Shown here piece by piece: positions 1 through 64,000 of a stretch of DNA of 64,000 bases (position 1 is its first letter; the number at the start of each line of letters is the position of its first letter). Below the pieces are notes generated by a model that ran no database searches, had not been told where the DNA came from, and saw only the letters and a list, made by a program, of their open reading frames with translations. The position numbers and the translations under genes are program-made. The DNA lies in the NCBI GenBank assembly GCA_024693135.1, contig JAILLN010000049.1, positions 1 to 64,000 on the forward strand. Direction: 5' to 3'. Source of the DNA: Lachnospiraceae bacterium (GTDB lineage: Bacteria; Bacillota; Clostridia; Lachnospirales; Lachnospiraceae).

Positions 1-347
1 GCTGGGTAAACACCCGCGTGGACCTCGATTCGGTCGAGGTTGGTGATGTCCTCGTTTACCGCTCTCCTGCTAATACGCTCGTGCTGCACAGGCTTGTGGA
101 CAAATCATCCTCTGCTGATACCTCCTCGCTTCCTGTCACCATGCAGGGCGATGCGAACAGCATGTCGCAGGACGTGACCTTGAGCAGTATCAACTTCATC
201 GGAAGGGAAACTTTCACGATTCCCCGGCTCGGCGTGATGGTCGAACACATTCTCTCCAACAACGCCATCTGGTTCATCGTCGTCCTCTTCGTCCTCCTCG
301 CTGCCGTCCCCTGGGAATCCATCCACAGACGGAAGTGCATCGAGTGA
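1..347 (+). CDS. SipW-like type I signal peptidase, C-terminal part (5' end outside window)
   Basis: The reading frame is open from the left edge and ends with TGA at 345-347. The visible part reads as the back half of the S26 signal peptidase fold: a DLDSVEVGDVLVY stretch, then LVLHRL, then MQGDANSMSQD, which matches the conserved GDxN/D box of ER/SipW-type signal peptidases, then GRETFTIPRLGVMVEHI. A single hydrophobic segment (IWFIVVLFVLLAAVPW) and a short basic tail close the protein, as in SipW, which has a C-terminal membrane anchor. The family cleaves signal peptides of exported proteins, often those encoded next door. The catalytic Ser lies upstream, outside the window. A sigma-like gene follows 32 bp later on the same strand. 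Confidence 0.75.
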   Translation, partial: WVNTRVDLDSVEVGDVLVYRSPANTLVLHRLVDKSSSADTSSLPVTMQGDANSMSQDVTLSSINFIGRETFTIPRLGVMVEHILSNNAIWFIVVLFVLLAAVPWESIHRRKCIE

Positions 348-378
348 TTCACCCGCGCATGTGCTGGGAGGAACCATC

Positions 379-843
379 ATGGATTACACATCGTTGAGCG
401 TGGAAGTCCTCTTTGCGGAGCTTCAAAAGCATCCTTCAGATAGTCCTGTTCTTGAAGAACTCGCCCAGCGCATGTGCCCTATCATCATGACCGAGGCTTT
501 AAAGTACCGCAGTCAGCTTCCGTTTGACACGGATGATTACATGCAGGAGGGACGCATCCTCTTATGGCAGATTGCTCTTCAGAGGAGCTACCGGCAAGGT
601 TGCTTCACGAGGTACTTTGCAACCGCCATCCGCTTTCGCTTCAGCAATCTGTTCAGGGACTACGTTCTGAAGAACCTCGTCCGGATCGGTGAATACCAGG
701 ATTTCTACGGTAACACCTATCAGATCCTCGTCGTATCCGACTATGCCAAGAACTACCGTGAGAAGCACCGGGAGCATTGCCGCCGGAGCTACGCAAAGAA
801 ACGTGGTCGACGGGTAAACACTAAGGACGGGCAGGATGAATAG
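379..843 (+). CDS. sigma-70 region 2-like protein
   Basis: The product is 154 aa from the ATG at 379, preceded by GGGAGG seven bases upstream; an upstream in-frame GTG at 361 has no such site. The centre (DTDDYMQEGRILLWQIALQ, followed by FTRYFATAIRFRFSNLFRDY) matches the core-binding and -10-recognition helices of sigma-70 region 2. After it comes a basic tail (EKHREHCRRSYAKKRGRR) instead of a recognisable region 4 helix-turn-helix. Such short sigma-like proteins are common in clostridial mobile elements and accessory operons. It directly follows the signal peptidase on the same strand, so the two are probably co-transcribed. Its target promoters cannot be read from the sequence. Confidence 0.6.
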   Translation: MDYTSLSVEVLFAELQKHPSDSPVLEELAQRMCPIIMTEALKYRSQLPFDTDDYMQEGRILLWQIALQRSYRQGCFTRYFATAIRFRFSNLFRDYVLKNLVRIGEYQDFYGNTYQILVVSDYAKNYREKHREHCRRSYAKKRGRRVNTKDGQDE

Positions 844-1896
844 TCACCCTTGTACTTCTCGTTAGTGAAGATACATTCCCACCGCCTTTCAATCGAACCT
901 CTCTCCAGGGGAGATCGGCTCATATCGGCAGTCAATCATCTGGCTGACTGCTCATATCAACCGGTTTTCCCTGGTGTATTTTGCTCTCTGTGTGACTTCC
1001 TGTTGGGGCTACTTGGGGCTATCTTTTTCGGTCTTTTTTATATATGTATTTCTATATATGTATTTAATATATTTACTTGCCCCTACTTGCCCCTAGAATA
1101 AAATAAACATATATAAACTAATAAATATATATAAACTAACAAAGATATACATACTGACTGACCAGTGATTCACATCCCCTGTGCCTTTACATGCTTGCGC
1201 CGCAGTAGCTCCTCTGTTTTTTTCGAGCTGCTGCGTGGCAGAATGCTATGATCGACCTCCGTGTCTCATTTTCGTCGGCATCCTTGCCACTAAATATCTT
1301 CGGTGTCCACGCCGCAGTTATACCCGCCTCGTCAATGCCAGTTCCAACCGGCACATCATGTGATTATCACACGCCTGCTGTGGCCTCAAATCGAAAGAGG
1401 CGACGACCCTATCAAACTATCTCTAAGAGAGGGTCTGGCTTTAACTTCACCGCTGTAAAAGTCAAAGAGCAGAATGTAGGATGAGAGAAATTAAACAGAA
1501 GTTCATTTCTGCCTCTCTGCCCATTCCAACCGACTGGAAAACGGCGTTCAACTCATTTTCCTGTCGGCTCGAATCGTCAGAGAATGATTATTACAAACTA
1601 TCTACAAGACCCCGGTATGAGTGAAATCAAATCCTCTCTACATCTGCACTCTTTCAAAATGTATTTCACATCCCCCGCAACCCTGACAAACTCTTGTACT
1701 TTTACATCAATACGTTTATTCTTGGACACCATCTTCGAGATAGTCCGCTTCTCCTTCAATGGATAAATACATAGCCAGCACTGAAAGTGGTATGATAAAC
1801 TCATTCTCAATAACGAGCGAAATGTTTTGTACACTTTTTGGTGGGGCAGAGAAGTTCTCGTGCAACGTGTCGAAATATTGGGTCGATTTCTGCGTT
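844..1896. other. AT-rich, repeat-bearing stretch without a confident gene
   Basis: No recognisable gene lies here. It holds a GGGGC doublet facing a GCCCC doublet, a duplicated 14-bp TA-rich unit, and tandem TATAAACTAA-type repeats near 1108-1140. Two small plus-strand frames are weak candidates: about 1273-1452 (ends ...LREGLALTSPL) and 1481-1621 (46 codons, begins MREIKQKF). A minus-strand frame around 1600-1731 (begins MVSKNKRIDVKV) overlaps the latter, so both cannot be real. None has a good ribosome site or a family I recognise. The stretch may be the decayed edge of a mobile element. Confidence 0.4.
1005..1093. repeat. paired GGGGC/GCCCC doublets around duplicated TATATATGTATTT
   Basis: GGGGC-TACTT-GGGGC at 1005-1019 faces GCCCC-TACTT-GCCCC at 1079-1093. 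The two could pair as a stem with five central mismatches. Between them lie two copies of TATATATGTATTT (1039-1051 and 1053-1065) at a 14-bp period. The arrangement is directly visible; its role (replication or excision site, or transcription end of the signal peptidase/sigma operon) is unknown. Confidence 0.5.
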
Positions 1897-2325
1897 TTAA
1901 GCCGCCATCTTTGGCGCTTTATTACAAAGCGCTATATCTCCAACTCTCTCGTAGACGTTAACAGCATGGAAACTAAAGCATGTAAAATCAGCTATATCTC
2001 CACAGTATCTCTTTTCACCCTTAAGCATTCTGCTTGCACCCAGGCTATGTGCAGAATCTGCAATGACAGCAACTCGTCCAATAGCCGCCTGGATCCTAGA
2101 GGCAAGATCACATTCCGGATTATCATGTCTATCCATCGGTTTGAACAAACTACGCTTCCGTTCTACAATCTCAAAAACTTTCTCGTAATCACAAACGATA
2201 CCGCAAAGGTCAACGGCCACTATTGCTTTAATCTATTGCTATTATTGTACGATATTATTCTTGCTTATTTTTAAAATCTAGGATCTAGTGTACGTGGGAG
2301 ACCCCGTGGATTTTCTCTGTAACGA

Positions 2326-2362
2326 CGAAAAGCTCACCTCCTCCAGGCGGAAGAGAGTGAGC
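2326..2362 (-). repeat. hairpin repeat, copy A (GCTCAC...GTGAGC)
   Basis: On the minus strand the sequence forms a GCTCAC/GTGAGC stem with a purine/pyrimidine-rich extension, followed by CTTTTCGT. It is a diverged copy of the hairpin at 2985-3023, in the same orientation. The similarity runs on about 40 bp beyond the hairpin. Confidence 0.55.
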
Positions 2363-2516
2363 TAAGACCTGCCCTCTTTTTATTGAATTTTCTACTCTGT
2401 ATTGTGGGTCAATCCAAAAGTATCCAAGAAGCCATCTCAACCTCTCTGGGTACTCGCGATCAACCTCAAATCCGAAGAAAAATTCAATTTCGAGACTCGG
2501 CTTAAACTCGTGAAGC

Positions 2517-2538
2517 CCTTGAAAAATCAAGGTTTTTT
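2517..2538 (+). terminator. intrinsic terminator-like hairpin with T6 tail
   Basis: Stem CCTTGA, loop AAAA, stem TCAAGG, then six T residues on the plus strand. No plus-strand gene precedes it in the window, so it was probably carried in with the inserted segment. Confidence 0.45.
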
Positions 2539-2984
2539 CTTGGTTGTCCCTATTATAACAGTTATCACTTCATCCCCTGGGCCAACACCGAGTATGCGGA
2601 GATTCAATTCCTCCGCTGTCGTAGCCGAATTCAAGCACACGACTTTCTGGCTGTACTTAGCAATCGCTTCCTTGGTGGTGCAATCAATATCTGTTTTTCC
2701 GGTTTCAAAATATGTAGCAAGCCGGCGCTCCAGCATCTTTGTCCTAGGACCGGTAGTTATCCAGCCGGAACATAATGCTTCTGCGACTTCATCAACCTCA
2801 AGTTCAGTTATATCGGGTGGGCTAAACTGTATTGTTCTTTTTTCCATTTTGTTTCCTTGTTTCCCTTAACTCCCCCAAAAAATCCTGCCAAGCGTATGTA
2901 ATCCACATAGACGATTATTAAAGATACCCCAGACACCATGCTTATCATCAATCGCGGAGACAGGCATAACCCGCTCTTTAGCCA

Positions 2985-3023
2985 CGAAAAGCCCACTTCT
3001 TTCGCCTCTGGAAGAAAGTGAGC
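2985..3023 (-). terminator. probable terminator of the exopolysaccharide operon (hairpin copy B)
   Basis: Read on the minus strand, a stem of about 13 bp (GCTCACTTTCTTC paired with GAAAGAAGTGGGC, a few mismatches) is followed by TTTTCG. It lies 28 bp after the stop codon of the last exopolysaccharide gene (3052), where transcription would be expected to end. A related copy lies inside the aminotransferase pseudogene. The short U-run makes it a moderate terminator. Confidence 0.55.
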
Positions 3024-3051
3024 CGAATCTTCAAGCCCCCATATGGTTTTT

Positions 3052-4119
3052 TTAGAAGTACGACGGCAGCTCGCCTGTGGACTTGATATAATCCTCAGCC
3101 CACTGCCTGGACAGGTCGGAAGGCGTCACGATGTCCTGGGACAGGGTGAGCCGGACCGAACCGTTCTTGGAGGAGATCTCCCGGATCACGTATTTCTCCT
3201 GCAGGGAGGATAGAGCCTCCTTCGGGTCCGGGTATTCCCGCTCGATGCCGTTGAAGGAGAGGATGACCGTCCCGCTGAGCTTTCCCATGAGGCGCTTCAC
3301 CGAGATCTCTTTGGTGTCCAGCTGTTCGAAGCCGGAGAAATTCTGTATGTCCCTCCCCGTAGCCTCGCAGATCTCCATGACCTCCTTTTTGGTGCAGTAC
3401 GGGAGGGAGGGATCGGCAAAAATGATGGTCTTGATATTGTACTTTTCCACAGCTTCCCGGATGCATTCCTTCCCGCCCACCACAGGGATCCCGTACATGG
3501 AGCGGTCCCAGCTGTAGGACTGTTCCGTGACGATACAGACAGGTTCCTGCATCTTGCCCGGCGAGGATAGGAGATCCTTGATGATCATCCTGGCCGTCTC
3601 ACCGCAGCCGATCACCATGACGCTGCCCGGCTCCGTGCCGCGCATGCTGTACATGGTCTTGAGGGAAAGATAGATCCGGTAGGAAAACCGCGACAGCATC
3701 GTAAAAAACAGCTGCCCTGCCGCGCCGATGACGTAATAGGAGACCGGCATCCGGAAGACGAAGATCAGCGTCCCCAAGACCTGGATCAGGGTGGTCACGG
3801 CACAGGCCCCCAGGATACGGACAAGCTCGTTGAAGCCCACGTATTTCCACATGCTGTTGTACAGGCGGAAGAATATGAATACCACCACGGTCGCTGCGGC
3901 AAATACCGGGGCAAACCGCAGGAAAGGCTTCCAATAGGTATCCAGGATCAGCGCGAAATGCAGCTCAAACCGCAAAAGCAGTGCCACGAAATAAGAAAAA
4001 TATGACATCACGATATCATACAGGATGAGGACGGCCGCGATCCTTTTCCATCCGACCAGGAGCCCGTTCTTCCCGGCTGCATCTTGTATTCTCTTCTCTT
4101 CCATCACTAACTCACCCAC
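3052..4119 (-). CDS. membrane and Rossmann-domain paralogue of CapD/PglF lacking the dehydratase domain
   Basis: The 355-aa product matches the first ~280 residues of the neighbouring 662-aa dehydratase. Four membrane segments span about residues 28-150 (shared LYD...LLLRF and RLYNSMWKY motifs; paralogue RLYQSVWKY). A CoA-binding-like Rossmann domain begins VMVIGCGETARM (168-179) and contains GIPVVGGKECI. Where the paralogue starts its catalytic dehydratase domain, this protein has only about 65 residues of unrelated sequence ending SYF. It therefore cannot be a 4,6-dehydratase. It may be a regulatory or scaffolding membrane subunit, or a decayed duplicate, but the frame is intact. The start is GTG at 4119; ATG at 4104 is the alternative. 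It is last in the operon, 137 bp after the full-length enzyme. Confidence 0.75.
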   Translation of the reverse strand: MGELVMEEKRIQDAAGKNGLLVGWKRIAAVLILYDIVMSYFSYFVALLLRFELHFALILDTYWKPFLRFAPVFAAATVVVFIFFRLYNSMWKYVGFNELVRILGACAVTTLIQVLGTLIFVFRMPVSYYVIGAAGQLFFTMLSRFSYRIYLSLKTMYSMRGTEPGSVMVIGCGETARMIIKDLLSSPGKMQEPVCIVTEQSYSWDRSMYGIPVVGGKECIREAVEKYNIKTIIFADPSLPYCTKKEVMEICEATGRDIQNFSGFEQLDTKEISVKRLMGKLSGTVILSFNGIEREYPDPKEALSSLQEKYVIREISSKNGSVRLTLSQDIVTPSDLSRQWAEDYIKSTGELPSYF

Positions 4120-4256
4120 TTTTCCTTATTCTCCCCGTCATCACACACACCCTCGGTCTTCTCTCCCAGCTCATCCCCGGCATCTCCGTGAAGGTCTCCC
4201 TGCCAATCCCGCACGCTTCCGGATTCCTGCCCCAGCTCATCCCCGGCGCTCCGCGG

Positions 4257-6245
4257 TCATCCTTCCTGCCGCTCCGGTCTTTTTGCCGGATGGTAGGTAT
4301 CCACCATTTCTTCCATCACCGAGACCAGGTCCGGATCGTTCCGGTAGGCCTTCTCTGCCAGCACCTTGAGATCCTCCAGGAATTTTTCCTTGTCAAAGGA
4401 TATCGGCTTTGCCACATGGATAAGGTCGTTGGCGGTCTTCTCCAGGCCCTCTTCGGCCATCAGCTTTTCCTCGTAGAGCTTCTCCCCCGGCCGGAGCCCC
4501 GTATATACGATCTTGATGTCCTTGTCGACACGATATCCGGTCATCCGGATCAGGTTCCGGGCCAGGGTATCGATCTTCACCGGCTCACCCATATCGAGGA
4601 CGAAGATCTCCCCGTTCCAGGCATATACACTGGCCTGAAGCACGAGGCTCACGGCCTCCGGTATGGTCATGAAGTACCGGATCACATCCGGATGGGTCAC
4701 GGTCACCGGCCCTCCCGCCTCGATCTGCTTTTTGAAAAGCGGGATCACGGAGCCATTGCTTCCCAGCACATTCCCAAACCGGACCGCCACATACTGAGTA
4801 CAGGGGTGCTCTCCCTGCTCTATCATCCTCCGGGTCCTTTCCTGATAGACCTCGTCCAGGTCGGAATGAAGCCGGAGCATCGGAAGCTTACGGATATCTC
4901 CTTCCCTGACGATCTCATCCATGGTCTGGATGACCATTTCGCACAGACGCTTGCTCGCTCCCATGACATTCACGGGGTTCACCGCCTTATCCGTGCTGAT
5001 CAGGACGAATCGCTCCGCGCCGTTCATCATCGCCGCATATGCTGTCTTGTACGTGCCGATCACGTTATTTTTTACTGCCTCGTCCGGGCTCATCTCCATG
5101 AGTGGCACATGCTTGTGGGCCGCCGCATGGTATACGATCTCCGGCTTGTATTTCTCAAACACGCCATAGACCTTCCGGCTGTCCCTTACCGACCCGATGA
5201 TCACGGTAAGCTCTACGCCGGGGTATTCCCGCCGAAGCTCCTGCTCTATGTCATAAGCGTTATTTTCATAGATATCGAAAATGATCAGGTGGGAGGGGCA
5301 GTGGGATGCGATCTGCCGGCATAGCTCACTCCCGATGGATCCTCCTCCCCCGGTGACCAGGATCCTCTTTCCGGAAAGGTAGCTGAAGATCTCGTCCAGA
5401 TCCACCCGGATGGCATCCCGGCCCAGCAGGTCCTCTACCAGGACCGGCCTCATCTGCCTCGTGCTGACCTCTCCGTTTGCAAATTGATACAGCCCGGGCA
5501 GGGCTTTAAGCTCGCAGTCCGTCTCTGCACATACCGCAAAGAAATCCCTCCGTACGGATGACGAAGCGGTAGGGATCGCAAAGAGGATCTGGGTGATCCC
5601 GTATTTCTCTACGCTTTCCAGGATGCTGTCCTTCCCGCCTACGATCGGCACTCCGTCGATATAGCGGTTCCATTTCCCCGGATCATCGTCTATGATGCAG
5701 CAGGGAATCACATCCGACTGCATGGAGCTCTTCAATTCCCTGACCGTCATCCGACCGGCATCCCCGGCGCCGATGATCAGAGCCTTCTGCTTATTGGCCC
5801 CGGAAGCCGCAAGGCTGCTGCGGATCAGATCCACAAACCGGTACATGAAGCGCATCGACGCGATCAGAGTGAACTGGATCCCCGCGCCCAAAAAATAATA
5901 AGATACCGGCATCCTCAGGTACAGGATCGTGATGCCTGCACCATGCAGAAGCGAAGCCACAGTAGACGCCGCAATGATATGCCACAGCTCGATGAAGCTC
6001 GCATACTTCCATACGCTCTGGTACAGCCTGAAGCACCAGAAGATCACAACAGCGGCCACCATGTATATGGGGATAAAGTGGAAATACGCATCCCTGTACT
6101 TTACCGGGATGAGGCTGTAGCTCATGTCAAACCGCAGCATCAGAGCCAGGAAGAAGGAAATGCCGGCCACGGCCGCATCATACAGCATCAGGTAGGCCGC
6201 GATCAGCTGCTTACGGGAGTGTTCAGATCTATCCTTATTGTCCAT
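4257..6245 (-). CDS. membrane-bound UDP-GlcNAc 4,6-dehydratase (CapD/PglF/EpsC family)
   Basis: The 662 aa are typical for full-length CapD/PglF. Four membrane helices lie in residues ~18-140, a first Rossmann domain starts ALIIGAGDAGRM (155-166), and the catalytic SDR domain starts with the NAD-binding GGGGSIGSE (299-307). The catalytic stretch ISTDKAVNPVNVMGASKR contains Asp419-Lys420 and the Met-x3-Lys (Met428/Lys432) that replaces Tyr-x3-Lys in this subfamily. The enzyme converts UDP-GlcNAc to the 4-keto-6-deoxy sugar, precursor of bacillosamine, legionaminic acid or FucNAc-type residues. Its start overlaps the kinase gene by 11 bp, indicating translational coupling. The decayed aminotransferase downstream would have been a natural next step. 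Confidence 0.92.
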   Translation of the reverse strand: MDNKDRSEHSRKQLIAAYLMLYDAAVAGISFFLALMLRFDMSYSLIPVKYRDAYFHFIPIYMVAAVVIFWCFRLYQSVWKYASFIELWHIIAASTVASLLHGAGITILYLRMPVSYYFLGAGIQFTLIASMRFMYRFVDLIRSSLAASGANKQKALIIGAGDAGRMTVRELKSSMQSDVIPCCIIDDDPGKWNRYIDGVPIVGGKDSILESVEKYGITQILFAIPTASSSVRRDFFAVCAETDCELKALPGLYQFANGEVSTRQMRPVLVEDLLGRDAIRVDLDEIFSYLSGKRILVTGGGGSIGSELCRQIASHCPSHLIIFDIYENNAYDIEQELRREYPGVELTVIIGSVRDSRKVYGVFEKYKPEIVYHAAAHKHVPLMEMSPDEAVKNNVIGTYKTAYAAMMNGAERFVLISTDKAVNPVNVMGASKRLCEMVIQTMDEIVREGDIRKLPMLRLHSDLDEVYQERTRRMIEQGEHPCTQYVAVRFGNVLGSNGSVIPLFKKQIEAGGPVTVTHPDVIRYFMTIPEAVSLVLQASVYAWNGEIFVLDMGEPVKIDTLARNLIRMTGYRVDKDIKIVYTGLRPGEKLYEEKLMAEEGLEKTANDLIHVAKPISFDKEKFLEDLKVLAEKAYRNDPDLVSVMEEMVDTYHPAKRPERQEG

Positions 6246-7233
6246 CCAAATAATTCTGATATCCCTCCTGTGCTGGATATCCCTCCTGTGCTGGATATCC
6301 CTCCTGCGCTGGATATCTCTCCTGTGCTGGATATCCCTCCTGTGCTGGATATCCCTCCTGTGCTGGATATCCCTCCTGCGCTGGATATCCCTCCTGCGCT
6401 GGGCTTTCCGCTTCCTGTCCTGTCTGTCTTACTCCGATATAATCCTCATCCAGATAGTAGTCTGACTCCTCTCCCTTGGTGCGGTCTTCCTTTTCTTCGC
6501 CGCCATAAGCCCCGTAGGAGCCATAGTAGGAGCCATAGTATTTGCCGTAATATTTCCCGTAATACTTCCCGTAGTATTTGCCGTAATAGCCCTTCCCGGA
6601 CTGCACAGGCACCTTGTTGAGCACCGCCCCCAGGATACGGCAGCCCGACTTGTCCAGCTGCTCCTTGGCCTTTTGCACGAAGCGGTAGCTCACGTTGTCG
6701 CTTTCCACCACCAGGATCACCCCGTCGGCCTTTTCTGCCACAAGAGCCGCATCGATGACGCTGCCCAGGGGAGGACAGTCGATGATCACATAATCAAACC
6801 GCTCCCGCAGGACCTTCAGCGTCTTCTCAAACCGCTCGGAACCCAGAAGCTCGGAGGGATTGGGCGCCACGGTGCCGGTAAAGATCATGTACAGGTTCGG
6901 CACCCCCTCGATGGCGCAGATCACGTCGTTGAGGGGAGCCTGGCTGGTCAGGAAGTGGGTAAGCCCTGCCACTTCCCGGTCTCTCTCATAGCGTGCCACG
7001 ATGACGGATTTCCGGATGTCGGCATCCACGAAGCATACCAGCTTCCCGTCTTCTGCAAAGCACCTCGCCAGATTGAAGGATACCGATGACTTGCCCTCGT
7101 TGGGCACAGTGCTGGTCAGGGCCACCACCTTGGTGTCGCTCCCGCAGAAGCGGACATTCGTCCTCAGCGCCTTATAGGACTCATTCGTCCTGAAGCTCAG
7201 CTTATCCAGTTTCTGAAAGTTTACAATCTCCAT
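6235..7233 (-). CDS. CpsD/CapB-type bacterial tyrosine kinase with extended Tyr-rich tail
   Basis: This cytoplasmic BY-kinase acts with its membrane activator CpsC/Wzz to control polymer length and export. Visible motifs are Walker A STVPNEGKSS (41-50), Walker A' VDADIRKS (69-76) and Walker B VIIDCPP (149-155). The tail is unusual: residues 214-244 are repeats of GKYY/GSYY with 14 tyrosines, then SDYYLDEDY, then eight copies of AQE(G/R)YP ending QNYLDGQ at 332, about 26 tyrosines in all. In CpsD homologues such tails are the autophosphorylation site. Here the repeats are 18-bp tandem units in DNA, so their number may vary between strains. The gene follows cpsC by 12 bp and overlaps the dehydratase start. 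Confidence 0.93.
   Translation of the reverse strand: MEIVNFQKLDKLSFRTNESYKALRTNVRFCGSDTKVVALTSTVPNEGKSSVSFNLARCFAEDGKLVCFVDADIRKSVIVARYERDREVAGLTHFLTSQAPLNDVICAIEGVPNLYMIFTGTVAPNPSELLGSERFEKTLKVLRERFDYVIIDCPPLGSVIDAALVAEKADGVILVVESDNVSYRFVQKAKEQLDKSGCRILGAVLNKVPVQSGKGYYGKYYGKYYGKYYGKYYGSYYGSYGAYGGEEKEDRTKGEESDYYLDEDYIGVRQTGQEAESPAQEGYPAQEGYPAQEGYPAQEGYPAQERYPAQEGYPAQEGYPAQEGYQNYLDGQ
6253..6404 (-). repeat. 18-bp tandem repeat coding AQEGYP in the kinase tail
   Basis: About eight copies of an 18-bp unit built around GGATATCCCTCCTGTGCT (plus-strand reading), nearly identical, with T/C changes between CTGTGCT and CTGCGCT. The length is a multiple of three, so copy-number change keeps the frame. 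Confidence 0.9.
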
Positions 7234-7245
7234 ATTGATCTGCCC

Positions 7246-8019
7246 TTACGCAGTCCTTCTTCGCCTGTCCTTCTGTGCAGGTTTCTTTTCCTTTTTCTTC
7301 TTTCCGGAAAGCTTCTTCTTTTTTGTCTTCTCTTCGCTCTCTTCCAGCGGGATGGTGCCCAGGGTATTGAGGCCAAGGTAGCGCTCGATGTCGTCCGTCG
7401 TCTTGATGGAATCATCCATCAGGTGCCTCACGGTCAGGATCCCTACGATGAATACAAATCCCAGCACGGCTCCGATCAGGGTATTCTTCGTCCTGCTCGG
7501 GCTCGTGGGGCTCTCCGCCACATGCCCGTAGTCCACGATGTTGGGAGCATCCGTCTCCATGACCTCCGACATCCTGGCACTGGATACGTCTGCCAGATTG
7601 TCCACAATGATCTTCGCCATCTGCGGATCCGGATTTTGGACCGTGACATTCAGGATCCTGGTGTTGGTCTCGTTTTCCACCTTCACATTCTTGACGAATT
7701 CATTGTAGTTCATGTTGAGGTCCAGATTGCTGATCACCTTGTCCACCACAGGCCGGCTGGTAATGAAGACCTTGTAGTCCTGGGTGAGCTGGGTTCCCGT
7801 CTGCAGATCCGCCAGCGAGGTGATGGAGGTGGAGCGGGTAAGTACATAAAGCATCGCCGAAGACGAATAGATCGGCGTGATGATGGTCACTGTAATGATA
7901 TAAGCCGCCACGGCTCCCGCCGCCGTCAGCCCGATGACCACCCACAGATGATCCAGCATGACAAATAAAAGCTCCAGCAGGTCGATTTCAATTACATCAT
8001 TTGATTTATCCTTGTCCAT
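7246..8019 (-). CDS. CpsC/Wzz-type chain-length determinant, kinase activator
   Basis: A 257-aa Wzz-family membrane protein. TM1 covers about residues 21-45 and is followed by the diagnostic ITPIYSSSAMLYV. The outside domain holds a coiled stretch (YKVFITSRPVVDKV, LNVTVQNPDPQMAKIIVDNLADV) and the P-rich pre-TM2 segment HVAESPTSPSRTKN. TM2 is about 181-200, followed by DDSIKTTDDIERYLGLNTLGTIP and a very basic tail. The cytoplasmic tail of CpsC proteins activates the partner tyrosine kinase, encoded next. The start is ATG 8019 with AGGAAGG upstream; a longer frame from 8085 would overlap the phosphatase gene by 80 bp. The real overlap with the phosphatase is 14 bp. Confidence 0.92.
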   Translation of the reverse strand: MDKDKSNDVIEIDLLELLFVMLDHLWVVIGLTAAGAVAAYIITVTIITPIYSSSAMLYVLTRSTSITSLADLQTGTQLTQDYKVFITSRPVVDKVISNLDLNMNYNEFVKNVKVENETNTRILNVTVQNPDPQMAKIIVDNLADVSSARMSEVMETDAPNIVDYGHVAESPTSPSRTKNTLIGAVLGFVFIVGILTVRHLMDDSIKTTDDIERYLGLNTLGTIPLEESEEKTKKKKLSGKKKKEKKPAQKDRRRRTA

Positions 8020-8719
8020 AAGGTATGGCTGCCTTCCTGATCCTTTCGGCGATCTCCGGGTCACATTTTCTTCTGACCCACTCAAACGCCTTTTTGTACT
8101 GGGGGCTCCGATTTTTCAAGTCGTGCGCATCGGTAGCCAGGAAGCTGACATATCCATCCTGAATCATCTTCCTCGCCCAGCGGCCCTCTCCGTCCAAAAG
8201 AGAGGAGGTAACCGCCTGGGTATTACACTGGAGCAGGGCACCCCGGTTTATGAGCTCCTCCACAAATGCCGGCTTTCCCTTCATCGAATAATATCTCTCC
8301 ACATGAGCCAGCACCGGCTTGTATCCGATATTGGTGCATTCCCTTACCGCACTCCGGATCATCTCTTCTTCCGCCCTGACATTAAATTCCAGCAAAAGGC
8401 ATCGGGTGCCTGCCAGGGTATGTATCCTTTTTCTCCTCAGCCTCTCCATAATGCCGTTATCGTAAAGCACCTCATTTCCGAGGTAGAGCTTCATTCCCGG
8501 CAGGATCTTTCTGCATTCGGCCTGAAGTCCGGCAAAGGTCTCTTCCAGGCCATGATAGCTGTATCTGTTGTGCATCAAAACATAATGCGGCGTGGCGATC
8601 ACGGTATCGATCCCCTCATCCCACTGCATTTGAAGCATCTGAAGGGAGGTCTGCATATCCGGCGCCCCGTCGTCCACCCCCGGGATCACATGACAATGCA
8701 TGTCTGTAAAGCCGCCCAT
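8006..8719 (-). CDS. CpsB/YwqE-type PHP-domain protein-tyrosine phosphatase
   Basis: The 237-aa product begins GGFTDMHCHVIPGVDDGAPD, the first metal-binding motif (HxH and DDG) of the PHP phosphatases paired with CpsC/CpsD. Further family signatures include ATPHYV (36-48 region), LGNEVLYD, LLLEFN, LAHVERY and FLATDAHDLKNR, which supply the remaining metal ligands. The family dephosphorylates the Tyr-rich tail of CpsD in a Mn-dependent reaction. The start codon lies three bases after the upstream gene's stop, and the 3' end overlaps cpsC. Length is normal. Confidence 0.93.
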   Translation of the reverse strand: MGGFTDMHCHVIPGVDDGAPDMQTSLQMLQMQWDEGIDTVIATPHYVLMHNRYSYHGLEETFAGLQAECRKILPGMKLYLGNEVLYDNGIMERLRRKRIHTLAGTRCLLLEFNVRAEEEMIRSAVRECTNIGYKPVLAHVERYYSMKGKPAFVEELINRGALLQCNTQAVTSSLLDGEGRWARKMIQDGYVSFLATDAHDLKNRSPQYKKAFEWVRRKCDPEIAERIRKAAIPYGQG

Positions 8720-8721
8720 GT

Positions 8722-10770
8722 TTACGCGTCGCCCTTGACCCTGGAGGATCCGAAGATCAGCACAGCCCCGAATGCCGCCCCCAAAGCGGTGCAGACAAGC
8801 CAGAGGTTTTTAAGCCTTCCCATGACCTGCACCATGAAGATATATAGATATTCCGGGCTGATATATGCCTTTCCCTCATAAGACCCTGCGGAAGTAATGA
8901 AATACCCCGCAAGGCATGCGGCCGCGGCGATGCATGCCGCTATGCCCGCTTGCCTCAGATTCCTGCCCATATAGCCTTCATCCCGGAGGATGCAGACCAC
9001 ACAGGCAAGGAGTCCAAGGATTGAAAGAAGAAAGGTTATGATGACAGTCATTTTCAGACTGTCCTTAACCTCTTTGATGAAGCGGATCTCATCTCCGGCC
9101 AGTGCCTTCTGATAGGCCTTCATGACTTCATCCGCAATGACCGAATTGACCACCTCTCCATGCTCCCCTTCGGAAGCCAGAGCATTTATGATCTCGCTCT
9201 TTAAGGTACTCAGATCTGCCGCCACCGTCTTTCCGTTGATCACGTCCATTGTGTCCTGCTTGCTTAAAAACTGGAAACGGCTGAAGCTTAAGGGCTCCTC
9301 CAGCACGTCCTTGTCATAGTCCGCCAGAAGCAGGATCTGCTGGGTCTTTGCGTACATTCCCTCATACGCATACTGGTGAAAGCCGCTGGTATTGATCATC
9401 TCCATAATATTGGACGAGGACACAAGCCCCGCTCCGACCCCGGCTGAGACTGCGAATACAAAAAGATTCAGGCCGGAAGCCACGGATATGGCAACACCCG
9501 CTCTCTTCTTCATCCGCCTCCTCTCGTGATGCCCCATCCGCCTGCTGTCGGAAAGGAAGCTCATCCCCAGTCCCAGGCCGGCGGCCGCAAAGGCGATGAT
9601 GCCGGATATGATCAGAAAAAGCCGGATATTTTGGTAAGGGAAAAACTGGGAAAGACTGATGGCTCCTCCTTCTCCCTCCCCGTCATTGACCGTCAGGGTG
9701 TTTTCGGCTACATCATAGATCACGCTTTTCTTTGCCGATTCCTGCTCCGGCCTTGTATTTAAGAGATCCGATTTAATGCCCTCATACCATTCGGATTCGG
9801 ACAGGGCGTTCCAGATCCCGGTATTTCCGTTTTCCTGAATAGCCTCGCTGCCTGTAGCCAGCCTGGCTTCCATCTTCAGCTTCTCACTGCCTGCCCTGAG
9901 GATCTCGTCCTCATGCTTATCGTTGTAGTCGCTGACGATGGCTTCCCTCTGCCCCTGGGTAAGGCCGGTGAGCCTGTCCAGCAGGGCTTGTCTCTCAGAG
10001 CTCATGCCGGGAGCGGCAGATATGATCTCCCTCGCTGTGAGGGGAAGCCCTGTTTCAGGATTGACCATGCCCGTACCCGGAGTCGTCGTGCCGGACTTCG
10101 GGGTTGTGCCTATACCGGGGTTTGTCGTGCCCGTGCCGGGGTTTGTCGTGCCCGTGCCGGGGTTTGTCGTGCCCTGTGCCGGCGTCGGCGTCGTGCCCGT
10201 GCCGGGGTTTGTCGTACCGGGTTTCGGCGTCGTGCCCGTCCCGGGGTTTGTCGTGCCCGTGCCGGGGTTCGTCGTGCCCGTGCCGGGGTTCGTCGTGCCG
10301 GGTTTCGGTGTCGTGCCCGGTGCCGGTGTGGGTGTCGTACCCGGTGTCGGCGTGGGTGTCGTACCCGGTGTCGGCGTGGGTGTCGGTGTCGTGCCCGGCG
10401 CCGGCGTCGGCGTGGGTGTCGGCGTGGGTGTCGGCGTGGGTGTCGGTGCCGGCGTCGTGCCGCCTACCTTCTCCAGATAGCCTTCTGACACCCCGGTTCC
10501 GATATTTGCATACATCTTGTCTATGGCCTCATCCGCCTGGCTTCCGCTCAAGTCCGTATCCGGTTCGTCCAGCCTGCTGTAAAGCTCGTTTAATGCCGAT
10601 TCGGTGGCCTGATAATACTCTCCGCCGTAATAAAACTGCTGGCCGGCGGCGGCGATCACCCTCGATTCATTTCCGTTTATGTCCGCATACACCCTCATGG
10701 GATGGATGCAGAAAACCCCTGCAAATATCATCACTGCCAATATTGTGTAGGGGATCGTTTTCCTGATCAT
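8722..10770 (-). CDS. exported multi-pass membrane protein with Pro/Thr/Gly linker, unknown function
   Basis: A 682-aa protein of no family I recognise. It has a signal peptide (IRKTIPYTILAVMIFAGVFC...VYADINGNE), a short helical domain (GEYYQATESALNELYSRL), then about 140 residues of low complexity (PTPTP, then GTTNPGT and GTTPKPG units). A second soluble domain follows (ERQALLDRLTGLTQGQREAIVSDYN). Five membrane segments come next: LFLIISGIIAFAAAGLGLG, VAISVASGLNLFVFAV, VIITFLLSILGLLACVV, GIAACIAAAACLAGYF and VCTALGAAFGAVLIFG. ATG 10770 is chosen because GAAAGGAAAC lies just upstream; a TTG at 10785 is in frame. Position between the surface protein and cpsB suggests a role in surface assembly of the polymer. 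Confidence 0.7.
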   Translation of the reverse strand: MIRKTIPYTILAVMIFAGVFCIHPMRVYADINGNESRVIAAAGQQFYYGGEYYQATESALNELYSRLDEPDTDLSGSQADEAIDKMYANIGTGVSEGYLEKVGGTTPAPTPTPTPTPTPTPTPAPGTTPTPTPTPGTTPTPTPGTTPTPAPGTTPKPGTTNPGTGTTNPGTGTTNPGTGTTPKPGTTNPGTGTTPTPAQGTTNPGTGTTNPGTGTTNPGIGTTPKSGTTTPGTGMVNPETGLPLTAREIISAAPGMSSERQALLDRLTGLTQGQREAIVSDYNDKHEDEILRAGSEKLKMEARLATGSEAIQENGNTGIWNALSESEWYEGIKSDLLNTRPEQESAKKSVIYDVAENTLTVNDGEGEGGAISLSQFFPYQNIRLFLIISGIIAFAAAGLGLGMSFLSDSRRMGHHERRRMKKRAGVAISVASGLNLFVFAVSAGVGAGLVSSSNIMEMINTSGFHQYAYEGMYAKTQQILLLADYDKDVLEEPLSFSRFQFLSKQDTMDVINGKTVAADLSTLKSEIINALASEGEHGEVVNSVIADEVMKAYQKALAGDEIRFIKEVKDSLKMTVIITFLLSILGLLACVVCILRDEGYMGRNLRQAGIAACIAAAACLAGYFITSAGSYEGKAYISPEYLYIFMVQVMGRLKNLWLVCTALGAAFGAVLIFGSSRVKGDA
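10090..10465 (-). repeat. low-complexity repeats coding the Pro/Thr/Gly linker
   Basis: Imperfect tandem units (GTGCCGGGGTTTGTCGTGCCC-like, here cut to its first 20 bases GTGCCGGGGTTTGTCGTGCC, plus-strand reading) and GGTGTCGG(C/T)GTG units code PTPTP and GTTNPGT. High GC and repetition make this stretch prone to copy-number change. Very long frames on the opposite strand are artefacts of it. Confidence 0.8.
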
Positions 10771-10976
10771 AGAGTTTCCTTTCAAATGGAGCAGCCTCTC
10801 TTAAAGCCGCAGGTTCCCCACCCTTTCCATGGGACAGAGAATGCCGGGCCATAAAATCAAGCCCGATTGCTTTCAAATCCCGGCGCCCGTCAAAGGACGC
10901 CGGGATAAAAGCCAAATTGTCTGATTTCTTTTTGGCGGCACCGGCAGGCTGCCCTGCCGGCGCCAACTGCTGCTAA

Positions 10977-13900
10977 TTAGTTCTTGTTGATCGGCCAAAC
11001 CCAAGGTGTGCCTTGTTCATTATATGTGGTTACACCCCCAACAAGTCCCTTGACTTTGAGCATCTCATTGATGAGACGATTTTGATTTTCTCCCATATCA
11101 TACGTATCCGCAAATACCAGGGTGGTCTCATCTCCCGTACCAAAGAGCTTGAACTCATATGTGATATCATTACATATCACCGAGTAGGTTCCCTTATTAA
11201 AGGTCAGGTTTGTGAATTCAAGCAAAGCACCATTCTCAAACATAAATTTCACATTCCTACTGAAGGTCGCCTCCTTCTTGTCATACACCTGGCGGGCCAT
11301 CCCAAGCAGGGTAGGCACGTTCTTATCTGACCTAAATTTCAGCTCCAGGGTGACTTTAGACTGCTCATCATAGAAATTGTTGTCAATAAACTCCTTGACC
11401 GAATCATCCGTAAAGCCGTCCTTCACCACCTGCTTATCCTTGATGACGATATGGTAGGTCTTCTGTACAAAGGCCTTGGGGCTGCCGCCGGCTTCTTCAA
11501 TGTCTTCCGCCGGTACAGGCTCTTCCGCCGCATCAGGAGCAGCTTCCTCTTCGGGCTCCACTGCCGCCACGGCTTCCGCCACATCAGCTGCTTCCACTTC
11601 TGCGGCATCGACCGCTTCCGCTCCCACAACATCTGCCGCTGCGTCGGCCTCTTCGACAATTACCGCACCGGCTTCCTCAGCCACAGCAGCACCGGCCTCT
11701 TCCACCTCAGGCTCCTCCTCAGGAACCACCGAGGTCGCTGACAGCTCGTCTCCGCTGACCGTATTTCCGGACACCACAAGGGTGATCTCAAAGCCTTGTG
11801 CTCCCTCGAGGTTTGCATACTCCTGCAGGTTCCGCATGATCCTGTCATAGGAATTCTTCATGGAGCTTGCAGATCCTGTGCCGCTGACCTGAACCTCATT
11901 GGCCGAAAGCTCTGTAACCTTATTGAAGGATACCACTGTCTGGTTTTTGTACGTATTCTTTCCTTCCGGATCCTCTACCGTGAACCGAACTGCAGTTGAT
12001 TTATACTTGTGGCCATTGACATCCGTATAGACCGCATACAGCTTTCCAGTTCCAGCGCTATTCGGGCTTACCGACGTGCCGGATACCGTAAGGAGATCAT
12101 CATTCGACTCGATAACAGCATAGTTCAGAGAAACCGAACCGCAGTTCAGATCCGGTGTAACGGTGATCTTGTCTTTCAGATCTGTCATTCCGTCCTTGCC
12201 GATCGTAAATACAAAGTCTTTGTTGTCATTGTTCAGGGTTACCTCATAAGGAGCAACCTCAAACTCATACTCATGCTTCACTTCAATCGGAGCAAGGCTT
12301 CCAATCGTAAACTTGGCTGTTACAGGAACCTTCACATTTGCGGTCTCCCATCCGGACTCTACAGCATTTGCCTTATTTGCGCTAAGAAGTACCTTCGGCG
12401 CATCATTTGCGCTAAGCGTTGCCTTGTTCGGGCTGATGGAGGTAGACACGAATCCGCCAGCCGGTGTATCTGCTGTAATCTCTACGGTATCATAAGATCC
12501 TGCGATTGCAGCTACCACGATATCGTTCTGGCCCGGATATACGGTTCTCTTTTCTGCCACAGGCAGGTCGACCACGTTTACGGTCACAGCGCCCAGCTCT
12601 TTTCCGCCAAGCACCTGCAGTTTGATGGAGGCCTTGCCGGGATTGATGCCGATGACCTGATAGGTCTTCTCATCCAGCCGGACTACGATCACGTTCTCAT
12701 CATCCGATACGACGGTCACATAATCCAGATCCTTGTCTGCCACATCTACCAGTTTGACATCCACCACGTCTCCCTTGCGGATGATGGCATTGGTAGAAGT
12801 ACCGATCAGAATGTTGCCGCTGATGGTATCGCCGATCTCAGTGCTGGTCTTGTCCGTAAGGGCGATAGCCATATAATTTCCTACGCCATACTGCTTCGTG
12901 GTCTTGTCATAGCTGTCTGCAGCCACGATCTCATAGATCGCAAGCTCCTGGGTCAGCCCCGATCCCTTTTCGGACTTCATCTTCCTGGGCTTCACATTCA
13001 GTGCCACGGTATCGCTGTACTTATTGCCCTTCACCTGCTTGACCGTGATCGTAGACTTGTTGTTCTTCTGGGAATCTGATGCATCCTTTACGGCCTTAAG
13101 CTTCGGATTGGCTGGGATGACGGTTCCGTTTTCTCCATTTGGCGTTACGCCGATCACAAACTTATCCGCGAAGGCCTTCGCAGGATTCGTATAATAGAAG
13201 GTCCTGACATACTCACGCCGGCCGTTGATCCACATCTTCTTCATATTTGAGCCGAAGTATGTGGAGGCTGTGGCCTTGGTCATATCCTTCTCCTTGAAAT
13301 CACTGATGCTGTCCACGCGCTTTGTGGCAGTGATCTTCACCTTGATGGCTTTCATGGCTCCGCTCTTTGCCGTAACCTTGCCGTTCAGCTGAATAGCCTT
13401 CTTAATGGGCTTCGTTACGGTGAGCACGGCTATGTTCGAGCCCTTTTCTTGCTCTACCTTATACTCATCCTTTTCCTCAGGGGTCCACTCCACCGTCACG
13501 CCATCTTTTCCATTGGAGCTGTAGATCGCGCTGAGCTGGGCTGACACACTGGTTTCGCCTGCACCGATGACAAAGCTGGCCTTGCCTGTCTTCTTCCCGT
13601 CCACCGTGGCAGAAGCCGAAGCAACCTTCGGAGTCTTTGCATCCGGCAGAACCATCAGCTTAATGTATTCCGACTGTGCATAGACAGTCTCGCTTCCGAT
13701 CTTCGTCTGGGTTCCCTTTACTCCCACTCCCAGCCTGACCTCTGCGATGCCGCTTGCATCGGTATAGGCATTGCGGTTCAGCTTGATCATCACCGCGCTG
13801 TCCTTCTTGGAATAAGCAATGGTGGCAACTTTCTTATTGGTGGTCGTAAATGCAAGATTCTTGACCTCACATCCGCTGAGGGCGAGCTTGCTGGACACCG

Positions 13901-14606
13901 GGATCGTATAGATCGGCTTGCCCTTCATATTGTTGACCGAGGCGGTATTGATCTTGTATACCTTCATGTCCTTCTCGCCTACTCCGGGGATCTCCCATTT
14001 CTCATCCAGCTGGCGCACGATGGAGCTGGCGGACAGGGTATTATTGGAAGATACCGGGCTCAGGTCTCCGAAGTTGGCCGTACCGGCCTTCTTCACCACC
14101 TTAACCTTGAGCTTGATTTTCTTAGCCTTTTTTTCATCAAAGGCATTGATCCCCTTCGCGTTCTTGTTGGACGAAATTCCGTTGGCCTCAAGAGCGCTCT
14201 TTACCCGGAAGATAAACTCGATGTTACTTCCCTTGGCATCCTCATTGTTCGCCGTGATCTTGAAGGTATTCTTCGCTCCGACATCGGCGGGGCTGGGGCC
14301 TGCTATCTTCGCTACGGAAACGCTGCTGGGCGCAGCATTTACCGAAACCTCCAAATAGTCCGAAGACAGGCTGTTTGCGAGCGTCGCGACCGCATCGATC
14401 GTAATGCTCTTCATTGTTCCATCCGTTGCGTCCAAGACGAGCACCGGATTCTTCACCTGTGTATCCGTCCCCTGATACACAAGCTTCTGCTTCGTGACCA
14501 AAGCAGGGTTTGCGTTTGATTTCGCCATGACCGTCAACGGATTCAGCACCATAGATGCGATCAGTATGAGAGCCAGCGACGAAAACCGCTTCTGAAGTTT
14601 CCTCAT
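10977..14606 (-). CDS. large secreted surface protein with Big_2-like domain and acidic Ala/Glu segment
   Basis: A 1209-aa exported protein starting at ATG 14606, with GGGAGG eight to nine bases upstream; a longer frame from 14693 lacks a site. The signal peptide is RKLQKRFSSLALILIASMVLNPLTVMA. The body is beta-rich and repetitive. One clear bacterial Ig-like (Big_2) unit covers DVVDVKLVDV...DYVTVVSDDENVIVV...YQVIGINPGKASIKLQV. Near the C-terminus about 90 residues are almost pure A/E/V/D (EEAGAAVAEEAGAVIVEEAD), a likely flexible spacer. I see no LPxTG, SLH or choline-binding anchor, so attachment may depend on the neighbouring polysaccharide or membrane proteins. It is preceded by a regulatory element shared with the LytTR gene. 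Confidence 0.75.
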   Translation of the reverse strand: MRKLQKRFSSLALILIASMVLNPLTVMAKSNANPALVTKQKLVYQGTDTQVKNPVLVLDATDGTMKSITIDAVATLANSLSSDYLEVSVNAAPSSVSVAKIAGPSPADVGAKNTFKITANNEDAKGSNIEFIFRVKSALEANGISSNKNAKGINAFDEKKAKKIKLKVKVVKKAGTANFGDLSPVSSNNTLSASSIVRQLDEKWEIPGVGEKDMKVYKINTASVNNMKGKPIYTIPVSSKLALSGCEVKNLAFTTTNKKVATIAYSKKDSAVMIKLNRNAYTDASGIAEVRLGVGVKGTQTKIGSETVYAQSEYIKLMVLPDAKTPKVASASATVDGKKTGKASFVIGAGETSVSAQLSAIYSSNGKDGVTVEWTPEEKDEYKVEQEKGSNIAVLTVTKPIKKAIQLNGKVTAKSGAMKAIKVKITATKRVDSISDFKEKDMTKATASTYFGSNMKKMWINGRREYVRTFYYTNPAKAFADKFVIGVTPNGENGTVIPANPKLKAVKDASDSQKNNKSTITVKQVKGNKYSDTVALNVKPRKMKSEKGSGLTQELAIYEIVAADSYDKTTKQYGVGNYMAIALTDKTSTEIGDTISGNILIGTSTNAIIRKGDVVDVKLVDVADKDLDYVTVVSDDENVIVVRLDEKTYQVIGINPGKASIKLQVLGGKELGAVTVNVVDLPVAEKRTVYPGQNDIVVAAIAGSYDTVEITADTPAGGFVSTSISPNKATLSANDAPKVLLSANKANAVESGWETANVKVPVTAKFTIGSLAPIEVKHEYEFEVAPYEVTLNNDNKDFVFTIGKDGMTDLKDKITVTPDLNCGSVSLNYAVIESNDDLLTVSGTSVSPNSAGTGKLYAVYTDVNGHKYKSTAVRFTVEDPEGKNTYKNQTVVSFNKVTELSANEVQVSGTGSASSMKNSYDRIMRNLQEYANLEGAQGFEITLVVSGNTVSGDELSATSVVPEEEPEVEEAGAAVAEEAGAVIVEEADAAADVVGAEAVDAAEVEAADVAEAVAAVEPEEEAAPDAAEEPVPAEDIEEAGGSPKAFVQKTYHIVIKDKQVVKDGFTDDSVKEFIDNNFYDEQSKVTLELKFRSDKNVPTLLGMARQVYDKKEATFSRNVKFMFENGALLEFTNLTFNKGTYSVICNDITYEFKLFGTGDETTLVFADTYDMGENQNRLINEMLKVKGLVGGVTTYNEQGTPWVWPINKN

Positions 14607-14739
14607 AGTTTCTTTACCTCCCTTTTTTTTGCGTCCCTGATATACGCCGACCCGGAGCCTCCGAGAGGAGATGAGGAAGCCCCGGTGCAGCATATAACAA
14701 GATTAAGCATTGTCTACCATAGCACAAAGCGTGTCAGGG

Positions 14740-14776
14740 AATGTACCGGTCATGCACAATCGACACGTTTTATGTC
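14740..14776 (-). promoter_or_regulatory. regulated promoter of the surface-protein gene (operator copy 1 plus -10)
   Basis: Minus-strand reading: GACATA-N5-TGTCGATT-N2-GCATGA (14776-14750), then four bases, then TACATT (14745-14740) as -10. The GACA/TGTC arms form a partial inverted repeat. No -35 hexamer stands 17 bp upstream; the motif occupies that place, as in activator-dependent promoters. Copy 2, with the same spacing, precedes the LytTR gene. It overlaps the last codons of the LytTR gene and lies about 135 bp before the surface-protein start. Confidence 0.6.
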
Positions 14777-15501
14777 ATAGACAGCATTCCTTTTTTTTCC
14801 ATCCGAAACCGGGCATAGTCACCCAAAAAGCCCTGTCTGTAGTGTCTGCCGATGGGGATCCTCTCCTCCCTTCCTTTTATGGTCAATTCCTTTCCTCTTA
14901 TTTCCTCCAGGTATTTCAGATTTACGATATAACCCTCATGGCTCCTGGAAAAATAATCCGGAAGCCTTGCGGCGATGCTCTTCAGGCTCGAATAGGTATA
15001 CCGTGCAGTTTCCGCCTGGATCTTTACCGCCCTTCCGTCCCTAGTGATATAGTAGATGCTGTCCAGGGGGATCTCGCAGGTCTCGTAATCATCCACGATC
15101 CGCAGCTTCTTTTTCCTTCTGTTTGCCTGGCTTACTGCCTTATGCATGGCCTGCTTCAGCTTGTTTTCCAAATCCCTGCAGGCAAGGGAATAGCAATGGA
15201 TAGTCTCATAGACGTCCGAGGTATAGCCACCCTCCTCATAGACATAGACAATGGCGCATTCCGGCCATTTCAGATTCAGCCGCCTGCCCAGCCGGAGTCC
15301 ATCCGGCACCGGATCGCCGGATCCCACCCAAAGGACTGCGATATCATAATCATAGTCATGCCTCTGTCCGGAACTGCACGAAAAAAACTCGCCAGAATCC
15401 AGGATCTCAATCTCAGGATCCGGCAGCAGCTTCTGTTTGTTGATGATGTCCTTCGTGTACCAGGCATCCTCAGGCCTAGCCGCATAGATCGCAAGCCTCA
15501 T
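14770..15501 (-). CDS. LytTR-family regulator with degenerate receiver domain
   Basis: The C-terminal ~100 residues are a clear LytTR DNA-binding domain: IPLDSIYYITRDGRAVKI, YTYSSLKSIAARLPDYFSRSHEGYIVNLKYLEEI, then ELTIKGREERIPIGRHYRQGF. The N-terminal half has receiver-like order (DYDIAVLWVG...DPVPDGLRLGRRL), but the phospho-acceptor Asp expected in the LDI position is Trp (about residue 58), so ordinary His-Asp phosphotransfer is unlikely. ATG 15501 begins MRLAIY, the normal start of a receiver; a longer frame starts at 15564. LytTR regulators often control exopolysaccharide and surface genes. Two matching operators sit before this gene and before the downstream surface protein, suggesting autoregulation. 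Confidence 0.82.
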   Translation of the reverse strand: MRLAIYAARPEDAWYTKDIINKQKLLPDPEIEILDSGEFFSCSSGQRHDYDYDIAVLWVGSGDPVPDGLRLGRRLNLKWPECAIVYVYEEGGYTSDVYETIHCYSLACRDLENKLKQAMHKAVSQANRRKKKLRIVDDYETCEIPLDSIYYITRDGRAVKIQAETARYTYSSLKSIAARLPDYFSRSHEGYIVNLKYLEEIRGKELTIKGREERIPIGRHYRQGFLGDYARFRMEKKGMLSMT

Positions 15502-15693
15502 CCCAACCCCGCCCGCCGATGCTCCACTCCCCATGCCATCAGCCGGACATGAAGGCAGCGGCACCTGTTGACAAACGTTTTGCCATATCCCCGGGTCCTG
15601 CCCGGAGGATTCCGATCAGAAAGAAAACAGCATCCGGAAAGGCAAAAGGAAATAATAGGAACAATGTCGATGATAGAACACGCCCTTTTATAA

Positions 15694-15730
15694 AATATAG
15701 AAATCATGCCTAATCGACATAAAATATGTC
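15694..15730 (-). promoter_or_regulatory. regulated promoter of the LytTR gene (operator copy 2 plus -10)
   Basis: Minus-strand reading: GACATA-N5-TGTCGATT-N2-GCATGA (15730-15704), four bases, then TATATT (15699-15694). Twenty of 27 motif bases are identical to copy 1 at 14750-14776, and the -10 sits at the same distance. Here the arms extend to a perfect CGACATA-TTT-TATGTCG inverted repeat. The start codon is about 190 bp downstream, leaving a long leader. Confidence 0.6.
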
Positions 15731-15787
15731 GTATTCGGCACAAGCCGCGCTCCGTCCGGAGAAAACACCAGCTGAGCAAAAGTATTT

Positions 15788-15862
15788 TCAAATGGCAGAA
15801 AACAGGCTGTCCGTAATCTTCCTGTTTACTCCAGTTTCTTCCATTGTCATTGCACTTGCCAT
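15788..15862 (-). CDS. possible 24-aa peptide with strong ribosome site
   Basis: ATG at 15862 is preceded by GAGGAGG with an 8-base gap (15871-15875), an excellent site. The frame reads MASAMTMEETGVNRKITDSL and four more residues, then TGA. No homologue is recognised and it has no signal peptide. It lies just upstream of the LytTR promoter on the same strand. It could be a regulatory or signalling peptide, or the start of a lost gene whose rest was deleted. Confidence 0.35.
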   Translation of the reverse strand: MASAMTMEETGVNRKITDSLFSAI

Positions 15863-15869
15863 AAGCATT

Positions 15870-16241
15870 TCCTCCTCGTAGTGTGCCAGACCGGCCACAA
15901 GGACAAAAAATGGTCAAGAAATTTACAGAATGAGTATGTCATCTGAATTTTGTAATCCGTCAATTGCATTTATCCTTTGGGATCATTGGGCGATGCGCCC
16001 GGAAGCCCTTACGGCATATCCATTGATATGATAAAAAATATATCAGATTCATAGGTCCTTGTAAAGGACGAAAATACGTAAATACGCTCTGGTTAAAAAC
16101 CGCTGAATATGACTGAAGCTGAAATGGAAATCTAAGTTCCAGTTTGCAAAATGCCTGTTCTGCGTATTGTTTGCAAGATTAAATTTCGGATATGGGCAGC
16201 CGGAATTTTATTTTCTGATTGACCTTTGAGTCACGCATATT
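15870..16241. other. intergenic stretch with no gene
   Basis: Between the small peptide frame and the terminator I see no supported gene. A short hairpin GTCCTT-GTA-AAGGAC lies near 16053-16067. The rest is AT-rich and probably carries promoter sequence for the minus-strand peptide/LytTR transcript, but no unambiguous -35/-10 pair could be chosen. Confidence 0.4.
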
Positions 16242-16285
16242 AAAAGGCTCAAGACCATGACATTACTGGCCTTGAGCCTTTTTTG
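16242..16285. terminator. bidirectional intrinsic terminator
   Basis: AAAAGGCTCAAG and CTTGAGCCTTTTTT form a perfect 8-bp core stem (GGCTCAAG/CTTGAGCC) with A/T flanks, giving a U-run on both strands. It lies 47 bp after the stop of the flavin reductase gene on the minus strand and isolates it from the LytTR/exopolysaccharide operon. Confidence 0.85.
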
Positions 16286-16331
16286 TTTCGGCACGGGTGT
16301 CAAGCTGTCCCCGGATCATTTCAGCCTTGCT

Positions 16332-16955
16332 TCACTCCACCAGCTCGAAGTCGCTGGCCGGGTGTTTGCAGAGCGGGCAGGTAAAGTCTTCAGGAAGCTC
16401 CGTTCCGACATATTCGTAACCGCAGATCTTGCAGCGCCATTTGTGCATCCCCTCCGGCAGGGCGTCCTTCTTCGCCTCCGGCTTCGGCTTGATATTGGCC
16501 TGGTAATACTCATAGGTGGCGGAAGGATCCTGGGTGAGGACCTCCATCTCCTTCACCTCCCCGACAAAGAGGGTATGAGTTCCCAGGTCCATAGTCTGCT
16601 TCACCTCGATGGAAAACCAGGCATTGGTTCCCGCCGTCACATAGGCGATGCCGTTTGCCGACCTCCTGCATTCGCTGTAGCCTGCAAACTTGTCCACGTC
16701 CCTCCCGGACTGGAAGCCGAAATGCTTGAAGGTATCAAAGGATGCCTTCTGGCTCAGCACGGATACGTTAAACGCCCTGGTCTCCAGGATCATGTCGTGG
16801 GTGTAATTTGCCTTATTAACCGCTACTGCGATCTGATTCGGCTCACTGGTCACCTGGATCGCCGTATTGGTGATACAGCCATTGTCCTTCTCCCCCCGCC
16901 TTGCCGTCAGCACGAATAATCCATACGACAGCCTGTACATTGCTTTCTGATCCAT
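16332..16955 (-). CDS. flavin reductase-rubredoxin fusion (high-molecular-weight rubredoxin type)
   Basis: A 207-aa protein. Residues 1-155 are an FMN-binding flavin reductase (YGLFVLTA, CITNTAIQVTSEP, LGTHTLFVGEV). Residues 170-207 are a rubredoxin domain with the two iron-binding pairs C175-x2-C178 (WRCKICGYEY) and C193-x2-C196 (FTCPLCKHPASDFE). This fusion is known from anaerobes, where it passes electrons from NAD(P)H to oxygen- or NO-detoxifying flavodiiron proteins. ATG 16955 is preceded by AAAGGAGC with good spacing; the frame stays open upstream to 17102 but without a site. A bidirectional terminator follows. It appears monocistronic. Confidence 0.92.
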   Translation of the reverse strand: MDQKAMYRLSYGLFVLTARRGEKDNGCITNTAIQVTSEPNQIAVAVNKANYTHDMILETRAFNVSVLSQKASFDTFKHFGFQSGRDVDKFAGYSECRRSANGIAYVTAGTNAWFSIEVKQTMDLGTHTLFVGEVKEMEVLTQDPSATYEYYQANIKPKPEAKKDALPEGMHKWRCKICGYEYVGTELPEDFTCPLCKHPASDFELVE

Positions 16956-17119
16956 AATCTCTGCTCCTTTCATAAATGTATGCCTGCATTTGAATCTACA
17001 GTCTCTCTGCCATCCACTTCCCCGGACCTCCGCCCCGGCACATAAACCATCTCGGCAAAGCCCTTCCCCACAGTCAGCTCCCTTTAGCAGATAAGTCCCC
17101 ATAGTTATCCGCCATCGAC

Positions 17120-17262
17120 CCGTACAAAATGATCCAAGTCCTCAGAACATTATAATCCCAAAAGCGGATATCTCCAAACACCTGTGCCCGGGTCAGAGCT
17201 CCGAGGCACTGACGGCGGCAGAAAACCTCTTCCAGATCCCGGCGTGGTTTATTTAAGAAACC
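17120..17262 (+). pseudogene. deletion remnant of the DUF4143 ATPase locus (copy A)
   Basis: The first ~105 bp match, at about 85-90 % by eye, the sequence upstream of the intact ATPase gene (23443-23547), including ATTATAATCCCAAAAGC and CACCTGTGCCC. At GCAGAAA the match jumps to the last ~38 bp of the ATPase gene (24804-24842: GAAAACCTCTTCCAAATCCC). The joint shares GAAA, so the whole coding body was lost between short matching sequences. Confidence 0.75.
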
Positions 17263-17277
17263 GTCCCCACTGTGTTT

Positions 17278-17679
17278 TCAGATTACCCAGTCCTCCAGGA
17301 CCAGCCCGGGAACTCTTGAGAATTCTCCTATGTTGTGTGTGATCACGGTCAGACCTTTTGACAGCCCCTGTGCGGCGATCATTACATCATAAGCTCCAAT
17401 GGGAGCACCTGCAAGCGCTAACGCAGCACGAAGATTGCCAAAACAGACGGCATCGGCATCATCAAATGAGAGGATCGTATAATTTGACAGAAAAGCATAC
17501 AGTGTCTGACGTGTTCGGTCACCCCATTTGCTTTTTGCCGCACCATACTCCAACTCACCCACGGTGATCGAAGATACGGCGATCTCATCAGGCAGAATCG
17601 TAAGGAGCTTATCGGCCAGCCTTGGATGCCGGTTGTTTATGGCATAAATGCAGATATTCGTGTCAAGAAGAAATGTCAT
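17278..17679 (-). CDS. vapC: VapC-type PIN-domain toxin
   Basis: A 133-aa PIN-domain ribonuclease. It starts MTFLLDTNICIYAI with the first catalytic Asp (D6), followed by E42 in TVGELEYG and the third acid D98 in GAYDVMIAA; the tail THNIGEF(S)RVPGL is typical of VapC. Such toxins cut tRNA or rRNA when freed from their antitoxin. Its start overlaps the antitoxin stop by 4 bp, the usual coupled layout. All key residues are present, so it looks active. Confidence 0.93.
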   Translation of the reverse strand: MTFLLDTNICIYAINNRHPRLADKLLTILPDEIAVSSITVGELEYGAAKSKWGDRTRQTLYAFLSNYTILSFDDADAVCFGNLRAALALAGAPIGAYDVMIAAQGLSKGLTVITHNIGEFSRVPGLVLEDWVI

Positions 17680-17915
17680 TGCATCCTCTCCCGGACCAGT
17701 AAATCTGTAATAAGCGGCTGATCCCGCTCAAAGCATATGTCCTCATCAAGGGATCCGAGAGTCTGTCTGAGCAGCGCCCAGGGGTCATTTGGGGGAAGCA
17801 GAAAAAAACAATCCCCTATCTTTCTGATGATGAATTCGGTATTTTTTGTCTGCATTTCTTTGGGAATGCGTATGGCCTGGCTGTTGCCGCTTTGAAAAAC
17901 CTTTGCTGTAAGCAT
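17676..17915 (-). CDS. vapB: VapB-type AbrB-fold antitoxin
   Basis: A 79-aa protein starting LTAKVFQSGNSQAIRIPKE, the SpoVT/AbrB swapped-hairpin DNA-binding fold of VapB antitoxins, followed by a C-terminal toxin-binding segment. ATG 17915 is chosen because GGGGGG(C) lies just upstream; the frame is open to 17981. The promoter region carries a perfect palindrome, expected to be bound by the VapBC complex for autorepression. Confidence 0.92.
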   Translation of the reverse strand: MLTAKVFQSGNSQAIRIPKEMQTKNTEFIIRKIGDCFFLLPPNDPWALLRQTLGSLDEDICFERDQPLITDLLVRERMQ

Positions 17916-17937
17916 ATGGATCGCCCCCCTTTCATAC

Positions 17938-17961
17938 AATGTATATACATTAAGTATATAC
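17938..17961 (-). promoter_or_regulatory. vapBC operator: perfect palindrome plus second half-site
   Basis: AATGTATATACATT (17938-17951) is a perfect 14-bp palindrome, followed two bases later by another GTATATAC (17954-17961). It lies 23 bp before the vapB start, where an autorepressor operator overlapping the -10 region is expected. Confidence 0.65.
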
Positions 17962-18027
17962 TCAGGGAGAAGTGAAGTCAAGCGTTATGCCTTTTTGCCG
18001 CCGAAGTCAAATACCCCGGAGCATCAA

Positions 18028-18055
18028 ATCCGGAGCCTCCTCTCAATCCGTTCTG
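18028..18055. repeat. short dispersed repeat R1
   Basis: ATCCGGAGCCTCCTCTCAAT and the following bases match 24946-24974 with three differences over about 29 bp. With allowance for a 5-bp gap the match continues into GTAATATCAC/GTGATCTCAC. A third relative of the second half lies at 26067-26094. On the minus strand R2 would read VISQEVAERIKRRF, which suggests remnants of one lost small gene. Confidence 0.45.
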
Positions 18056-18203
18056 CCATGTGATATTACGGTCTTCAATCCATTTCCTTCTTTTGTTTTT
18101 TTCGCAGGAGGCCCGTAACAGTCAGAAAACCGTTTATAGCACTTTGCATTGTCAGATTACCGTTTTCCTTGATTTCAAACCACTTGTATTATTAACCGCA
18201 AAC

Positions 18204-18869
18204 TTAGTCCCCAACGCTGAACCCATCCGCCAAAAAGCATTTGAGAGGTTCTAATTCACTGCTATCCCAATCGAATGCTCCTGCGCTTGATGCTAAGCCA
18301 AGTGGCATGGTGACGTATTCATCACTGGAAGACAGATACGTATGGAGCTTGTTCTTATGTTTTCGGCGATAGCCCCGTTCATAAGATGTTTCCATCGCTT
18401 TCAAAAAAAGATCTATGGAAGATAAGATATCTTTGAAATTATTTTCAGATAGAATCCGAAGACAGAGATCTTCCAATGTGCCTGCACAGCTGTTGAGAGG
18501 AAAAAGCACAAAACCCACTTTTAGCCCTTTATCATCATGGCTCCATACACCGCATTTCTCTGAAGATATAAAACCACATTTCCTTAAAGAACCGCTTACC
18601 TCTTGACAAGCTTTAGAGTAATCCTTCTCCGCATCTCGGATGACGGCCATGCTTGTGACTTGGTCAAATCTATCCATATTCTTTAGACTCATCAGAAAAT
18701 TACTCAAATTCTCGTTGCCACCAAAGTCCAGAACTTGAATCTCATTGGAAAATCTTTGGTCTTTAGCCAGGGCCTTGCTTCCCAGATAATTGATCAAAAA
18801 GCCTTCTGCATCCCTTCCTTCACAAAGAAGCAGATATGGCTTTACAATTGTCTTACGTTCAATCGGCAT
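18204..18869 (-). CDS. TOPRIM/DUF3226-like nuclease partner of the adjacent ATPase
   Basis: The 221-aa product starts with a TOPRIM-like pattern: KPYLLLCEGRDAEGFLINYLG (Glu about 17), then IQVLDFGGNENLSNFL, then SMAVIRDAEKDYSKA, the place of the TOPRIM DxD acids (here D79 and E81). The rest includes GFVLFPLNSCAGTLEDLC, a motif typical of DUF3226. Its ATG overlaps the ATPase stop (TGATG), with GGAGG inside the ATPase end, so the two are translated together. Paired ATPase-TOPRIM genes (split OLD-like, Gabija- or PARIS-like) act in phage defence; that role is inferred from the pairing, not shown. Confidence 0.7.
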   Translation of the reverse strand: MPIERKTIVKPYLLLCEGRDAEGFLINYLGSKALAKDQRFSNEIQVLDFGGNENLSNFLMSLKNMDRFDQVTSMAVIRDAEKDYSKACQEVSGSLRKCGFISSEKCGVWSHDDKGLKVGFVLFPLNSCAGTLEDLCLRILSENNFKDILSSIDLFLKAMETSYERGYRRKHKNKLHTYLSSSDEYVTMPLGLASSAGAFDWDSSELEPLKCFLADGFSVGD

Positions 18870-19951
18870 CAGCGCACCTCCATGTCAGAACGAAGTGCGC
18901 TTTTGAGAAGATCATAGCTGGAACGGAAGGATTTCAAACCTTCCTTGTCGTATCCCAGACGGTAAAAAGAAAAATCCTCAGGATATTCTTTTGCACCCTC
19001 AACAGCACCGATAATATTTTCATAACTATGTGTCGTTGCAATCACCTGGCAGTTATAATCACTACTGACATCGGCTATTATCTTCCACAAATCCTTATAC
19101 ATAGAGTAATGGAATCCTGTGTCTATCTCATCTACAAGAAGAATTCCATCTTTAGCATCCATAATGCTCAAAACAATATAAAGCAGCTTATTGATACCAT
19201 CTCCAGAAAACTGAACCGGCAAAAGTTTTTTATTCGTATTTATATATAGTTGCGGAATGCCACTCACGGATAGTGTGACAATGTCACTTATGGAAGGATC
19301 AATACGTTTTAGAAAGCCAATAATTTTCTCTTTTTCACCATTAAGTTCTGCTTTTCCCATCCGGTCAAGAATCGCTCTATCCGTGCGGACAACGTTATTG
19401 TTTACAAATGAAGTATAAGTGAGCCGCATAAATTGCTTTTTACCATCATTATCATAAACCTCACGGAGAGTCCCACTGTCACTTGTAGTAAAATGCCCAG
19501 TTTCTGTATAATCAGTAGATCCTTCAACCAAAAAAACAAAACGCAGAGTATAATACCTCTTTGCTGATGACTGAAAGCTCCCTGCTACATTTTGGGGAAT
19601 TTCCCCATTTTGCGCAGGAATGTAGCTCTCATCTTTCGAGTAAGATAGTGTAAGGGTATCTTCTCCTCGTGTCGCCTGTATCCTGATCGTATTATCCGGG
19701 TTCATCTGGTAGAAGAGCGGTTCCCACAGACTGACACCATTTGTCGGGACGTTTAGTCCACGCAACCCATTCATAAGGTTGAAAGAATCGGGAGAAAGAT
19801 GATCCATCATAAAAAAAACCGCTTCCAGCACAGAACTCTTTCCAACGTTATTATTTCCAGACAGCAAAACGAGACGACGCATGTCCTTAATACTTAATTT
19901 CTGAATCCCTCTGAAATTTTCTATATTAAGGTTGCTGAGCATATTACTCAT
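18869..19951 (-). CDS. RecF/OLD-like AAA ATPase of a two-gene TOPRIM system
   Basis: A 360-aa SMC/RecF-type ATPase: LSNLNIENFRGIQKLSI, Walker A SGNNNVGKSS (31-40), ABC-like signature FSGDGINKL (248-256), Walker B and catalytic acids ILLVDEIDTG (270-279), and the switch histidine in ATTHSYENI. The start at 19951 is chosen because AAGGAAGG lies about seven bases upstream and the protein then begins as the family does. The same frame runs upstream without a stop to 20194, but those 81 codons encode an IS transposase start, so a fused protein could also be made. Together with the next gene it resembles OLD/PARIS-type defence ATPases. Confidence 0.8.
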   Translation of the reverse strand: MSNMLSNLNIENFRGIQKLSIKDMRRLVLLSGNNNVGKSSVLEAVFFMMDHLSPDSFNLMNGLRGLNVPTNGVSLWEPLFYQMNPDNTIRIQATRGEDTLTLSYSKDESYIPAQNGEIPQNVAGSFQSSAKRYYTLRFVFLVEGSTDYTETGHFTTSDSGTLREVYDNDGKKQFMRLTYTSFVNNNVVRTDRAILDRMGKAELNGEKEKIIGFLKRIDPSISDIVTLSVSGIPQLYINTNKKLLPVQFSGDGINKLLYIVLSIMDAKDGILLVDEIDTGFHYSMYKDLWKIIADVSSDYNCQVIATTHSYENIIGAVEGAKEYPEDFSFYRLGYDKEGLKSFRSSYDLLKSALRSDMEVR

Positions 19952-20194
19952 TCCCATGCCTTCCTTTCCAAAGTCATTTGATGCAAGTCTAAAAATGTCA
20001 AAATACTTTTTATTAGGATACATCATGCCTGGTTGACCCGGGATTGCTTTGCCAATAGAGACCCTGTTGTCGACACTCCGCTTTTTTTCGTTATCCCACT
20101 TTGAAGCGTTGGACCAGTATACATACCCATTTTTCTGAATATGCAGTTTACCGCTCTCCGGGATTCTGACTGGGTCATATCGGCCTACATACAT
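19952..20194 (-). mobile_element. 5' remnant of an IS1634/IS4-type transposase gene, in frame with the ATPase
   Basis: Eighty-one codons read MYVGRYDPVRIPESGKLHI, KNGYVYWSN, DNEKKRSVDNRVSIGK and MMYPNKKYFDIF, the N-terminus of IS1634-like transposases. ATG 20194 has AAGGAGG eight bases upstream, so the original start signals survive. The transposase stops matching just before the ATPase ribosome site. No inverted repeats could be assigned. The remnant may now supply promoter and ribosome site for a transposase-ATPase fusion. Confidence 0.75.
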
Positions 20195-20344
20195 CGCATT
20201 TGCCTCCTTGTATGCGTGTATTTACAACTTACCCAAAATTATACTCTGTTTTTTAGATAAATCAATAACTTCAGAGTGTAATTCCCTATGAACTTCTTCG
20301 AATGTACCCTATCTCAAATGCCATTATGCCAAAAAGCATCCCGA

Positions 20345-20509
20345 TAAATCCTCACTACAATGCAGACAAATCCGGGATTAAATCCCGGATCTGCCAAAGA
20401 AGCATTTATGGACTACATCAAAAGAGCTGTCGAAGACATTCCCAAGACAGCCGCCATCATCAAATCCGTCATTTCAGTGTTTCTGCGAGCTTGGGATCAA
20501 TTCCATTAA
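20345..20509 (+). pseudogene. 5' fragment of a second DUF4143 ATPase (copy B)
   Basis: From 20345 the sequence follows the leader and first codons of the intact gene at 23545-23640 (CACTACAATG, the inverted repeat ATCCGGGATTAAATCCCGGAT, CTGCC, then MDYIKRAVEDI). After residue 11 it leaves the family and stops at 20507-20509. No Walker A motif remains. The leader has the same palindrome as the intact copy, but its ribosome site is changed from GGAGGAG to AAAGAAG. Confidence 0.8.
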
Positions 20510-20530
20510 GAAGCAGAAGCTGTTTAAACT

Positions 20531-20600
20531 GTCTCAAAAGCTCTCCGTATGCGCTCCTTTCATCCCACGATGCCATAATCCCGAATACTGTCCTCAAAGC
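20531..20600 (-). pseudogene. 3'-end fragment of the NAD-dependent epimerase gene
   Basis: About 70 bp match, near 90 % by eye, the end and downstream flank of the epimerase at 25068-25131 (CTCAAAAGCTCTCCGTATGC, then CATCCCACGAT...CCATAATCCC). On the minus strand it still codes FEDSIRDYGIVG and the stop. Copy B of the ATPase and this fragment lie in the same relative order as the intact genes, so one block was duplicated and its middle deleted. Confidence 0.8.
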
Positions 20601-21043
20601 ACCTTGGCTGCGTAGGAGCAGGTCGGATTAATCTTCTTCTTTCTCCGCTCCGCCATCTCTGCCGTCTTGAAGACAAGGCGTTTCGCGATCCCCTTGCCGC
20701 CGTAGGCCGGGTCCACCTCGGTGTGATAGATCGTGCATTCCTCACCGTCATCCTCGTAGTCGCACTCCCCGATGACCCCGTCCCCGTCCAGGGCGACGCT
20801 CCGGCAGCCCTCCTCGTCAAATTCGATCCTGATCCCGTGATTATAGCTGATATCCAGCGCTCCCGAAGGACACTGCTTCACCGTCTGCCAGATCCGGGGA
20901 TTATCCCCCCGGCTCAGGTCCACCCATGGCTTCCTGCCGAACTCAAACACGCCGGGACACCCCGTGACGCACTTCTTTGCATGGAAGCATTTATCCGAAT
21001 CCCAAAATACGGTGATATCCTCATTTTCATATAATCGATGCAT
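20594..21043 (-). CDS. ferredoxin-like/GNAT-like fusion, C-terminus probably truncated
   Basis: A 149-aa protein. Residues 1-65 are a divergent [4Fe-4S] domain (FWDSDKCFHAKKCVTGCPGVFEFG...VKQCPSGAL) of the YjdI type. Residues 70-149 are a GNAT-like fold of the YjdJ type (GECDYEDDGEECTIYHTEVDPAYGGKGIAKRLV...INPTCSYAAKVL). YjdJ-type proteins usually continue some 10-15 residues after CSY; here the frame stops right where the duplicated epimerase fragment begins, so the end looks cut by that rearrangement. ATG 21043 follows GGAGGGAGG. Function is unknown; iron-sulphur binding is inferred from the four Cys. Confidence 0.75.
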   Translation of the reverse strand: MHRLYENEDITVFWDSDKCFHAKKCVTGCPGVFEFGRKPWVDLSRGDNPRIWQTVKQCPSGALDISYNHGIRIEFDEEGCRSVALDGDGVIGECDYEDDGEECTIYHTEVDPAYGGKGIAKRLVFKTAEMAERRKKKINPTCSYAAKVL

Positions 21044-21111
21044 GGCCCGGCCTCCCTCCAGTCAACATGAACAAAATCCTACCGCACTTACCTTATCCTC
21101 GAATTTTTGCC

Positions 21112-22128
21112 CTAAACCTGATACCTGTCCAGCCTGTCCAAGCAAATGACGTCAGACAACGATTGGAGCTTGAAGGCCGCAAAATGTTCCTGTAAAAATC
21201 CGATCACAGGATTACTCGATCGAACAATGCCCTTTTCACTGTAGCTCATTCCAAAATCCTCAATCAGCTCTTTTCTGATTTCCTCAATCTCTTTAAGATA
21301 TGGGATATAGATTGCATATTTTAGATTTTTGCTTTTTGTCTGAGACTTTATGTTAACCCTTCTCCCAGGCATATATCGTATATTCTGGAAATGATAGAAC
21401 ACAAGCGGAAATACCTCCCCCTTTCCCTCCTGCATCAAGATATCATTTCCCTCACATTTAACCAGAGTATACCTCTCCAAATTCCACGGAGCTACTCCTC
21501 CGCCCAGATGCTCCAAGATATGTACCCCCGTGAACAGTTTCGGAAACTGGTTTAAGTATTTCTGATCTCCCATCCTCTCCGGCTCGGGCTGATCGAAACA
21601 CCAGTCCATACATTTGTCTCTCCACCAGCTAAGAATTTTGCGTCCGTTTTCAGTATTTTTGAAATAATTAAATTCTACACAAAATCTCCCGTTTCGCTCT
21701 TCAAGCCTTCGCCCGTAATCCGTATCCTTGAAACGATGCTCTACGATAGCGGCATCAGCTTCAGAGGATGTTATCTCATCATATAACACTGCAGGATTAT
21801 TATAAAAATAGAGGTCCGAATCCAGATAAATGCAGTCTCTGACTGGATAACGATCTAATACATACTGGATGATAATAGGCGTACATGTCCAGCAGTATTC
21901 TGCTTTAGATCGTTCTTTTTTCTTTTCCAGCAAAGCTGGAGTTCGAATATCTTTCTCCCGGATCATCACTGCATGATTGAGACCCAGATCATTCAAAATC
22001 TCATAAGCTCTCTCGTCGAAGCAGAAAATATAGAGCGTGAAATCTTCCGTCACTGCTTCGAGCGACCTATACAAGGCAATTCCTTTATCCAGATAGTAAC
22101 TGTCAAAAAGAGTACAAAAATTCATCAT
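21112..22128 (-). CDS. GT-A glycosyltransferase, family 8-like
   Basis: A 338-aa protein starting MNFCTLFDSYYLDKGIALYRSLE, typical of GT8-like nucleotide-sugar transferases. The metal-binding DxD is in DCIYLDSDLYFY (D103-S-D105), followed by AAIVEHRF and EFNYFKNTENGRKILSWWRDKC, and MGDQKYLNQFPKLF near the acceptor side. The C-terminal part is basic and may touch the membrane. It overlaps the preceding glycosyltransferase gene by 4 bp, so both probably act on the same glycan. Sugar and acceptor cannot be read from the sequence. Confidence 0.85.
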   Translation of the reverse strand: MMNFCTLFDSYYLDKGIALYRSLEAVTEDFTLYIFCFDERAYEILNDLGLNHAVMIREKDIRTPALLEKKKERSKAEYCWTCTPIIIQYVLDRYPVRDCIYLDSDLYFYNNPAVLYDEITSSEADAAIVEHRFKDTDYGRRLEERNGRFCVEFNYFKNTENGRKILSWWRDKCMDWCFDQPEPERMGDQKYLNQFPKLFTGVHILEHLGGGVAPWNLERYTLVKCEGNDILMQEGKGEVFPLVFYHFQNIRYMPGRRVNIKSQTKSKNLKYAIYIPYLKEIEEIRKELIEDFGMSYSEKGIVRSSNPVIGFLQEHFAAFKLQSLSDVICLDRLDRYQV

Positions 22129-23231
22129 ACCCCAAGCCTCTTTCTTATGAAACCTTCATCCATTATCCTTGCCGTATGCTCCCATAGGAAATTCTCCTCC
22201 ACCCTTCTTCCAGCATCCGCCGGCAGAATTCTTTTTCCTGAAAGAATGATGTTCTTCATCTCCTCGATGTTTCCGGCAAGGAACCCGGATACCCCGTCTT
22301 CTATGATATAATCCGGTCCCGGAGCATGGAGCGCCAATACGGTACAGCCCTGGTACATAGCCTCCAGAATGCACATGCCAAAGATCTCCGTCAGGCTGAA
22401 ATTAACGAAATAATCGCAGGCATAATAATAATCCTGTACATCCCGGTTGGGAAGACGCTCCACCCGGATCACCCTTTCCCCAAGGTCATGCGCAATGATC
22501 TTCTCATTCATCCTAGGCTCCAGGCTCCCCTTCCCAATAAGGACCAAGCTATACTCATCCGGAAGTTCGGACAGGAGCTCCACCGACCTTAGGGGATTCT
22601 TATTTTCCTCCAGTCTCCCGATAAAGAGAAGCAGCTTCCTTTCCTCCGGAAGCTTCAATCTATGGCGAAGTTCCGCCTTGTCTCCCGAGACTTTTTTGAT
22701 GACATCCGTATCCAGCCCCACCGGCGCCACCATCACATCCGAGATTTTTAGTTTATTTAATTCTCCGGCTATCTGCGGGGTTTTTACAAAACATTTACTA
22801 TTTCCATAGAACTTAATGCTTCTGTAGAAAAGAAGCCTCATCAGTTCCCTCTTCCACTTTCCCCCATTGTTGCTCCGGATAATCCCGATATAAAAATAAT
22901 AGGGTATATCCTTTTTTTTCAGAAAAGCAACCAGATTCGGCGCAAAAAGCTGATTGTCCCCATTGACCTGCACGATATCCGGCTTATAATTCAGCAGGAT
23001 GTTCCAATCAAAATAGCTGTGCACGCCCAAAGTTTTCACTGGAACAAAGACAAGTTTCACGTTTCCCGCCATCTCTTCTCGGGGAGTCCTTAGATCCGTA
23101 GCCGGCATTATTACCACGCATTCATAGCCACGCAAAACAAGCGCTTTGGCCAGTCCAGTCTCCTGTATATTATAAAAGCTTTTATTTCCTGCCTTCCCCT
23201 TATGAAGGGTAACAATCACGATCCTCTTCAA
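22125..23231 (-). CDS. GT4-family glycosyltransferase (GT-B fold)
   Basis: A 368-aa protein with both GT-B domains. The N-terminal side holds GKAGNKSFYNIQETGLAKALVLRGYE and PDIVQVNGDN. The C-terminal nucleotide-sugar side holds LLFIGRLEENKNPLRSVELL, VLIGKGSL and FVNFSLTEIFGMCILEAMYQGCTVLA, which contains the E-x7-E motif of retaining GT4 enzymes. The start codon is TTG at 23231 with AGCAGG upstream; no ATG fits the expected MKRIVIVTLHKG start. It is first in a two-gene unit with the GT8-like gene, facing away from the ATPase gene. Confidence 0.88.
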   Translation of the reverse strand: MKRIVIVTLHKGKAGNKSFYNIQETGLAKALVLRGYECVVIMPATDLRTPREEMAGNVKLVFVPVKTLGVHSYFDWNILLNYKPDIVQVNGDNQLFAPNLVAFLKKKDIPYYFYIGIIRSNNGGKWKRELMRLLFYRSIKFYGNSKCFVKTPQIAGELNKLKISDVMVAPVGLDTDVIKKVSGDKAELRHRLKLPEERKLLLFIGRLEENKNPLRSVELLSELPDEYSLVLIGKGSLEPRMNEKIIAHDLGERVIRVERLPNRDVQDYYYACDYFVNFSLTEIFGMCILEAMYQGCTVLALHAPGPDYIIEDGVSGFLAGNIEEMKNIILSGKRILPADAGRRVEENFLWEHTARIMDEGFIRKRLGV

Positions 23232-23606
23232 ACTATTACCTGCTTTATTTATCCTCTATCTGTCCAGTTTTATTCGATACGTTTTCCTAAAAGTGCTGTC
23301 CCCCGAATAAAAACTTCGAAGAACATGTTTCCACCCAATCCTCCTTCACATGCCTTTCGATCCGGCACGCATGGGTCTTTTGCTTTTCATCGTAGCTTAT
23401 GCCCACAAGGATCGGACTGGTTCATTCCCGCCTCTCATCAAGCCGTACGAAACATTCCATGTCTTCAGAACATTATAATCCCAAAAGCTGATATCTCCAA
23501 GCACCTGTGCCCTGGCCAGAGCTCCGGAGCATTGACAGCGGCAGAAATCCCCACTACAATGTAGGCAAATCCAGGATTTAATCCCGGATCTGCCGGAGGA
23601 GTATTT
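23232..23606. promoter_or_regulatory. divergent intergenic region with leader of the DUF4143 ATPase
   Basis: No gene is supported. The right half (about 23443-23606) is conserved in two decayed copies elsewhere in the window, which shows it belongs to the ATPase unit. It contains an imperfect inverted repeat (AATCCAGGATT/AATCCCGGATC, 23568-23590) and the ribosome site GGAGGAG. The left half presumably carries the promoter for the two glycosyltransferase genes; no clear hexamers were picked. Confidence 0.45.
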
Positions 23607-24839
23607 ATGGACTACATTAAAAGAGCCGTCGAAGACATTGTAATAAAAACAGACCAGACCTTCAAATGCGTGCTCGTGACCGGAGCACGGCAGACCGGAA
23701 AAACAGAAATGATAAAAAAGCTCTTTCCCGGGAAGAAATACGTCCCTCTCGACGATCCCTTCATCGAAGACCAGGCAAATAACGATCCCAATATGTTCAT
23801 GACCCTGAACCGCCCCCCGGTGACCTATGATGAAGTACAGCGTACCCCCGGGCTGTTCCGCCAGATCAAGCTGGCCTGTGACAGCACAAAGGAAAAAGGC
23901 CTCTTCTGCCTGTCCGGATCACAGCCCCTGGAGCTAATGGAGCGGGCATCGGAATCCCTTTCCGGGCGGGTCGGCATCGTAGAGCTCTCTCCCCTTTCCC
24001 TGCGCGAGATCCACCGGGACAGCTTCCGCCTTCCTTTTCTGCCCACCATGGAGTACATAGAGCAGAGAAGCGTGACTGCGGCGGCTCCCGATAACATCTG
24101 GGAAGAGATCCACAGAGGCGGATATCCCGGGCTGCAGGACAGGGATGTGGACTGGGGAACCTTCTTTTCCAGCTATGTGAAGACCTATCTGGAACGTGAC
24201 GTCAGGAAGCTCACCGCCGTCCACAATCTGAATGACTTCAGGCGTTTTCTGATCGCTGTGGCGGCCAGGACCGGCCAGATGGTAAACTACAGCAGCATCG
24301 CAGACGAGACCGGGAAGGACCAGACGACGATCCGGGCATGGCTTTCCATCCTTGAGGCCACCGGAATCGTATACCTGCTTGAGCCATATACCCCCGCCGT
24401 CCTGAAGAAGGCCATAAAAACCCCGAAGCTCTACATGCGGGATACCGGCCTGGCCTCCTACCTTACCCGGTGGCTCACCCCGGAGACTCTCGCAAACGGC
24501 GCAATGAGCGGTGCAATGTGGGAAACCTTCGTCATCTCCGAGATATTAAAGTCATACGCAAACCGGGGCATAGACTACAGATACCAGGTCTCCTATTACC
24601 GCGGACGGAACCGGAGCAGATCCGAAGGGGAGATCGACCTGATCATAGAAGAAAACGGAATACTATATCCCATAGAGATAAAGAAGGGCACATCCGTGAC
24701 GGCAGATGAAGCATCCGCCTTCCAGGTCCTAGACAAAGTACCCGAAAAGAAACGCGGCCCCGGCGCCATCATCTGCAGCTGCCCACAGCCCGGCTCCCTG
24801 CGCGAAAACCTCTTCCAAATCCCGGCGTGGTACATTTAA
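23607..24839 (+). CDS. DUF4143 AAA+ ATPase with PD-(D/E)xK-like C-terminus
   Basis: A 410-aa protein of the widespread AAA_14/DUF4143 family. Walker A is GARQTGKTE (26-34), Walker B PVTYDEVQR (71-79), sensor 1 LFCLSGSQP, then SLSGRVGIVELSPLSLREI. A winged-helix region (YSSIADETGKDQTTIRAWLSILEATGIVYLL) leads into DUF4143, with RDTGLASYL and the nuclease-like GEIDLIIEENGILYPIEIKKG (D...ExK). Biochemical function of the family is not settled. ATG 23607 follows GGAGGAG. It is the only plus-strand gene between 1 and 58.9 kb except at the far left, and it has two broken relatives nearby. Confidence 0.9.
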   Translation: MDYIKRAVEDIVIKTDQTFKCVLVTGARQTGKTEMIKKLFPGKKYVPLDDPFIEDQANNDPNMFMTLNRPPVTYDEVQRTPGLFRQIKLACDSTKEKGLFCLSGSQPLELMERASESLSGRVGIVELSPLSLREIHRDSFRLPFLPTMEYIEQRSVTAAAPDNIWEEIHRGGYPGLQDRDVDWGTFFSSYVKTYLERDVRKLTAVHNLNDFRRFLIAVAARTGQMVNYSSIADETGKDQTTIRAWLSILEATGIVYLLEPYTPAVLKKAIKTPKLYMRDTGLASYLTRWLTPETLANGAMSGAMWETFVISEILKSYANRGIDYRYQVSYYRGRNRSRSEGEIDLIIEENGILYPIEIKKGTSVTADEASAFQVLDKVPEKKRGPGAIICSCPQPGSLRENLFQIPAWYI

Positions 24840-24945
24840 GAAATATATGCTGAGCTTGCACTTCAATCAGAAAAAAGAAACCGGGGTGAAGCAGGTACAT
24901 ATAGGTGATAAGCTTTTGTATGAAGCAACCCTCTGAATCTTTGTC

Positions 24946-25010
24946 ATCCGGAACCTCCTCTTAATCCGTTCTGCGACCTCCTGTGAGATCACCTTGTCCG
25001 AAGAAACCGT
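24946..25010. repeat. dispersed repeat R2
   Basis: The left part matches R1 (18028-18055); the right part (24980-25006, CTGTGAGATCACCTTGTCCG) matches R3 (26067-26094) with few differences. On the minus strand it reads TVSSDKVISQEVAERIKRRF in one open stretch, a possible remnant of a small gene. It lies between the ATPase and epimerase ends. Confidence 0.5.
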
Positions 25011-25091
25011 CAGAGAATTCAAACACCTGACGACAATGTGCATTTCTCTGATGGTCTTTTGCGCCTCAAAAGCTCTCCGTATGCGCTTCTT

Positions 25092-26021
25092 TCATCCCAC
25101 GATTCCATAATCCCGGATACTGTCCTCAAAACTCCTCTCCGGCTTCCATCCGGTATGCTCCCTGATCTTATGCACCGAAGGCTGGAGAGAAATGAACGGC
25201 TCCGGATCTTTCCCATAATGTATCACTCCCTTCGGCGCCACTATCTCCCTCAGCCGCTCTGTGTATTCTTTTAATGGTCTGTATTCCCCATGGGCAATAT
25301 TATAGATCTCTCCAGGTCGGCCTCTAAGGCTCAGGGCGATCAGCGCATCCGTCGCATCATACACATCCAGATAGTCCCAGTTCTGAGCACAGGAGGACAG
25401 GTTCATCTCCCTTCCTTCCCGGAGGGCATGGTAAAGATCCGGAAGCATCCGTCCCTCCGGCTCATACTTCCCGATAAGGGAAAAGATCCTCCCCCAGATC
25501 CATTCGATCCCGAGCTCCTCTGTACGCTTCCTTGTCCGCTCCATTGCCGTCAGCTTCGCTGTCCCATAGGCTGTGACCGGATCCGGGAGGAGACTCTCAT
25601 CTTCCTCCACATCAGGAGGCACCACACCGTACTCTGCCTGAGAGCCCGTCAATACGATCCGCTTCACACCAAGTACAGCTGACGCCTCGGTGACCGCTAC
25701 GGCATAGTCCACATTCTGCGCCTGTTCACCCATGATCCGGCCTCCGCCCCACATCAAGTGGAAGCAGACATCGATTCCCCGGTCTTCCTTCAACGAATCA
25801 TCTCCTCCATCGAGCCCCATTTGGATCACGTGATCCGGAAGTTCCCCATATCTTTCCGGCTCCAAGGGGATTACATGCAACCCCAAGTCGTCCGTTTTCA
25901 GCCTATTGTTATGGACTGAGCCCGGCCTTACTACAGCATAGACCTCATAGCCATTCTGCCTCAGCCTCTCCGTCAGTACTGCTCCGGTAAAGCCTGCCGC
26001 GCCCGTCACAATTGCCTTCAT
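25092..26021 (-). CDS. NAD(P)-dependent nucleotide-sugar epimerase/reductase (extended SDR)
   Basis: A 309-aa extended SDR. Nucleotide binding is TGAAGFTGAVL (7-17; the usual GxxGFIG with T for I). The catalytic pair is YGTAK after GSQAEYG, and WGRIFSLIGKYEPEGRMLPDLY covers the substrate side. RfbJ/RfbS-type enzymes of this fold finish CDP-3,6-dideoxyhexoses (abequose, paratose), and YerF finishes yersiniose. With RfbF/G/H in the same locus, a terminal 4-ketoreductase/epimerase for the CDP-sugar is the best reading. The ribosome site GGAGGAGGGAGG is unusually strong. A fragment of its 3' end is duplicated at 20.5 kb. Confidence 0.75.
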   Translation of the reverse strand: MKAIVTGAAGFTGAVLTERLRQNGYEVYAVVRPGSVHNNRLKTDDLGLHVIPLEPERYGELPDHVIQMGLDGGDDSLKEDRGIDVCFHLMWGGGRIMGEQAQNVDYAVAVTEASAVLGVKRIVLTGSQAEYGVVPPDVEEDESLLPDPVTAYGTAKLTAMERTRKRTEELGIEWIWGRIFSLIGKYEPEGRMLPDLYHALREGREMNLSSCAQNWDYLDVYDATDALIALSLRGRPGEIYNIAHGEYRPLKEYTERLREIVAPKGVIHYGKDPEPFISLQPSVHKIREHTGWKPERSFEDSIRDYGIVG

Positions 26022-26066
26022 CCTCCCTCCTCCATTCTGTTTTTCAACACAGAAATACGCCTAAGC

Positions 26067-26094
26067 CCTGTGAGATCACTATGTCCGAAAAAAC
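26067..26094. repeat. dispersed repeat R3
   Basis: CCTGTGAGATCACTATGTCC and the next bases (GAAAAAAC) match the right half of R2 at 24979-25006. It lies just upstream of the epimerase start. Confidence 0.45.
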
Positions 26095-26168
26095 AGGATC
26101 TTTCCTAGCCATCTTACCATTATCCCCAATTTCCAAAAAGGGATTACAACTCTGATTCAGGCATCCTT

Positions 26169-27338
26169 TTAGATGATCATAAGGGAATTGTTTCCCATCC
26201 CGTCAATTTGTTTCTTTATCTCCTCTCGGTAAAGCATCACAGTGATAACCACTTTCCCGGAAAACTCTCGTAAAAAATCTGGAGACTCTACAGAATATCC
26301 ATATAATGTTTTCCCCTGCTTCAATCTGTTGTTGTCAACAAAGCACCTGATATCACATTTAGAAAGATCTGATACCGCCATAAGATGCATCATATACGAA
26401 CCGGTTCCCCAAACAACCACAGGTTCAGCATCATGGGCCAGTCTTTCGATGATGCAGATTAATTCCTCCTCCTCTTTTTCCCCCCTCACTACATACTCCC
26501 GGATAGACTTTTCCGTTATCTCATCTTTTTCTATTAAATCTGTTTTCGAATCCATTCTGCGATATAGCACGACATTTGATAATGTCGTCAGCATATTTCT
26601 CTGAAAGCCAATGGATGTATGGGCACATACTCTCTCGAAACCGCACCGGCCAAGCAATATATCTGCTGTCTTTACCGAAAAGTAGTTTATATGCTCATGA
26701 TTAAAGTTATTGACAATCGGTGTCTGGTCTATCATCAAATCTTCAAATCTAGGCCAGGTAAGAAGCAGGTATCCATCTTTTTTCAAGTAGTTTTTCCGAA
26801 TATTGTCTATTGCTTCTTCGGGGCATAATAAATGCTCAAACACCATTGTCATGATAACAAAATCCACCTTAATGTCACTTAAAGGCGGTTGATAAACCGA
26901 TCCAATGATGCCTTGAAATCCATATTGTACGATACTGTCTATCGAGGCTTCAGATGGATCGATTCCAACTAAATTATGATACCCCTCCTGCCGAAGATAG
27001 TTCAGGAGATTTCCATTGCCACACCCCATATCCAAAATCATGGAATCCTCAGATAAATAAGCAGCCAATATCCTTGATATCACTGCATAATCGTAATCTG
27101 TACTAGCATTGAACTTCCAGCCACCCCCATAATAATTGTTATGATTATAATAGTCATCATAATCCTCTTTTGAGGACGCTGTATCCGCATAGCAATTCCC
27201 ACAATTATCACAGCAGACAATATCATAACCATTACCCAGATGAATATCATCCGGCAACTTATAATCAATCCGATATAATTGTCTCCCAATTTGATTCCCG
27301 CATGCAGGACATGACCTATGCAATATGATATTCTTCAT
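26169..27338 (-). CDS. sugar C-methyltransferase (TylCIII/NovU/EvaC-type)
   Basis: A 389-aa protein in three parts. The N-terminal zinc-ribbon-like segment is CPACG (C10, C13) and CCDNCGNC (C43, C46), as in Methyltransf_13 proteins. A SAM-binding domain follows, with ILDMGCGNGNLL (101-112), VGIDPSEASI and VFEHLLCPEEAI. The C-terminal Rossmann-like part contains VVWGTGSYMMHLM and FVDNNRLKQGKTLYGY (Methyltransf_14-like). Members methylate the carbon next to the keto group of NDP-4-keto sugars. Here the likely substrate is the CDP-4-keto-dideoxy sugar from the adjacent RfbF/G/H enzymes, giving a C-methyl branch. ATG 27338 follows AGAAGG. Confidence 0.8.
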   Translation of the reverse strand: MKNIILHRSCPACGNQIGRQLYRIDYKLPDDIHLGNGYDIVCCDNCGNCYADTASSKEDYDDYYNHNNYYGGGWKFNASTDYDYAVISRILAAYLSEDSMILDMGCGNGNLLNYLRQEGYHNLVGIDPSEASIDSIVQYGFQGIIGSVYQPPLSDIKVDFVIMTMVFEHLLCPEEAIDNIRKNYLKKDGYLLLTWPRFEDLMIDQTPIVNNFNHEHINYFSVKTADILLGRCGFERVCAHTSIGFQRNMLTTLSNVVLYRRMDSKTDLIEKDEITEKSIREYVVRGEKEEEELICIIERLAHDAEPVVVWGTGSYMMHLMAVSDLSKCDIRCFVDNNRLKQGKTLYGYSVESPDFLREFSGKVVITVMLYREEIKKQIDGMGNNSLMII

Positions 27339-27386
27339 CCTAACCACCCTTCTGCAATAATACCTCTGTAATCGCAGCTCAACGGC

Positions 27387-28166
27387 TTAAGCTTTCCATC
27401 TGACCCATGGTGCTCTCCCTTGTACCAGCATCCGATCCAGCATCTGCTTCTCGTAGAGGGTATCCATGCACTGCCAGAAGCCATGATGGGAGTAGGACAT
27501 CAGCTCCCCCTCTGATGCCAGTCTGGACAAAACCTGCGTCTCTAGTATAGTCTCATCACCCTCTATATACTCAAACACAGCCGGTTCCAGTACCATGTAA
27601 CCGGCATTGATCATCAGATCGTCCTGCCTCTTTTTTTCCCGGAATGAGCGCACTGTATTATCATCCCAGATATCCAGCGTCCCCTTTGTTTCCTTCTGGA
27701 CTACTGCCGTCAGAGTGGCCAGCTTTCCCTGCTCCTTGTGAAACTTGACCAGTTCTCCTATATCTACATCACAGACCCCGTCACCATAAGTCAGCATGAA
27801 AGTCTCATTCCCAATATACTTCTGCACCCTTTTCACACGTCCGCCAGTCATGGTGTCCAGTCCGGTGTTCACGATTGTGACCACCCAGGGCTCCGTGCTC
27901 CGGTCATGGATCGTAACCTCATTATTATGGTTGAAATCGATCGTAATATCTGAAGTATAGAGAAAATAATCCGCAAACCATTTCTTGATCATCTCCTGCT
28001 TGTATCCTGCGCAGATAACAAACTCGTGGTACCCGAAGAATGAATACTCCTTCATGATATGCCACAGGATTGGCATCCCGCCAATCTCTATCATAGGTTT
28101 CGGCCTGTATTCACTTTCCTCCATGATCCTCGTGCCTGCACCGCCTGCTAATAATACTACCTTCAT
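27387..28166 (-). CDS. rfbF: glucose-1-phosphate cytidylyltransferase
   Basis: A 259-aa nucleotidyltransferase starting MKVVLLAGGAGTRIMEESEYRPKPMIEIGG, the RfbF/DdhA signature (G-G-x-G-T-R and the KPM lysine). WHIMKEYSFFGYHEFVICAGYKQEMIKKWF is near-diagnostic for CTP-using RfbF as opposed to dTTP-using RmlA, and FMLTYGDGVCDVDI supplies the metal aspartate. It makes CDP-glucose from CTP and Glc-1-P, the first step of all CDP-3,6-dideoxyhexoses. ATG 28166 is preceded by AGGAAAGGG; the frame stays open upstream without a site. RfbG and RfbH lie 4 kb upstream in the same orientation. Confidence 0.95.
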   Translation of the reverse strand: MKVVLLAGGAGTRIMEESEYRPKPMIEIGGMPILWHIMKEYSFFGYHEFVICAGYKQEMIKKWFADYFLYTSDITIDFNHNNEVTIHDRSTEPWVVTIVNTGLDTMTGGRVKRVQKYIGNETFMLTYGDGVCDVDIGELVKFHKEQGKLATLTAVVQKETKGTLDIWDDNTVRSFREKKRQDDLMINAGYMVLEPAVFEYIEGDETILETQVLSRLASEGELMSYSHHGFWQCMDTLYEKQMLDRMLVQGRAPWVRWKA

Positions 28167-28215
28167 TTCCCTTTCCTTTCTGATCGTAAAGCCATCTATT
28201 AAATGATTAACAAAC

Positions 28216-29970
28216 CTATCCCAGCACGTCTTCCTTTTTCCGGAGGGCAGCTTTCCCATCCCGTATCTCATAGATCAGATCGCAGTTTCGGATGGTGGTC
28301 AGGCGGTGTGCGATGATGATCATTGTCTTGGTACCTGCCAGGCTGTCGATAGCCTCCATCACGGCAGTCTCCGTCTCCGTATCAAGCGCCGCCGTCGCTT
28401 CATCCAGCACAAGTACCTTCGGATTGCGGTATAGCGCCCTTGCGATGCCTATCCTCTGCCTCTGCCCGCCGGAGAGCTTCACTCCCCGGTCGCCGATATT
28501 CGTATCCAAGCCCTTCGGCTGCTCCCGGATGAATTCGTCCAGCTGAGCCTCCTTCAGTGCCAGCCATACTCTCTCATCATCGATCTCTTCCGGTTCTATG
28601 CCGAAGGCCACGTTAGACCGCACGGTCTCATCCGTAAGATAGATCGCCTGGGGAATATATCCCACAATCTTATGCCAGGCATGCGGGTGCTTATACACAT
28701 CGGTCTCATCTGCCAGAATATGCCCCCCGTCCGGCTTGAGCACCCCAAGGATCACGTCTGCCAGCGTCGTCTTTCCCGCACCGGAGGGTCCGATGAAGGC
28801 GACAGATTTATTAGCCGGAATCGTTAGATCCACATGATCCAGGATGACCTTATCGGGGCGAGATGGATAAGCGAAGGTCACGTCAGACACCTTCAGTGCA
28901 TCCTTCACTTCAATTTTCGTATCATCTTTATCGTCCTCTTCAAATTTCTGCCTCAGACCCTCGATTCCCTTCAGATCATTATAGACCGCATCCACAGAAG
29001 GCATGCCGAACATAATATTTCCGATGTATCCGCTGATCCGATTGAAGGAAGGCAACATCCGAATAGCCGCTATGGCAAAAACCGACATCACCGGCACGAA
29101 GGATTTCATATCCTCTCCCATATAGATCCTTATGGACATGAAAAGCAAGAGACCGCAGATGCATACTGTCTCCATGATGGGACGGGGAACGATATTAAGC
29201 AGAAGCTGTCTTTGTTGGATCAGGGCAAACTTTTTATAGTTTTCATCGTACCGTCGAGTAAAATACTTCTCCGTATTAGCTACCTTAACCTCCTTGATGC
29301 CCCCGAATGCCTGTAGCATGGCTCGATTCATTTGGGCGCCAACCTCTCTGCTCTCCTGACCCATCTTCTTTAGCTTTTTCTTAAAGATTATCATGACCAC
29401 ATACAAAAAAACGGCAAGCAACGCAACCAGCATCAAAGTCGTTTTCGCATCCTTAATGAAAAGATATATCGAAAGCACAGCGCAGACCGAAGCCTCCGTA
29501 ATCATCTGCAGGAAAGCAAGCACAACTGTAAAGAAGCCATTGACATCCGAAGAAATATTCCTCATCAGTTCCGAGACATTATGGGATACATGAAAAAGAT
29601 AATCCTGGCTCAAATAACACTCCATCATCCGGTTAGATATCCTGCGCTGGTTGTTATAAGTGAAGCGATAGGTCACATCATACATACAGGTAATATAGAT
29701 ATTTTTGAAAATGTATATTACCACCAACAAAAGAGCCATATAAAGAATAGAAATCCGGATGTCTGTTATACCTAGGAAATCTGCTATCATGGAAAGCCTT
29801 GAGTTTGTATGGATGACTTCTGGATTCGTCACAGCAGATACCAAAGGCAGAACCGCAGAAACTCCCAGCAACTCCACAAAAGCCCCCACAAAGATCATAG
29901 CCATCAGAATCATAAGCCGGATCTTCTGGTGCCTGTTCAATATATACGATATCTTCCTTAAAATGTTCAT
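28216..29970 (-). CDS. ABC-type half-transporter, PglK-like flippase candidate
   Basis: The 584-aa product has a six-helix membrane domain (residues ~1-320) and an ATPase domain with Walker A GPSGAGKTT, Q-loop YIPQAIYLTDETVRSNV, signature LSGGQRQR, Walker B VLVLDEATAALD and switch HRLTTI. It is a homodimeric exporter of the MsbA/PglK class. In a glycan locus such a protein most likely flips a lipid-linked oligosaccharide; no Wzx-type flippase is seen in this window. ATG 29970 has GAGGAG about 11 bases upstream. All catalytic motifs are intact. Confidence 0.88.
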   Translation of the reverse strand: MNILRKISYILNRHQKIRLMILMAMIFVGAFVELLGVSAVLPLVSAVTNPEVIHTNSRLSMIADFLGITDIRISILYMALLLVVIYIFKNIYITCMYDVTYRFTYNNQRRISNRMMECYLSQDYLFHVSHNVSELMRNISSDVNGFFTVVLAFLQMITEASVCAVLSIYLFIKDAKTTLMLVALLAVFLYVVMIIFKKKLKKMGQESREVGAQMNRAMLQAFGGIKEVKVANTEKYFTRRYDENYKKFALIQQRQLLLNIVPRPIMETVCICGLLLFMSIRIYMGEDMKSFVPVMSVFAIAAIRMLPSFNRISGYIGNIMFGMPSVDAVYNDLKGIEGLRQKFEEDDKDDTKIEVKDALKVSDVTFAYPSRPDKVILDHVDLTIPANKSVAFIGPSGAGKTTLADVILGVLKPDGGHILADETDVYKHPHAWHKIVGYIPQAIYLTDETVRSNVAFGIEPEEIDDERVWLALKEAQLDEFIREQPKGLDTNIGDRGVKLSGGQRQRIGIARALYRNPKVLVLDEATAALDTETETAVMEAIDSLAGTKTMIIIAHRLTTIRNCDLIYEIRDGKAALRKKEDVLG

Positions 29971-30505
29971 TCTAAAAACAACTCCTCACGTCTATGATAA
30001 ATATAATCTTCTATATAATGATAAAGAACATAGACATTTCATTATTATATATACTTGTCATTATTATATCAATTACAGTGCACCTCTGTCTTGAAGGGCA
30101 TCGTGACAGATCATAAAATCAAGTTCTTTGTCCCAAGCAGGCTCTGCTTTTTGGAGAACACAGCAACTGTGCAGGACAATATCGTACCACGAACGCTCGG
30201 ATTGTTAGCGAACACTCCATCGTTACGGGCTTGAAACAGAGAATCCATACCGCATCTGAAAAATCCTTGAAATTTTATATGAAAAACTCCCTGTCGGATT
30301 ATAAAGGAAAAAACATTGCATACGACATAGACACAAACATCCCTTGAGAAACAACAAAGGAGAGTGTTTTGTTTTCCTATTTTGCCGGCGTAACTTCCAA
30401 CATTTCTGAATGATAACGAGCAAGAGGCATATCCTTCGATAATCATTAGTTGTAGTGAATTACAAATTGGAATTGAATGCAAACTCATGCTCTTTCATTT
30501 GTCAT
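29971..30505. other. 535-bp spacer without a recognisable gene
   Basis: An open minus-strand frame of about 125 codons (30111-30488) and overlapping plus-strand frames occur, but none shows a family, ribosome site or convincing composition. The spacer probably carries the promoter of the ABC transporter gene. No clear -35/-10 pair was chosen. Confidence 0.4.
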
Positions 30506-32164
30506 CTATCTTATTTTCACTTCATATAAGTCATAATCTTTTTCAAGCAGGAATAGCTCTGCCAATTTCTGCATATCAATTCCAATATCTTTATCTGCCT
30601 TTTTTTCCCCCTCGTCACCCCTAAAGCAAAAATACAAGACCTTTTTTCCGCCCTTTATATAGTCAAACGCTTTTTGTTCCTCATACAATTCCGATGGTCT
30701 ATGCAGGTACACAGTCGATAACAATTGTGGCCAACAATCATCATCTACCAGATAAACCGTATTATCATCCACGCATTCAGAAATTGTATGAAGGCTCTCT
30801 TGAGTCATCTTGTGATTAATTTGTTCTCTCCTTACGTTTTCTATATAATGTGGCGTAAATAACACAATGCTAAGAGCCATAATAAAGCTTGCCATCAAAT
30901 ATCTATACTGAGTACTGGCGAATAGGATAGCAAAAATCAGTATAACCAACACTGATGTAGGAGCCAGATACTTTGGTATGAATACATTCATATGTACCAT
31001 TTTATTATATGTAATGCCAAAAATAGCTACTATAAAAGATGGCATTAACAGAATGCATACCTCTTTTCCATGTTTATTATCTTTTTTCCCGAATAATCCT
31101 TGAAACATCAACGTACACAACAATAAACTCCAAAAGACTATCCCCCTTTCCCCCACAAAAAGCGAAAAACAATGCCAGATAACTACAAATACATTCATGT
31201 CAATATTGCCATGGGGACTATAATCTGAAATCTCCTTTACAGATCTCAGGAACACAACCGCCCATGGAAGATATGAAATTATGGAGAAAAAAACTGCATA
31301 GAAAAAGAAACCAAGTTTATTTCGATTCTTCTTCACAAGAAGTATGTGTAATAGAAGTACAAGATATATTGAACAGACGGCTACCAATGCGAAATAATGA
31401 GTATATGCAGAAAGTATTCCCGATATGACAAAGAGCACCTTATGACTCTTCCTTTCTTCCTGAAGAAAGCATATTGCAGAATACCCGCATAAAAAAACAA
31501 AAAGCATAGACCAGGAATACGATCTCACCTCTACAGCATAATGTGTCAGCGGAGTTGACAATCCAAGAAAAAAACACAATTCCATCGATACTATATATCC
31601 ATATCGTTGAGTTATTTCAAAAATATTGATAAGCAATATAATAATTATGGGGATCAACGCGGAAAAGTGATAGACAAAGGTTTTCTGCCCGAGGACATGA
31701 GATAATGCGTTAATGAAATAATTGTAAAGTGGAGGCATGGTCTTTTCCCAAAGCGCATATTTAAGCACCTCGCGAAAAGAAGGTTGTGCATAGTACGTAA
31801 TGCCAAAGGCTTCATCAAACCAAAACGTACTATCAAAACACCGTACCAAATATACTATTACAAATAATAGAGAAAACCCACAAAGAATAATTCTTTTATC
31901 TTTTTCATTTAATCTTAATGAACGTTCCCATAACCATTCATTCAACCTTCGAATTCCTCTAAATATTGCATCATAAAAAAAACTCAAAAACAAAAAAGAA
32001 GATAATGCAAGAACAATCGCAATGACGAGTTCTGGGATCATCCCCAATTCCAAGCGAGCCATCAGCGTAGGAACCAAACATGAATAGTATAAAACAATCA
32101 TGCATACCGTAGCTGATACCAAGTTAAATATTTTTGTAGATGATGATGCGCTCTTCATTTTCAT
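30506..32164 (-). CDS. GT-C-type membrane glycosyltransferase (GT39/ArnT-like)
   Basis: A 552-aa polytopic protein with about a dozen hydrophobic segments. The first large outside loop begins VRCFDSTFWFDEAFGITYYAQ; WFDEA is the hallmark acidic motif of GT-C enzymes that use polyprenyl-phosphate sugars. AYTHYFALVAV and HYAVEVRSYSWSMLFVFLCGY also fit this class (Y-A-x-E-x-R-x-Y-S pattern). It probably transfers a sugar from the donor made by a GtrB-like enzyme (35.4 kb) on the outer face. ATG 32164 follows GGAAAG by eight to nine bases. The gene is strikingly AT-rich compared with the RfbG gene upstream. Confidence 0.8.
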   Translation of the reverse strand: MKMKSASSSTKIFNLVSATVCMIVLYYSCLVPTLMARLELGMIPELVIAIVLALSSFLFLSFFYDAIFRGIRRLNEWLWERSLRLNEKDKRIILCGFSLLFVIVYLVRCFDSTFWFDEAFGITYYAQPSFREVLKYALWEKTMPPLYNYFINALSHVLGQKTFVYHFSALIPIIIILLINIFEITQRYGYIVSMELCFFLGLSTPLTHYAVEVRSYSWSMLFVFLCGYSAICFLQEERKSHKVLFVISGILSAYTHYFALVAVCSIYLVLLLHILLVKKNRNKLGFFFYAVFFSIISYLPWAVVFLRSVKEISDYSPHGNIDMNVFVVIWHCFSLFVGERGIVFWSLLLCTLMFQGLFGKKDNKHGKEVCILLMPSFIVAIFGITYNKMVHMNVFIPKYLAPTSVLVILIFAILFASTQYRYLMASFIMALSIVLFTPHYIENVRREQINHKMTQESLHTISECVDDNTVYLVDDDCWPQLLSTVYLHRPSELYEEQKAFDYIKGGKKVLYFCFRGDEGEKKADKDIGIDMQKLAELFLLEKDYDLYEVKIR

Positions 32165-32358
32165 AACTAACACTTTCCAATTATTTTCTATATATTGAAA
32201 TCATCATATTCGACTTATGTGAATAATCTCAAACCGTTAGGCTGCTGTACAAGGATTTAGACCTCGCACAGATCTCTTACAAATACTACGAATCAAGCCC
32301 TGATTCCCATATGTTATTTGACCAGTATAATACTATAATCTTCGTAATCATTCAGGAC

Positions 32359-33468
32359 TCAGTGTTCTTGCAATAATAAGTATTCCCTGATCTGCTCATC
32401 CATTACGGATCTGATGTCTTCCCCCGATAGATAAGCGGCATACCAGCGGGCAGTCCTTTTTACCGCCTCCTTTATATCCCAGACCGGCTGCCATCCAAAA
32501 GTCCTTTTCAACCTGCTGCAGTCAAGTTTCAAGAAGCCTGCTTCATGCGGACCGCCATCACTTCGGTCAATCCAGGATGCTCCATGCAGCCCCATTTCGG
32601 GCGCGATATCGTTCCAGACACCGCAAAAAAGCTGTACAAGATCCCCGGTAGTCACGCAGTCGCAATCATCCGGTCCCACATTATAGCATCCACTCTTCTC
32701 TCGATCCACCAGCTGGGCTTCTGCGACCATAAGATATGTCATGACCGGCTCCAGTACATGCTGATAAGGCCTGGTGGAGAGGGGGCTTCTCACCACGATC
32801 TTCTTCCCCTCTGATACAGCCCGCACACAGTCTGGAATGATCCGGTCGTGGGCAAAATCTCCCCCGCCGATCACATTTCCTGCCCGGCAGGTGCTCACTG
32901 CAGGGGCATCGATCCCATATCTTTTTTGATACTCCTCATCCGTGAAGAACGAATTCCGGTAGCAGGAGGTCACCAGCTCTGAGCAGGACTTGGAATTCGA
33001 ATAAGGATCAAAGCCATTCAGCTCTTCCTCCTCCCGGTAGCCCCATTCCCACTCTTTATTCCGATAAACCTTATCGGTAGTGACATTCACAAAGGAGCGA
33101 ACGGAAGGCGTACGCCGTACCGCTTCACATACATTCACCGTCCCCATCACATTGGTATCATAGGTTCCCACAGGATCCCGATATGAATCCCGCACGATGG
33201 GCTGTGCCGCCATATGGATCACAATCTCCGGCTCTGCCTCTTCAAACGCCTTCATCAAACGGGGCAGATCCCTTATGTCTCCCTCTAGAGAATGCATCCC
33301 CTCCCGGAGACGGCATAGCTCAAAAAGAGCCGGCTCCGTAGGGCTTTTCAGGGCATAGCCCCACACCTCCGCCCCGGCCAGGATCAGAGCCCTGCACATC
33401 CAGGAGCCCTTGAAGCCGGTATGCCCCGTGACCAATACCCTTTTCCCCTTATAAAAATCAAGACCCAC
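32359..33468 (-). CDS. rfbG: CDP-glucose 4,6-dehydratase
   Basis: The family start LDFYKGKRVLVTGHTGFKGSWMC is unmistakable (NAD-binding GHTGFKG). VIHMAAQPIVRDSYRDPVGTYDTNVMGT, VNVTTDKVYRN and the catalytic YSNSK match RfbG/DdhB. The enzyme converts CDP-glucose to CDP-4-keto-6-deoxyglucose. The most likely start is GTG 33468, one base after the stop of rfbH, because the protein then begins as its homologues do; an ATG at 33501 would add 11 residues and overlap rfbH. The product is 369 aa. Confidence 0.95.
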   Translation of the reverse strand: MGLDFYKGKRVLVTGHTGFKGSWMCRALILAGAEVWGYALKSPTEPALFELCRLREGMHSLEGDIRDLPRLMKAFEEAEPEIVIHMAAQPIVRDSYRDPVGTYDTNVMGTVNVCEAVRRTPSVRSFVNVTTDKVYRNKEWEWGYREEEELNGFDPYSNSKSCSELVTSCYRNSFFTDEEYQKRYGIDAPAVSTCRAGNVIGGGDFAHDRIIPDCVRAVSEGKKIVVRSPLSTRPYQHVLEPVMTYLMVAEAQLVDREKSGCYNVGPDDCDCVTTGDLVQLFCGVWNDIAPEMGLHGASWIDRSDGGPHEAGFLKLDCSRLKRTFGWQPVWDIKEAVKRTARWYAAYLSGEDIRSVMDEQIREYLLLQEH

Positions 33469-33469
33469 C

Positions 33470-34861
33470 TTAAAGACCGTCCTTCCCGCTATGTGCGTCA
33501 TTTTCCAAACTCACTGCTTCCCGGATCACCTGTGCCATGGTATCGATCATCCGATCTGTCATCCCCGGATATACTCCCACCCAGAAGGAATGGTTCATGA
33601 TATAATCCGTACAGCTCAGATCGCCAGAAACCCGGTAAGCATCCGTATCCCGGTATTCGTCAAATGCAGGATGCTTGATAAGATTACCGGAAAATAAAAG
33701 CCTGGTCTGGATATTGTGCTCTTCCAGATACCTGGTCACATGATTCCTGCTGATCCCGCTCTCCGCTTTCACAGAGATCAGAAATCCAAACCAGGAAGGA
33801 TCGCTCGAAGGCGCCGGCTCCGGCAAGATGATCTGTTCAGCTGCATCAGATCCTGCCAATGCGTCATACAGTCTCTGCCAATTGTGCTTCCTCCGCTCGA
33901 TAAAGGACGGGAACTTCTGGAGCTGCTCCACCCCCACGGCCGCCTGCATGTCCGTCACCTTGAGGTTATATCCGAAGTGGCTGTACACATACTTATGGTC
34001 ATAGCCGGCAGGAAGCTGTCCATACTGTCCGTCATAACGGTGACCGCAGAAATTATCGTGCCCGGAGGGACAGATGCAGTCCCGTCCCCAGTCCCGGTAG
34101 GATAGGATCAGACGATGCAGCAGGGGATCATCCGTATAGACACAGCCTCCCTCTCCCATGGTCATATGATGGGGCGGATAAAAGGAAGACGTACCGATAT
34201 CACCCCAGGTACCGGTATACTTCGTCTTTCCGTTGATCGTATATTTTGATCCCAGGGCATCGCAGTTATCCTCCACCAGCCATAGGTTATGCTTCCGGCA
34301 GAACTCAAGTACAGCCTTCAGGTCAAAGGGATTCCCCAGGGTATGGGCAATCATGACGGCCTTTGTTTTTTTGCTCAAAGCTTCCTCCAGCTTTAATACA
34401 TCGATATTGTACTGGGGTACCGCCACATCCACGAAAACCGGAACAGCCCCATACTGCAGGATCGGTGCCACTGTGGTGGGAAATCCCGCAGCTACCGTGA
34501 TCACCTCATCCCCACGGCCGATCCTTCTCTCCTTCAGCTCCGGCGCTGTAAGCACCATAAAGGCCAGAAGATTAGCCGAGGAGCCGGAATTTACCAAATG
34601 GGCGAAGCGCACTCCGATCCATTCTGCAAACTCTTTCTCAAACCTCTCCGCAAATCTGCCCGTGGTCAGCCAGAAATCCAGCGCCGCATCCACCAGGGAC
34701 TGTATCTCCTTTTCATCATAAACCCGGGAAGCATAGCTGATCCGGTCTCCCGCCCGGAAACCTTCCTTTGATTCCCTCGGCTCCAGAAATCCGTGATAGT
34801 AATCCGCCACCAGCTCCCGGATCTCTTTCCGTGCTTCTTCCTCATTTTCCCACTGCTTCAT
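33470..34861 (-). CDS. rfbH: CDP-4-keto-6-deoxyglucose 3-dehydrase (PMP/[2Fe-2S])
   Basis: The 463-aa product has the E1/ColD hallmark FYPPHHMTMGEGG, in which His replaces the Schiff-base Lys of DegT aminotransferases, so PMP stays non-covalent. Four Cys match the [2Fe-2S] ligands of E1: C200 in VEDNCDALG, C262/C264 in GRDCICP and C272 in NFCGH. It removes the 3-OH to give the 3,6-dideoxy-4-keto sugar and needs an NADH-dependent iron-sulphur reductase (RfbI/DdhD), which is not encoded in this window. ATG 34861 follows GAAAGGA. It is the upstream partner of rfbG. Confidence 0.95.
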   Translation of the reverse strand: MKQWENEEEARKEIRELVADYYHGFLEPRESKEGFRAGDRISYASRVYDEKEIQSLVDAALDFWLTTGRFAERFEKEFAEWIGVRFAHLVNSGSSANLLAFMVLTAPELKERRIGRGDEVITVAAGFPTTVAPILQYGAVPVFVDVAVPQYNIDVLKLEEALSKKTKAVMIAHTLGNPFDLKAVLEFCRKHNLWLVEDNCDALGSKYTINGKTKYTGTWGDIGTSSFYPPHHMTMGEGGCVYTDDPLLHRLILSYRDWGRDCICPSGHDNFCGHRYDGQYGQLPAGYDHKYVYSHFGYNLKVTDMQAAVGVEQLQKFPSFIERRKHNWQRLYDALAGSDAAEQIILPEPAPSSDPSWFGFLISVKAESGISRNHVTRYLEEHNIQTRLLFSGNLIKHPAFDEYRDTDAYRVSGDLSCTDYIMNHSFWVGVYPGMTDRMIDTMAQVIREAVSLENDAHSGKDGL

Positions 34862-34919
34862 TTTCAATCCTTTCTTCCATAAACTCCGGCATATTCAGCT
34901 TCTCTGAGCTGCTGTGATC

Positions 34920-35420
34920 CTATTGACCATTTTGCTTCAAATCATCTGATGGGCCATTTTGCTTCAAATCATCTGATGGGCCATTTTGCATTTCTCCAGG
35001 TTTTTTTCGAAAAGCCCAGAATTTATTTAATGCAAAGTTCAGCGGTACGCTGATCATCAGATTCAAGATGGGAGCAATCAATTTTGACACCCCGGCTATC
35101 TCCACCCAAAACCAGGAAAGAACACTGCCTAGAAATAGCCCGGTAAAGGAATATGAAAGATATGTTTTCAAAAGTGCCAAAAAAATCGTTTTCCTGTTTC
35201 CCTCAAGATGAAAGACAAATTTTTTATTCCAGTAAAAGGACCACAGAACACTTAGAATAAATCCAACTGCTACCGCAAAAAGATAATCATATCTTTGAAA
35301 TATTCCAAGCTTCCCGCACAAAATTAAGACAAAAAGATAAATCCCATAGGAAACAACAGTATTACTCAGCCCTACGATCCCGAATTTTATGAACTGGACT
35401 AAGGCCTGCTTATTCTTCAA
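34920..35420 (-). CDS. GtrA-family small membrane protein
   Basis: A 166-aa protein with four membrane segments: LVQFIKFGIVGLSNTVVSYGIY, YLFAVAVGFILSVLWSFYWNKKFVF, TYLSYSFTGLFLG and LIAPILNLMISVPLNFALNKFWAF. This is the GtrA/DPMS fold, thought to help flip or present undecaprenyl-phosphate sugars. The start is TTG at 35420, with AAGGAAGG seven to eight bases upstream, overlapping the stop of the GT2 gene by 11 bp. The C-terminus has two perfect copies of NGPSDDLKQ plus a partial one, coded by a 27-bp tandem repeat. Confidence 0.85.
   Translation of the reverse strand: MKNKQALVQFIKFGIVGLSNTVVSYGIYLFVLILCGKLGIFQRYDYLFAVAVGFILSVLWSFYWNKKFVFHLEGNRKTIFLALLKTYLSYSFTGLFLGSVLSWFWVEIAGVSKLIAPILNLMISVPLNFALNKFWAFRKKPGEMQNGPSDDLKQNGPSDDLKQNGQ
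34927..34989 (-). repeat. 27-bp tandem repeat at the end of the GtrA-like gene
   Basis: CCATTTTGCTTCAAATCATC plus GATGGG-type remainder, unit 34927-34953 and 34954-34980, followed by a 9-bp partial copy. Each unit codes nine residues (NGPSDDLKQ), so copy change alters only tail length. Confidence 0.9.
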
Positions 35421-36372
35421 AATTTATCCTTCCTTTTTCCAGAACAATCGGCCTTTGGGTGATCTTACGCATGATCACGCCTATATACTCTCCTAAAAGT
35501 CCGATGCAAAAAAGCTGTACCGCAGCTACAAAAAACATCCCAATGACGATAGGTGCTATTCCAGCATCAAAGGTATCCCAATGGGTCAATTTATAAATCA
35601 GATAGATCAGGGCAACCAGTAATGAGAGAAGGGCCGTAATCATTCCGATCACGGTCATGATCCGTAAGGGTTTGAGTGACGTATTACACAAAGAAGTAAC
35701 CGCAAATTGATAGTATCTGAATATATTATAGCTGGACTTGCCTCTCATCCTCTTTTGCTGCTCATAAGGCAGCAGCTTGATCTTAAAACCATATTCACAC
35801 ACAATATGCCTGATATGAACCAGCGGATCCTGATTCATGGTGATCAGCGCTGTATCTAAAACCCGCCGATCTACCAGGCCAAAGCCAGTCACATTGCTCA
35901 GTTGCTTATAATCAGAAAAAAAATTGATGACGGAATAATAGATATTCCTGCAGATGCGGCTTATCTTGTTTTCCTTTGAAGTGACCTTCTGCCCCCATAC
36001 AATCTCATAACCTTCCTCCCATCCCTGAATAAACTGGGGGATCAATTCTGGAGGCTCCTGAAAATCACAGGGGATAGAAATAACTGCATCTCCGGAGGAA
36101 CTGACCAGACAATTGACATAGGACCGGTCCGGTCCAAAATTACATTGATTCAATATTGCCTTCACATGTTCATCCTGGGAGCAGATTCTCTTCAGTATTT
36201 CCTGAGAACGATCCTCTGAATCATTATCCTCGAAAATGATCTCATAATCATATTGGGGGAAGGACGCCATTTCCTTTGAAACAGCCTGATACATTAATTC
36301 GATATTATCCTCTTCATTATAACAGCAGATGACTATCGATATGGTCCTTTTCTCATCAAATCCCGAATTCAT
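35410..36372 (-). CDS. GtrB/DPM1-like undecaprenyl-phosphate glycosyltransferase
   Basis: A 320-aa GT2 enzyme: SIVICCYNEEDNIELMYQAVSKEM, then FEDNDSEDRSQEILKRI with the metal-binding acids, FNFGPDR-type FGPDRSYVNCL, and ISIPCDFQEPPELIPQFIQGWEEG, typical of polyprenyl-phosphate hexose synthases. Two C-terminal membrane helices (IMTVIGMITALLSLLVALIYLIYKL and APIVIGMFFVAAVQLFCIGLLGEYIG) match GtrB. It makes Und-P-sugar in the cytoplasm for a GT-C enzyme, probably the one at 30.5 kb, with GtrA as partner. Confidence 0.9.
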   Translation of the reverse strand: MNSGFDEKRTISIVICCYNEEDNIELMYQAVSKEMASFPQYDYEIIFEDNDSEDRSQEILKRICSQDEHVKAILNQCNFGPDRSYVNCLVSSSGDAVISIPCDFQEPPELIPQFIQGWEEGYEIVWGQKVTSKENKISRICRNIYYSVINFFSDYKQLSNVTGFGLVDRRVLDTALITMNQDPLVHIRHIVCEYGFKIKLLPYEQQKRMRGKSSYNIFRYYQFAVTSLCNTSLKPLRIMTVIGMITALLSLLVALIYLIYKLTHWDTFDAGIAPIVIGMFFVAAVQLFCIGLLGEYIGVIMRKITQRPIVLEKGRINFEE

Positions 36373-36471
36373 TCCCCTATCCTCATATTCAAATATCGTA
36401 TAACTCTATTATCCTACAATCTACCCTAGCGTTCCCATGATAACGTAGAATTGTCAGTTGTCTTTCTGGTA

Positions 36472-37554
36472 TCAGTCCTCATAAGCGTACAATACTGTCT
36501 CATCAAGATTATATGAGTGCTGTCGTATAAACAATTTGTAGTACGGATTAATCCTTCTAACAAGTATAGGAATTGAATACATGTCCGTTGGATTGTGATA
36601 AATACATATTGCCAGCCTTGGACAGTGTTTCTTTATTAATTCCTTTGCCCCAAGAAGCATTTTGTATTCAAAACTCTCAATATCTGCTTTTAAGAAAGAG
36701 ACATCGTCATTCCTGTTCCTAAAGAAGGAATCCAGGGAAATCACAGATATTTTCATACCTTGTTTTTCTGTCCTATTATCAGCCTCACCCACTACCTTAG
36801 ATCCCAGCCCATTATTATCCTCATTGGTCTCCATCTGCATTTCTATATTAGTATCGCCTATTCCATATGGATAAATCTCTATGCCATCTTTGGGTACATT
36901 CCACTCGCTCTTCAGTCTCTCAACCCGTTTCAATGCAGCCCGAAAATTATTGCTATCTGGTTCAAATCCAATGATTTTACGAAAAACCCCATCCATTTTC
37001 CATATATACTGTTCTATGCTATCACCAACATAAGCACCACAATCAACAAATACATCCCAAGGTCTTCTTATGCGATACTCTTTCATCGCAAAATACTGGT
37101 CATCCGTCACATACTTCTCATCGGGTGCATCCCATGTCATCCGCATTGTAAGAGCATTCAGATAAATCTCTTTTGATCTCTTATCATCAAGTGATTCATA
37201 TACTTCCCGGATCTCATCTTTATGCCACGAAAAGATAATCGCATCGGGGTTGAACCCACATCCTCCCCATTTTAAGATCTGGTCTGAAATCTCGCCAAAT
37301 GCTCGTTTTTGTGCTGTATTTATTAAAATGGGAAGATCTTTCTTCCTCATGTATGCTTCTGGCATAATTATCGGTTTTCCACAGAAAACATCACCCTGTT
37401 TGTCTGTATTACTATCTATATAGGAAACTATATTGATGTCCTCTCGATTATAGCCTTCTTGATACAGCTGTGCTGTATTCCCTGTCCCCCATACATAAAA
37501 TTCCTTCTCTTTTACAGTTGGTAAGAGCCTAAAAAAATCTTCTATCGTATCCAT
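36472..37554 (-). CDS. FkbM-family methyltransferase with N-terminal Rossmann-like domain
   Basis: A 360-aa protein. Residues 1-75 hold a nucleotide-binding-like fold (KEFYVWGTGNTAQLYQEGYN...IVSYIDSNTDKQGDVFCGKPII), related to the C-terminal part of sugar C-methyltransferases. The FkbM domain follows: PWDVFVDCGAYVGDSIEQYI (SAM loop), KIIGFEPDSNNF, VISLDSFF and VSFLKADIESFEYKMLLGAKELI. FkbM enzymes O-methylate sugars or other small molecules in surface-glycan loci. Substrate unknown. Confidence 0.82.
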   Translation of the reverse strand: MDTIEDFFRLLPTVKEKEFYVWGTGNTAQLYQEGYNREDINIVSYIDSNTDKQGDVFCGKPIIMPEAYMRKKDLPILINTAQKRAFGEISDQILKWGGCGFNPDAIIFSWHKDEIREVYESLDDKRSKEIYLNALTMRMTWDAPDEKYVTDDQYFAMKEYRIRRPWDVFVDCGAYVGDSIEQYIWKMDGVFRKIIGFEPDSNNFRAALKRVERLKSEWNVPKDGIEIYPYGIGDTNIEMQMETNEDNNGLGSKVVGEADNRTEKQGMKISVISLDSFFRNRNDDVSFLKADIESFEYKMLLGAKELIKKHCPRLAICIYHNPTDMYSIPILVRRINPYYKLFIRQHSYNLDETVLYAYED

Positions 37555-37597
37555 AAGAAGCCCCCATCGATATTATAGAATTTATCAATTTGTTCAT

Positions 37598-39376
37598 TTA
37601 ACTCCATTCCATAAACCTTTCCAGTTCCTTTCGATCAAGTAAAGGTTCCATATCCTGTAACGGTCGGCTCTCCATCTGTCCTTGCTCATTCATAAAATTG
37701 CTCTGTTTTGGAAGCACTTTCTGCATTATATCTGCATTTACCCTGCATACTACCGGTCCGTCATAAGCCAGAGCCTCCCGTATTTGTGAATCTAAATTCT
37801 TCTCATCTAAAATCTCCATCCCATGTATTTCAAAAGCTTCTGCTATTTTCTTCATATTGGGAAGGGTAAGGCCTGATTCCTTGGTGCAACCCGTCAGATG
37901 TCCATGGAAATTTCCGTTCTGTGAATGCCATATCATACTATATCCGGCATTGTCCGCAACAAATATTTTTATCGGAAGATTCAGTCGTCGTATGACTTCA
38001 AGCTCCTGCATATTCATCACTGAACTGCCATCGCCTGTCACACATATTACTCTTTTTCCATGTGAACCAATGCAGCTTCCTATGGACGCCGGGATATCGT
38101 ATCCCATAGCAGCCATACTCTTGTTAAGGAATGCCCTCTGCCCCTTTTTCAGGCGAAGTGCTTTCATTCCTATATCTACAGTTGTCCCTGAACTTGTAAA
38201 CTGATAAATGTCATCCGGCCCCATCGCATCAGATAAAACATCAAACAGATGATACAGGTTTACGTATCCGTCACGAGGATTCTGTTCTTTTATAATGGCT
38301 GGAAATTTTTTATTTATTTCATTGCAATGATTAATCCATTCTTCATGATCCCTTCTTATCATCCGGTCTCTATGACAAAGTACTGCATCTATAAATGCGC
38401 CAGCATCAGAGACAATTTTCATTTGAGGATGAAGGCTTTTTTTATTCATCTCACCTTCATCAATATCCACCATGACGTGAAATGCTTTTTTCAAATAACC
38501 TTCAAAGTTATATCCTGTATTAAGGAGGCTCAACCTCGTGCCAATAGACAGAACAAAATCCGAACTCTGCAATATCAGATTTGCCGCTCTGTGACCAACC
38601 ACATTCGGTCTTCCATAAAACAGCGGATGATCACTTTCTATAAGATCAACGCCATTCCATGAAACAAATACAGGTATATGCAAATATTCTACAAGCTCTC
38701 TCGCCTTATCGGCCGCATGCGCAAGACGTACGCCATTCCCAAGAATCAATGCTGGCCGTTTTGCCTTGTTATATGCATTAATAAACTGTAAGACATCATC
38801 CTCGTTTATGCTCAATTCCTCATCAATCGCATCATATCCTCTAAGCTTATCTAACTCCACATCTGATGCCTGAATGTCTAATGGAATGTCTATCCACACG
38901 GCTCCGGACCGTCCGCTTATCGCAATGTGAGTCGCTTTCTCAAGCTCATATCTTATATCATCCTTCTCTTTGATCTGTACCGCATACTTGGTGTAGGGAA
39001 GGACCATTGAAATGATATCGACTTCCTGTATTCCAAACTGCCTTATGCTTTGCCCGCCAACAAGATCTGCCCTCTTTGCCTGGCCTGAAATAAATATAAC
39101 AGGGATAGAATCCATATATGCTCCGCATAATCCTGTTATCGCGTTTGTTCCTCCCGGCCCACTGGTTACAAGGCATACTCCATAGCCTTCGCGAATTCTG
39201 GCATAAGCCTCTGCCGCAATGGAGGCTCCCTGTTCATGAAGCATAAAAATTCCCTCAACTCGATCACTTTCTCCCAGGGAATTATTCATATGCATTGCAC
39301 CACCGCCTGTGACACAAAATACTTTGTCCACGCCTAGATCGGCAATAAATTTTATTACATAATCCGATACTTTCAT
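37598..39376 (-). CDS. thiamine-diphosphate enzyme, acetolactate-synthase-like (copy 1)
   Basis: A 592-aa ThDP enzyme with all three domains. N-terminal VFCVTGGGAMHMNNSL and FMLHEQGASIAAEAYARIRE carry the catalytic Glu; the ThDP/Mg motif GDGSSVMNMQELEVIRRLNLPIKIFVADN is C-terminal. It is related to acetohydroxyacid synthase but sits in a sugar locus, like YerE, the flavoenzyme that adds an acetyl branch to a CDP-3,6-dideoxy-4-ketohexose. RfbF/G/H, which make that substrate, are in the same locus. It follows the aldolase-like gene by only 26 bp, so the pair likely works together; the aldolase could also supply its 2-keto acid. Confidence 0.8.
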   Translation of the reverse strand: MKVSDYVIKFIADLGVDKVFCVTGGGAMHMNNSLGESDRVEGIFMLHEQGASIAAEAYARIREGYGVCLVTSGPGGTNAITGLCGAYMDSIPVIFISGQAKRADLVGGQSIRQFGIQEVDIISMVLPYTKYAVQIKEKDDIRYELEKATHIAISGRSGAVWIDIPLDIQASDVELDKLRGYDAIDEELSINEDDVLQFINAYNKAKRPALILGNGVRLAHAADKARELVEYLHIPVFVSWNGVDLIESDHPLFYGRPNVVGHRAANLILQSSDFVLSIGTRLSLLNTGYNFEGYLKKAFHVMVDIDEGEMNKKSLHPQMKIVSDAGAFIDAVLCHRDRMIRRDHEEWINHCNEINKKFPAIIKEQNPRDGYVNLYHLFDVLSDAMGPDDIYQFTSSGTTVDIGMKALRLKKGQRAFLNKSMAAMGYDIPASIGSCIGSHGKRVICVTGDGSSVMNMQELEVIRRLNLPIKIFVADNAGYSMIWHSQNGNFHGHLTGCTKESGLTLPNMKKIAEAFEIHGMEILDEKNLDSQIREALAYDGPVVCRVNADIMQKVLPKQSNFMNEQGQMESRPLQDMEPLLDRKELERFMEWS

Positions 39377-39402
39377 AACAGCCAATATCTTCTCCGATTC
39401 TT

Positions 39403-41019
39403 TTATTTCCGTTCCCTAATTTCAAATATACTTTCTGTCAAAAAAGCAATCCGCATATGATCTGCAACTGACCAATACAAATCCTCATAAATTTCCTTTA
39501 TCTCATCGTTAAGCTCATCCCATTTATTGTCGGGATTAAGTGTCGGGAGCGAGCTATCCGCATAACTTTCATTATACTTTGTTTTGAATCCGTCAAATCC
39601 TGCAATAATCACATCAGACACATTCAACTTATACATCAATCTAAGACACAGTATTACCGCATTGTCAAAGTGTCTCCATCCTCTTTTAACAACATAATTA
39701 TAATTTAGGATTATTTCTTTTTCGTTCCCCTCCGTTCGGATATTGGATAATAAGATCTTATTTGCATTAGTAAATATGGTGGGATAGGCCTCTTTTGCAT
39801 AATCATATCTAGCCCTATTAGTAAAGAAAACATAGTCAAACTCATGGTCTCTATTAATTGCATTTACCGCTATAACAACAGGTTTATTCTTTTTTATATA
39901 CTTTTCAATCTTTTCTTTATGGATAACAATGGATTTGCCCGGTGCAAGAAGAAGGACTGTCCTATTCTTAAACTCATTTGTCAATTTCTCGATATCTTCT
40001 TCATCATCAACATGCCGGCCCTGGTTTTCAAGGTACTTCTCTTCCAGCAGATCGTAATCGTACTTCCTTCTTTCCTCCACAGAAAGCGCCGCTATGATTG
40101 TCCTCATATCCTTAGCACTAGTTCTGTGATTTGTCAGTAAATATGCTATATTATTCACATGACATTGATACATTCCGGCAATAAAGTAGGGTGTTGAATA
40201 ACCCCAGGTATATTGTTCTTTATATTTTTGCATATAGATATCGATTGCATCCATTATGGCATTCATATCATAATTGCCATGCTGGAAGCGGTTCAAATAG
40301 TTTGCAACAAGCTCCGTTGTGGCGTTGCCTGCACCTCTTCCCATTCCGCTTAATGTAGCATCCACAATAATATTGCGCTTGTCTTTCATCCCCTTAATAA
40401 AATCTATGCACAAAGCAAATGCAAGCTGTTGGTTATTGTGAGCGTGAAAACCAAGGTTTATTTTCTTGTCAAGATATTTATCCAACACCGTGGCAATCCT
40501 GTCCAGATCTTCAAAATACATTGCACCAAAAGTATCGACTATAGAAACCGATACCGGCATAAATTTATTCATATCCTCCGCGAGATCTCTTAAATCATCA
40601 TCGGAATAGGAAAGGGTATTCGCCGCCTGAAAAAGAACCTTATACCCTCTTTCTCTGATTTTTTCACCGACAGAGATGCCTTCCCTGTGCCTGCCATGTG
40701 GAAAAACAACCCGTATTGCATCTATGCTTTTTCCGTCATATGGGGGAAGGCTCTCTACCTTATACCTGTCCCAGTCTATCATGGCACAATACAGGATATC
40801 CTTCGACTTTTCCTGTATATAACCTTCCACATCTGATGGTATGTGAAAAAAAGTAGATCCCGTTTCATATGGACTATCCTTTAGCCACCCACATTCGATC
40901 ACTTCGGCATGTGCTTTCTGCATCTGGGATATAATACCACGGATTGAAGCCTCTCCGAACTTGGCATTTGTGATATACGCACCATCCCGTAACGTACAGT
41001 CTAGTATCTTAATGTTCAT
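39403..41019 (-). CDS. HMGL-type aldolase fused to a DUF115-like domain
   Basis: A 538-aa two-domain protein. Residues ~1-300 are a DRE-TIM barrel of the HMG-CoA lyase/4-hydroxy-2-oxovalerate aldolase type: KILDCTLRDGAY (4-15), VIECGW, SIVDTFGAMYFEDL, the metal-binding GFHAHNNQQLA, and VDATLSGMGRGAGNATTELV. Residues ~350-538 form a second domain (NRTVLLLAPGKSIVIHKEKI, KPVVIAVNAINRDHEFDYVFFTNRARY, ILCLRLMYKLNVSDVIIAGFDGF) resembling the DUF115/MptE-like fold found in Maf-type sugar transferases. The combination is unusual. It may make or split a keto acid for the ThDP enzyme encoded next. Confidence 0.72.
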   Translation of the reverse strand: MNIKILDCTLRDGAYITNAKFGEASIRGIISQMQKAHAEVIECGWLKDSPYETGSTFFHIPSDVEGYIQEKSKDILYCAMIDWDRYKVESLPPYDGKSIDAIRVVFPHGRHREGISVGEKIRERGYKVLFQAANTLSYSDDDLRDLAEDMNKFMPVSVSIVDTFGAMYFEDLDRIATVLDKYLDKKINLGFHAHNNQQLAFALCIDFIKGMKDKRNIIVDATLSGMGRGAGNATTELVANYLNRFQHGNYDMNAIMDAIDIYMQKYKEQYTWGYSTPYFIAGMYQCHVNNIAYLLTNHRTSAKDMRTIIAALSVEERRKYDYDLLEEKYLENQGRHVDDEEDIEKLTNEFKNRTVLLLAPGKSIVIHKEKIEKYIKKNKPVVIAVNAINRDHEFDYVFFTNRARYDYAKEAYPTIFTNANKILLSNIRTEGNEKEIILNYNYVVKRGWRHFDNAVILCLRLMYKLNVSDVIIAGFDGFKTKYNESYADSSLPTLNPDNKWDELNDEIKEIYEDLYWSVADHMRIAFLTESIFEIRERK

Positions 41020-41076
41020 CTCTACCTATCATCTCTCCTATAACCATGCTCATACAATCCAAATGAAAACATGCTG

Positions 41077-42948
41077 TTACCCATCTAAATAATTTATCTC
41101 CCTCACTGAGAATGTATTTTCATAGATATATATTATAGCTTTCTTTCCGTCTTCTTTTGCTTTTTCGAACGCATCTTCTTTCGTCATTTTTTTATCTTGA
41201 ACCAAAGGTCTATACTGGTATCCTCCCCCTTTAGGCATTCCGTTATTCACATATAAAACTCCATTATCAAAATACAACTCACCAATACAGACAATTCCTG
41301 TTAACGCAGGATAAAAAAGTATTGCGCTATCTAGATCCTTATATTTATTCCATACAGAAGCAGACTCGCATACATAAATGTAATAATCAGATTTTTTTCC
41401 ATCTGTTAGCTCATTAATCCCATTTACAACACTCCAAAAACTACCCCTACGCATGCTCTCTTCTCTTTGTACAGCCCCCATATGGCAGTCCTTTTTCAAT
41501 GCTCCTGCATATGCCTTAGCATAAACAACAAAATTGAAGCTCAAACAAATTAGAAGAAAAGTTACAACAACTTTATGCATAAAATTATCTTTAGTTTTAG
41601 CGTATCCCCATAACTCATATGGTATATTATATGCCAAAAGAAGAGTTATTGCGATAACTCTCTGAATAGAAAAGAAATAAAAGGCACTTCCTCCACCAAT
41701 ATCAATAAACATTCCTGGCAAAGCACCCACTATACAAGTAAAGAACAACATCTCTTCTATCACTATTTCCCTATTTCTTATTGCCGATTTAAAATCGTTA
41801 AAAGTGGAAATATAATTTAACCTAAACGCAATAAAAACTAATGCATACAGAAAAAGAGATAATATACGGATTCCCCACATTTGAGGCGCAAAATTATTTC
41901 TTAAATATGCTAAAAACATCCAACTATATACCTTCTCATTAGTTCCACTTGGTATAGGGGAATACACCATGGTTGGCAAATAATGAACGGCAAAAACAAC
42001 AATTACATAAAACGCTTCGAGTAGCAGATACTTAATATCCATTCCTTTTTTCCTAAATAGGTAATAACAAATCATAAATGTCACAATAAGCCCAACCGAA
42101 ATTTTTGATAGGGCAATAAGTACAATAAAAGCAGGGATAATGACCAAAATGAAACCCAAGTAAAAATTACGATGCTCAAAAAATCCTTTGTTCATAAATA
42201 ATATCAATATCTTATAAAATATAAGCCCTAATACTATAGCAACGCAGTAACTCTCAGAAATAAGCCACGAGAATGACTTTCCTGTACCAATGCCCTCCGC
42301 CAAATTTTGTGGCAATGTATAAAAAGTCATAAATTCTAACAAAACAATAATGTCAACTATACTATTATTATTTTTATCTCCTCTATAATTCCGTACCTCA
42401 TATGCAACAGATAGCACCAAACTTGGAAATAATGAAAAAAATAAGACCGGGTAAATATAACAGTATGTAAAAATAGTAGGTATTCCCAAAAACTTTGAAA
42501 TCAATCCCAAAATCATATGAGAGCCAAAATGATAGTTTTGAAACGCACCGGAATTTACAAGCACCGAAGGATATCCATAATACGCTATGCTTGATGCAAG
42601 CGCATTATGATATAAGGTATCTCTGAATATTCCTTCTTTTTCTGCATTAATTCCAATCAATGGCGTATCCGTGATATAACCCACATGCCATGCATTCCCC
42701 ATATACAGACCAAGGCTAATAAATAATATAGCCGCTATCCCTATCTCTATTATTTTGTACTGTTTCCATCCCTTGTCTTTTATTAGTAAAACTGCCCATA
42801 TCAAGCATATAGCTATGTCAAATATCTGAATCCTTTGTTCATATACCACTCCAATATTCCACGTAGTCATAATGACCACGAAAGTCAATATACTAGAAAC
42901 TATAAATCCACAAAAGAGCGGCATAAAACTGTTATTTTTCCCCTTCAT
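41077..42948 (-). CDS. polytopic membrane protein, possible glycan polymerase or GT-C transferase
   Basis: A 623-aa protein with about a dozen membrane helices, starting GKNNSFMPLFCGFIVSSILTFVVIM. The first large outside loop contains GINAEKEGIFRDTLYHNALASSIAYYGYPSVLVN, reminiscent of GT-C or polymerase loops but lacking a signature I can name. The C-terminal ~150 residues lie outside the membrane. In this locus a Wzy-like polymerase is needed and none other is seen, so that is the favoured inference. Very AT-rich. ATG 42948 follows AGGAGATAGG. Confidence 0.6.
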   Translation of the reverse strand: MKGKNNSFMPLFCGFIVSSILTFVVIMTTWNIGVVYEQRIQIFDIAICLIWAVLLIKDKGWKQYKIIEIGIAAILFISLGLYMGNAWHVGYITDTPLIGINAEKEGIFRDTLYHNALASSIAYYGYPSVLVNSGAFQNYHFGSHMILGLISKFLGIPTIFTYCYIYPVLFFSLFPSLVLSVAYEVRNYRGDKNNNSIVDIIVLLEFMTFYTLPQNLAEGIGTGKSFSWLISESYCVAIVLGLIFYKILILFMNKGFFEHRNFYLGFILVIIPAFIVLIALSKISVGLIVTFMICYYLFRKKGMDIKYLLLEAFYVIVVFAVHYLPTMVYSPIPSGTNEKVYSWMFLAYLRNNFAPQMWGIRILSLFLYALVFIAFRLNYISTFNDFKSAIRNREIVIEEMLFFTCIVGALPGMFIDIGGGSAFYFFSIQRVIAITLLLAYNIPYELWGYAKTKDNFMHKVVVTFLLICLSFNFVVYAKAYAGALKKDCHMGAVQREESMRRGSFWSVVNGINELTDGKKSDYYIYVCESASVWNKYKDLDSAILFYPALTGIVCIGELYFDNGVLYVNNGMPKGGGYQYRPLVQDKKMTKEDAFEKAKEDGKKAIIYIYENTFSVREINYLDG

Positions 42949-43197
42949 CTTCACCTATCTCCTAACAAAATTTAAGGAATTTAAACAAATGAATATATCT
43001 TTGTAACAAGATTATCAGCCTATTCAAACAGCAACTTCACATGTGATTCATAAGAATTTACAAACTTCAACATCTCAAATATCCCATGAAAATTTCAAAA
43101 CTCAGCAGCCAACTAGTAGATTCATAACATGATTCATAATATACTTGGAAAGAAGTAGATCGGTTATTGTCATAAAAAATAAAAGTCCAAACAGAGT

Positions 43198-44238
43198 TTA
43201 TTTGCTTCCAGTTTCTTTCTTATCTATCCCCTCACCAAATCTATACGCTTTCTTCGACTTTTTTCCTATAATTTCATCATAATACTTCGGCTTGATCCCC
43301 ACGGCCGGACGTATACTCCGTACATTGTCTTTGGTAAAAACCTCTCCTTCGGCTATATCCTGCACAGCAACCAAGGATCGTCTAAATTTCAGGCCGCTCT
43401 TCTCATGGACTGTTAAATCGTATGTAGCTTTTCCCAATACTGTTTCCGTATCTCTGACATCCTGTACCATCTGTGCAAACTCATCCATCGTCATAGAGAA
43501 GCCAGAATCCGGAGTCTCTATCTCATGCCCCAGGCATACATGTTTCTCAATCACGACCGCTCCCAAAGCTGTCGCGATTACCGGCCCCAATGATCCCGGA
43601 GAATGATCTGAAAGACCCACATTCACTCCAAACCTTCTCCTCATATCCGGAATGGTTGCCAAGTTCATATCCTCAAACTGTGCAGGATACTGACTGCAGC
43701 ATTTAAGCAGAGTCACATCATGGTTATCATGCCTGTAGCATGCTTCAAGAGCATCTTGGATTTCTTCAAGGCTCCCCATCCCCACGGACATGATGATCGG
43801 CTTATGCTTTGAAGCCACATACTCGATCAGCGGAATATCCACAAGCTCAAAAGAAGCGATCTTGTAAAACTCGATTCCTATTTCTTCGAGGAAATCAACC
43901 GCCGTGTTGTCAAATGGAGTAGACAGGAAATCTACTCCGCATCTCTCGCACTTTTTTTTGAGATCTGCCTGCCACTCCCAGGGCGTCATCGCCTCCTGAT
44001 AAAGCTTATAATAATTATATCCGTCCCAAAGGCCGCCATGAATCCGGTAAGGCTCAGCATCGCAGTCAATGGTCAGCGTATCCGCTGTATATGTCTGGAT
44101 CTTCACACAGTCTGCTCCGGCCTCTGCGGCCTTTTCTATGATTTCATAGGCCAGGTCTTTCTTTCCTGCATGATTGGCCGACATTTCTGCTATAATGTAA
44201 ACTTTTCCATTTTCTATCATATCCTTGTACTTTATCAT
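43198..44238 (-). CDS. pseI: pseudaminic acid synthase (NeuB family)
   Basis: A 346-aa NeuB-type enzyme that condenses PEP with a 6-deoxy-diaminohexose. Motifs: YIIAEMSANHAGKKDLAYEII, DCVKIQTYTADTLT, then WDGYNYYKLYQEAMTPWEWQADL, a pattern typical of PseI rather than sialic or legionaminic synthases, VDFLSTPFD, FYKIASFELVDIPLI, LLKCCSQYPA, VGLSDHSPG and VIEKHV. The C-terminal antifreeze-like SAF domain (RRSLVAVQDIAEGEVFTKDNVRSIRPAVGI) is complete. The start overlaps the PseG gene by 4 bp. Confidence 0.88.
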   Translation of the reverse strand: MIKYKDMIENGKVYIIAEMSANHAGKKDLAYEIIEKAAEAGADCVKIQTYTADTLTIDCDAEPYRIHGGLWDGYNYYKLYQEAMTPWEWQADLKKKCERCGVDFLSTPFDNTAVDFLEEIGIEFYKIASFELVDIPLIEYVASKHKPIIMSVGMGSLEEIQDALEACYRHDNHDVTLLKCCSQYPAQFEDMNLATIPDMRRRFGVNVGLSDHSPGSLGPVIATALGAVVIEKHVCLGHEIETPDSGFSMTMDEFAQMVQDVRDTETVLGKATYDLTVHEKSGLKFRRSLVAVQDIAEGEVFTKDNVRSIRPAVGIKPKYYDEIIGKKSKKAYRFGEGIDKKETGSK

Positions 44239-45254
44239 TTCAGCAGTTCCCTCGCTATCCTTACTGCACCCATGCCGTCTATGGTCTTTTGCAGCAGCTT
44301 AGATTCTCTGACCCTTCTTTCTTTGTCCCTGCATAATATGATCAGTTCATCGATCAATCTGCTATAACTAAAGTCCTCATTTCTTACGTCTCCGATGTAT
44401 CTCATCAGTCCTCTTTTATCCAGGCTTTTTACACCCTCCATCTGATTATCCGCTATAGAAAAAGTAATCGTTGGTGTTCCGCAAGCAGCTAGCTCCTTTG
44501 TGGTAGTGCCCCCAGCAGAAATACAAGCATCCGCCCTTTTCATAAATAGATCAATATCATCTATGCTTCTGAATATTTTCAAAGATTGGTATTGCCCAGC
44601 TAATCCAGCAATCCTTCCATAATCCTCATTATATCGTCCGCACACAACATTCACAACACAGTCATTAAATTCGTCTATTTTAGAGATGAACATCTCACAT
44701 ATGTTAAACACAACATGAAAATGATCCGAACCGCCGGTTAAAATTAAAATCTCTGATGCTTTATCCCGGATGTCCTTATCCTTTTGGTTTCTAAACTGTT
44801 TTCTTAATGGCGTATATTCACCGCCCAACAAAAACCGTATGTCATCACTATAATCGCTATATAAGTCTCTCCCCGCATCAAGATCATAATTCACTATTAT
44901 GTCGCATGGCAGATACTTCCCTGTAGCATCATCGATATATGCTGTCTTTGCAATATTCCTTATGCTTGCAAGATAATTCTCTGTCACAAAATAAGAGTCT
45001 ACCAATACCACTTCGGTTTTATCTGGTTCCAAAACAGATTTTAAGACATCCAGTTCTTCTTCCATTTCCTTGAAATCACTGTTTAAAACCAAACAGGGGA
45101 AGCCAAGCTTTTTTACAAGCTCTTCCCCGTATTGATCCGCCACAATAAAACAAACATCTTTATCTTCCTCGATAAAAGCCTCCGCTATGGCCAAGCATCT
45201 CATAATATGTCCCGTGGCTATTTCTTTATTTGCATCTGCACGAATATAAATCAT
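44235..45254 (-). CDS. pseG: PseG-type UDP-sugar hydrolase of pseudaminic acid synthesis
   Basis: A 339-aa GT-B-like hydrolase: MIYIRADANKEIATGHIMRCLAIAEAF (PseG has the same RxDxxxxxGxGHxxRC layout), VLVDSYFVTENYL, AYIDDATGKYLPCDIIVNYD, ILILTGGSDHFHV and the late CISAGGTTTKELAACGTPTITFSIADNQ. It releases UDP from the UDP-diacetamido-6-deoxy sugar before condensation by PseI. ATG 45254 follows GGAAGGAACC; the frame stays open upstream to 45287. Confidence 0.87.
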   Translation of the reverse strand: MIYIRADANKEIATGHIMRCLAIAEAFIEEDKDVCFIVADQYGEELVKKLGFPCLVLNSDFKEMEEELDVLKSVLEPDKTEVVLVDSYFVTENYLASIRNIAKTAYIDDATGKYLPCDIIVNYDLDAGRDLYSDYSDDIRFLLGGEYTPLRKQFRNQKDKDIRDKASEILILTGGSDHFHVVFNICEMFISKIDEFNDCVVNVVCGRYNEDYGRIAGLAGQYQSLKIFRSIDDIDLFMKRADACISAGGTTTKELAACGTPTITFSIADNQMEGVKSLDKRGLMRYIGDVRNEDFSYSRLIDELIILCRDKERRVRESKLLQKTIDGMGAVRIARELLK

Positions 45255-45385
45255 TCCGATACCGGTTCCTTCCGGATTACACACCATTCAAATGATTTGT
45301 TGTCCCCTTGTTAGTAATCAAAACATCATATACTGGTTATTGACAAACAAACAGAAACTGCATAAACGTAGTCGAGGTTAACATC

Positions 45386-45844
45386 TCAAGGGCATTTTTT
45401 TGCATACACTATTTTTCTTTCATCTCTTTCTTTTTCAATGTATCCATTATTTACAAAACAGCATATGCTCGCAATATTATCTGGTTTTACTTTCCCAATT
45501 AATTCATCAATATCCAGCTCCGGATCAATTATATTATCAATTTCAGCCAGCATTGCCTCTCCAAAACCTTGATGGCGTCTATCCGGAGCCACACAAAACG
45601 ATATCACCCCTTTCCCCTCCTCTTTATCTATTCTAATTGATCCAATAGGGTTTCCACCTTCATCTATTCCTATGAAGAACAGGCAATTCGAATCAACTAG
45701 TTTTTTTTTCATCCATTCCAAATGTTCATCCCATGGTATCGGTTTCATTGAAAACGAATTCTTTCGTGTAGTAGGATCATTGGACCACTCGTACATTATT
45801 CTGACATCTTTATGCTCTGCTTTAACAAGTTTAATCTTCTTCAT
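45386..45844 (-). CDS. pseH: PseH-like GNAT N-acetyltransferase
   Basis: A 152-aa GNAT protein: MYEWSNDPTTRKNSFSMKPIPWDEHLEWM is the usual start of PseH/FlmH-like enzymes, and the CoA-binding turn is FCVAPDRRHQGFGEAML, followed by CCFVNNGYIEKERDERKIVYAK. It would acetylate the 4-amino group introduced by PseC. It lies between PseG and remnants of a formyltransferase, on the same strand. Confidence 0.8.
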   Translation of the reverse strand: MKKIKLVKAEHKDVRIMYEWSNDPTTRKNSFSMKPIPWDEHLEWMKKKLVDSNCLFFIGIDEGGNPIGSIRIDKEEGKGVISFCVAPDRRHQGFGEAMLAEIDNIIDPELDIDELIGKVKPDNIASICCFVNNGYIEKERDERKIVYAKKCP

Positions 45845-45919
45845 TATAATGAACCCTTATGAAAACAAATAATATATTTCAATTCATGTTAAACTAACCT
45901 CTGGAAGTTGATAAATAAA

Positions 45920-46129
45920 CTATACAGACTCCATCACCTTGCCTTTACCAACCAGATAAAGGATAAGTAGAAGCCAATGTTTTTTATAACTAATCACCAA
46001 ATTGGTGTTAATACTATTAATCGCTTCCACCGTAACAGGATCACTACTTTTGATTACATCAATTCCTCTATCAATCAAGCCTTTATATAATACTTCAGAG
46101 TTATTATTACTCAAGAGGATCACTTTCAT
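45920..46129 (-). pseudogene. truncated formyltransferase-like gene
   Basis: The 69 codons start MKVILLSNNNSEVLYKGLID and continue VEAINSINTNLVISY, the first ~50 residues of the methionyl-tRNA/sugar formyltransferase fold, in which NLVISYNYRHII is expected. After LVISY the sequence becomes unrelated and stops; the catalytic N-H-D residues are absent. ATG 46129 has GGGGAG upstream. A sugar N-formyltransferase would fit the pathway, but this copy is dead. Confidence 0.6.
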
Positions 46130-46147
46130 TATAGCTCCCCTGTTTTC

Positions 46148-47337
46148 TTATGGTCTAAAATTATATTTATCCGGATTAGATCTCCTAAATCCATTTTTGA
46201 TAATCTTTAACAGACCACTCGCATATGCACATATCGGCATTTTTATATTATATTTTTTCATCATATTTAGCGTAGAATTAGTGTATTCATCTTTTTTCCC
46301 TTTATAAATCAAATATCCCCAATAGTAATTCTTTTCTTTCCTATAACGATCAATATCAAAAACATCTCTAAAGTTATCGAGTTTTCCTATTATATCCAAA
46401 TCTATCATCGTTCTTGTGCATTTTGAACATCTTGAATCATTACAAATCTTCCCATTTACACTATTAACATATCTACATACAAACAATTCTTTTTGTGCAA
46501 TTCTATTGTCAGATATATATATCGTTTTTTCACTACGGGTCAATTCTGCACCGATCACATAAAAATTTGTGTTTTCCGTGGCAAGACAATGAACTAACAA
46601 TGGATCTGCTTTCTCACTTGAATGACCTACTAATTCGAACTCATCATACGTATAACCTGATGATATGTAGTAATTACTCACCATCTTTTGTAACGATAAC
46701 GCTACAGCCGCATTAACATAACTAACAACCGCATCATGTGCAGATGAATAAAACCCATCAATAATATTAGTTTTAATCCAGACAGGTTCAATGCAATATT
46801 CACTACATATCCTTCGACATTTTTCAGATAGGCTTTTCCAATCAGCATTCCCGTTTTCCATTATCAATTCCCAAAAAAACCATACCTTACTTTATATTCT
46901 TTGTCATATTCTTTTCTGCTCTTTTCTAATGTATAAAATGAATCTACCCCACCCGAAACTCCAGTTGCAGCGCCTTTTTTAAATCTTTCATAAATTGAAT
47001 TCTCTAATTCACTCTCAATTTCTATATTATGAAAATAATCTATACTGTGAGATAAAGCAGGAAACAATAGCTGAGTTACTTGATAAAACAGTTTTTGGGA
47101 CAAAGGAGCTTCGCAACAAACCAATAGTTTTTCTTGTTCTTCTGATCTATAAAGCAAATATGGAATAAGTGCAACAAAAAAAGCATCTATTCTTTCCTTG
47201 CATAGGAGCAACTCATATTTTTCTTCTACTTCAAAATACAAGTCCTTGTTGACAAAATCACCAGATATATGACTTATCAGTTTGACCATTTCATTTTCTT
47301 TTTGTATCTCAGGTTTTCCAATAACAATGCGTTTCAT
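46148..47337 (-). pseudogene. PP-loop (SGGxDS) protein split by a frameshift at a T7 tract
   Basis: One gene is read in two frames. The N-terminal part (47337-46864) ends after ATGVSGGVDSFYTL, the ATP-pyrophosphatase P-loop, and VRYGFFGN-stop. The C-terminal part (46867-46148) continues with NGNADWKSLSEKCRRICSEY, a cysteine group (CNDSRCSKC) and ends YNFRP. The break is at seven T residues (46873-46879, plus-strand A7): one extra T joins the frames with no other lesion. The protein belongs to PP-loop proteins seen in polysaccharide loci, function unknown. It may be a true pseudogene, a phase-variable gene or a sequencing slip. Confidence 0.75.
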
Positions 47338-47347
47338 ATGTAATCCT

Positions 47348-48610
47348 CTAATCTTTCTTTTTGTATTCGACTCCCAACGGCTTCAAATAAACGACCCTGC
47401 TGTCATCACGATTCAACTGATCAAATAACTTCTTCGCAGGAATAGTAGCATTCATCGTTGTAACAAAAATATACTCTGTTCCCTTTAGCAATTGTATATT
47501 ATCTGGTTTCTTTGATTCTATTCCCTTAAATGAAACCTTTCTATATGAGTCATATATTGCTATAAGCTTTGCCTTGGGGAACCGTTCCATTACAAAATTA
47601 TGAATCCACTCGCTTATTTGTGTCATTCCCCAAAAAGCATATTCATATTCTGCGTCTAAATCAACCCAGTTTTTTTCTATAAATTCCCTTGCATAATCCA
47701 CCGCGTCGTTAACATAACACGATTTCATCCTGTTCTCATAAAACCAGCTGATATTCAAATATTTTGAATAATAATCATATGATTGTCTCAACATCATCTC
47801 AGCTGTACTATAAACTCTGAATTTATGTTTCTCAATATCTAGCGGTTTTGGATTCCAATCTATCAGATCAATTTTATCTTTTGTATAAATCGGCAACAAC
47901 TTCTCAACCCATCCAAATCTATAACTAATCGAATTAACTAAAAGAACCACCGGTATCCCCATTGCTGTACAAGGTATTGCACAATGCAACAAAGAGGTAA
48001 TTACTAGTTTTGAGTTACGCTTATAGTCATCAAGGAGGTATCTTGCAGCTTCTTTTGCTGGAAGTCCCGTTTCATTCAAAAGATGCGATCTATAGACTGC
48101 ATTTTGTCTTATAAATTCAGGAATGAACTCCGTCATTTCAGACACAACATCAACTATATATATTTTCTCAGGATCGATATCTGTTTCATTACATATTCTT
48201 TTGGAAAATGTGATTGTTGTGCATCCAAAAAGAAAACTCTTTATTCCATACTTTCTACAAGTAACTAAAGCATACTCATCCCTGCAGCCTATAGGTTCAA
48301 ATTCCCTTAAATAATTCACTTCTTCTTTGGACAAGAAATCTTTAACCATCGTAAGTCCAAGAAAAACAGGAATAATATGATCTGAAAACCGGTTGCAAAT
48401 CCCTCCCTCAACATAATTAACCAATGGAAGTGTAACCGGCAGAATAACATATTCCCCATTATAAGATCCCAATTCTCCAATAGGAATATATACTACTTCA
48501 TCCAGAGAAATCCCCATCTTCTTATACAGTTCATCTATTGCTATTATCTGAATATAATCCCCTATATATTGTGCTCCATATTCGTCTAATTGATAGTTAG
48601 CATATCTCAT
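47348..48610 (-). CDS. polysaccharide pyruvyltransferase family protein
   Basis: A 420-aa protein with the CsaB/WcaK fold: NYQLDEYGAQYIGDYIQIIA at the start, VYIPIGEL, a middle REFEPIGCRDEYALVTCRKYGIKSFLFGCTTITF, typical of PS_pyruv_trans, and later YKRNSKLVITSLLHCAIPCTAMGIPVVLL, the donor-side motif. The C-terminal ~90 residues (EYAFWGMTQISEWIHNFV...IFVTTMNATIPAKKLF) form an extra Rossmann-like domain. It may add pyruvate ketal or act as a glycosyltransferase-like enzyme. RBS AGAGGA lies seven bases before ATG 48610. Confidence 0.75.
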   Translation of the reverse strand: MRYANYQLDEYGAQYIGDYIQIIAIDELYKKMGISLDEVVYIPIGELGSYNGEYVILPVTLPLVNYVEGGICNRFSDHIIPVFLGLTMVKDFLSKEEVNYLREFEPIGCRDEYALVTCRKYGIKSFLFGCTTITFSKRICNETDIDPEKIYIVDVVSEMTEFIPEFIRQNAVYRSHLLNETGLPAKEAARYLLDDYKRNSKLVITSLLHCAIPCTAMGIPVVLLVNSISYRFGWVEKLLPIYTKDKIDLIDWNPKPLDIEKHKFRVYSTAEMMLRQSYDYYSKYLNISWFYENRMKSCYVNDAVDYAREFIEKNWVDLDAEYEYAFWGMTQISEWIHNFVMERFPKAKLIAIYDSYRKVSFKGIESKKPDNIQLLKGTEYIFVTTMNATIPAKKLFDQLNRDDSRVVYLKPLGVEYKKKD

Positions 48611-48672
48611 TTATCAATCCTCTGCCCCCACCCATTGTCTTATGGATAGTCCACTTCATTATAACCCTCTAA

Positions 48673-50421
48673 TCAACAAAGCTCCGGATACATATTAGTT
48701 AATACAGGCGTAATATAGTTTCCATTTTCACCAATCTTTGAAACAAGTCGAGGAATAACTGGATCATTAACCCTCTGATTAATCTCCATCATAATACTGC
48801 CTTCAAAAGCAAGTAACTCATCTATGATATTGTTCAATTCCGATGTCCTTGTACAATGAAGATAAGCCAATCCAAACGCACCAGCCACCTTATTAAATAC
48901 AGGCATTCCTATACCGCTCTCCTCATCACACCCCATATACCTTCCGCCAAAGAAGTTTTTACAGGTTTGTCTGATGGCTCCATAGCCATCATTTGAAAAT
49001 ACCACAATTTTAATCGGTATCTTATTAAAAACTATTGTTTCCATCTCCTGTAGATTCATCATTAATGACCCGTCACCCGTGACGCAATATACCTCCCGCC
49101 CGGATGCTATTGCTGCTCCAATTGCCGCAGGTAAATCATACCCCATCGAACCATCATTGTAATTGGTTAAAACCCTTTGTTGCATACTGGTTTTACCAAG
49201 CTGCAAAATCCCAACTATGCTAGAGCTGTTGCCAAGGACAATAATGGCATCCTCCGGAATCTTTTTTCTGAATTCGTTCCAGAAAAGCTTTGCAGGAATC
49301 CTGTCATCATCTCCTGCCTCAGGGATGTCGCATCCAATGTACTTGTCATAAATATTTTGACAGTAACCGACCCACTCTTTATCAGCATTTAAGGCCTGTC
49401 CATCCAAAAGTTCAAGGCACCTATCAAAAAAAATCCTCAGATCACACCAAATACCATACTTGATGCGGAGATCCGGCTTCTTAAGTTCATCCTTCTCGGC
49501 GTCAACCATTATGATTTCCGCATCAGGCGCAAACCCCTTCACATTAAAGCCCGTCTGTTTGGTCGGCATGCTATTCCCGAGAACGAGAATCAAGTCGCTT
49601 TTTTGGAGGATAAAATTTCCAGCCCTAGGACCGACACTTCCCGACCCACCAAAATACAAATCATATCCTTCCGGCAAAATGTCAGCCTGTAAAGCCCCCC
49701 CTACTATTGGAAGTTTTACTGTTCTTAAAAAATCCAGGAACCTGTCGGTAGCATCTGAAGAATATATTCCTGATCCGGTCAGAATGCACGGTCTTTCTGC
49801 CTTTTTTAATGCGGATAACACTTTCTGAATAGTTATGTCCTCAAGTTTATAATCGGTATGATAAGGGACATGATTGATATTCCGGTCTTCTATCTCTGCC
49901 ATCTGAACATCCAACGGAATACTAAGCCATACCGGCCCCCTTCTTCCGTCCATTGCAATATCATATGCCTTAAATATTTCTTCTTTCACTTCTTCCGGAT
50001 CTATTACCAATTGGGAATACTTTGTCATAGTCTTTACCGTCGTGACTATGTCAAATTCCTGTACTCCACGGCACCTCAGATTCAGCCCAGTGGAAATAGC
50101 AGATGTCTCATATCTCGGAAACCCTGCTATGATGATCATCGGTATACTATCTACCCAAGCACCATAAACTCCGTTAAGCGCATTGACTCCCCCGGGTCCG
50201 CTTGTGACCAAAACCACTGCGGGAGTTCCCTTGTAACGGGCATAACATTCAGCTGCCATCGCACAGGCCTGTTCATGATGGCAATACAGCACATTCATTT
50301 TTTCGCTTATGTCAAAGGCATTATTCAGATGCATGGAGCCTCCGCCGACCACACAAAAAGTGTCACTGACGCCCAGCTCCAGCAATGTATCTACCACAAT
50401 ATCTGCAACACGTTTTTTCAT
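48673..50421 (-). CDS. thiamine-diphosphate enzyme, acetolactate-synthase-like (copy 2)
   Basis: A 582-aa paralogue of the enzyme at 37.6 kb: FCVVGGGSMHLNNAFD, YCHHEQACAMAAECYARYKG (catalytic Glu in HEQ), VTSGPGGVNALNGVYGAWVDSIPMIII, and the ThDP/Mg motif GDGSLMMNLQEMETIVFNKIPIKIVVFSNDGYGA. All motifs are intact. Two such enzymes in one glycan locus suggest two different carboligation or decarboxylation steps on keto sugars or side-chain precursors. It lies 21 bp after PseC. RBS AAGGATC precedes ATG 50421. Confidence 0.8.
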   Translation of the reverse strand: MKKRVADIVVDTLLELGVSDTFCVVGGGSMHLNNAFDISEKMNVLYCHHEQACAMAAECYARYKGTPAVVLVTSGPGGVNALNGVYGAWVDSIPMIIIAGFPRYETSAISTGLNLRCRGVQEFDIVTTVKTMTKYSQLVIDPEEVKEEIFKAYDIAMDGRRGPVWLSIPLDVQMAEIEDRNINHVPYHTDYKLEDITIQKVLSALKKAERPCILTGSGIYSSDATDRFLDFLRTVKLPIVGGALQADILPEGYDLYFGGSGSVGPRAGNFILQKSDLILVLGNSMPTKQTGFNVKGFAPDAEIIMVDAEKDELKKPDLRIKYGIWCDLRIFFDRCLELLDGQALNADKEWVGYCQNIYDKYIGCDIPEAGDDDRIPAKLFWNEFRKKIPEDAIIVLGNSSSIVGILQLGKTSMQQRVLTNYNDGSMGYDLPAAIGAAIASGREVYCVTGDGSLMMNLQEMETIVFNKIPIKIVVFSNDGYGAIRQTCKNFFGGRYMGCDEESGIGMPVFNKVAGAFGLAYLHCTRTSELNNIIDELLAFEGSIMMEINQRVNDPVIPRLVSKIGENGNYITPVLTNMYPELC

Positions 50422-50442
50422 ATTATGATCCTTGTCAGATAA

Positions 50443-51636
50443 CTACTTTCTATAATAGTCTATTATCTTCTTTACAGCATGTATGACGTCATTCACATCC
50501 TTGTCACTCATGAGCGGGTACAGCGGCAGACTGATTATCTCCGAATATACTTTTTCTGCGATAGGACACTCCCCTCTTTTGTGTCCCAGGCTTTGATAAT
50601 AAGAAAACCAGTATACGGGAATATAATGAACCTGGGCTTGAATATTTTCTGCATACATGGCCTTAAAGAACAGTTTCCTGTCACATTTGAGTTTTTCAAG
50701 GTTTAACCTCATAACATACAAATGATTGCAGGTATCCGATTCGGGAATCTCGGTTCGTTTCAATATTTCATCATATGTAGAAAACTCTGCATCATAAATC
50801 CTGGTTATCTCTTTTCTCCTGCATATAAATCCATCTATTTTGTTTAACTGGTTTATGAGCATAGCAGCCTGAAAATCTGTCAACCGGTAATTGTAACCCA
50901 GCTCGATCTGATCGTACCACCAAATCCCTTCTTCCTCCGGTCTCAGGGCAGGATCTCTTGTAATGAAATGAGTTCTCGCCAGCAAAAGTCTATCATACAG
51001 CTTCTTGCTATTTGTAAGAATGGCTCCTCCTTCTCCTCCGGTGATAGTTTTCACAGGATGAAAGCTAAAAGTAGTCATGTCCGCCAGGCTTCCTATCATC
51101 TTACCCTTATATTTAGTACCGATTGAATGTGCAGCATCCTCTATAAAAAACATCCCGTTATCATCACAAATTTTCCTTATCTCATCGATTTCTACAGCTT
51201 GCCCCGTAAAATCCACAGCAACAACAGCCTTTGTCCTCTCATTCACTTTTTCTCTTATCTTCTGTGGGTCAATATTCATCGTATCATATCTGACATCGGC
51301 AAAAACCACATCTGCCCCACAGTATCTGGCGCAATTTGCACTTGCCGCGAATGTGATCGGTGTTGTTATTACCTCATCACCAGCTTTTATCCCAGCCGCC
51401 ATACATGTACAGTGTAAAGCGGCTGTTCCACTGGAAACTACCACCGCATATTTTGCACCGGTATACCGACACAGCTTATCCTCAAATTCCTTTATTTTAG
51501 GGCCACAGGTAATGAAATCGCCTCTCAAGGTTGCAGCTACTGCCTCTATGTCTCCCTGATCGACTGACTGCCTTCCATAATGGATTCTTGTATTCCTGAC
51601 TGGGTCTCCGCCAAAAACCGCTAATTTCTCTGACAT
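50443..51636 (-). CDS. pseC: UDP-4-keto-sugar aminotransferase, PseC-like (DegT family)
   Basis: A 397-aa PLP enzyme: RIHYGRQSVDQGDIEAVAATLRGDFITCGP, then AVVVSSGTAALHCTCMAAGIKAGDEVITTPITFAASANCARYCGA, closely matching PseC. Catalytic Asp/His lie in FFIEDAAHSIG, and the Schiff-base lysine in FSFHPVKTITGGEGGA. It aminates the 4-keto-6-deoxy-L-hexose in pseudaminic acid synthesis. The PseB dehydratase that makes its substrate, and the CMP-activating PseF, are not in the window. This intact enzyme contrasts with the wrecked DegT gene at 2-3 kb. Confidence 0.87.
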   Translation of the reverse strand: MSEKLAVFGGDPVRNTRIHYGRQSVDQGDIEAVAATLRGDFITCGPKIKEFEDKLCRYTGAKYAVVVSSGTAALHCTCMAAGIKAGDEVITTPITFAASANCARYCGADVVFADVRYDTMNIDPQKIREKVNERTKAVVAVDFTGQAVEIDEIRKICDDNGMFFIEDAAHSIGTKYKGKMIGSLADMTTFSFHPVKTITGGEGGAILTNSKKLYDRLLLARTHFITRDPALRPEEEGIWWYDQIELGYNYRLTDFQAAMLINQLNKIDGFICRRKEITRIYDAEFSTYDEILKRTEIPESDTCNHLYVMRLNLEKLKCDRKLFFKAMYAENIQAQVHYIPVYWFSYYQSLGHKRGECPIAEKVYSEIISLPLYPLMSDKDVNDVIHAVKKIIDYYRK

Positions 51637-51946
51637 TTTTTACATTATGCGTAAAAACGCACTCCCTCCTGATAGTATTCTAAAATCGTCTTTCTATAAT
51701 TCTACATTAAAAATTTCCGCTTTCCTGCCTCAAAGGATCGCCTCTCACTAAAAATCATCCCCAATATGCATATGTTTCATTCCAATTTCTTTGTATTGAA
51801 TCTTCTCATTTTACCCAGCTTAAACAATGCTTACCCCTGTCGATAATCACTCGGATTCAAATTATGAAATCAGTAACCACTAACAGCAATCCAAATCAAA
51901 GAAATAAGATGTCTAGTAAAATTTTTACAGAGAATGGAACAAAAAA
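51637..51946. other. 310-bp spacer, no gene seen
   Basis: AT-rich sequence between the GT2 gene and pseC. No frame over 40 codons with a ribosome site was found. It likely carries a promoter for the pseC-side operon, but no hexamer pair stood out. Confidence 0.4.
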
Positions 51947-52948
51947 TCACTCAAATACTTTTTTTATGAATCTCTTAAAATCACCCCAATGAAGCATTTG
52001 AGATAATGCTGCTCGTGTATGTTGGTTTTTTGCTGCTATCCACTCTTTATAATATATTCTTTTCCAATCCTCAAAATACCATTGCTTTCCATAAGTTTTC
52101 TTTATTAGTCTTCGTACAAGACTCAAGTTATCTATGGTTATCCCATTTTCATTATTAAACTCAAAAAAAACAAGCCAAGAAGTATAGAAACTAAACAACA
52201 AGTCTTTTTCAAGACTATCATAACATATATGGCTCACAGCCCCTATTTCGACATATTCTTGAATAACCTCCAGATAGTCGTCATGAAAAATCTTTAAGAA
52301 TCGTTCAGCATTGTAATGGGTTGTCTTTCCTCCCATAACAAGAAATAAATCACTATTATTAATAACCACTGTATTCTCTTTATTATAGCAATAGTTTAAG
52401 AGGTATCTTGCCGGCCATAAGCTATCATCCATTCTGCAACTTTTTTCAAGCCCTTCATTATCACATTTCCATATCCCCCCAGATCCTATCCAAGTAAAAA
52501 GATTTCCTACTCTGTACAGTAATCCTTCCAAATCTGTATATTTTTCTTCTGTATCTTCTGCTCTTTCGCAAAAAACAAAAGCCGGTTTGGTATCCTCATA
52601 CTTCTTTATAAAACCTATTATTTTCGAAAGGCTTCCCTGCTTAAACACTACAGTATCGTTAACAAGTTTGCAGTATACACCATTTCCTCTATCCAGCGCT
52701 AATGGAAAGTTCTTTCCAAATACATTTTCTTTATTTCTAAAATATCTTATATTGCCATAAATACGGTTATAGTTATCTGCTATCTCCTTGTTTCTTATAT
52801 TCCCACAATTATCTGAGATAACTATCTCTACTGCTTTTTCTCTAAAAAATTCCGGTTGTATAACAATAGACTCAATACATCTGATCAGCAATTCACATCT
52901 GTCATATGTCGGTATGCATATACTCAAATATAATTTTTCATTCGTCAT
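51947..52948 (-). CDS. GT2-family glycosyltransferase
   Basis: A 333-aa GT-A enzyme: LYLSICIPTYDRCELLIRCIESI, IVISDNCGNIRNKEIADNYN, IRYFRNKENVFGKNFPLALDRGNGVYCKLVNDT (VNDT in the usual DxD place). The C-terminal half is less conserved (LYRVGNLFTWIGSGGIWK, MDDSLWPARYLLNYC). It resembles abequosyl-type GT2 transferases of O-antigen loci in overall plan, which would suit a CDP-dideoxyhexose donor, but that is inference. AAGGGAATCC precedes ATG 52948. Confidence 0.82.
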   Translation of the reverse strand: MTNEKLYLSICIPTYDRCELLIRCIESIVIQPEFFREKAVEIVISDNCGNIRNKEIADNYNRIYGNIRYFRNKENVFGKNFPLALDRGNGVYCKLVNDTVVFKQGSLSKIIGFIKKYEDTKPAFVFCERAEDTEEKYTDLEGLLYRVGNLFTWIGSGGIWKCDNEGLEKSCRMDDSLWPARYLLNYCYNKENTVVINNSDLFLVMGGKTTHYNAERFLKIFHDDYLEVIQEYVEIGAVSHICYDSLEKDLLFSFYTSWLVFFEFNNENGITIDNLSLVRRLIKKTYGKQWYFEDWKRIYYKEWIAAKNQHTRAALSQMLHWGDFKRFIKKVFE

Positions 52949-52990
52949 TTTGGATTCCCTTCAACTTGCACCTTCTATTCTTTTACACTT

Positions 52991-53650
52991 TTACAACAAG
53001 CTTAGATCCTGTATCCTGTTATCCTTCTCCTTTTTTGGCATCCACTCAAGCTGTCTTTTAATGGTGAGAGGCTCATATAACTCCTTCTCATGGTTCCGGA
53101 TCATAGCTTCATCCACTTTGGAATAATCAACCTTCATAAGCTCCTTTATCATTTCCTCTGAGAAGCGGTATTTCAACACTCTTGCTGGTACTCCTCCAAC
53201 TATGGCATACGGCGGTACATCACGAGCCACCACTGTCCCTGCCGCAATAACAGCTCCTTGTCCAATGTGTACACCAGAAAGAATCATTGCCCTTTCCCCT
53301 ATCCAGACGTCATCTTCAACCACTATGTCTCCTTTAGATATTGCTTCATAACCCTTCTGATTCAAAACATATGTACGAAAAGGAAAAGTGGATATCCGGT
53401 CAACTGGATGATCCGCAGACAGTATAAATACTACACCCTCTGCTATAGAGCAATAGTTCCCGATTCTAAGAGTACTGTTCTTTCCATAGGTTAACACATC
53501 CAGCTTTCCATAAGTTTCTTTTCCCACTTCTACGCAATCCATTTCAAATCGTCTTTGTGGCACCGTGTGGTTATGCTTATTCCTTTCCCTCCACTCTTGC
53601 CACCATTTTCGATTCTCGATTCTTGCCCTAACTCTTTCAACCAGCCTCAT
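52991..53650 (-). CDS. CatB/XAT-type hexapeptide acetyltransferase
   Basis: A 219-aa left-handed beta-helix enzyme: [33 protein letters not shown] carries the catalytic His in [59 protein letters not shown] is the closing helix typical of xenobiotic/sugar O-acetyltransferases. It would O-acetylate the glycan. It overlaps the WbsX-like gene by 4 bp. Confidence 0.88.
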
Positions 53651-54783
53651 TCAGCCCCCATTGCATTCTTTACTGCCATAAGATAAGCATAGCCATCTAT
53701 CTGACTTGGCTCCAATACTGCAGTTTCCCCCCACTCATTCCACGCATTGATATATATAAATTCGTTTCCTACCCTGATAGATTTATTTATCAATTTTTGC
53801 AAAGTTCGTTCAAACAATGCTGGAGAAGCATGACAGTAGACCATCCCCTTCTCCTGCTTTCGCGGAGTATCGTCATATCCCGGACAAATCCCATAAAAAA
53901 CTTTCTTTCCTTCTTTCTTTTCCCGATCGGTCAGGATTAGATGGTACACTCTTCTGATATCCCGTTTTCCATCAAATATTGAGAGATGAAAAGCTTTGTT
54001 GACAACATGAATTATCTTACGTTTCCACCAAATAAAAATCTTAAAATACACCTTGTTTCTGGGTTCTCCAATAGCATGGTTCGGCTCAAAATTATAATAA
54101 GCGTCAATCGCTGGATTTTCTTCCTCTACACGACCATAATTATTACATGCTACGATATAAATACCCTTAAATCCAACCGCCTTTGCCATAGAATCCCAAC
54201 ATGCTACCATCTCTTTCAGGCAGGGTATCTTACTAGCTGTATAAATATGGAATACCGGCCTATTATCACGTTTTATATATCTAGGGTCAAGAAAACATTT
54301 TTCCATATCCTTAAAATGTTTTTTCCAGACCTCTTCGTTTCCATATTCCTGTGGCATTAATACGGTTTCCTCCGTTCCGTACCAGCCTTTCGTCCACTGC
54401 TTACTATCCCAGCACAAAGAAAAATGAATATCTATCTCTGGATGAGATAAAAGAATATCCACCGGAGTGTCTAATAGTTTCTTTCCGTCAAACCAATAAT
54501 GATAAATGCAAAAACCATATATCCCATATTTCTTTGCAAGTTCAGCCTGCCATCGTATCACATCCCCATCCTGTCCCGATAAGTCATAATAATTATCATT
54601 CATCGGAGTTTTGGGTTGAATATGTCCGCGAAACAGTGATTTTGCATTTTTTGCAGCAACCCAGTCTGTGTATCCTTCTCCCCACCATTCATCATTATAA
54701 GTTGTCCGGTAAAATTGTGGAAGATACATTGCCAAAATCTTTATGTTCTTATCATCTGTTTTTACCTGAATTTTCTGAACCAT
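53647..54783 (-). CDS. WbsX-like glycosyltransferase (GH99-like fold)
   Basis: A 378-aa protein: [27 protein letters not shown] is the hallmark of the Glyco_tran_WbsX family, followed by [36 protein letters not shown] and [18 protein letters not shown] (catalytic-type WNEWGE). Members are found in O-antigen and rhamnan loci; chemistry is uncertain (transferase or endo-acting glycosidase). It is translationally coupled to the acetyltransferase downstream. Confidence 0.85.
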
Positions 54784-55059
54784 TACACTAAACTCTGCCT
54801 TTGATCCTTAAATTAAGCTCCGTGATAACCTTATCGAGGTTCTTCGTCTTTAATCTAGATGCTTAAGCATATACTCATCACGAGCGCTTATGTTATCACA
54901 AGAGCGTATATGCCACCAAACATTTTCTTTATCTAGATCTTCAGCAGTTCCTTCTTGTTCTTTCCTGATTTAGAGTGTCTCTTTTCTGCTATGTCAGAAG
55001 ATATGGTGTCACTGTCATCGTTGGAGCTATCTACCTTGAGATACGTTTCAGGAGAGAAA
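54784..55059 (-). pseudogene. degenerate coding remnants
   Basis: On the minus strand the stretch still reads in pieces: NDDSDTISSDIAEKRHSKSG...KKELLKI-stop (about 55050-54945), and in another frame DKENVWWHIRSCDNISARDE...LKHLD-stop (ending about 54862). Codon-like composition, a shift of frame between the two and no start codon suggest the tail of a lost gene. Family not recognised. Confidence 0.35.
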
Positions 55060-55968
55060 TCATTTCCAATAACATCTTCCTTCTATTTTATCCGCTCCTT
55101 CTGGGCGTTCGTCTTCACGCGGATACACCCAATACTCATTTTTTTATTTATTTGATTATTATATTATTATCCCATCTTCTTCCGCTTATACCAAATAGCA
55201 GCTGAAGATCACCGCCCATATGTATGGCTACTTTGCCGACTTTCTTGATCATGCTTCCAAGCGGTAGACTGTAAGCCCCTGCGCCGATCAATGCTACATC
55301 AAACTCCTTATCCATTGCCTGTTCAAACATATAGCTCAAGCTCTGTTCCCAAGAATCCAGCCCCTCCGGGTGCATACCCCTCACACTTTGAACTGCTTTG
55401 ATTGTGGATAATTGAAACCTCGGTATCTTTTCATATCCTTTCCATACCTTCTCAAATACACTATGCTGTGCAATGATAGATTTTTCAAACGGTGATATGA
55501 CCAGGACCTTTTTTCCATTCAATGCCTGAATCCAGGATTTTACCCCTAGATCCGCACCAATCCATTGAACAAATTTTAATCCCGCTCCGCCATATTTCTT
55601 CACAAAATGATACTGCTTTTTGCTGTTCCAATCTGTAAGAAAATCAGCATTCGATATGGCATCGCACATAAACTCAACAACTCAACATATCTATCCTCGT
55701 TTTCTCTCTCCAAGGGATAAAAGCCAGCATTAGACTGAAGCAAAATAAAAGCATCATTTCTTTTAGCCTCATACCCATATTTAACCACTCTCATCGCATA
55801 TGCTTCACCATCACCTATTTTTCCTGCAAGACAAGGCAACTTATTTTCAATTTTATATGATAAATCTTCATAGAAATCATACTAATCCATCACGACAACC
55901 GGATTCACCTTGCTTTCAATCCAATATACACATTCCCTCATCATAGAGAGATATTCCCGGGCTTTCAT
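55060..55968 (-). pseudogene. GT-D-fold glycosyltransferase, inactivated by a stop and frameshifts
   Basis: Starting at ATG 55968 (overlapping the preceding stop by one base), the frame reads MKAREYLSMMRECVYW and meets TAG after VVVMD near 55884. It then continues YDFYEDLSYKIENKLPCLAGKIGDGEAYAMRVV, with the family GDGE motif, and NAGFYPLERENEDRYVELLSL. A frameshift near 55670 leads to GKKVLVISPFEKSIIAQHSVFE, FDVALIGAGAYSLPLGSMIKKVGKVAIHMGGDLQLLFGISGRRWDN. A further stop and frameshift near 55147 precede the expected end EYWVYPREDERPEGADKIEG. The order is that of the GlyD/DUF1792 GT-D family. Three independent lesions make it a pseudogene. Confidence 0.85.
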
Positions 55969-56831
55969 CAAAATACCATCCTCATCATTTTTTTACCATA
56001 TGATTTTATAATGAAAGCAATCTCATAAGACAACAAAACCCATTTCGGCATTAATTCGCTAAAAAATCTAGTTTTATTAATCATTTGTCCTTTCCATTTC
56101 TTATTCAAATCCAACAATTTTTCATTGTTGGTAGTAAGTAAATAAACGTAACATATGCCTCGGATATTAAGGTCATGTTGCTCCTCATCCAGCCCAAAGA
56201 TATAAAAGCCAGTGTCTTTTACCCTCTCAAATTGAACTATATCATAATCTGATTTGACAGGATAGAAATAAAACACGCCATCATAGTCTGCAAACATTCT
56301 ACTTATATCCATCCAAATACTCTTTTCCCTATTATTAATGTTTTGTTCAATCAATGGTCCATTTTCCACATCCTTTATGTAAAACTGAGTGCTAAGACTA
56401 AATATTCTTTCAGCTCCTATTGAGCAGCCCACCAAAGTAGCCATATAGCCACCAGCAGAATTTCCACATGTAGTAACCACATAGCCCTTCGTTAATTGTT
56501 TTATGAACTCAACTACTTTTTCAACCGAATCATATTTTGAATTGATGCCATTTACATACCACTGTTTCCATATATCCCGTACCAGAATAATAACACTGTA
56601 GTATTCTCTTATTCTTTTTGACTTGGATATATTAACCCACTCATATCTGTCATTTTGTATAATTTGTTTCCTGAATTCGTCTTCCGTGTTTGGATAATAT
56701 ATGCCATTGCCGCTAAAAAAGACAATTGCTTTATGGGATTTTGATCCTGTATAGATAACCTTATAATTATCTTGGTTATAAACCATTTTTACTATTTCAT
56801 TATCGGTCCATGGAAACATTCCTACATCCAT
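55968..56831 (-). CDS. alpha/beta-hydrolase-like protein of the glycan locus
   Basis: A 287-aa protein not assigned to a named family. VVTTCGNSAGGYMATLVGCSIGAERIFSLSTQFYI holds a G-N-S-A-G-G nucleophile elbow, as in alpha/beta hydrolases; KAIVFFSGNG near residue 35 would form the oxyanion strand, and DEEQHD in the last third could supply the histidine. It may deacetylate or otherwise edit the polymer. The gene abuts the GT-D pseudogene (TGATG overlap) and is AT-rich. Function unproven. Confidence 0.6.
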   Translation of the reverse strand: MDVGMFPWTDNEIVKMVYNQDNYKVIYTGSKSHKAIVFFSGNGIYYPNTEDEFRKQIIQNDRYEWVNISKSKRIREYYSVIILVRDIWKQWYVNGINSKYDSVEKVVEFIKQLTKGYVVTTCGNSAGGYMATLVGCSIGAERIFSLSTQFYIKDVENGPLIEQNINNREKSIWMDISRMFADYDGVFYFYPVKSDYDIVQFERVKDTGFYIFGLDEEQHDLNIRGICYVYLLTTNNEKLLDLNKKWKGQMINKTRFFSELMPKWVLLSYEIAFIIKSYGKKMMRMVF

Positions 56832-56933
56832 CCTAACTTTTTATTTTTCAGTCAAAACTATACGGATCAGGAAAACAATCTCACAACAAACCTATAGTCC
56901 CGTCATTGCTTTGATCATTCAACTGATTTCCAT

Positions 56934-58115
56934 CTATCTTTGTTTTTTCACCCGATCGAATAAATACTTCTTCAGCTTATATGCTAACACTTTGCAGCTT
57001 TGACGAGTTGAAGTCATTAGCTTAAAATTATACTCCATCCATTGTAACTCATGCTCGGTGTCTGATTTTTTGTGTCCCATTTTTACTTCACTGATTTTAT
57101 ATAGAGAGAAAAAATCACCCTGAACATTATAAATAATGTTGTTTTCCAAAGGTCTGAGAGCAAGTCCGTATGTTTTTACAGATTCGGCATCAAATTCATT
57201 CGATGACAGTATAAAATCATAGCCGGAATAATCCTTTTTGTTGCCGTACAGATCAACCAATACTCTTCGTCCATCACATATCACGTTCTCTAATTCTACA
57301 TTTTCAAAAAAAGCATCATATTTAACTGTATCCTGCTCTGATAAATCCGGTAATATCATATCGCTTTTCTCATTGTTCCGGAAAGGAATCTGATAATTTG
57401 TGCAGATCAGCTCTCTATTGTGCTCGCCCATCTCCATATAATTGGTTGTCAAGGCTTCATATGGATAAACAAACCATTTATCATTCAGAATGCAATATGC
57501 GATGTGATATTTCAACCATGATGATTCACTCCATCCCAATACGTCATCCGGAATCAATTCGGCTCTTTCTGGCGGCCATTCCTGATGTTCATCATACCAG
57601 GCTATAAAATCATTCCACTGATCGCGAAGCCATATCTGACCCCAGGATTGAGCGTATTGCATAAAGAACACATCATATCTAGAATATAGTGGATGAAAAA
57701 AACAGCCCGTACCCGGATTTATATGGTGAGAGTACAACGAGATCCCACCAATATTTCTGTCGCATCTATATTTTGAAACTGCCTGTGCTGCAAAGGAATA
57801 AAAATATTTAGACGGTAAAATATCATCTTCAAACACAGCTATTGCAGACAAATCATACTGATTTAGGTAATTACCGCATTTTAAGACATGCTTTCTAAGT
57901 CCCAGATTCTGCTCAGCATATTCAACATATTTCTCACCATGGCTCCAGCGATAATTGCGTGCGACATCTAACACACTTTCTGTTCCTGAACAGTCCACAC
58001 TGATGATCAAAGTAACGGTATCTCCATAATACTCTGCCTGATCAAGAGCATCCAATAACCGTACTGTACTTATTACTCTGTTATAGGCTATAACAACAAT
58101 TCCAAAGTTCTTCAT
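56934..58115 (-). CDS. GT-A glycosyltransferase (GT2/GT13-like)
   Basis: A 393-aa protein: MKNFGIVVIAYNRVISTVRLLDALDQ, TLIISVDCSGTESVLDVARNY, EQNLGLRKHVLKCGNYLNQYDLSAIAVFEDDILPSKYFYSFAAQAV. The FEDD acids are the metal site, and GQIWLRDQWNDFIAWYDEHQ fits the acceptor side. The arrangement is like GT13 GlcNAc-transferase-related bacterial enzymes. Its start overlaps the acetyltransferase stop by 4 bp. Confidence 0.82.
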   Translation of the reverse strand: MKNFGIVVIAYNRVISTVRLLDALDQAEYYGDTVTLIISVDCSGTESVLDVARNYRWSHGEKYVEYAEQNLGLRKHVLKCGNYLNQYDLSAIAVFEDDILPSKYFYSFAAQAVSKYRCDRNIGGISLYSHHINPGTGCFFHPLYSRYDVFFMQYAQSWGQIWLRDQWNDFIAWYDEHQEWPPERAELIPDDVLGWSESSWLKYHIAYCILNDKWFVYPYEALTTNYMEMGEHNRELICTNYQIPFRNNEKSDMILPDLSEQDTVKYDAFFENVELENVICDGRRVLVDLYGNKKDYSGYDFILSSNEFDAESVKTYGLALRPLENNIIYNVQGDFFSLYKISEVKMGHKKSDTEHELQWMEYNFKLMTSTRQSCKVLAYKLKKYLFDRVKKQR

Positions 58116-58819
58116 GATTCATTGGCTATCTGGTTCAATAATTCCTCAACGCTTTCAAAAGAATCTGCATGTTTTCGGATCCATCCGATATCCCTATCCC
58201 ACCATTTTGCATCCAATAATTCATTGATCTTGTCTTCCGAATATCTTTTGTCGATCATCTTTGCCGGTACTCCCCCAACAATATTATAAGGTTCTACATC
58301 TTTTGTCACCACTGCACCAGCAGCTATCACAGCACCATCCCCAATAGTTACTCCCTGCATGATAACAGAATGGCTCCCAATCCAACAATCGCTTCCGATC
58401 CGTACACAGAAATGCTTATCATCATCTACCCATTTGTATTCCGCATATTTCTGCTTTTTTACATATGTAAAACCAGCCTGTTTTCTCAAGGAATAAAAAG
58501 CAGGGTGTACTGTTGCAAACTCATGTGTGGGATGTTTTCCGATCACAATCTTAACTGAATCTCCAATACAGCTGAATCTTCCAATATGCGTATTCACTAT
58601 TTCTGAATGCGCGGAGATGTATGTACCCCAGCCAATTGTAGAATTCAAAACTGTCACATGATCCGATAAGCGGTTTCCACCTTCAAACACACAATTATTT
58701 GAAATCAGATCCTCTTTGCCAAAAATAACCTTATTATGGTTTTTTTTCTCTTTGATATGCTCTTTTAACCTAACAAATACTCTGTTCATTTCCTCATTAT
58801 TTATAATCAAGCCTGCCAT
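58112..58819 (-). CDS. hexapeptide sugar O-acetyltransferase
   Basis: A 235-aa left-handed beta-helix protein. TIGWGTYISAHSEIVNTHIGRFSCIGDSVKIVIGKHPTHEFATVHPAFYSL carries the CatB-type catalytic His (KHPTH). IGSDCWIGSHSVIMQGVTIGDGAVIAAGAVVTKDVEPYNIVGGVPAKMIDKRY completes the coil. First gene of the long minus-strand glycan operon; the region upstream (58820-58958) must hold divergent promoters. Confidence 0.87.
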   Translation of the reverse strand: MAGLIINNEEMNRVFVRLKEHIKEKKNHNKVIFGKEDLISNNCVFEGGNRLSDHVTVLNSTIGWGTYISAHSEIVNTHIGRFSCIGDSVKIVIGKHPTHEFATVHPAFYSLRKQAGFTYVKKQKYAEYKWVDDDKHFCVRIGSDCWIGSHSVIMQGVTIGDGAVIAAGAVVTKDVEPYNIVGGVPAKMIDKRYSEDKINELLDAKWWDRDIGWIRKHADSFESVEELLNQIANES

Positions 58820-58958
58820 TTACTATATTGAACATTGATTTCCCTGAAAAACATCCCAAATTCTGCATTGCCATGTTTCTTCTTAGTAATCAACAATTTG
58901 CCAATGATTTAGATAGTTCCATTTTAATTATCTTCTCCGCTATGATACAATAAAACCT
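58820..58958. promoter_or_regulatory. divergent promoter region; TATGAT -10 for the plus-strand GT2 gene
   Basis: TATGAT at 58941-58946 on the plus strand would start transcription near 58953, only about six bases before ATG 58959, so the GT2 message may be nearly leaderless; no ribosome site precedes that ATG. The minus-strand promoter for the glycan operon should lie in the same 139 bp, but no clear hexamers were chosen. Confidence 0.45.
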
Positions 58959-59807
58959 ATGAAAAATACTGATTTATCCATCACCATCATCATGACCTGC
59001 TACAATCGCAGAGAGAAGACCCTGGCCTGTCTTACATCCATTGACGATCCTTCGCTGGATCTGCGCTATATCGTGACAGATGATGCCAGCACAGACGGAA
59101 CAGCGGATGCAGTGCGTTCCTTTGCCTCATCCCATGGAAGGAGCCTGAGCCTGATCGAAGGCAGCGGATCCCTATTCTGGGCAGGAGGAATGCGGCTTGG
59201 AATGGAGATGTATCTTGATCCTGTCTCCGGCTTTTCGCCATCCGACTATGTGGTTCTGGTGAATGATGATGTCGTATTTGAGCCAGGGGCTCTGGCATAT
59301 ATGATCGATTACAGTCGGGCTCACGCGGATGCTGTGGTTGCCGGCGTGACCTCCAAAAGCTCGGGAGGCATATCCTATGGGGGTTCTGTCAGCATCAAAG
59401 GCAGGCCGAAATTTACGAAGATCCCTCTTTCCCAGTCATCCTCCACACCCTGTGATGTCTTCAACTGCAATTGTACCCTTTTCCCGGATGCCGTTTTCCA
59501 CAAGCTGGGAGCCTTTGATCCCTACTATACCCATGCAATGGCAGATTATGACTACGCCCTGGCACTGAAGCGTCTGGGTATTCCTGCTTTCCAGACTGAC
59601 CGGCCCATCGGCTCCTGTGATGACAATCCCACTGCAGGCACTTGGCAGGATACATCCCTGCCCCGGCGGGAAAGGATCCGGCTGAAAAAATCACCCAAAG
59701 GTCTGCCCGCTGATGAATACTGGCACTTTCTCCGTAAAAACTTCGGCCTCATGCCTGCCCTCTGGCACTCCTTCACGCCCTATCTCAGAATTCTTCTGAA
59801 GCGTTGA
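58959..59807 (+). CDS. GT2-family glycosyltransferase
   Basis: A 282-aa rhamnosyltransferase-like GT2 enzyme: LSITIIMTCYNRREKTLACLTSI, YIVTDDASTDGTADAVRSF, SLFWAGGMRLGMEMYL, YVVLVNDDVVFEPGALAYMI (NDD metal site), CDVFNCNCTLFPDAVFHKLGAFDPYYTHAMADYDYALALKRLGIP. All motifs of the wbbL-like group are present. It is alone on the plus strand, opposite the big operon, and clearly GC-richer than the genes to its left, so it belongs to a different segment. Confidence 0.88.
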   Translation: MKNTDLSITIIMTCYNRREKTLACLTSIDDPSLDLRYIVTDDASTDGTADAVRSFASSHGRSLSLIEGSGSLFWAGGMRLGMEMYLDPVSGFSPSDYVVLVNDDVVFEPGALAYMIDYSRAHADAVVAGVTSKSSGGISYGGSVSIKGRPKFTKIPLSQSSSTPCDVFNCNCTLFPDAVFHKLGAFDPYYTHAMADYDYALALKRLGIPAFQTDRPIGSCDDNPTAGTWQDTSLPRRERIRLKKSPKGLPADEYWHFLRKNFGLMPALWHSFTPYLRILLKR

Positions 59808-59868
59808 CCTCTCTAGTTTCCCGGCTCCCACAATCCTTTATATCTTTCAAACTCCCTGTCCCATTCCT

Positions 59869-60930
59869 CTAGCTATGCCACAATCCTTCCTCCATCTCGC
59901 CCCGGACGAACACATCAAACCGGGGCAGGGTATACCGGATCTTCCCGCGCTGGGACGCATCAATGAGGCCTTTGTCCCGGAGCCTGACCCGGTATTGGGA
60001 AAATTCGTTTTTCTTTTTGCCCGCCAGCTCCAGAAGCTCCGACACGGACATGGCCTCCTTCCGTACGATGAAGGACATGTACCACCGGTCTGTTTCCGAG
60101 AGCTCTGACCAGATTTTCTTATATACGTAATGACTGAGTGCCTGATCGAAACGTGCAAGCACCTCAGCATTCATCTCATGATCCGGATCCTCCCAGAGAT
60201 ACTTCCCCAAAGCCTGGTACGCAAAGGGATATCCTTTCGTCATGACCGCCATTTCCATGGCCCTGTCCTGATCCGTGCCAAAAAGCATCCGGTATCTCTC
60301 GGCGATCAGGGTCAGGTTAAGCGGCTCCATTTCATATTTAGGCGCACGGTACAGGAAAGTCAGATCCTTCTCATTCTCCAGCTCGTGGACATTTTCATAC
60401 AGGCCTGCCATGATCGTGCAGATTGGCAGATCTTCACGGATCAGGATCTGAAAGCTGCTTGCAAATTCCTTCATATACTGGCTGTTTGACACTTCATCTA
60501 CCGTCACAAGCAGGCGCTTTTTCTTCTTCCGGATCTCTTTCAGCATTTTCTCAAGCGCGGATTCGATATCCGATATCGGCGGTTTAGCCTCCAGATTGAC
60601 CCCAATGCCAAATTTTGACAGGTTCAGGGATCGATCCACAAATTCCGTCATAAATCCCCCGCTGTCGTACAGCTTAGAGGCAAGCCCCTGCAGCATGTCT
60701 CTTGTCGGATTCAGCCTCACGATGATCCATTTTTCGTTTTCTTCAATCCGTCTTTCTATCTCCGTCATCGTGACTGTCTTCCCGGTCCCCCTCACGCCAG
60801 TAAGCATGAAGCATGGATTCTGGATCTGCTGTGCGGTAAGGTCCAGCAGGATCTCCTCCACGATCAGATCCCTGCTGATAAACTGCCGGGGAATCTTTCT
60901 AAAGCCGATTGCAAACGGATTTTGTTCCAC
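59869..60930 (-). CDS. STAND/AAA-type ATPase with winged-helix tail
   Basis: A 353-aa ATPase: NPFAIGFRKIPRQFISRDLIVEEILLDL, Walker A GVRGTGKTVTM, Walker B RLLVTVDEVSN, then a helical part and a C-terminal winged-helix-like region (DRWYMSFIVRKEAMSVSELLELAGKKKNEFSQYRVRLRDKGLIDAS...IRYTLPRFDVFVRG). GTG 60930 is preferred because GGAG lies nine bases upstream; a TTG at 60945 is also in frame. It resembles stand-alone ATPases of accessory regions, possibly sensors or defence proteins; function unknown. Just upstream lies a phased TATATAC array that probably controls it. Confidence 0.75.
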   Translation of the reverse strand: MEQNPFAIGFRKIPRQFISRDLIVEEILLDLTAQQIQNPCFMLTGVRGTGKTVTMTEIERRIEENEKWIIVRLNPTRDMLQGLASKLYDSGGFMTEFVDRSLNLSKFGIGVNLEAKPPISDIESALEKMLKEIRKKKKRLLVTVDEVSNSQYMKEFASSFQILIREDLPICTIMAGLYENVHELENEKDLTFLYRAPKYEMEPLNLTLIAERYRMLFGTDQDRAMEMAVMTKGYPFAYQALGKYLWEDPDHEMNAEVLARFDQALSHYVYKKIWSELSETDRWYMSFIVRKEAMSVSELLELAGKKKNEFSQYRVRLRDKGLIDASQRGKIRYTLPRFDVFVRGEMEEGLWHS

Positions 60931-60933
60931 CTT

Positions 60934-61018
60934 TATATACTCCAAAATGTGATATATACTGCTATATACTTCTATATACTCTATTTTTAATTATATACTT
61001 TTATATACTTTTATATAC
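60934..61018 (-). repeat. TATATAC array at 10-bp period before the STAND-like gene
   Basis: Seven copies of TATATAC (plus-strand reading) start at 60934, 60953, 60963, 60973, 60992, 61002 and 61012. Within the two triplets the spacing is exactly 10 bp, one helical turn, so all copies in a triplet face the same side of the DNA. The array spans the promoter and start region of the ATPase gene and reaches nearly to the ketoisomerase stop. It is a likely operator for an autoregulator. Confidence 0.75.
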
Positions 61019-61029
61019 TTTAATCCAAA

Positions 61030-61458
61030 TCACCCGGAGCTCTTCCCGTCCCTCTCCTCTCCACTGACGATCCTCCGGTATTCCTCGAAGTCCCGGATGT
61101 ATTCCTCTCCGTCGTAGTGGGTGCTGGCCATGACGAGGAGGATGGAGTCCGGAGAGAAGTCGTACATTTCCTTCCAGACCATCCGGGGCAGGTAAAGGCC
61201 CTCCATGGGCTTGTCCAGGGATACCACTTCCTTCCGCTCCCCGTCCGTGACCATGACCTTGGAGGAGCCGGCCACGTTGACCAGCACGAATTCGGAGCGG
61301 AGGTTGGCATGCTTCCCCCGGACCACGGTATCGTCGGAGCCGTAGATGTAAAACACGCGCTGGATCGCAAAGGGGATGGCGGATTCTCCCTCGATCACCA
61401 CCAGCTTTCCCCTCTCATCCCCCAGGTCTGCAAACTGCAGCCGCCTGTACATCTCCAT
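61030..61458 (-). CDS. sugar 3,4-ketoisomerase, FdtA/QdtA/WxcM-like
   Basis: A 142-aa cupin: LQFADLGDERGKLVVIEGESAIPFAIQRVFYIYGSDDTVVRGKHANLRSEFVLVNVAGSSKVMVTDGER is the standard sequence of dTDP-4-keto-6-deoxyglucose 3,4-ketoisomerases, with RGKHAN holding the catalytic His pair region, and LPRMVWKEMYDFSPDSILLVMASTHYDGEEYIRDF the closing motif. It would feed a 3-amino sugar such as Fuc3NAc or Qui3NAc. ATG 61458 follows GGAGG by six bases; the longer frame to 61521 is not needed. The partner aminotransferase is not in the window. Confidence 0.9.
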   Translation of the reverse strand: MEMYRRLQFADLGDERGKLVVIEGESAIPFAIQRVFYIYGSDDTVVRGKHANLRSEFVLVNVAGSSKVMVTDGERKEVVSLDKPMEGLYLPRMVWKEMYDFSPDSILLVMASTHYDGEEYIRDFEEYRRIVSGEERDGKSSG

Positions 61459-61605
61459 CTGAAACCTCCTAAATAACCGGGGATGCCCCCACTTGCTCAT
61501 TCTGAAAACTGCTCTGCTCACACCGGATTGTCTTTTCGGCTGTCATAAATTCCAACTTATACAGCCTTTTCTATCAATGATCGCAGCTTCTCTTCCCTGT
61601 ATCCT

Positions 61606-64000
61606 CTAGAGCATTGCTCCACTCGTCAACGTACAGTCCCACACCCCGATATCCGTATCTGCAAACACAGACATAAGCCTGGCCTGCAGGTCTTCCCTCG
61701 TGACGCCCCTCTTCAGCACGGTCTGCAGGAAGCCTCCGCCGCCTGCACCGCAGATCATGCGCCCCGCAAGGAGGTCCTCCGCCGCATCGAAGATCTGGTC
61801 GATGAGGCTGTTGGTGGAGCCGGCATCGATCATCTGGCTCAGCTTCCAGTGGTCGCCGAGAAGCTCCGCGAAGGCGTCGATATTTCCCCTCTCGAGCTCG
61901 AAGCGCTGCAGGGCCGCATTCCTCTGGATCTCATTGAGGGCATATACCGTATCGGGCTCGCTTCCGATATAGCGCCCGATCACGTCCCGGAGCAGGTTTC
62001 TCGCAAGCCTCCTCTGTCCCGTATAAATGAGGCAGAAGCGCTCGTTCAGCTCCTCCATGGCCTTCGGATCCATATTGAGGTGGAGTACCCGGATCCTCTG
62101 GTCTATGCCCGGGGATGAGGTGATATATTTGATCCCGTCCGTGGCGCCTCCCACCTGGTCCTGCCAGCCGCCGCCCGTAGACATGATCTGCTCCATGCAA
62201 AGCACCTGCCGGTAGAGATCCGACTCCGTGTAGGCGATGTCTAAAAATTCGAAAAGTGCCTTCACGCAGGCCGCCGAAAGGATGCTGCTGGTGCCTAAGC
62301 CGGAGCCCTTGGGCACACCCTGCACCTCCGTATTCATGGCGATCCCGCCCCCGATCCTCTCCAGGGCTTCCTTCAGGCTCCCCCCGCTTTTCGGGATCAC
62401 GCCGGTGGAAAGCAGGGCGGCTTTTGGCAGCACAAAGGGATCGAAGGGATCCCCTACGGACTGCAGGGGCTCTATGGTATCAAACTCCCCATGCATGTCC
62501 ATGTCCCGGCTGTCAAAGATGATCTTCTGTTCATCCAGCCTCTTCAGGCGGACCTTCACCGGCCTCTCCCCCTTAAGAAGGATGGCCGCATTCAATACCG
62601 TGCCGCCGTTTTCATTGCTGTAAGGAGGCGTATCCGACCAGCCCCCTCCGAAATTTACCCTGAGGGGCAGGGATACCTCATGCTCATCCTTCGAGATCCT
62701 GGCATCCCTGTTTTCCGCAAGCTTCAGGAGAGAAGCCTGAAGTATGGCATCCGACAGGACGGCAAATGCCTTCCCCGTTTCCTGCTCATCCTTCAGGGCC
62801 GCCCCTACGTAATAATGGAGCCGCATCCTCCTGCTGTAGTCCGCCTCCCCGATATGCTCGAGGAGCCATTCCTTCTGCACCTCGCTCAAAGGCCCGCCAA
62901 GCTTTCCTTCCCTGGCCGGCACGCCCTCTTCGATCATGCCCTGGAGCCGCTCCATCTTTACCAGCTCCGCCATCCGCCGGTTCCAGGAGATGATGGCCTC
63001 CGGATCCGCATTGAGGAAGCCCTCCGCCATGGATCGCCCCTGCCCCGGTTCCTCTCCGGAGGTGACGCGCCGGTACAGCGCAAGGGATGCCTGGAGAGCC
63101 TCCCGGATGGTATCCTTCTCCGGATAGATCCTTGCATGCCACAGGGTATGGGGCATTCCCTCATCCCACAGATCCCCCGTAAGCTCCCTCCCAAAGAGCC
63201 GGTTCTCCTTGGGATTGTCCTTCACGCCAAAGATCCTGCAGATGAATTTCCCATCCGTCTGCTTGAGCCCGTGTACCACCACATGGGCCGGGATCTCCTC
63301 GTCCGTCACGTCGATATAGGAAAGGAGGCTTCCCTCCCCTACGGATGCATTTTCGTGGATATAGCTGACCTCCGCATATCCGCCGGGCTGTACTTTCGCC
63401 TTCGGACTGATCACGGAGGAGTAGGCCGCCATCCCTGCGCTGGCGCTTCCTATGATGCTGCCCCAGCCCAGCTCCCGGTAGGCTTCCACGCCCTGATTCA
63501 TGAGCTGCAGTATCTCCACGGTGGTCCCGAAGTGGATGAATTTGGCCGGAGCCAGCCTGAGCAGCTTCAGGCGGTAGGGCCGGAGCGCCTCCCATACGGC
63601 CTTCCTGCATTCCTTAAGCTCCGGCGTATAGTCTCCCTCCGGCTTTTCCCGGTAGAAATTCTCCAGCGTGGAGTCTGCCGCCAGGGGATACTGGAAGTCC
63701 CCATATAAGGACAGCCGCACCTTCTCATTCACAAAGGCCCGGTATCTTTCCGGATCGGGGCGCCCCCCCGCAGAGATCAGGGAGTACAGCGACTTCAGCA
63801 CATCCGTGCCGAAGATGATGGCACCGGTGTCGATGTCCACGGCTCCGGCTTCATTCACGGCTCCCGCATCCTGCAGGTGCTCTATGGTCTGCTTGTGGAG
63901 AAAGGCCCTCACGTTTCCGTCCTCGCCCCTTAGGAATACCCCGTGGTTCTTCCCGGTCCCCGCATCCTCCTTGAAGCTGATCACTGCCGCGCCGTGCCCG
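61606..64000 (-). CDS. bifunctional fucokinase/fucose-1-phosphate guanylyltransferase (5' end outside window)
   Basis: The frame is open to the right edge (GHGAAVISFKEDAGTGKNHGVF), matching the inside of Fkp-type proteins. The visible part holds the end of the guanylyltransferase region (VDIDTGAIIFG, LYSLISAGG), a beta-helix middle (KFIHFGTTVEILQLM, ENASVGEGSLLSYIDVTD) and a complete GHMP kinase: LPLRVNFGGGWSDTPPYSNENGG, VQGVPKGSGLGTSSILSAA (ATP loop) and MICGAGGGGFLQTVL. The enzyme salvages L-fucose to GDP-fucose for surface glycans. At least 797 residues are present; the missing N-terminus is probably 100-200 residues. Confidence 0.9.
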   Translation of the reverse strand, partial: GHGAAVISFKEDAGTGKNHGVFLRGEDGNVRAFLHKQTIEHLQDAGAVNEAGAVDIDTGAIIFGTDVLKSLYSLISAGGRPDPERYRAFVNEKVRLSLYGDFQYPLAADSTLENFYREKPEGDYTPELKECRKAVWEALRPYRLKLLRLAPAKFIHFGTTVEILQLMNQGVEAYRELGWGSIIGSASAGMAAYSSVISPKAKVQPGGYAEVSYIHENASVGEGSLLSYIDVTDEEIPAHVVVHGLKQTDGKFICRIFGVKDNPKENRLFGRELTGDLWDEGMPHTLWHARIYPEKDTIREALQASLALYRRVTSGEEPGQGRSMAEGFLNADPEAIISWNRRMAELVKMERLQGMIEEGVPAREGKLGGPLSEVQKEWLLEHIGEADYSRRMRLHYYVGAALKDEQETGKAFAVLSDAILQASLLKLAENRDARISKDEHEVSLPLRVNFGGGWSDTPPYSNENGGTVLNAAILLKGERPVKVRLKRLDEQKIIFDSRDMDMHGEFDTIEPLQSVGDPFDPFVLPKAALLSTGVIPKSGGSLKEALERIGGGIAMNTEVQGVPKGSGLGTSSILSAACVKALFEFLDIAYTESDLYRQVLCMEQIMSTGGGWQDQVGGATDGIKYITSSPGIDQRIRVLHLNMDPKAMEELNERFCLIYTGQRRLARNLLRDVIGRYIGSEPDTVYALNEIQRNAALQRFELERGNIDAFAELLGDHWKLSQMIDAGSTNSLIDQIFDAAEDLLAGRMICGAGGGGFLQTVLKRGVTREDLQARLMSVFADTDIGVWDCTLTSGAML

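Follow-up and report, generated by a model that had tools for sequence, protein, structure and literature searches.

Putative YerE-like carboligases beside keto-acid synthase genes in a Lachnospiraceae bacterium: a possible route to large branched dideoxy sugars

Two ThDP enzymes encoded in one locus of a member of the Lachnospiraceae, a family common in animal guts, fall among the YerE-like carboligases, and each is encoded next to, or amid, genes for the synthesis of a keto acid: a pyruvate aldolase for the first (ThDP-A) and the pseudaminic acid synthase PseI for the second (ThDP-B). The window, by which we mean the whole stretch of DNA analysed, spans 64,000 nucleotides (assembly GCA_024693135.1, contig JAILLN010000049.1, positions 1 to 64,000). 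On balance, we favor a model in which these carboligases, supplied by their adjacent keto-acid donor modules, would build branched dideoxy sugars. The acceptor would be CDP-4-keto-3,6-dideoxyglucose, made by RfbF, RfbG and RfbH. The aldolase would join pyruvate to an unspecified aldehyde, and ThDP-A would decarboxylate the resulting 4-hydroxy-2-oxo acid and acylate the acceptor at C4 with what remains. An SDR would then reduce the new side-chain ketone, leaving a CDP-3,6-dideoxyhexose that bears a long branch at C4, as in sugars of the erwiniose or caryophyllose kind. ThDP-B would perform the same chemistry on the same kind of acceptor, with the free nonulosonic acid from PseI as donor. As a general rule, a 2-keto-3-deoxy acid made by neighboring genes would be consumed by a YerE-like carboligase instead of undergoing CMP activation. 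The substrates and products of this model are throughout ones that we infer.

The locus and its predicted acceptor

Gene content, family membership and co-occurrence were established by computation. Every gene named in an initial annotation of this DNA was recovered among the window ORFs at its coordinates, all on the minus strand (Table 1). RfbF, RfbG and RfbH, described there as unmistakable, each exceed their curated cut-offs, and we judge the acceptor that it had proposed, the same as in our model, to be the most likely one. Judged by its sequence, RfbH is a real enzyme of the 3-dehydratase type: the PLP lysine is replaced by His233, with histidine in 68 of 68 aligned RfbH rows (duplicates included) and lysine in PseC, and cysteines are invariant at C202, C264, C266 and C274 in the aligned columns of the 68 rows. 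An Fe-S motif with a fixed 57-residue spacing, which we had presumed for RfbH, was dropped because only 18 of the 68 rows contain it, the aligned columns giving the four conserved cysteines instead. Profile searches of the window proteins scanned recovered no RfbI-type reductase partner for RfbH. The window also encodes, at 16332-17102, a flavin reductase that carries a rubredoxin-like domain.

Table 1. Features of the locus discussed in the text, with window coordinates and supporting matches.
Feature	Coordinates	Strand	Evidence
SDR (Epimerase family), candidate side-chain-ketone reductase, YerF-like role	25092..26021	-	PF01370 104.7 bits
SAM methyltransferase, C-methyltransferase-like	26169..27347	-	Methyltransf_23 73.7 bits; Methyltransf_14 19.2 bits, cut-off 23.5
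RfbF, glucose-1-phosphate cytidylyltransferase	27387..28271	-	TIGR02623 350 bits, cut-off 300
RfbG, CDP-glucose 4,6-dehydratase	32359..33501	-	TIGR02622 428 bits, cut-off 278
RfbH, CDP-4-keto-6-deoxyglucose 3-dehydratase	33470..34867	-	NF011936 704 bits, cut-off 423; His for Lys, four invariant Cys
ThDP-A, YerE-like carboligase, 595 aa	37598..39385	-	JanthE 8rph 382 bits, next 245; tree group
HMGL/DmpG-type pyruvate aldolase, N-terminal TIM barrel and C-terminal alpha/beta domain	39403..41019	-	PF00682; 3dxi, DmpG 1nvm
PseI, pseudaminic acid synthase (NeuB family)	43198..44238	-	TIGR03586 451 bits, cut-off 340
PseG, UDP-sugar hydrolase	44235..45287	-	TIGR03590 185 bits, cut-off 153.6
PseH-like N-acetyltransferase	45386..45844	-	TIGR03585 45 bits, cut-off 93; GNAT domains
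ORF in ThDP-B operon, perhaps the second portion of a split PP-loop protein	46148..46867	-	4-bp overlap with 46864-47337
ORF with GVSGGVDS, presumably a PP-loop-like motif, near its end	46864..47337	-	translation
Polysaccharide pyruvyl transferase family protein	47348..48610	-	PF04230 35.8 bits
ThDP-B, YerE-like carboligase of NeuB-associated group, 582 aa	48673..50421	-	JanthE 324 bits, next 225; six-row group, SH-aLRT 100
PseC, aminotransferase	50443..51636	-	TIGR03588 456 bits, cut-off 423.5

The expectation that two ALS-like ThDP enzymes, an SDR and a sugar C-methyltransferase share this locus was also borne out, with a weak C-terminal match for the C-methyltransferase domain. Since the methyltransferase and SDR genes adjoin each other next to RfbF, it may be argued that RfbF, RfbG and these two enzymes make a separate C-methylated sugar beside the branched one, namely a CDP-3-C-methyl-6-deoxyhexose. 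Such sugars are of the vinelose type. We regard this as improbable: SDRs of the window type lie within 3 kb of the ThDP gene in 22 of 31 aldolase-class loci (2 of 36 NeuB-class loci; duplicates included in both counts), and the C-methyltransferase match falls below its cut-off. In the window itself, the SDR is 11.6 kb from ThDP-A. Relatives of the methyltransferase scoring above 100 bits occur in five ThDP loci (L024, L026, L032, L035 and L046).

Two carboligases of the YerE-like family

Both ThDP enzymes had been likened to YerE, and a quick tree of 119 rows agrees, placing them with the YerE-like JanthE in a group of 110 rows supported at SH-aLRT 100. E. coli IlvI, IlvB, Gcl, Oxc and PoxB lie outside this group, as does the genome's own IlvB-like protein. 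The clustering with oxalyl-CoA decarboxylase or acetolactate synthases that would have spoken against the likeness was not obtained in this tree, whose rows did not include sulfopyruvate decarboxylase. The structure 5ahk, which we take to be PpYerE, falls outside the JanthE group, together with one row. Identity between ThDP-A and JanthE, its best solved relative, is 36%. The catalytic Glu, E51 in ThDP-A numbering, and the ThDP-binding motif, as TGDG, are present in both enzymes, and this Glu is found in every row of the groups shown. The initial annotation had also suggested looking for YerE-type FAD and pocket residues. Run against JanthE, this comparison gave a divided answer: the pocket is conserved at Y297 and K567, which read Y and K in ThDP-A and F and R in ThDP-B (a gap and M in three ALS rows), but the FAD-stabilising Y268 and P293 are replaced by V and L in ThDP-A and by V and K in ThDP-B, positions that vary in most relatives too. 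By family, both enzymes are YerE-like carboligases, which would acylate the C4 ketone of a CDP-sugar.

That the two proteins are acetolactate synthases, or makers of free keto acids, is a reading to which we give almost no credence. Their top NCBIfam matches do carry the acetolactate synthase name, but they fall below the cut-offs (for ThDP-A, 330 vs. 738 and 323 vs. 538 bits), and the tree speaks against that identity. As family models label these carboligases in this way, a pathway of the kind proposed would easily be missed. A tblastn search of plasmids with ThDP-A returned ALS-type proteins only, among the matches listed.

Donor genes beside the carboligases

Absent from the initial annotation were the pyruvate-aldolase gene near ThDP-A and PseC, PseG and PseI around ThDP-B, each of the latter three above its cut-off. 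The aldolase gene comes first, with 17 bp between it and ThDP-A, and its product resembles 3dxi and DmpG 1nvm both by sequence and by fold. R11, D12, H192 and H194 are invariant (15/15), and we take the Arg-Asp and His-x-His pairs to be the metal and pyruvate site of the DmpG/HMGL type; the equally invariant Tyr15 (15/15) aligns with the His that follows the RDG motif of DmpG, presumably a catalytic residue there. A structure model search with the C-terminal domain found no PDB match at E≤0.001, and its assignment as a lyxose isomerase, prompted by a weak Pfam match, is supported neither by that result nor by the alpha/beta model. The tree group of ThDP-A comprises 24 rows, and for each of the other 23 a pyruvate aldolase is encoded no more than 3 kb from the ThDP gene. 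The closeness of aldolase and carboligase genes argues for a 4-hydroxy-2-oxo-acid donor, and thus for a long branch of the erwiniose or caryophyllose type rather than the two-carbon branch of yersiniose; we consider this long-branch reading of ThDP-A probable.

ThDP-B sits inside a pseudaminic-acid operon with PseC, a PseH-like protein, PseG and PseI. The same operon encodes an ORF (46148..46867) with no Pfam match at E≤0.01 and a pyruvyl transferase with relatives of 35-37% identity in L028, L123, L126 and L128. No ORF in the window resembles NeuA or a CMP-sugar synthetase (best score 2.6 bits with a wide NeuA profile). With no CMP-synthetase in the locus for the PseI product, its eight-carbon remainder would go onto the acceptor. 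In the six-row ThDP-B group, the distance to a NeuB-family gene is 0.8-7.5 kb for the five other members. At three of these loci (L123, L125 and L126) NeuC and LegC exceed their cut-offs, as do both NeuB proteins scanned there, and NeuA was not found; L126 also encodes a LegB-like protein (133 bits vs. a cut-off of 475), and RfbH is not in its stretch. Overall, NeuA was not found in four of the five ortholog stretches, L124 being the exception, with NeuA about 0.9 kb away. A nonulosonate donor for ThDP-B, with an eight-carbon branch, is proposed only tentatively. Equally tentative is its extension to the orthologs, which like ThDP-B would decarboxylate free nonulosonic acids, pseudaminic acid in the present locus and acids of the legionaminic type in L123, L125 and L126, and join the C8 remainder to C4 of a CDP-4-keto-deoxyhexose. 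The product would be a branched diamino sugar of 14 carbons. In general terms, pathways for sugar acids may have two alternative ends, a CMP-synthetase or a YerE-like carboligase.

A competing view would have the sugars made side by side, with ThDP-A forming a long-branched dideoxyhexose, ThDP-B using a small donor, and pseudaminic acid kept separate and CMP-activated in trans by a NeuA-PseG-like fusion. Such a fusion does exist: the genome's one PseF-family match, on contig C14, combines PseF-like and PseG-like parts, both below cut-off, in a single protein, and it could act in trans for the Pse pathway; NeuA is, moreover, retained beside the ThDP-B ortholog of L124. The C14 fusion, which adjoins a second NeuB gene, has a NeuB of its own, however; NeuA was not found in the four other ortholog stretches, although three of them hold NeuC and LegC; and none of 35 distinct NeuB-ThDP loci yielded a NeuA, whereas 15 of the 20 NeuB loci used as controls did. 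We therefore think this view unlikely. Counting against our own model, the assembly, which is 87.8% complete, contains no PseB match over the cut-off, the strongest candidate, on C14, proving FnlA-like on closer look.

Partner genes recur among relatives. Our survey covers 81 distinct YerE-like ThDP genes in 80 loci, collected by ThDP similarity alone, with short aldolases in their neighborhoods detected by profile searches. An aldolase or NeuB-type synthase lies within 3 kb of 49 of them, and the donor class tracks the ThDP tree (5 changes vs. 22 expected). A third aldolase class, HpcH/HpaI, was found upstream in L031 and L062 in a scan of 10 upstream proteins, drawn from 8 of the loci that have neither partner. 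Around 39 control RfbH genes from 36 ThDP-free genomes, neither NeuB nor aldolase (E≤1e-30 to that of the window) occurs within 10 kb. NeuA lies within 500 bp of 1 of 26 long aldolases with a ThDP gene near and of 18 of 21 without (contig distances). Counting against the general rule, NeuA appears in the stretch examined for 5 of 134 distinct ThDP genes (L005, L010, L013, L049 and L124), and in G676 one aldolase has both NeuA and a ThDP gene next to it (L162). L005 belongs to Clostridium beijerinckii HUN142, which carries a short-aldolase cassette.

These distributions also bear on the classical yersiniose route, in which both ThDP enzymes would use pyruvate to form a two-carbon branch and the aldolase and Pse genes would serve other sugars. 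The enzyme family and the RfbF/G/H set would be the same, JanthE accepts pyruvate (PMC12188165), and for the remaining 32 of the 81 genes neither partner lies within 3 kb. Nevertheless, the partners beside the 49, their agreement with the tree and their absence around the control RfbH genes make this route quite improbable, and the two-carbon, yersiniose-like branch of the initial annotation is probably wrong, given the aldolases beside all 23 relatives of ThDP-A and the NeuB genes near the five of ThDP-B.

Relation to known systems

If true, the model could explain the source of the long donors for erwiniose- and caryophyllose-type sugars, and would make the kind of branch predictable from the neighbor of the carboligase, whether an HMGL-type aldolase, an HpaI-type aldolase or a NeuB-type synthase. 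It would likewise predict a class of C-branched sugars, very large and derived from sialic-acid-like acids, add a further fate for nonulosonic acids besides CMP activation and catabolism, and point to a wider, little-explored bacterial way to build large branched sugars. At the level of search results, we found no open-access literature connecting YerE-like enzymes with NeuB or with nonulosonic acids, and nothing useful on aurantose and higher-carbon sugars; a text search of PMC13354803 did not yield a list of the genes at the caryophyllose locus.

With the pseudaminic and legionaminic pathways, the loci share PseC, PseG and PseI in the window and NeuC, LegC and NeuB-family genes beside the ThDP-B orthologs, but a carboligase is present in the locus and a CMP-sugar synthetase was not found there. 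JanthE (8rph) is the closest solved relative of both ThDP enzymes, alike in its pocket and unlike in its FAD-stabilising residues. The YerE/YerF pathway to yersiniose in Yersinia has in common the RfbF/G/H acceptor, a YerE-like ThDP enzyme and an SDR; here, by contrast, each ThDP gene stands beside or among keto-acid synthase genes (the aldolase; PseI). According to PMC12247030, YerE prefers pyruvate, whereas ErwE prefers 4-hydroxy-2-oxo acids and reportedly joins a hydroxylated 2-keto acid to CDP-4-keto-3,6-dideoxyglucose, the CDP-keto sugar acceptor proposed here, as carried out in vitro with a sugar analogue. Caryophyllose is given in PMC5706390 as a 3,6-dideoxy-4-C-(1,3,4,5-tetrahydroxyhexyl)-hexose. 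The 2'-CH2 and 3'-OH of its branch are what a 4-hydroxy-2-oxo-acid donor would leave, and they favor the long-branch reading. Our closest parallels are ErwE, for erwiniose in Pectobacterium atrosepticum, and MMAR_2332, for caryophyllose in Mycobacterium marinum, which have in common (PMC12247030) a YerE-like enzyme and a long hydroxylated donor; the present locus differs from both in belonging to the Lachnospiraceae and in holding a second carboligase within a nonulosonate operon.

Carboligases and acceptor pathway

The glycan genes at 32-52 kb of the window all lie on the minus strand, with neighbours that overlap or stand no more than about 310 bp apart, and G+C content is 32.5-50% at 26-58 kb versus 46-60% in most of the remainder (the exception being 40.8% at 18-20 kb). 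The source assembly amounts to 3.19 Mb in 67 contigs, at an estimated completeness of 87.8%. The initial annotation had reported RfbF, RfbG and RfbH together with two acetolactate synthase (ALS)-like ThDP enzymes, here ThDP-A and ThDP-B; this observation is confirmed, all three Rfb proteins scoring above curated cut-offs, and the trio is the set predicted to make CDP-4-keto-3,6-dideoxyglucose. Among 68 aligned RfbH rows, taken from the loci with duplicates kept, His replaces the PLP lysine in 68/68 and four Cys columns are fully conserved. The window proteins scanned included no RfbI-like reductase; a rubredoxin-bearing flavin reductase is a conceivable electron donor for RfbH, judged by location only. 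Elsewhere in the window, an ATPase and its DUF3226 neighbour are reminiscent of two-gene defence modules, and a two-domain protein is of the L-fucose salvage type.

The best solved relative of both ThDP enzymes is 8rph (382 bits for ThDP-A, 324 for ThDP-B), followed by 5ahk, which we take to be PpYerE (245 and 225 bits). The former bears the name JanthE in PMC12188165. That both enzymes are YerE-like was upheld by the tree set as a check: in a quick tree of 119 rows, with several long outgroup branches, sulfopyruvate decarboxylase left out and duplicates dropped only where central stretches were identical, ThDP-A, ThDP-B and JanthE share a 110-row group (SH-aLRT 100), away from E. coli IlvI and IlvB, the genome's own IlvB-like protein, Gcl, Oxc and PoxB; 5ahk and one archaeal row also fall outside it. 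All rows of the tree groups inspected carry the catalytic Glu. Alignment with YerE-type residues gave a divided answer: of the JanthE pocket, Y297 and K567 are retained as Y and K in ThDP-A and as F and R in ThDP-B (a gap and Met in the three ALS rows), but the FAD-stabilising Y268 and P293 are not conserved in either. The closest named relative of ThDP-A, at 80% identity, comes from a rumen Lachnospiraceae bacterium.

Positions of features in the window and in compared loci (L-numbers, mostly of relatives)
Feature	Sequence	Position (strand)
ThDP-A	window	37598-39385 (-)
Long-type aldolase, 538 aa	window	39403-41019 (-)
Aldolase C-terminal alpha/beta domain	window	39406-40122
ThDP-B	window	48673-50421 (-)
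Two ORFs overlapping by 4 bp	window	46148-47337
Flavin reductase with C-terminal rubredoxin-like domain	window	16332-17102
AAA_15/OLD-like ATPase adjoining DUF3226 protein	window	18204-20194
Fucose pyrophosphorylase domain + GHMP kinase domain, 792 aa	window	61606-63984
HpcH/HpaI aldolase	L031	9157-9984
HpcH/HpaI aldolase	L062	8540-9364
Fusions beside ThDP genes (HAD-SIS, NeuB-HAD, NeuB-xylose-isomerase-like barrel, NeuB-cupin)	L028; L138; L024; L022; L037	8872-9969; 8238-9314; 218-1660; 6701-8806; 8451-9977

Putative donor-forming neighbours

Only 17 bp separate ThDP-A from an HMGL/DmpG-type pyruvate aldolase of the long type (relatives also have a short type). Sequence comparison matched its N-terminal half to the putative aldolase 3dxi and to 4-hydroxy-2-oxovalerate aldolases, and comparison of a predicted model (pLDDT 87.5) matched the fold to 3dxi (E 3e-18) and DmpG 1nvm (E 4e-15); R11, D12, H192 and H194, whose roles we presume from DmpG, are kept in 15/15. 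The C-terminal domain, with SteA weakly resembled among its top matches, had no PDB match at E<=0.001 in the structure comparison. ThDP-A belongs to a 24-row tree group (SH-aLRT 98), whose other 23 rows all have a long or short aldolase within 3 kb.

This arrangement recurs among relatives. A survey of 299 genomes of the family at E<=1e-85 to ThDP-A yielded 76 ThDP genes in 67 genomes. Of these genes, 48 have RfbH within 20 kb, 33 have an aldolase within 10 kb (at E<=1e-30 to the window's, which most short aldolases escape) and 16 have NeuB at up to 10 kb; three have both partners (two of them the window's own) and 30 have neither. Within 10 kb of 39 control RfbH genes, covering 36 of 39 ThDP-free, RfbH-positive genomes, there were no NeuB genes and no aldolases at the same threshold. 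The 80 named loci, selected by ThDP similarity alone, hold 81 distinct ThDP genes with a partner within 3 kb as follows: long aldolase 14, short aldolase 10, NeuB 25, neither 32. Before duplicate removal, the partner stood immediately upstream (<=500 bp) of 36/82. Ten upstream proteins from eight "neither" loci were scanned; two loci, L031 and L062, encode an HpcH/HpaI aldolase upstream of the YerE-like gene, a third pyruvate-aldolase class in this position, and the other six gave HAD phosphatases, epimerase/dehydratase-type or short-chain dehydrogenases, or no family. Mapped on the tree, donor class (aldolase, 30 rows, versus NeuB, 35 rows) changes 5 times, against a mean of 22 and a minimum of 15 over 200 label shuffles.

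YerE-like enzymes remove CO2 from a 2-keto acid and transfer the remaining acyl group to a ketone, which for YerE is the C4 ketone of a CDP-sugar. ErwE is described as preferring 4-hydroxy-2-oxo acids and not using pyruvate (PMC12247030); caryophyllose carries a 1,3,4,5-tetrahydroxyhexyl group at C4 (PMC5706390). An aldol product of pyruvate or PEP that loses CO2 is left with a CH2 and an OH placed as at 2' and 3' of that branch. Such aldol-type acids are made by all three partner families, namely HMGL-type aldolases, HpcH/HpaI aldolases and NeuB. Given the ErwE preference, the caryophyllose branch and this partner chemistry, the simplest reading, by analogy, is that the neighbouring gene's product would supply the donor. 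The interpretation in the initial annotation is right in kind, but in view of the aldolase and NeuB/Pse neighbours the carboligases probably use a donor other than pyruvate. Gene anatomy and association are what the analysis shows; the products, like the role of the SDR in the locus, are putative.

ThDP-B and CMP-sugar synthetases

The genes around ThDP-B are transcribed in the order PseC, ThDP-B, a pyruvyl-transferase-family protein, two small ORFs, PseH-like, PseG and PseI, with PseC, PseG and PseI above their cut-offs and PseH below its own. The small ORFs look like a single gene of ~395 aa split by a frameshift; a PP-loop-like GVSGGVDS lies near the end of the first. ThDP-B would take a nonulosonic acid as donor, its acceptor being likewise presumptive. 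A profile search of all 64 kb of the window revealed no CMP-sugar synthetase (top score 2.6 bits). In the genome, the sole PseF-family match at E<=0.01, itself below cut-off, is fused to a PseG-like domain and lies on contig C14, adjoining a second NeuB gene. That C14 locus, in which the fusion reads as NeuA-PseG-like, also carries L-FucNAc-type genes (FnlA-, WbcJ- and WecB-like). PseB had no match above cut-off in the 87.8%-complete genome, the strongest being FnlA-like. Four other genomes among the 299 hold five ThDP-B orthologs (48-53% identity), with NeuB-family genes at distances of 849, 1079, 2154, 2634 and 7488 bp. No NeuA turned up in the 20-kb stretches around four of them; the fifth, L124, has one. 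NeuC-type and LegC-type proteins exceed cut-offs in 3/3 of L123, L125 and L126, as does NeuB in L123 and L126, the two scanned; the LegB-like protein of L126 reaches 133 bits, under a cut-off of 475.

The proposal is that the carboligase would consume the neighbour-made acid in place of CMP activation. NeuA was absent from the stretches scanned in all 35 distinct NeuB-ThDP loci versus present in 15/20 control NeuB loci (Fisher 1.3e-9), the controls being taken in listing order from NeuB genes without a ThDP gene within 17 kb. Restricting the NeuB-ThDP loci to those with 3.3 kb or more on each side gives 0/26 (Fisher 3e-8, same controls). G457, G246 and G628, with NeuB 12-18 kb from a ThDP gene, were left out of the controls; G554, at 17.4 kb, was retained, and one control stretch spans just 4.6 kb. 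NeuB subtype could account for part of the contrast, because ThDP-linked NeuB is more varied in type and phylum than the controls, mostly full-length and from the same family. A wider NeuA profile scored no higher than 17.3 bits across the NeuB-ThDP loci. The pairwise matches of two fusion proteins (L005, L204) lay in their HAD part.

Of 47 distinct long aldolases, 26 have a ThDP gene in the same stretch or within 10 kb, and one of these (L162) has NeuA at up to 500 bp; of the 21 without a ThDP gene, 18 do (Fisher 5e-9). Those 18 ThDP-free aldolases beside a NeuA-like cytidylyltransferase (L149-L161, L163-L165, L167, L172) suggest an aldolase-based CMP-ulosonate route. Overall, NeuA shares a stretch with 5/134 distinct ThDP genes (L005, L010, L013 and L049, all of the aldolase class, and L124). 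All these counts are subject to the incompleteness of MAGs and to gene swapping in glycan loci, and they measure association, not chemistry. Locus collections overlap in part, and duplicates were removed only for the distinct-gene counts (35, 47, 81, 134) and, as stated, in the tree.

What is new and testable here is a general donor-module rule, together with the nonulosonate reading of ThDP-B. Several scanned NeuB partners or neighbours have a sugar-isomerase-like or phosphatase domain, either fused to them or following them, as NeuB-cupin, NeuB-SAF-xylose-isomerase-like, NeuB-HAD or a separate HAD-SIS protein. Such sets of NeuB with isomerase-like and phosphatase functions near ThDP genes resemble the Kdo-type pathway, but differ from it in that the CMP-synthetase is missing.
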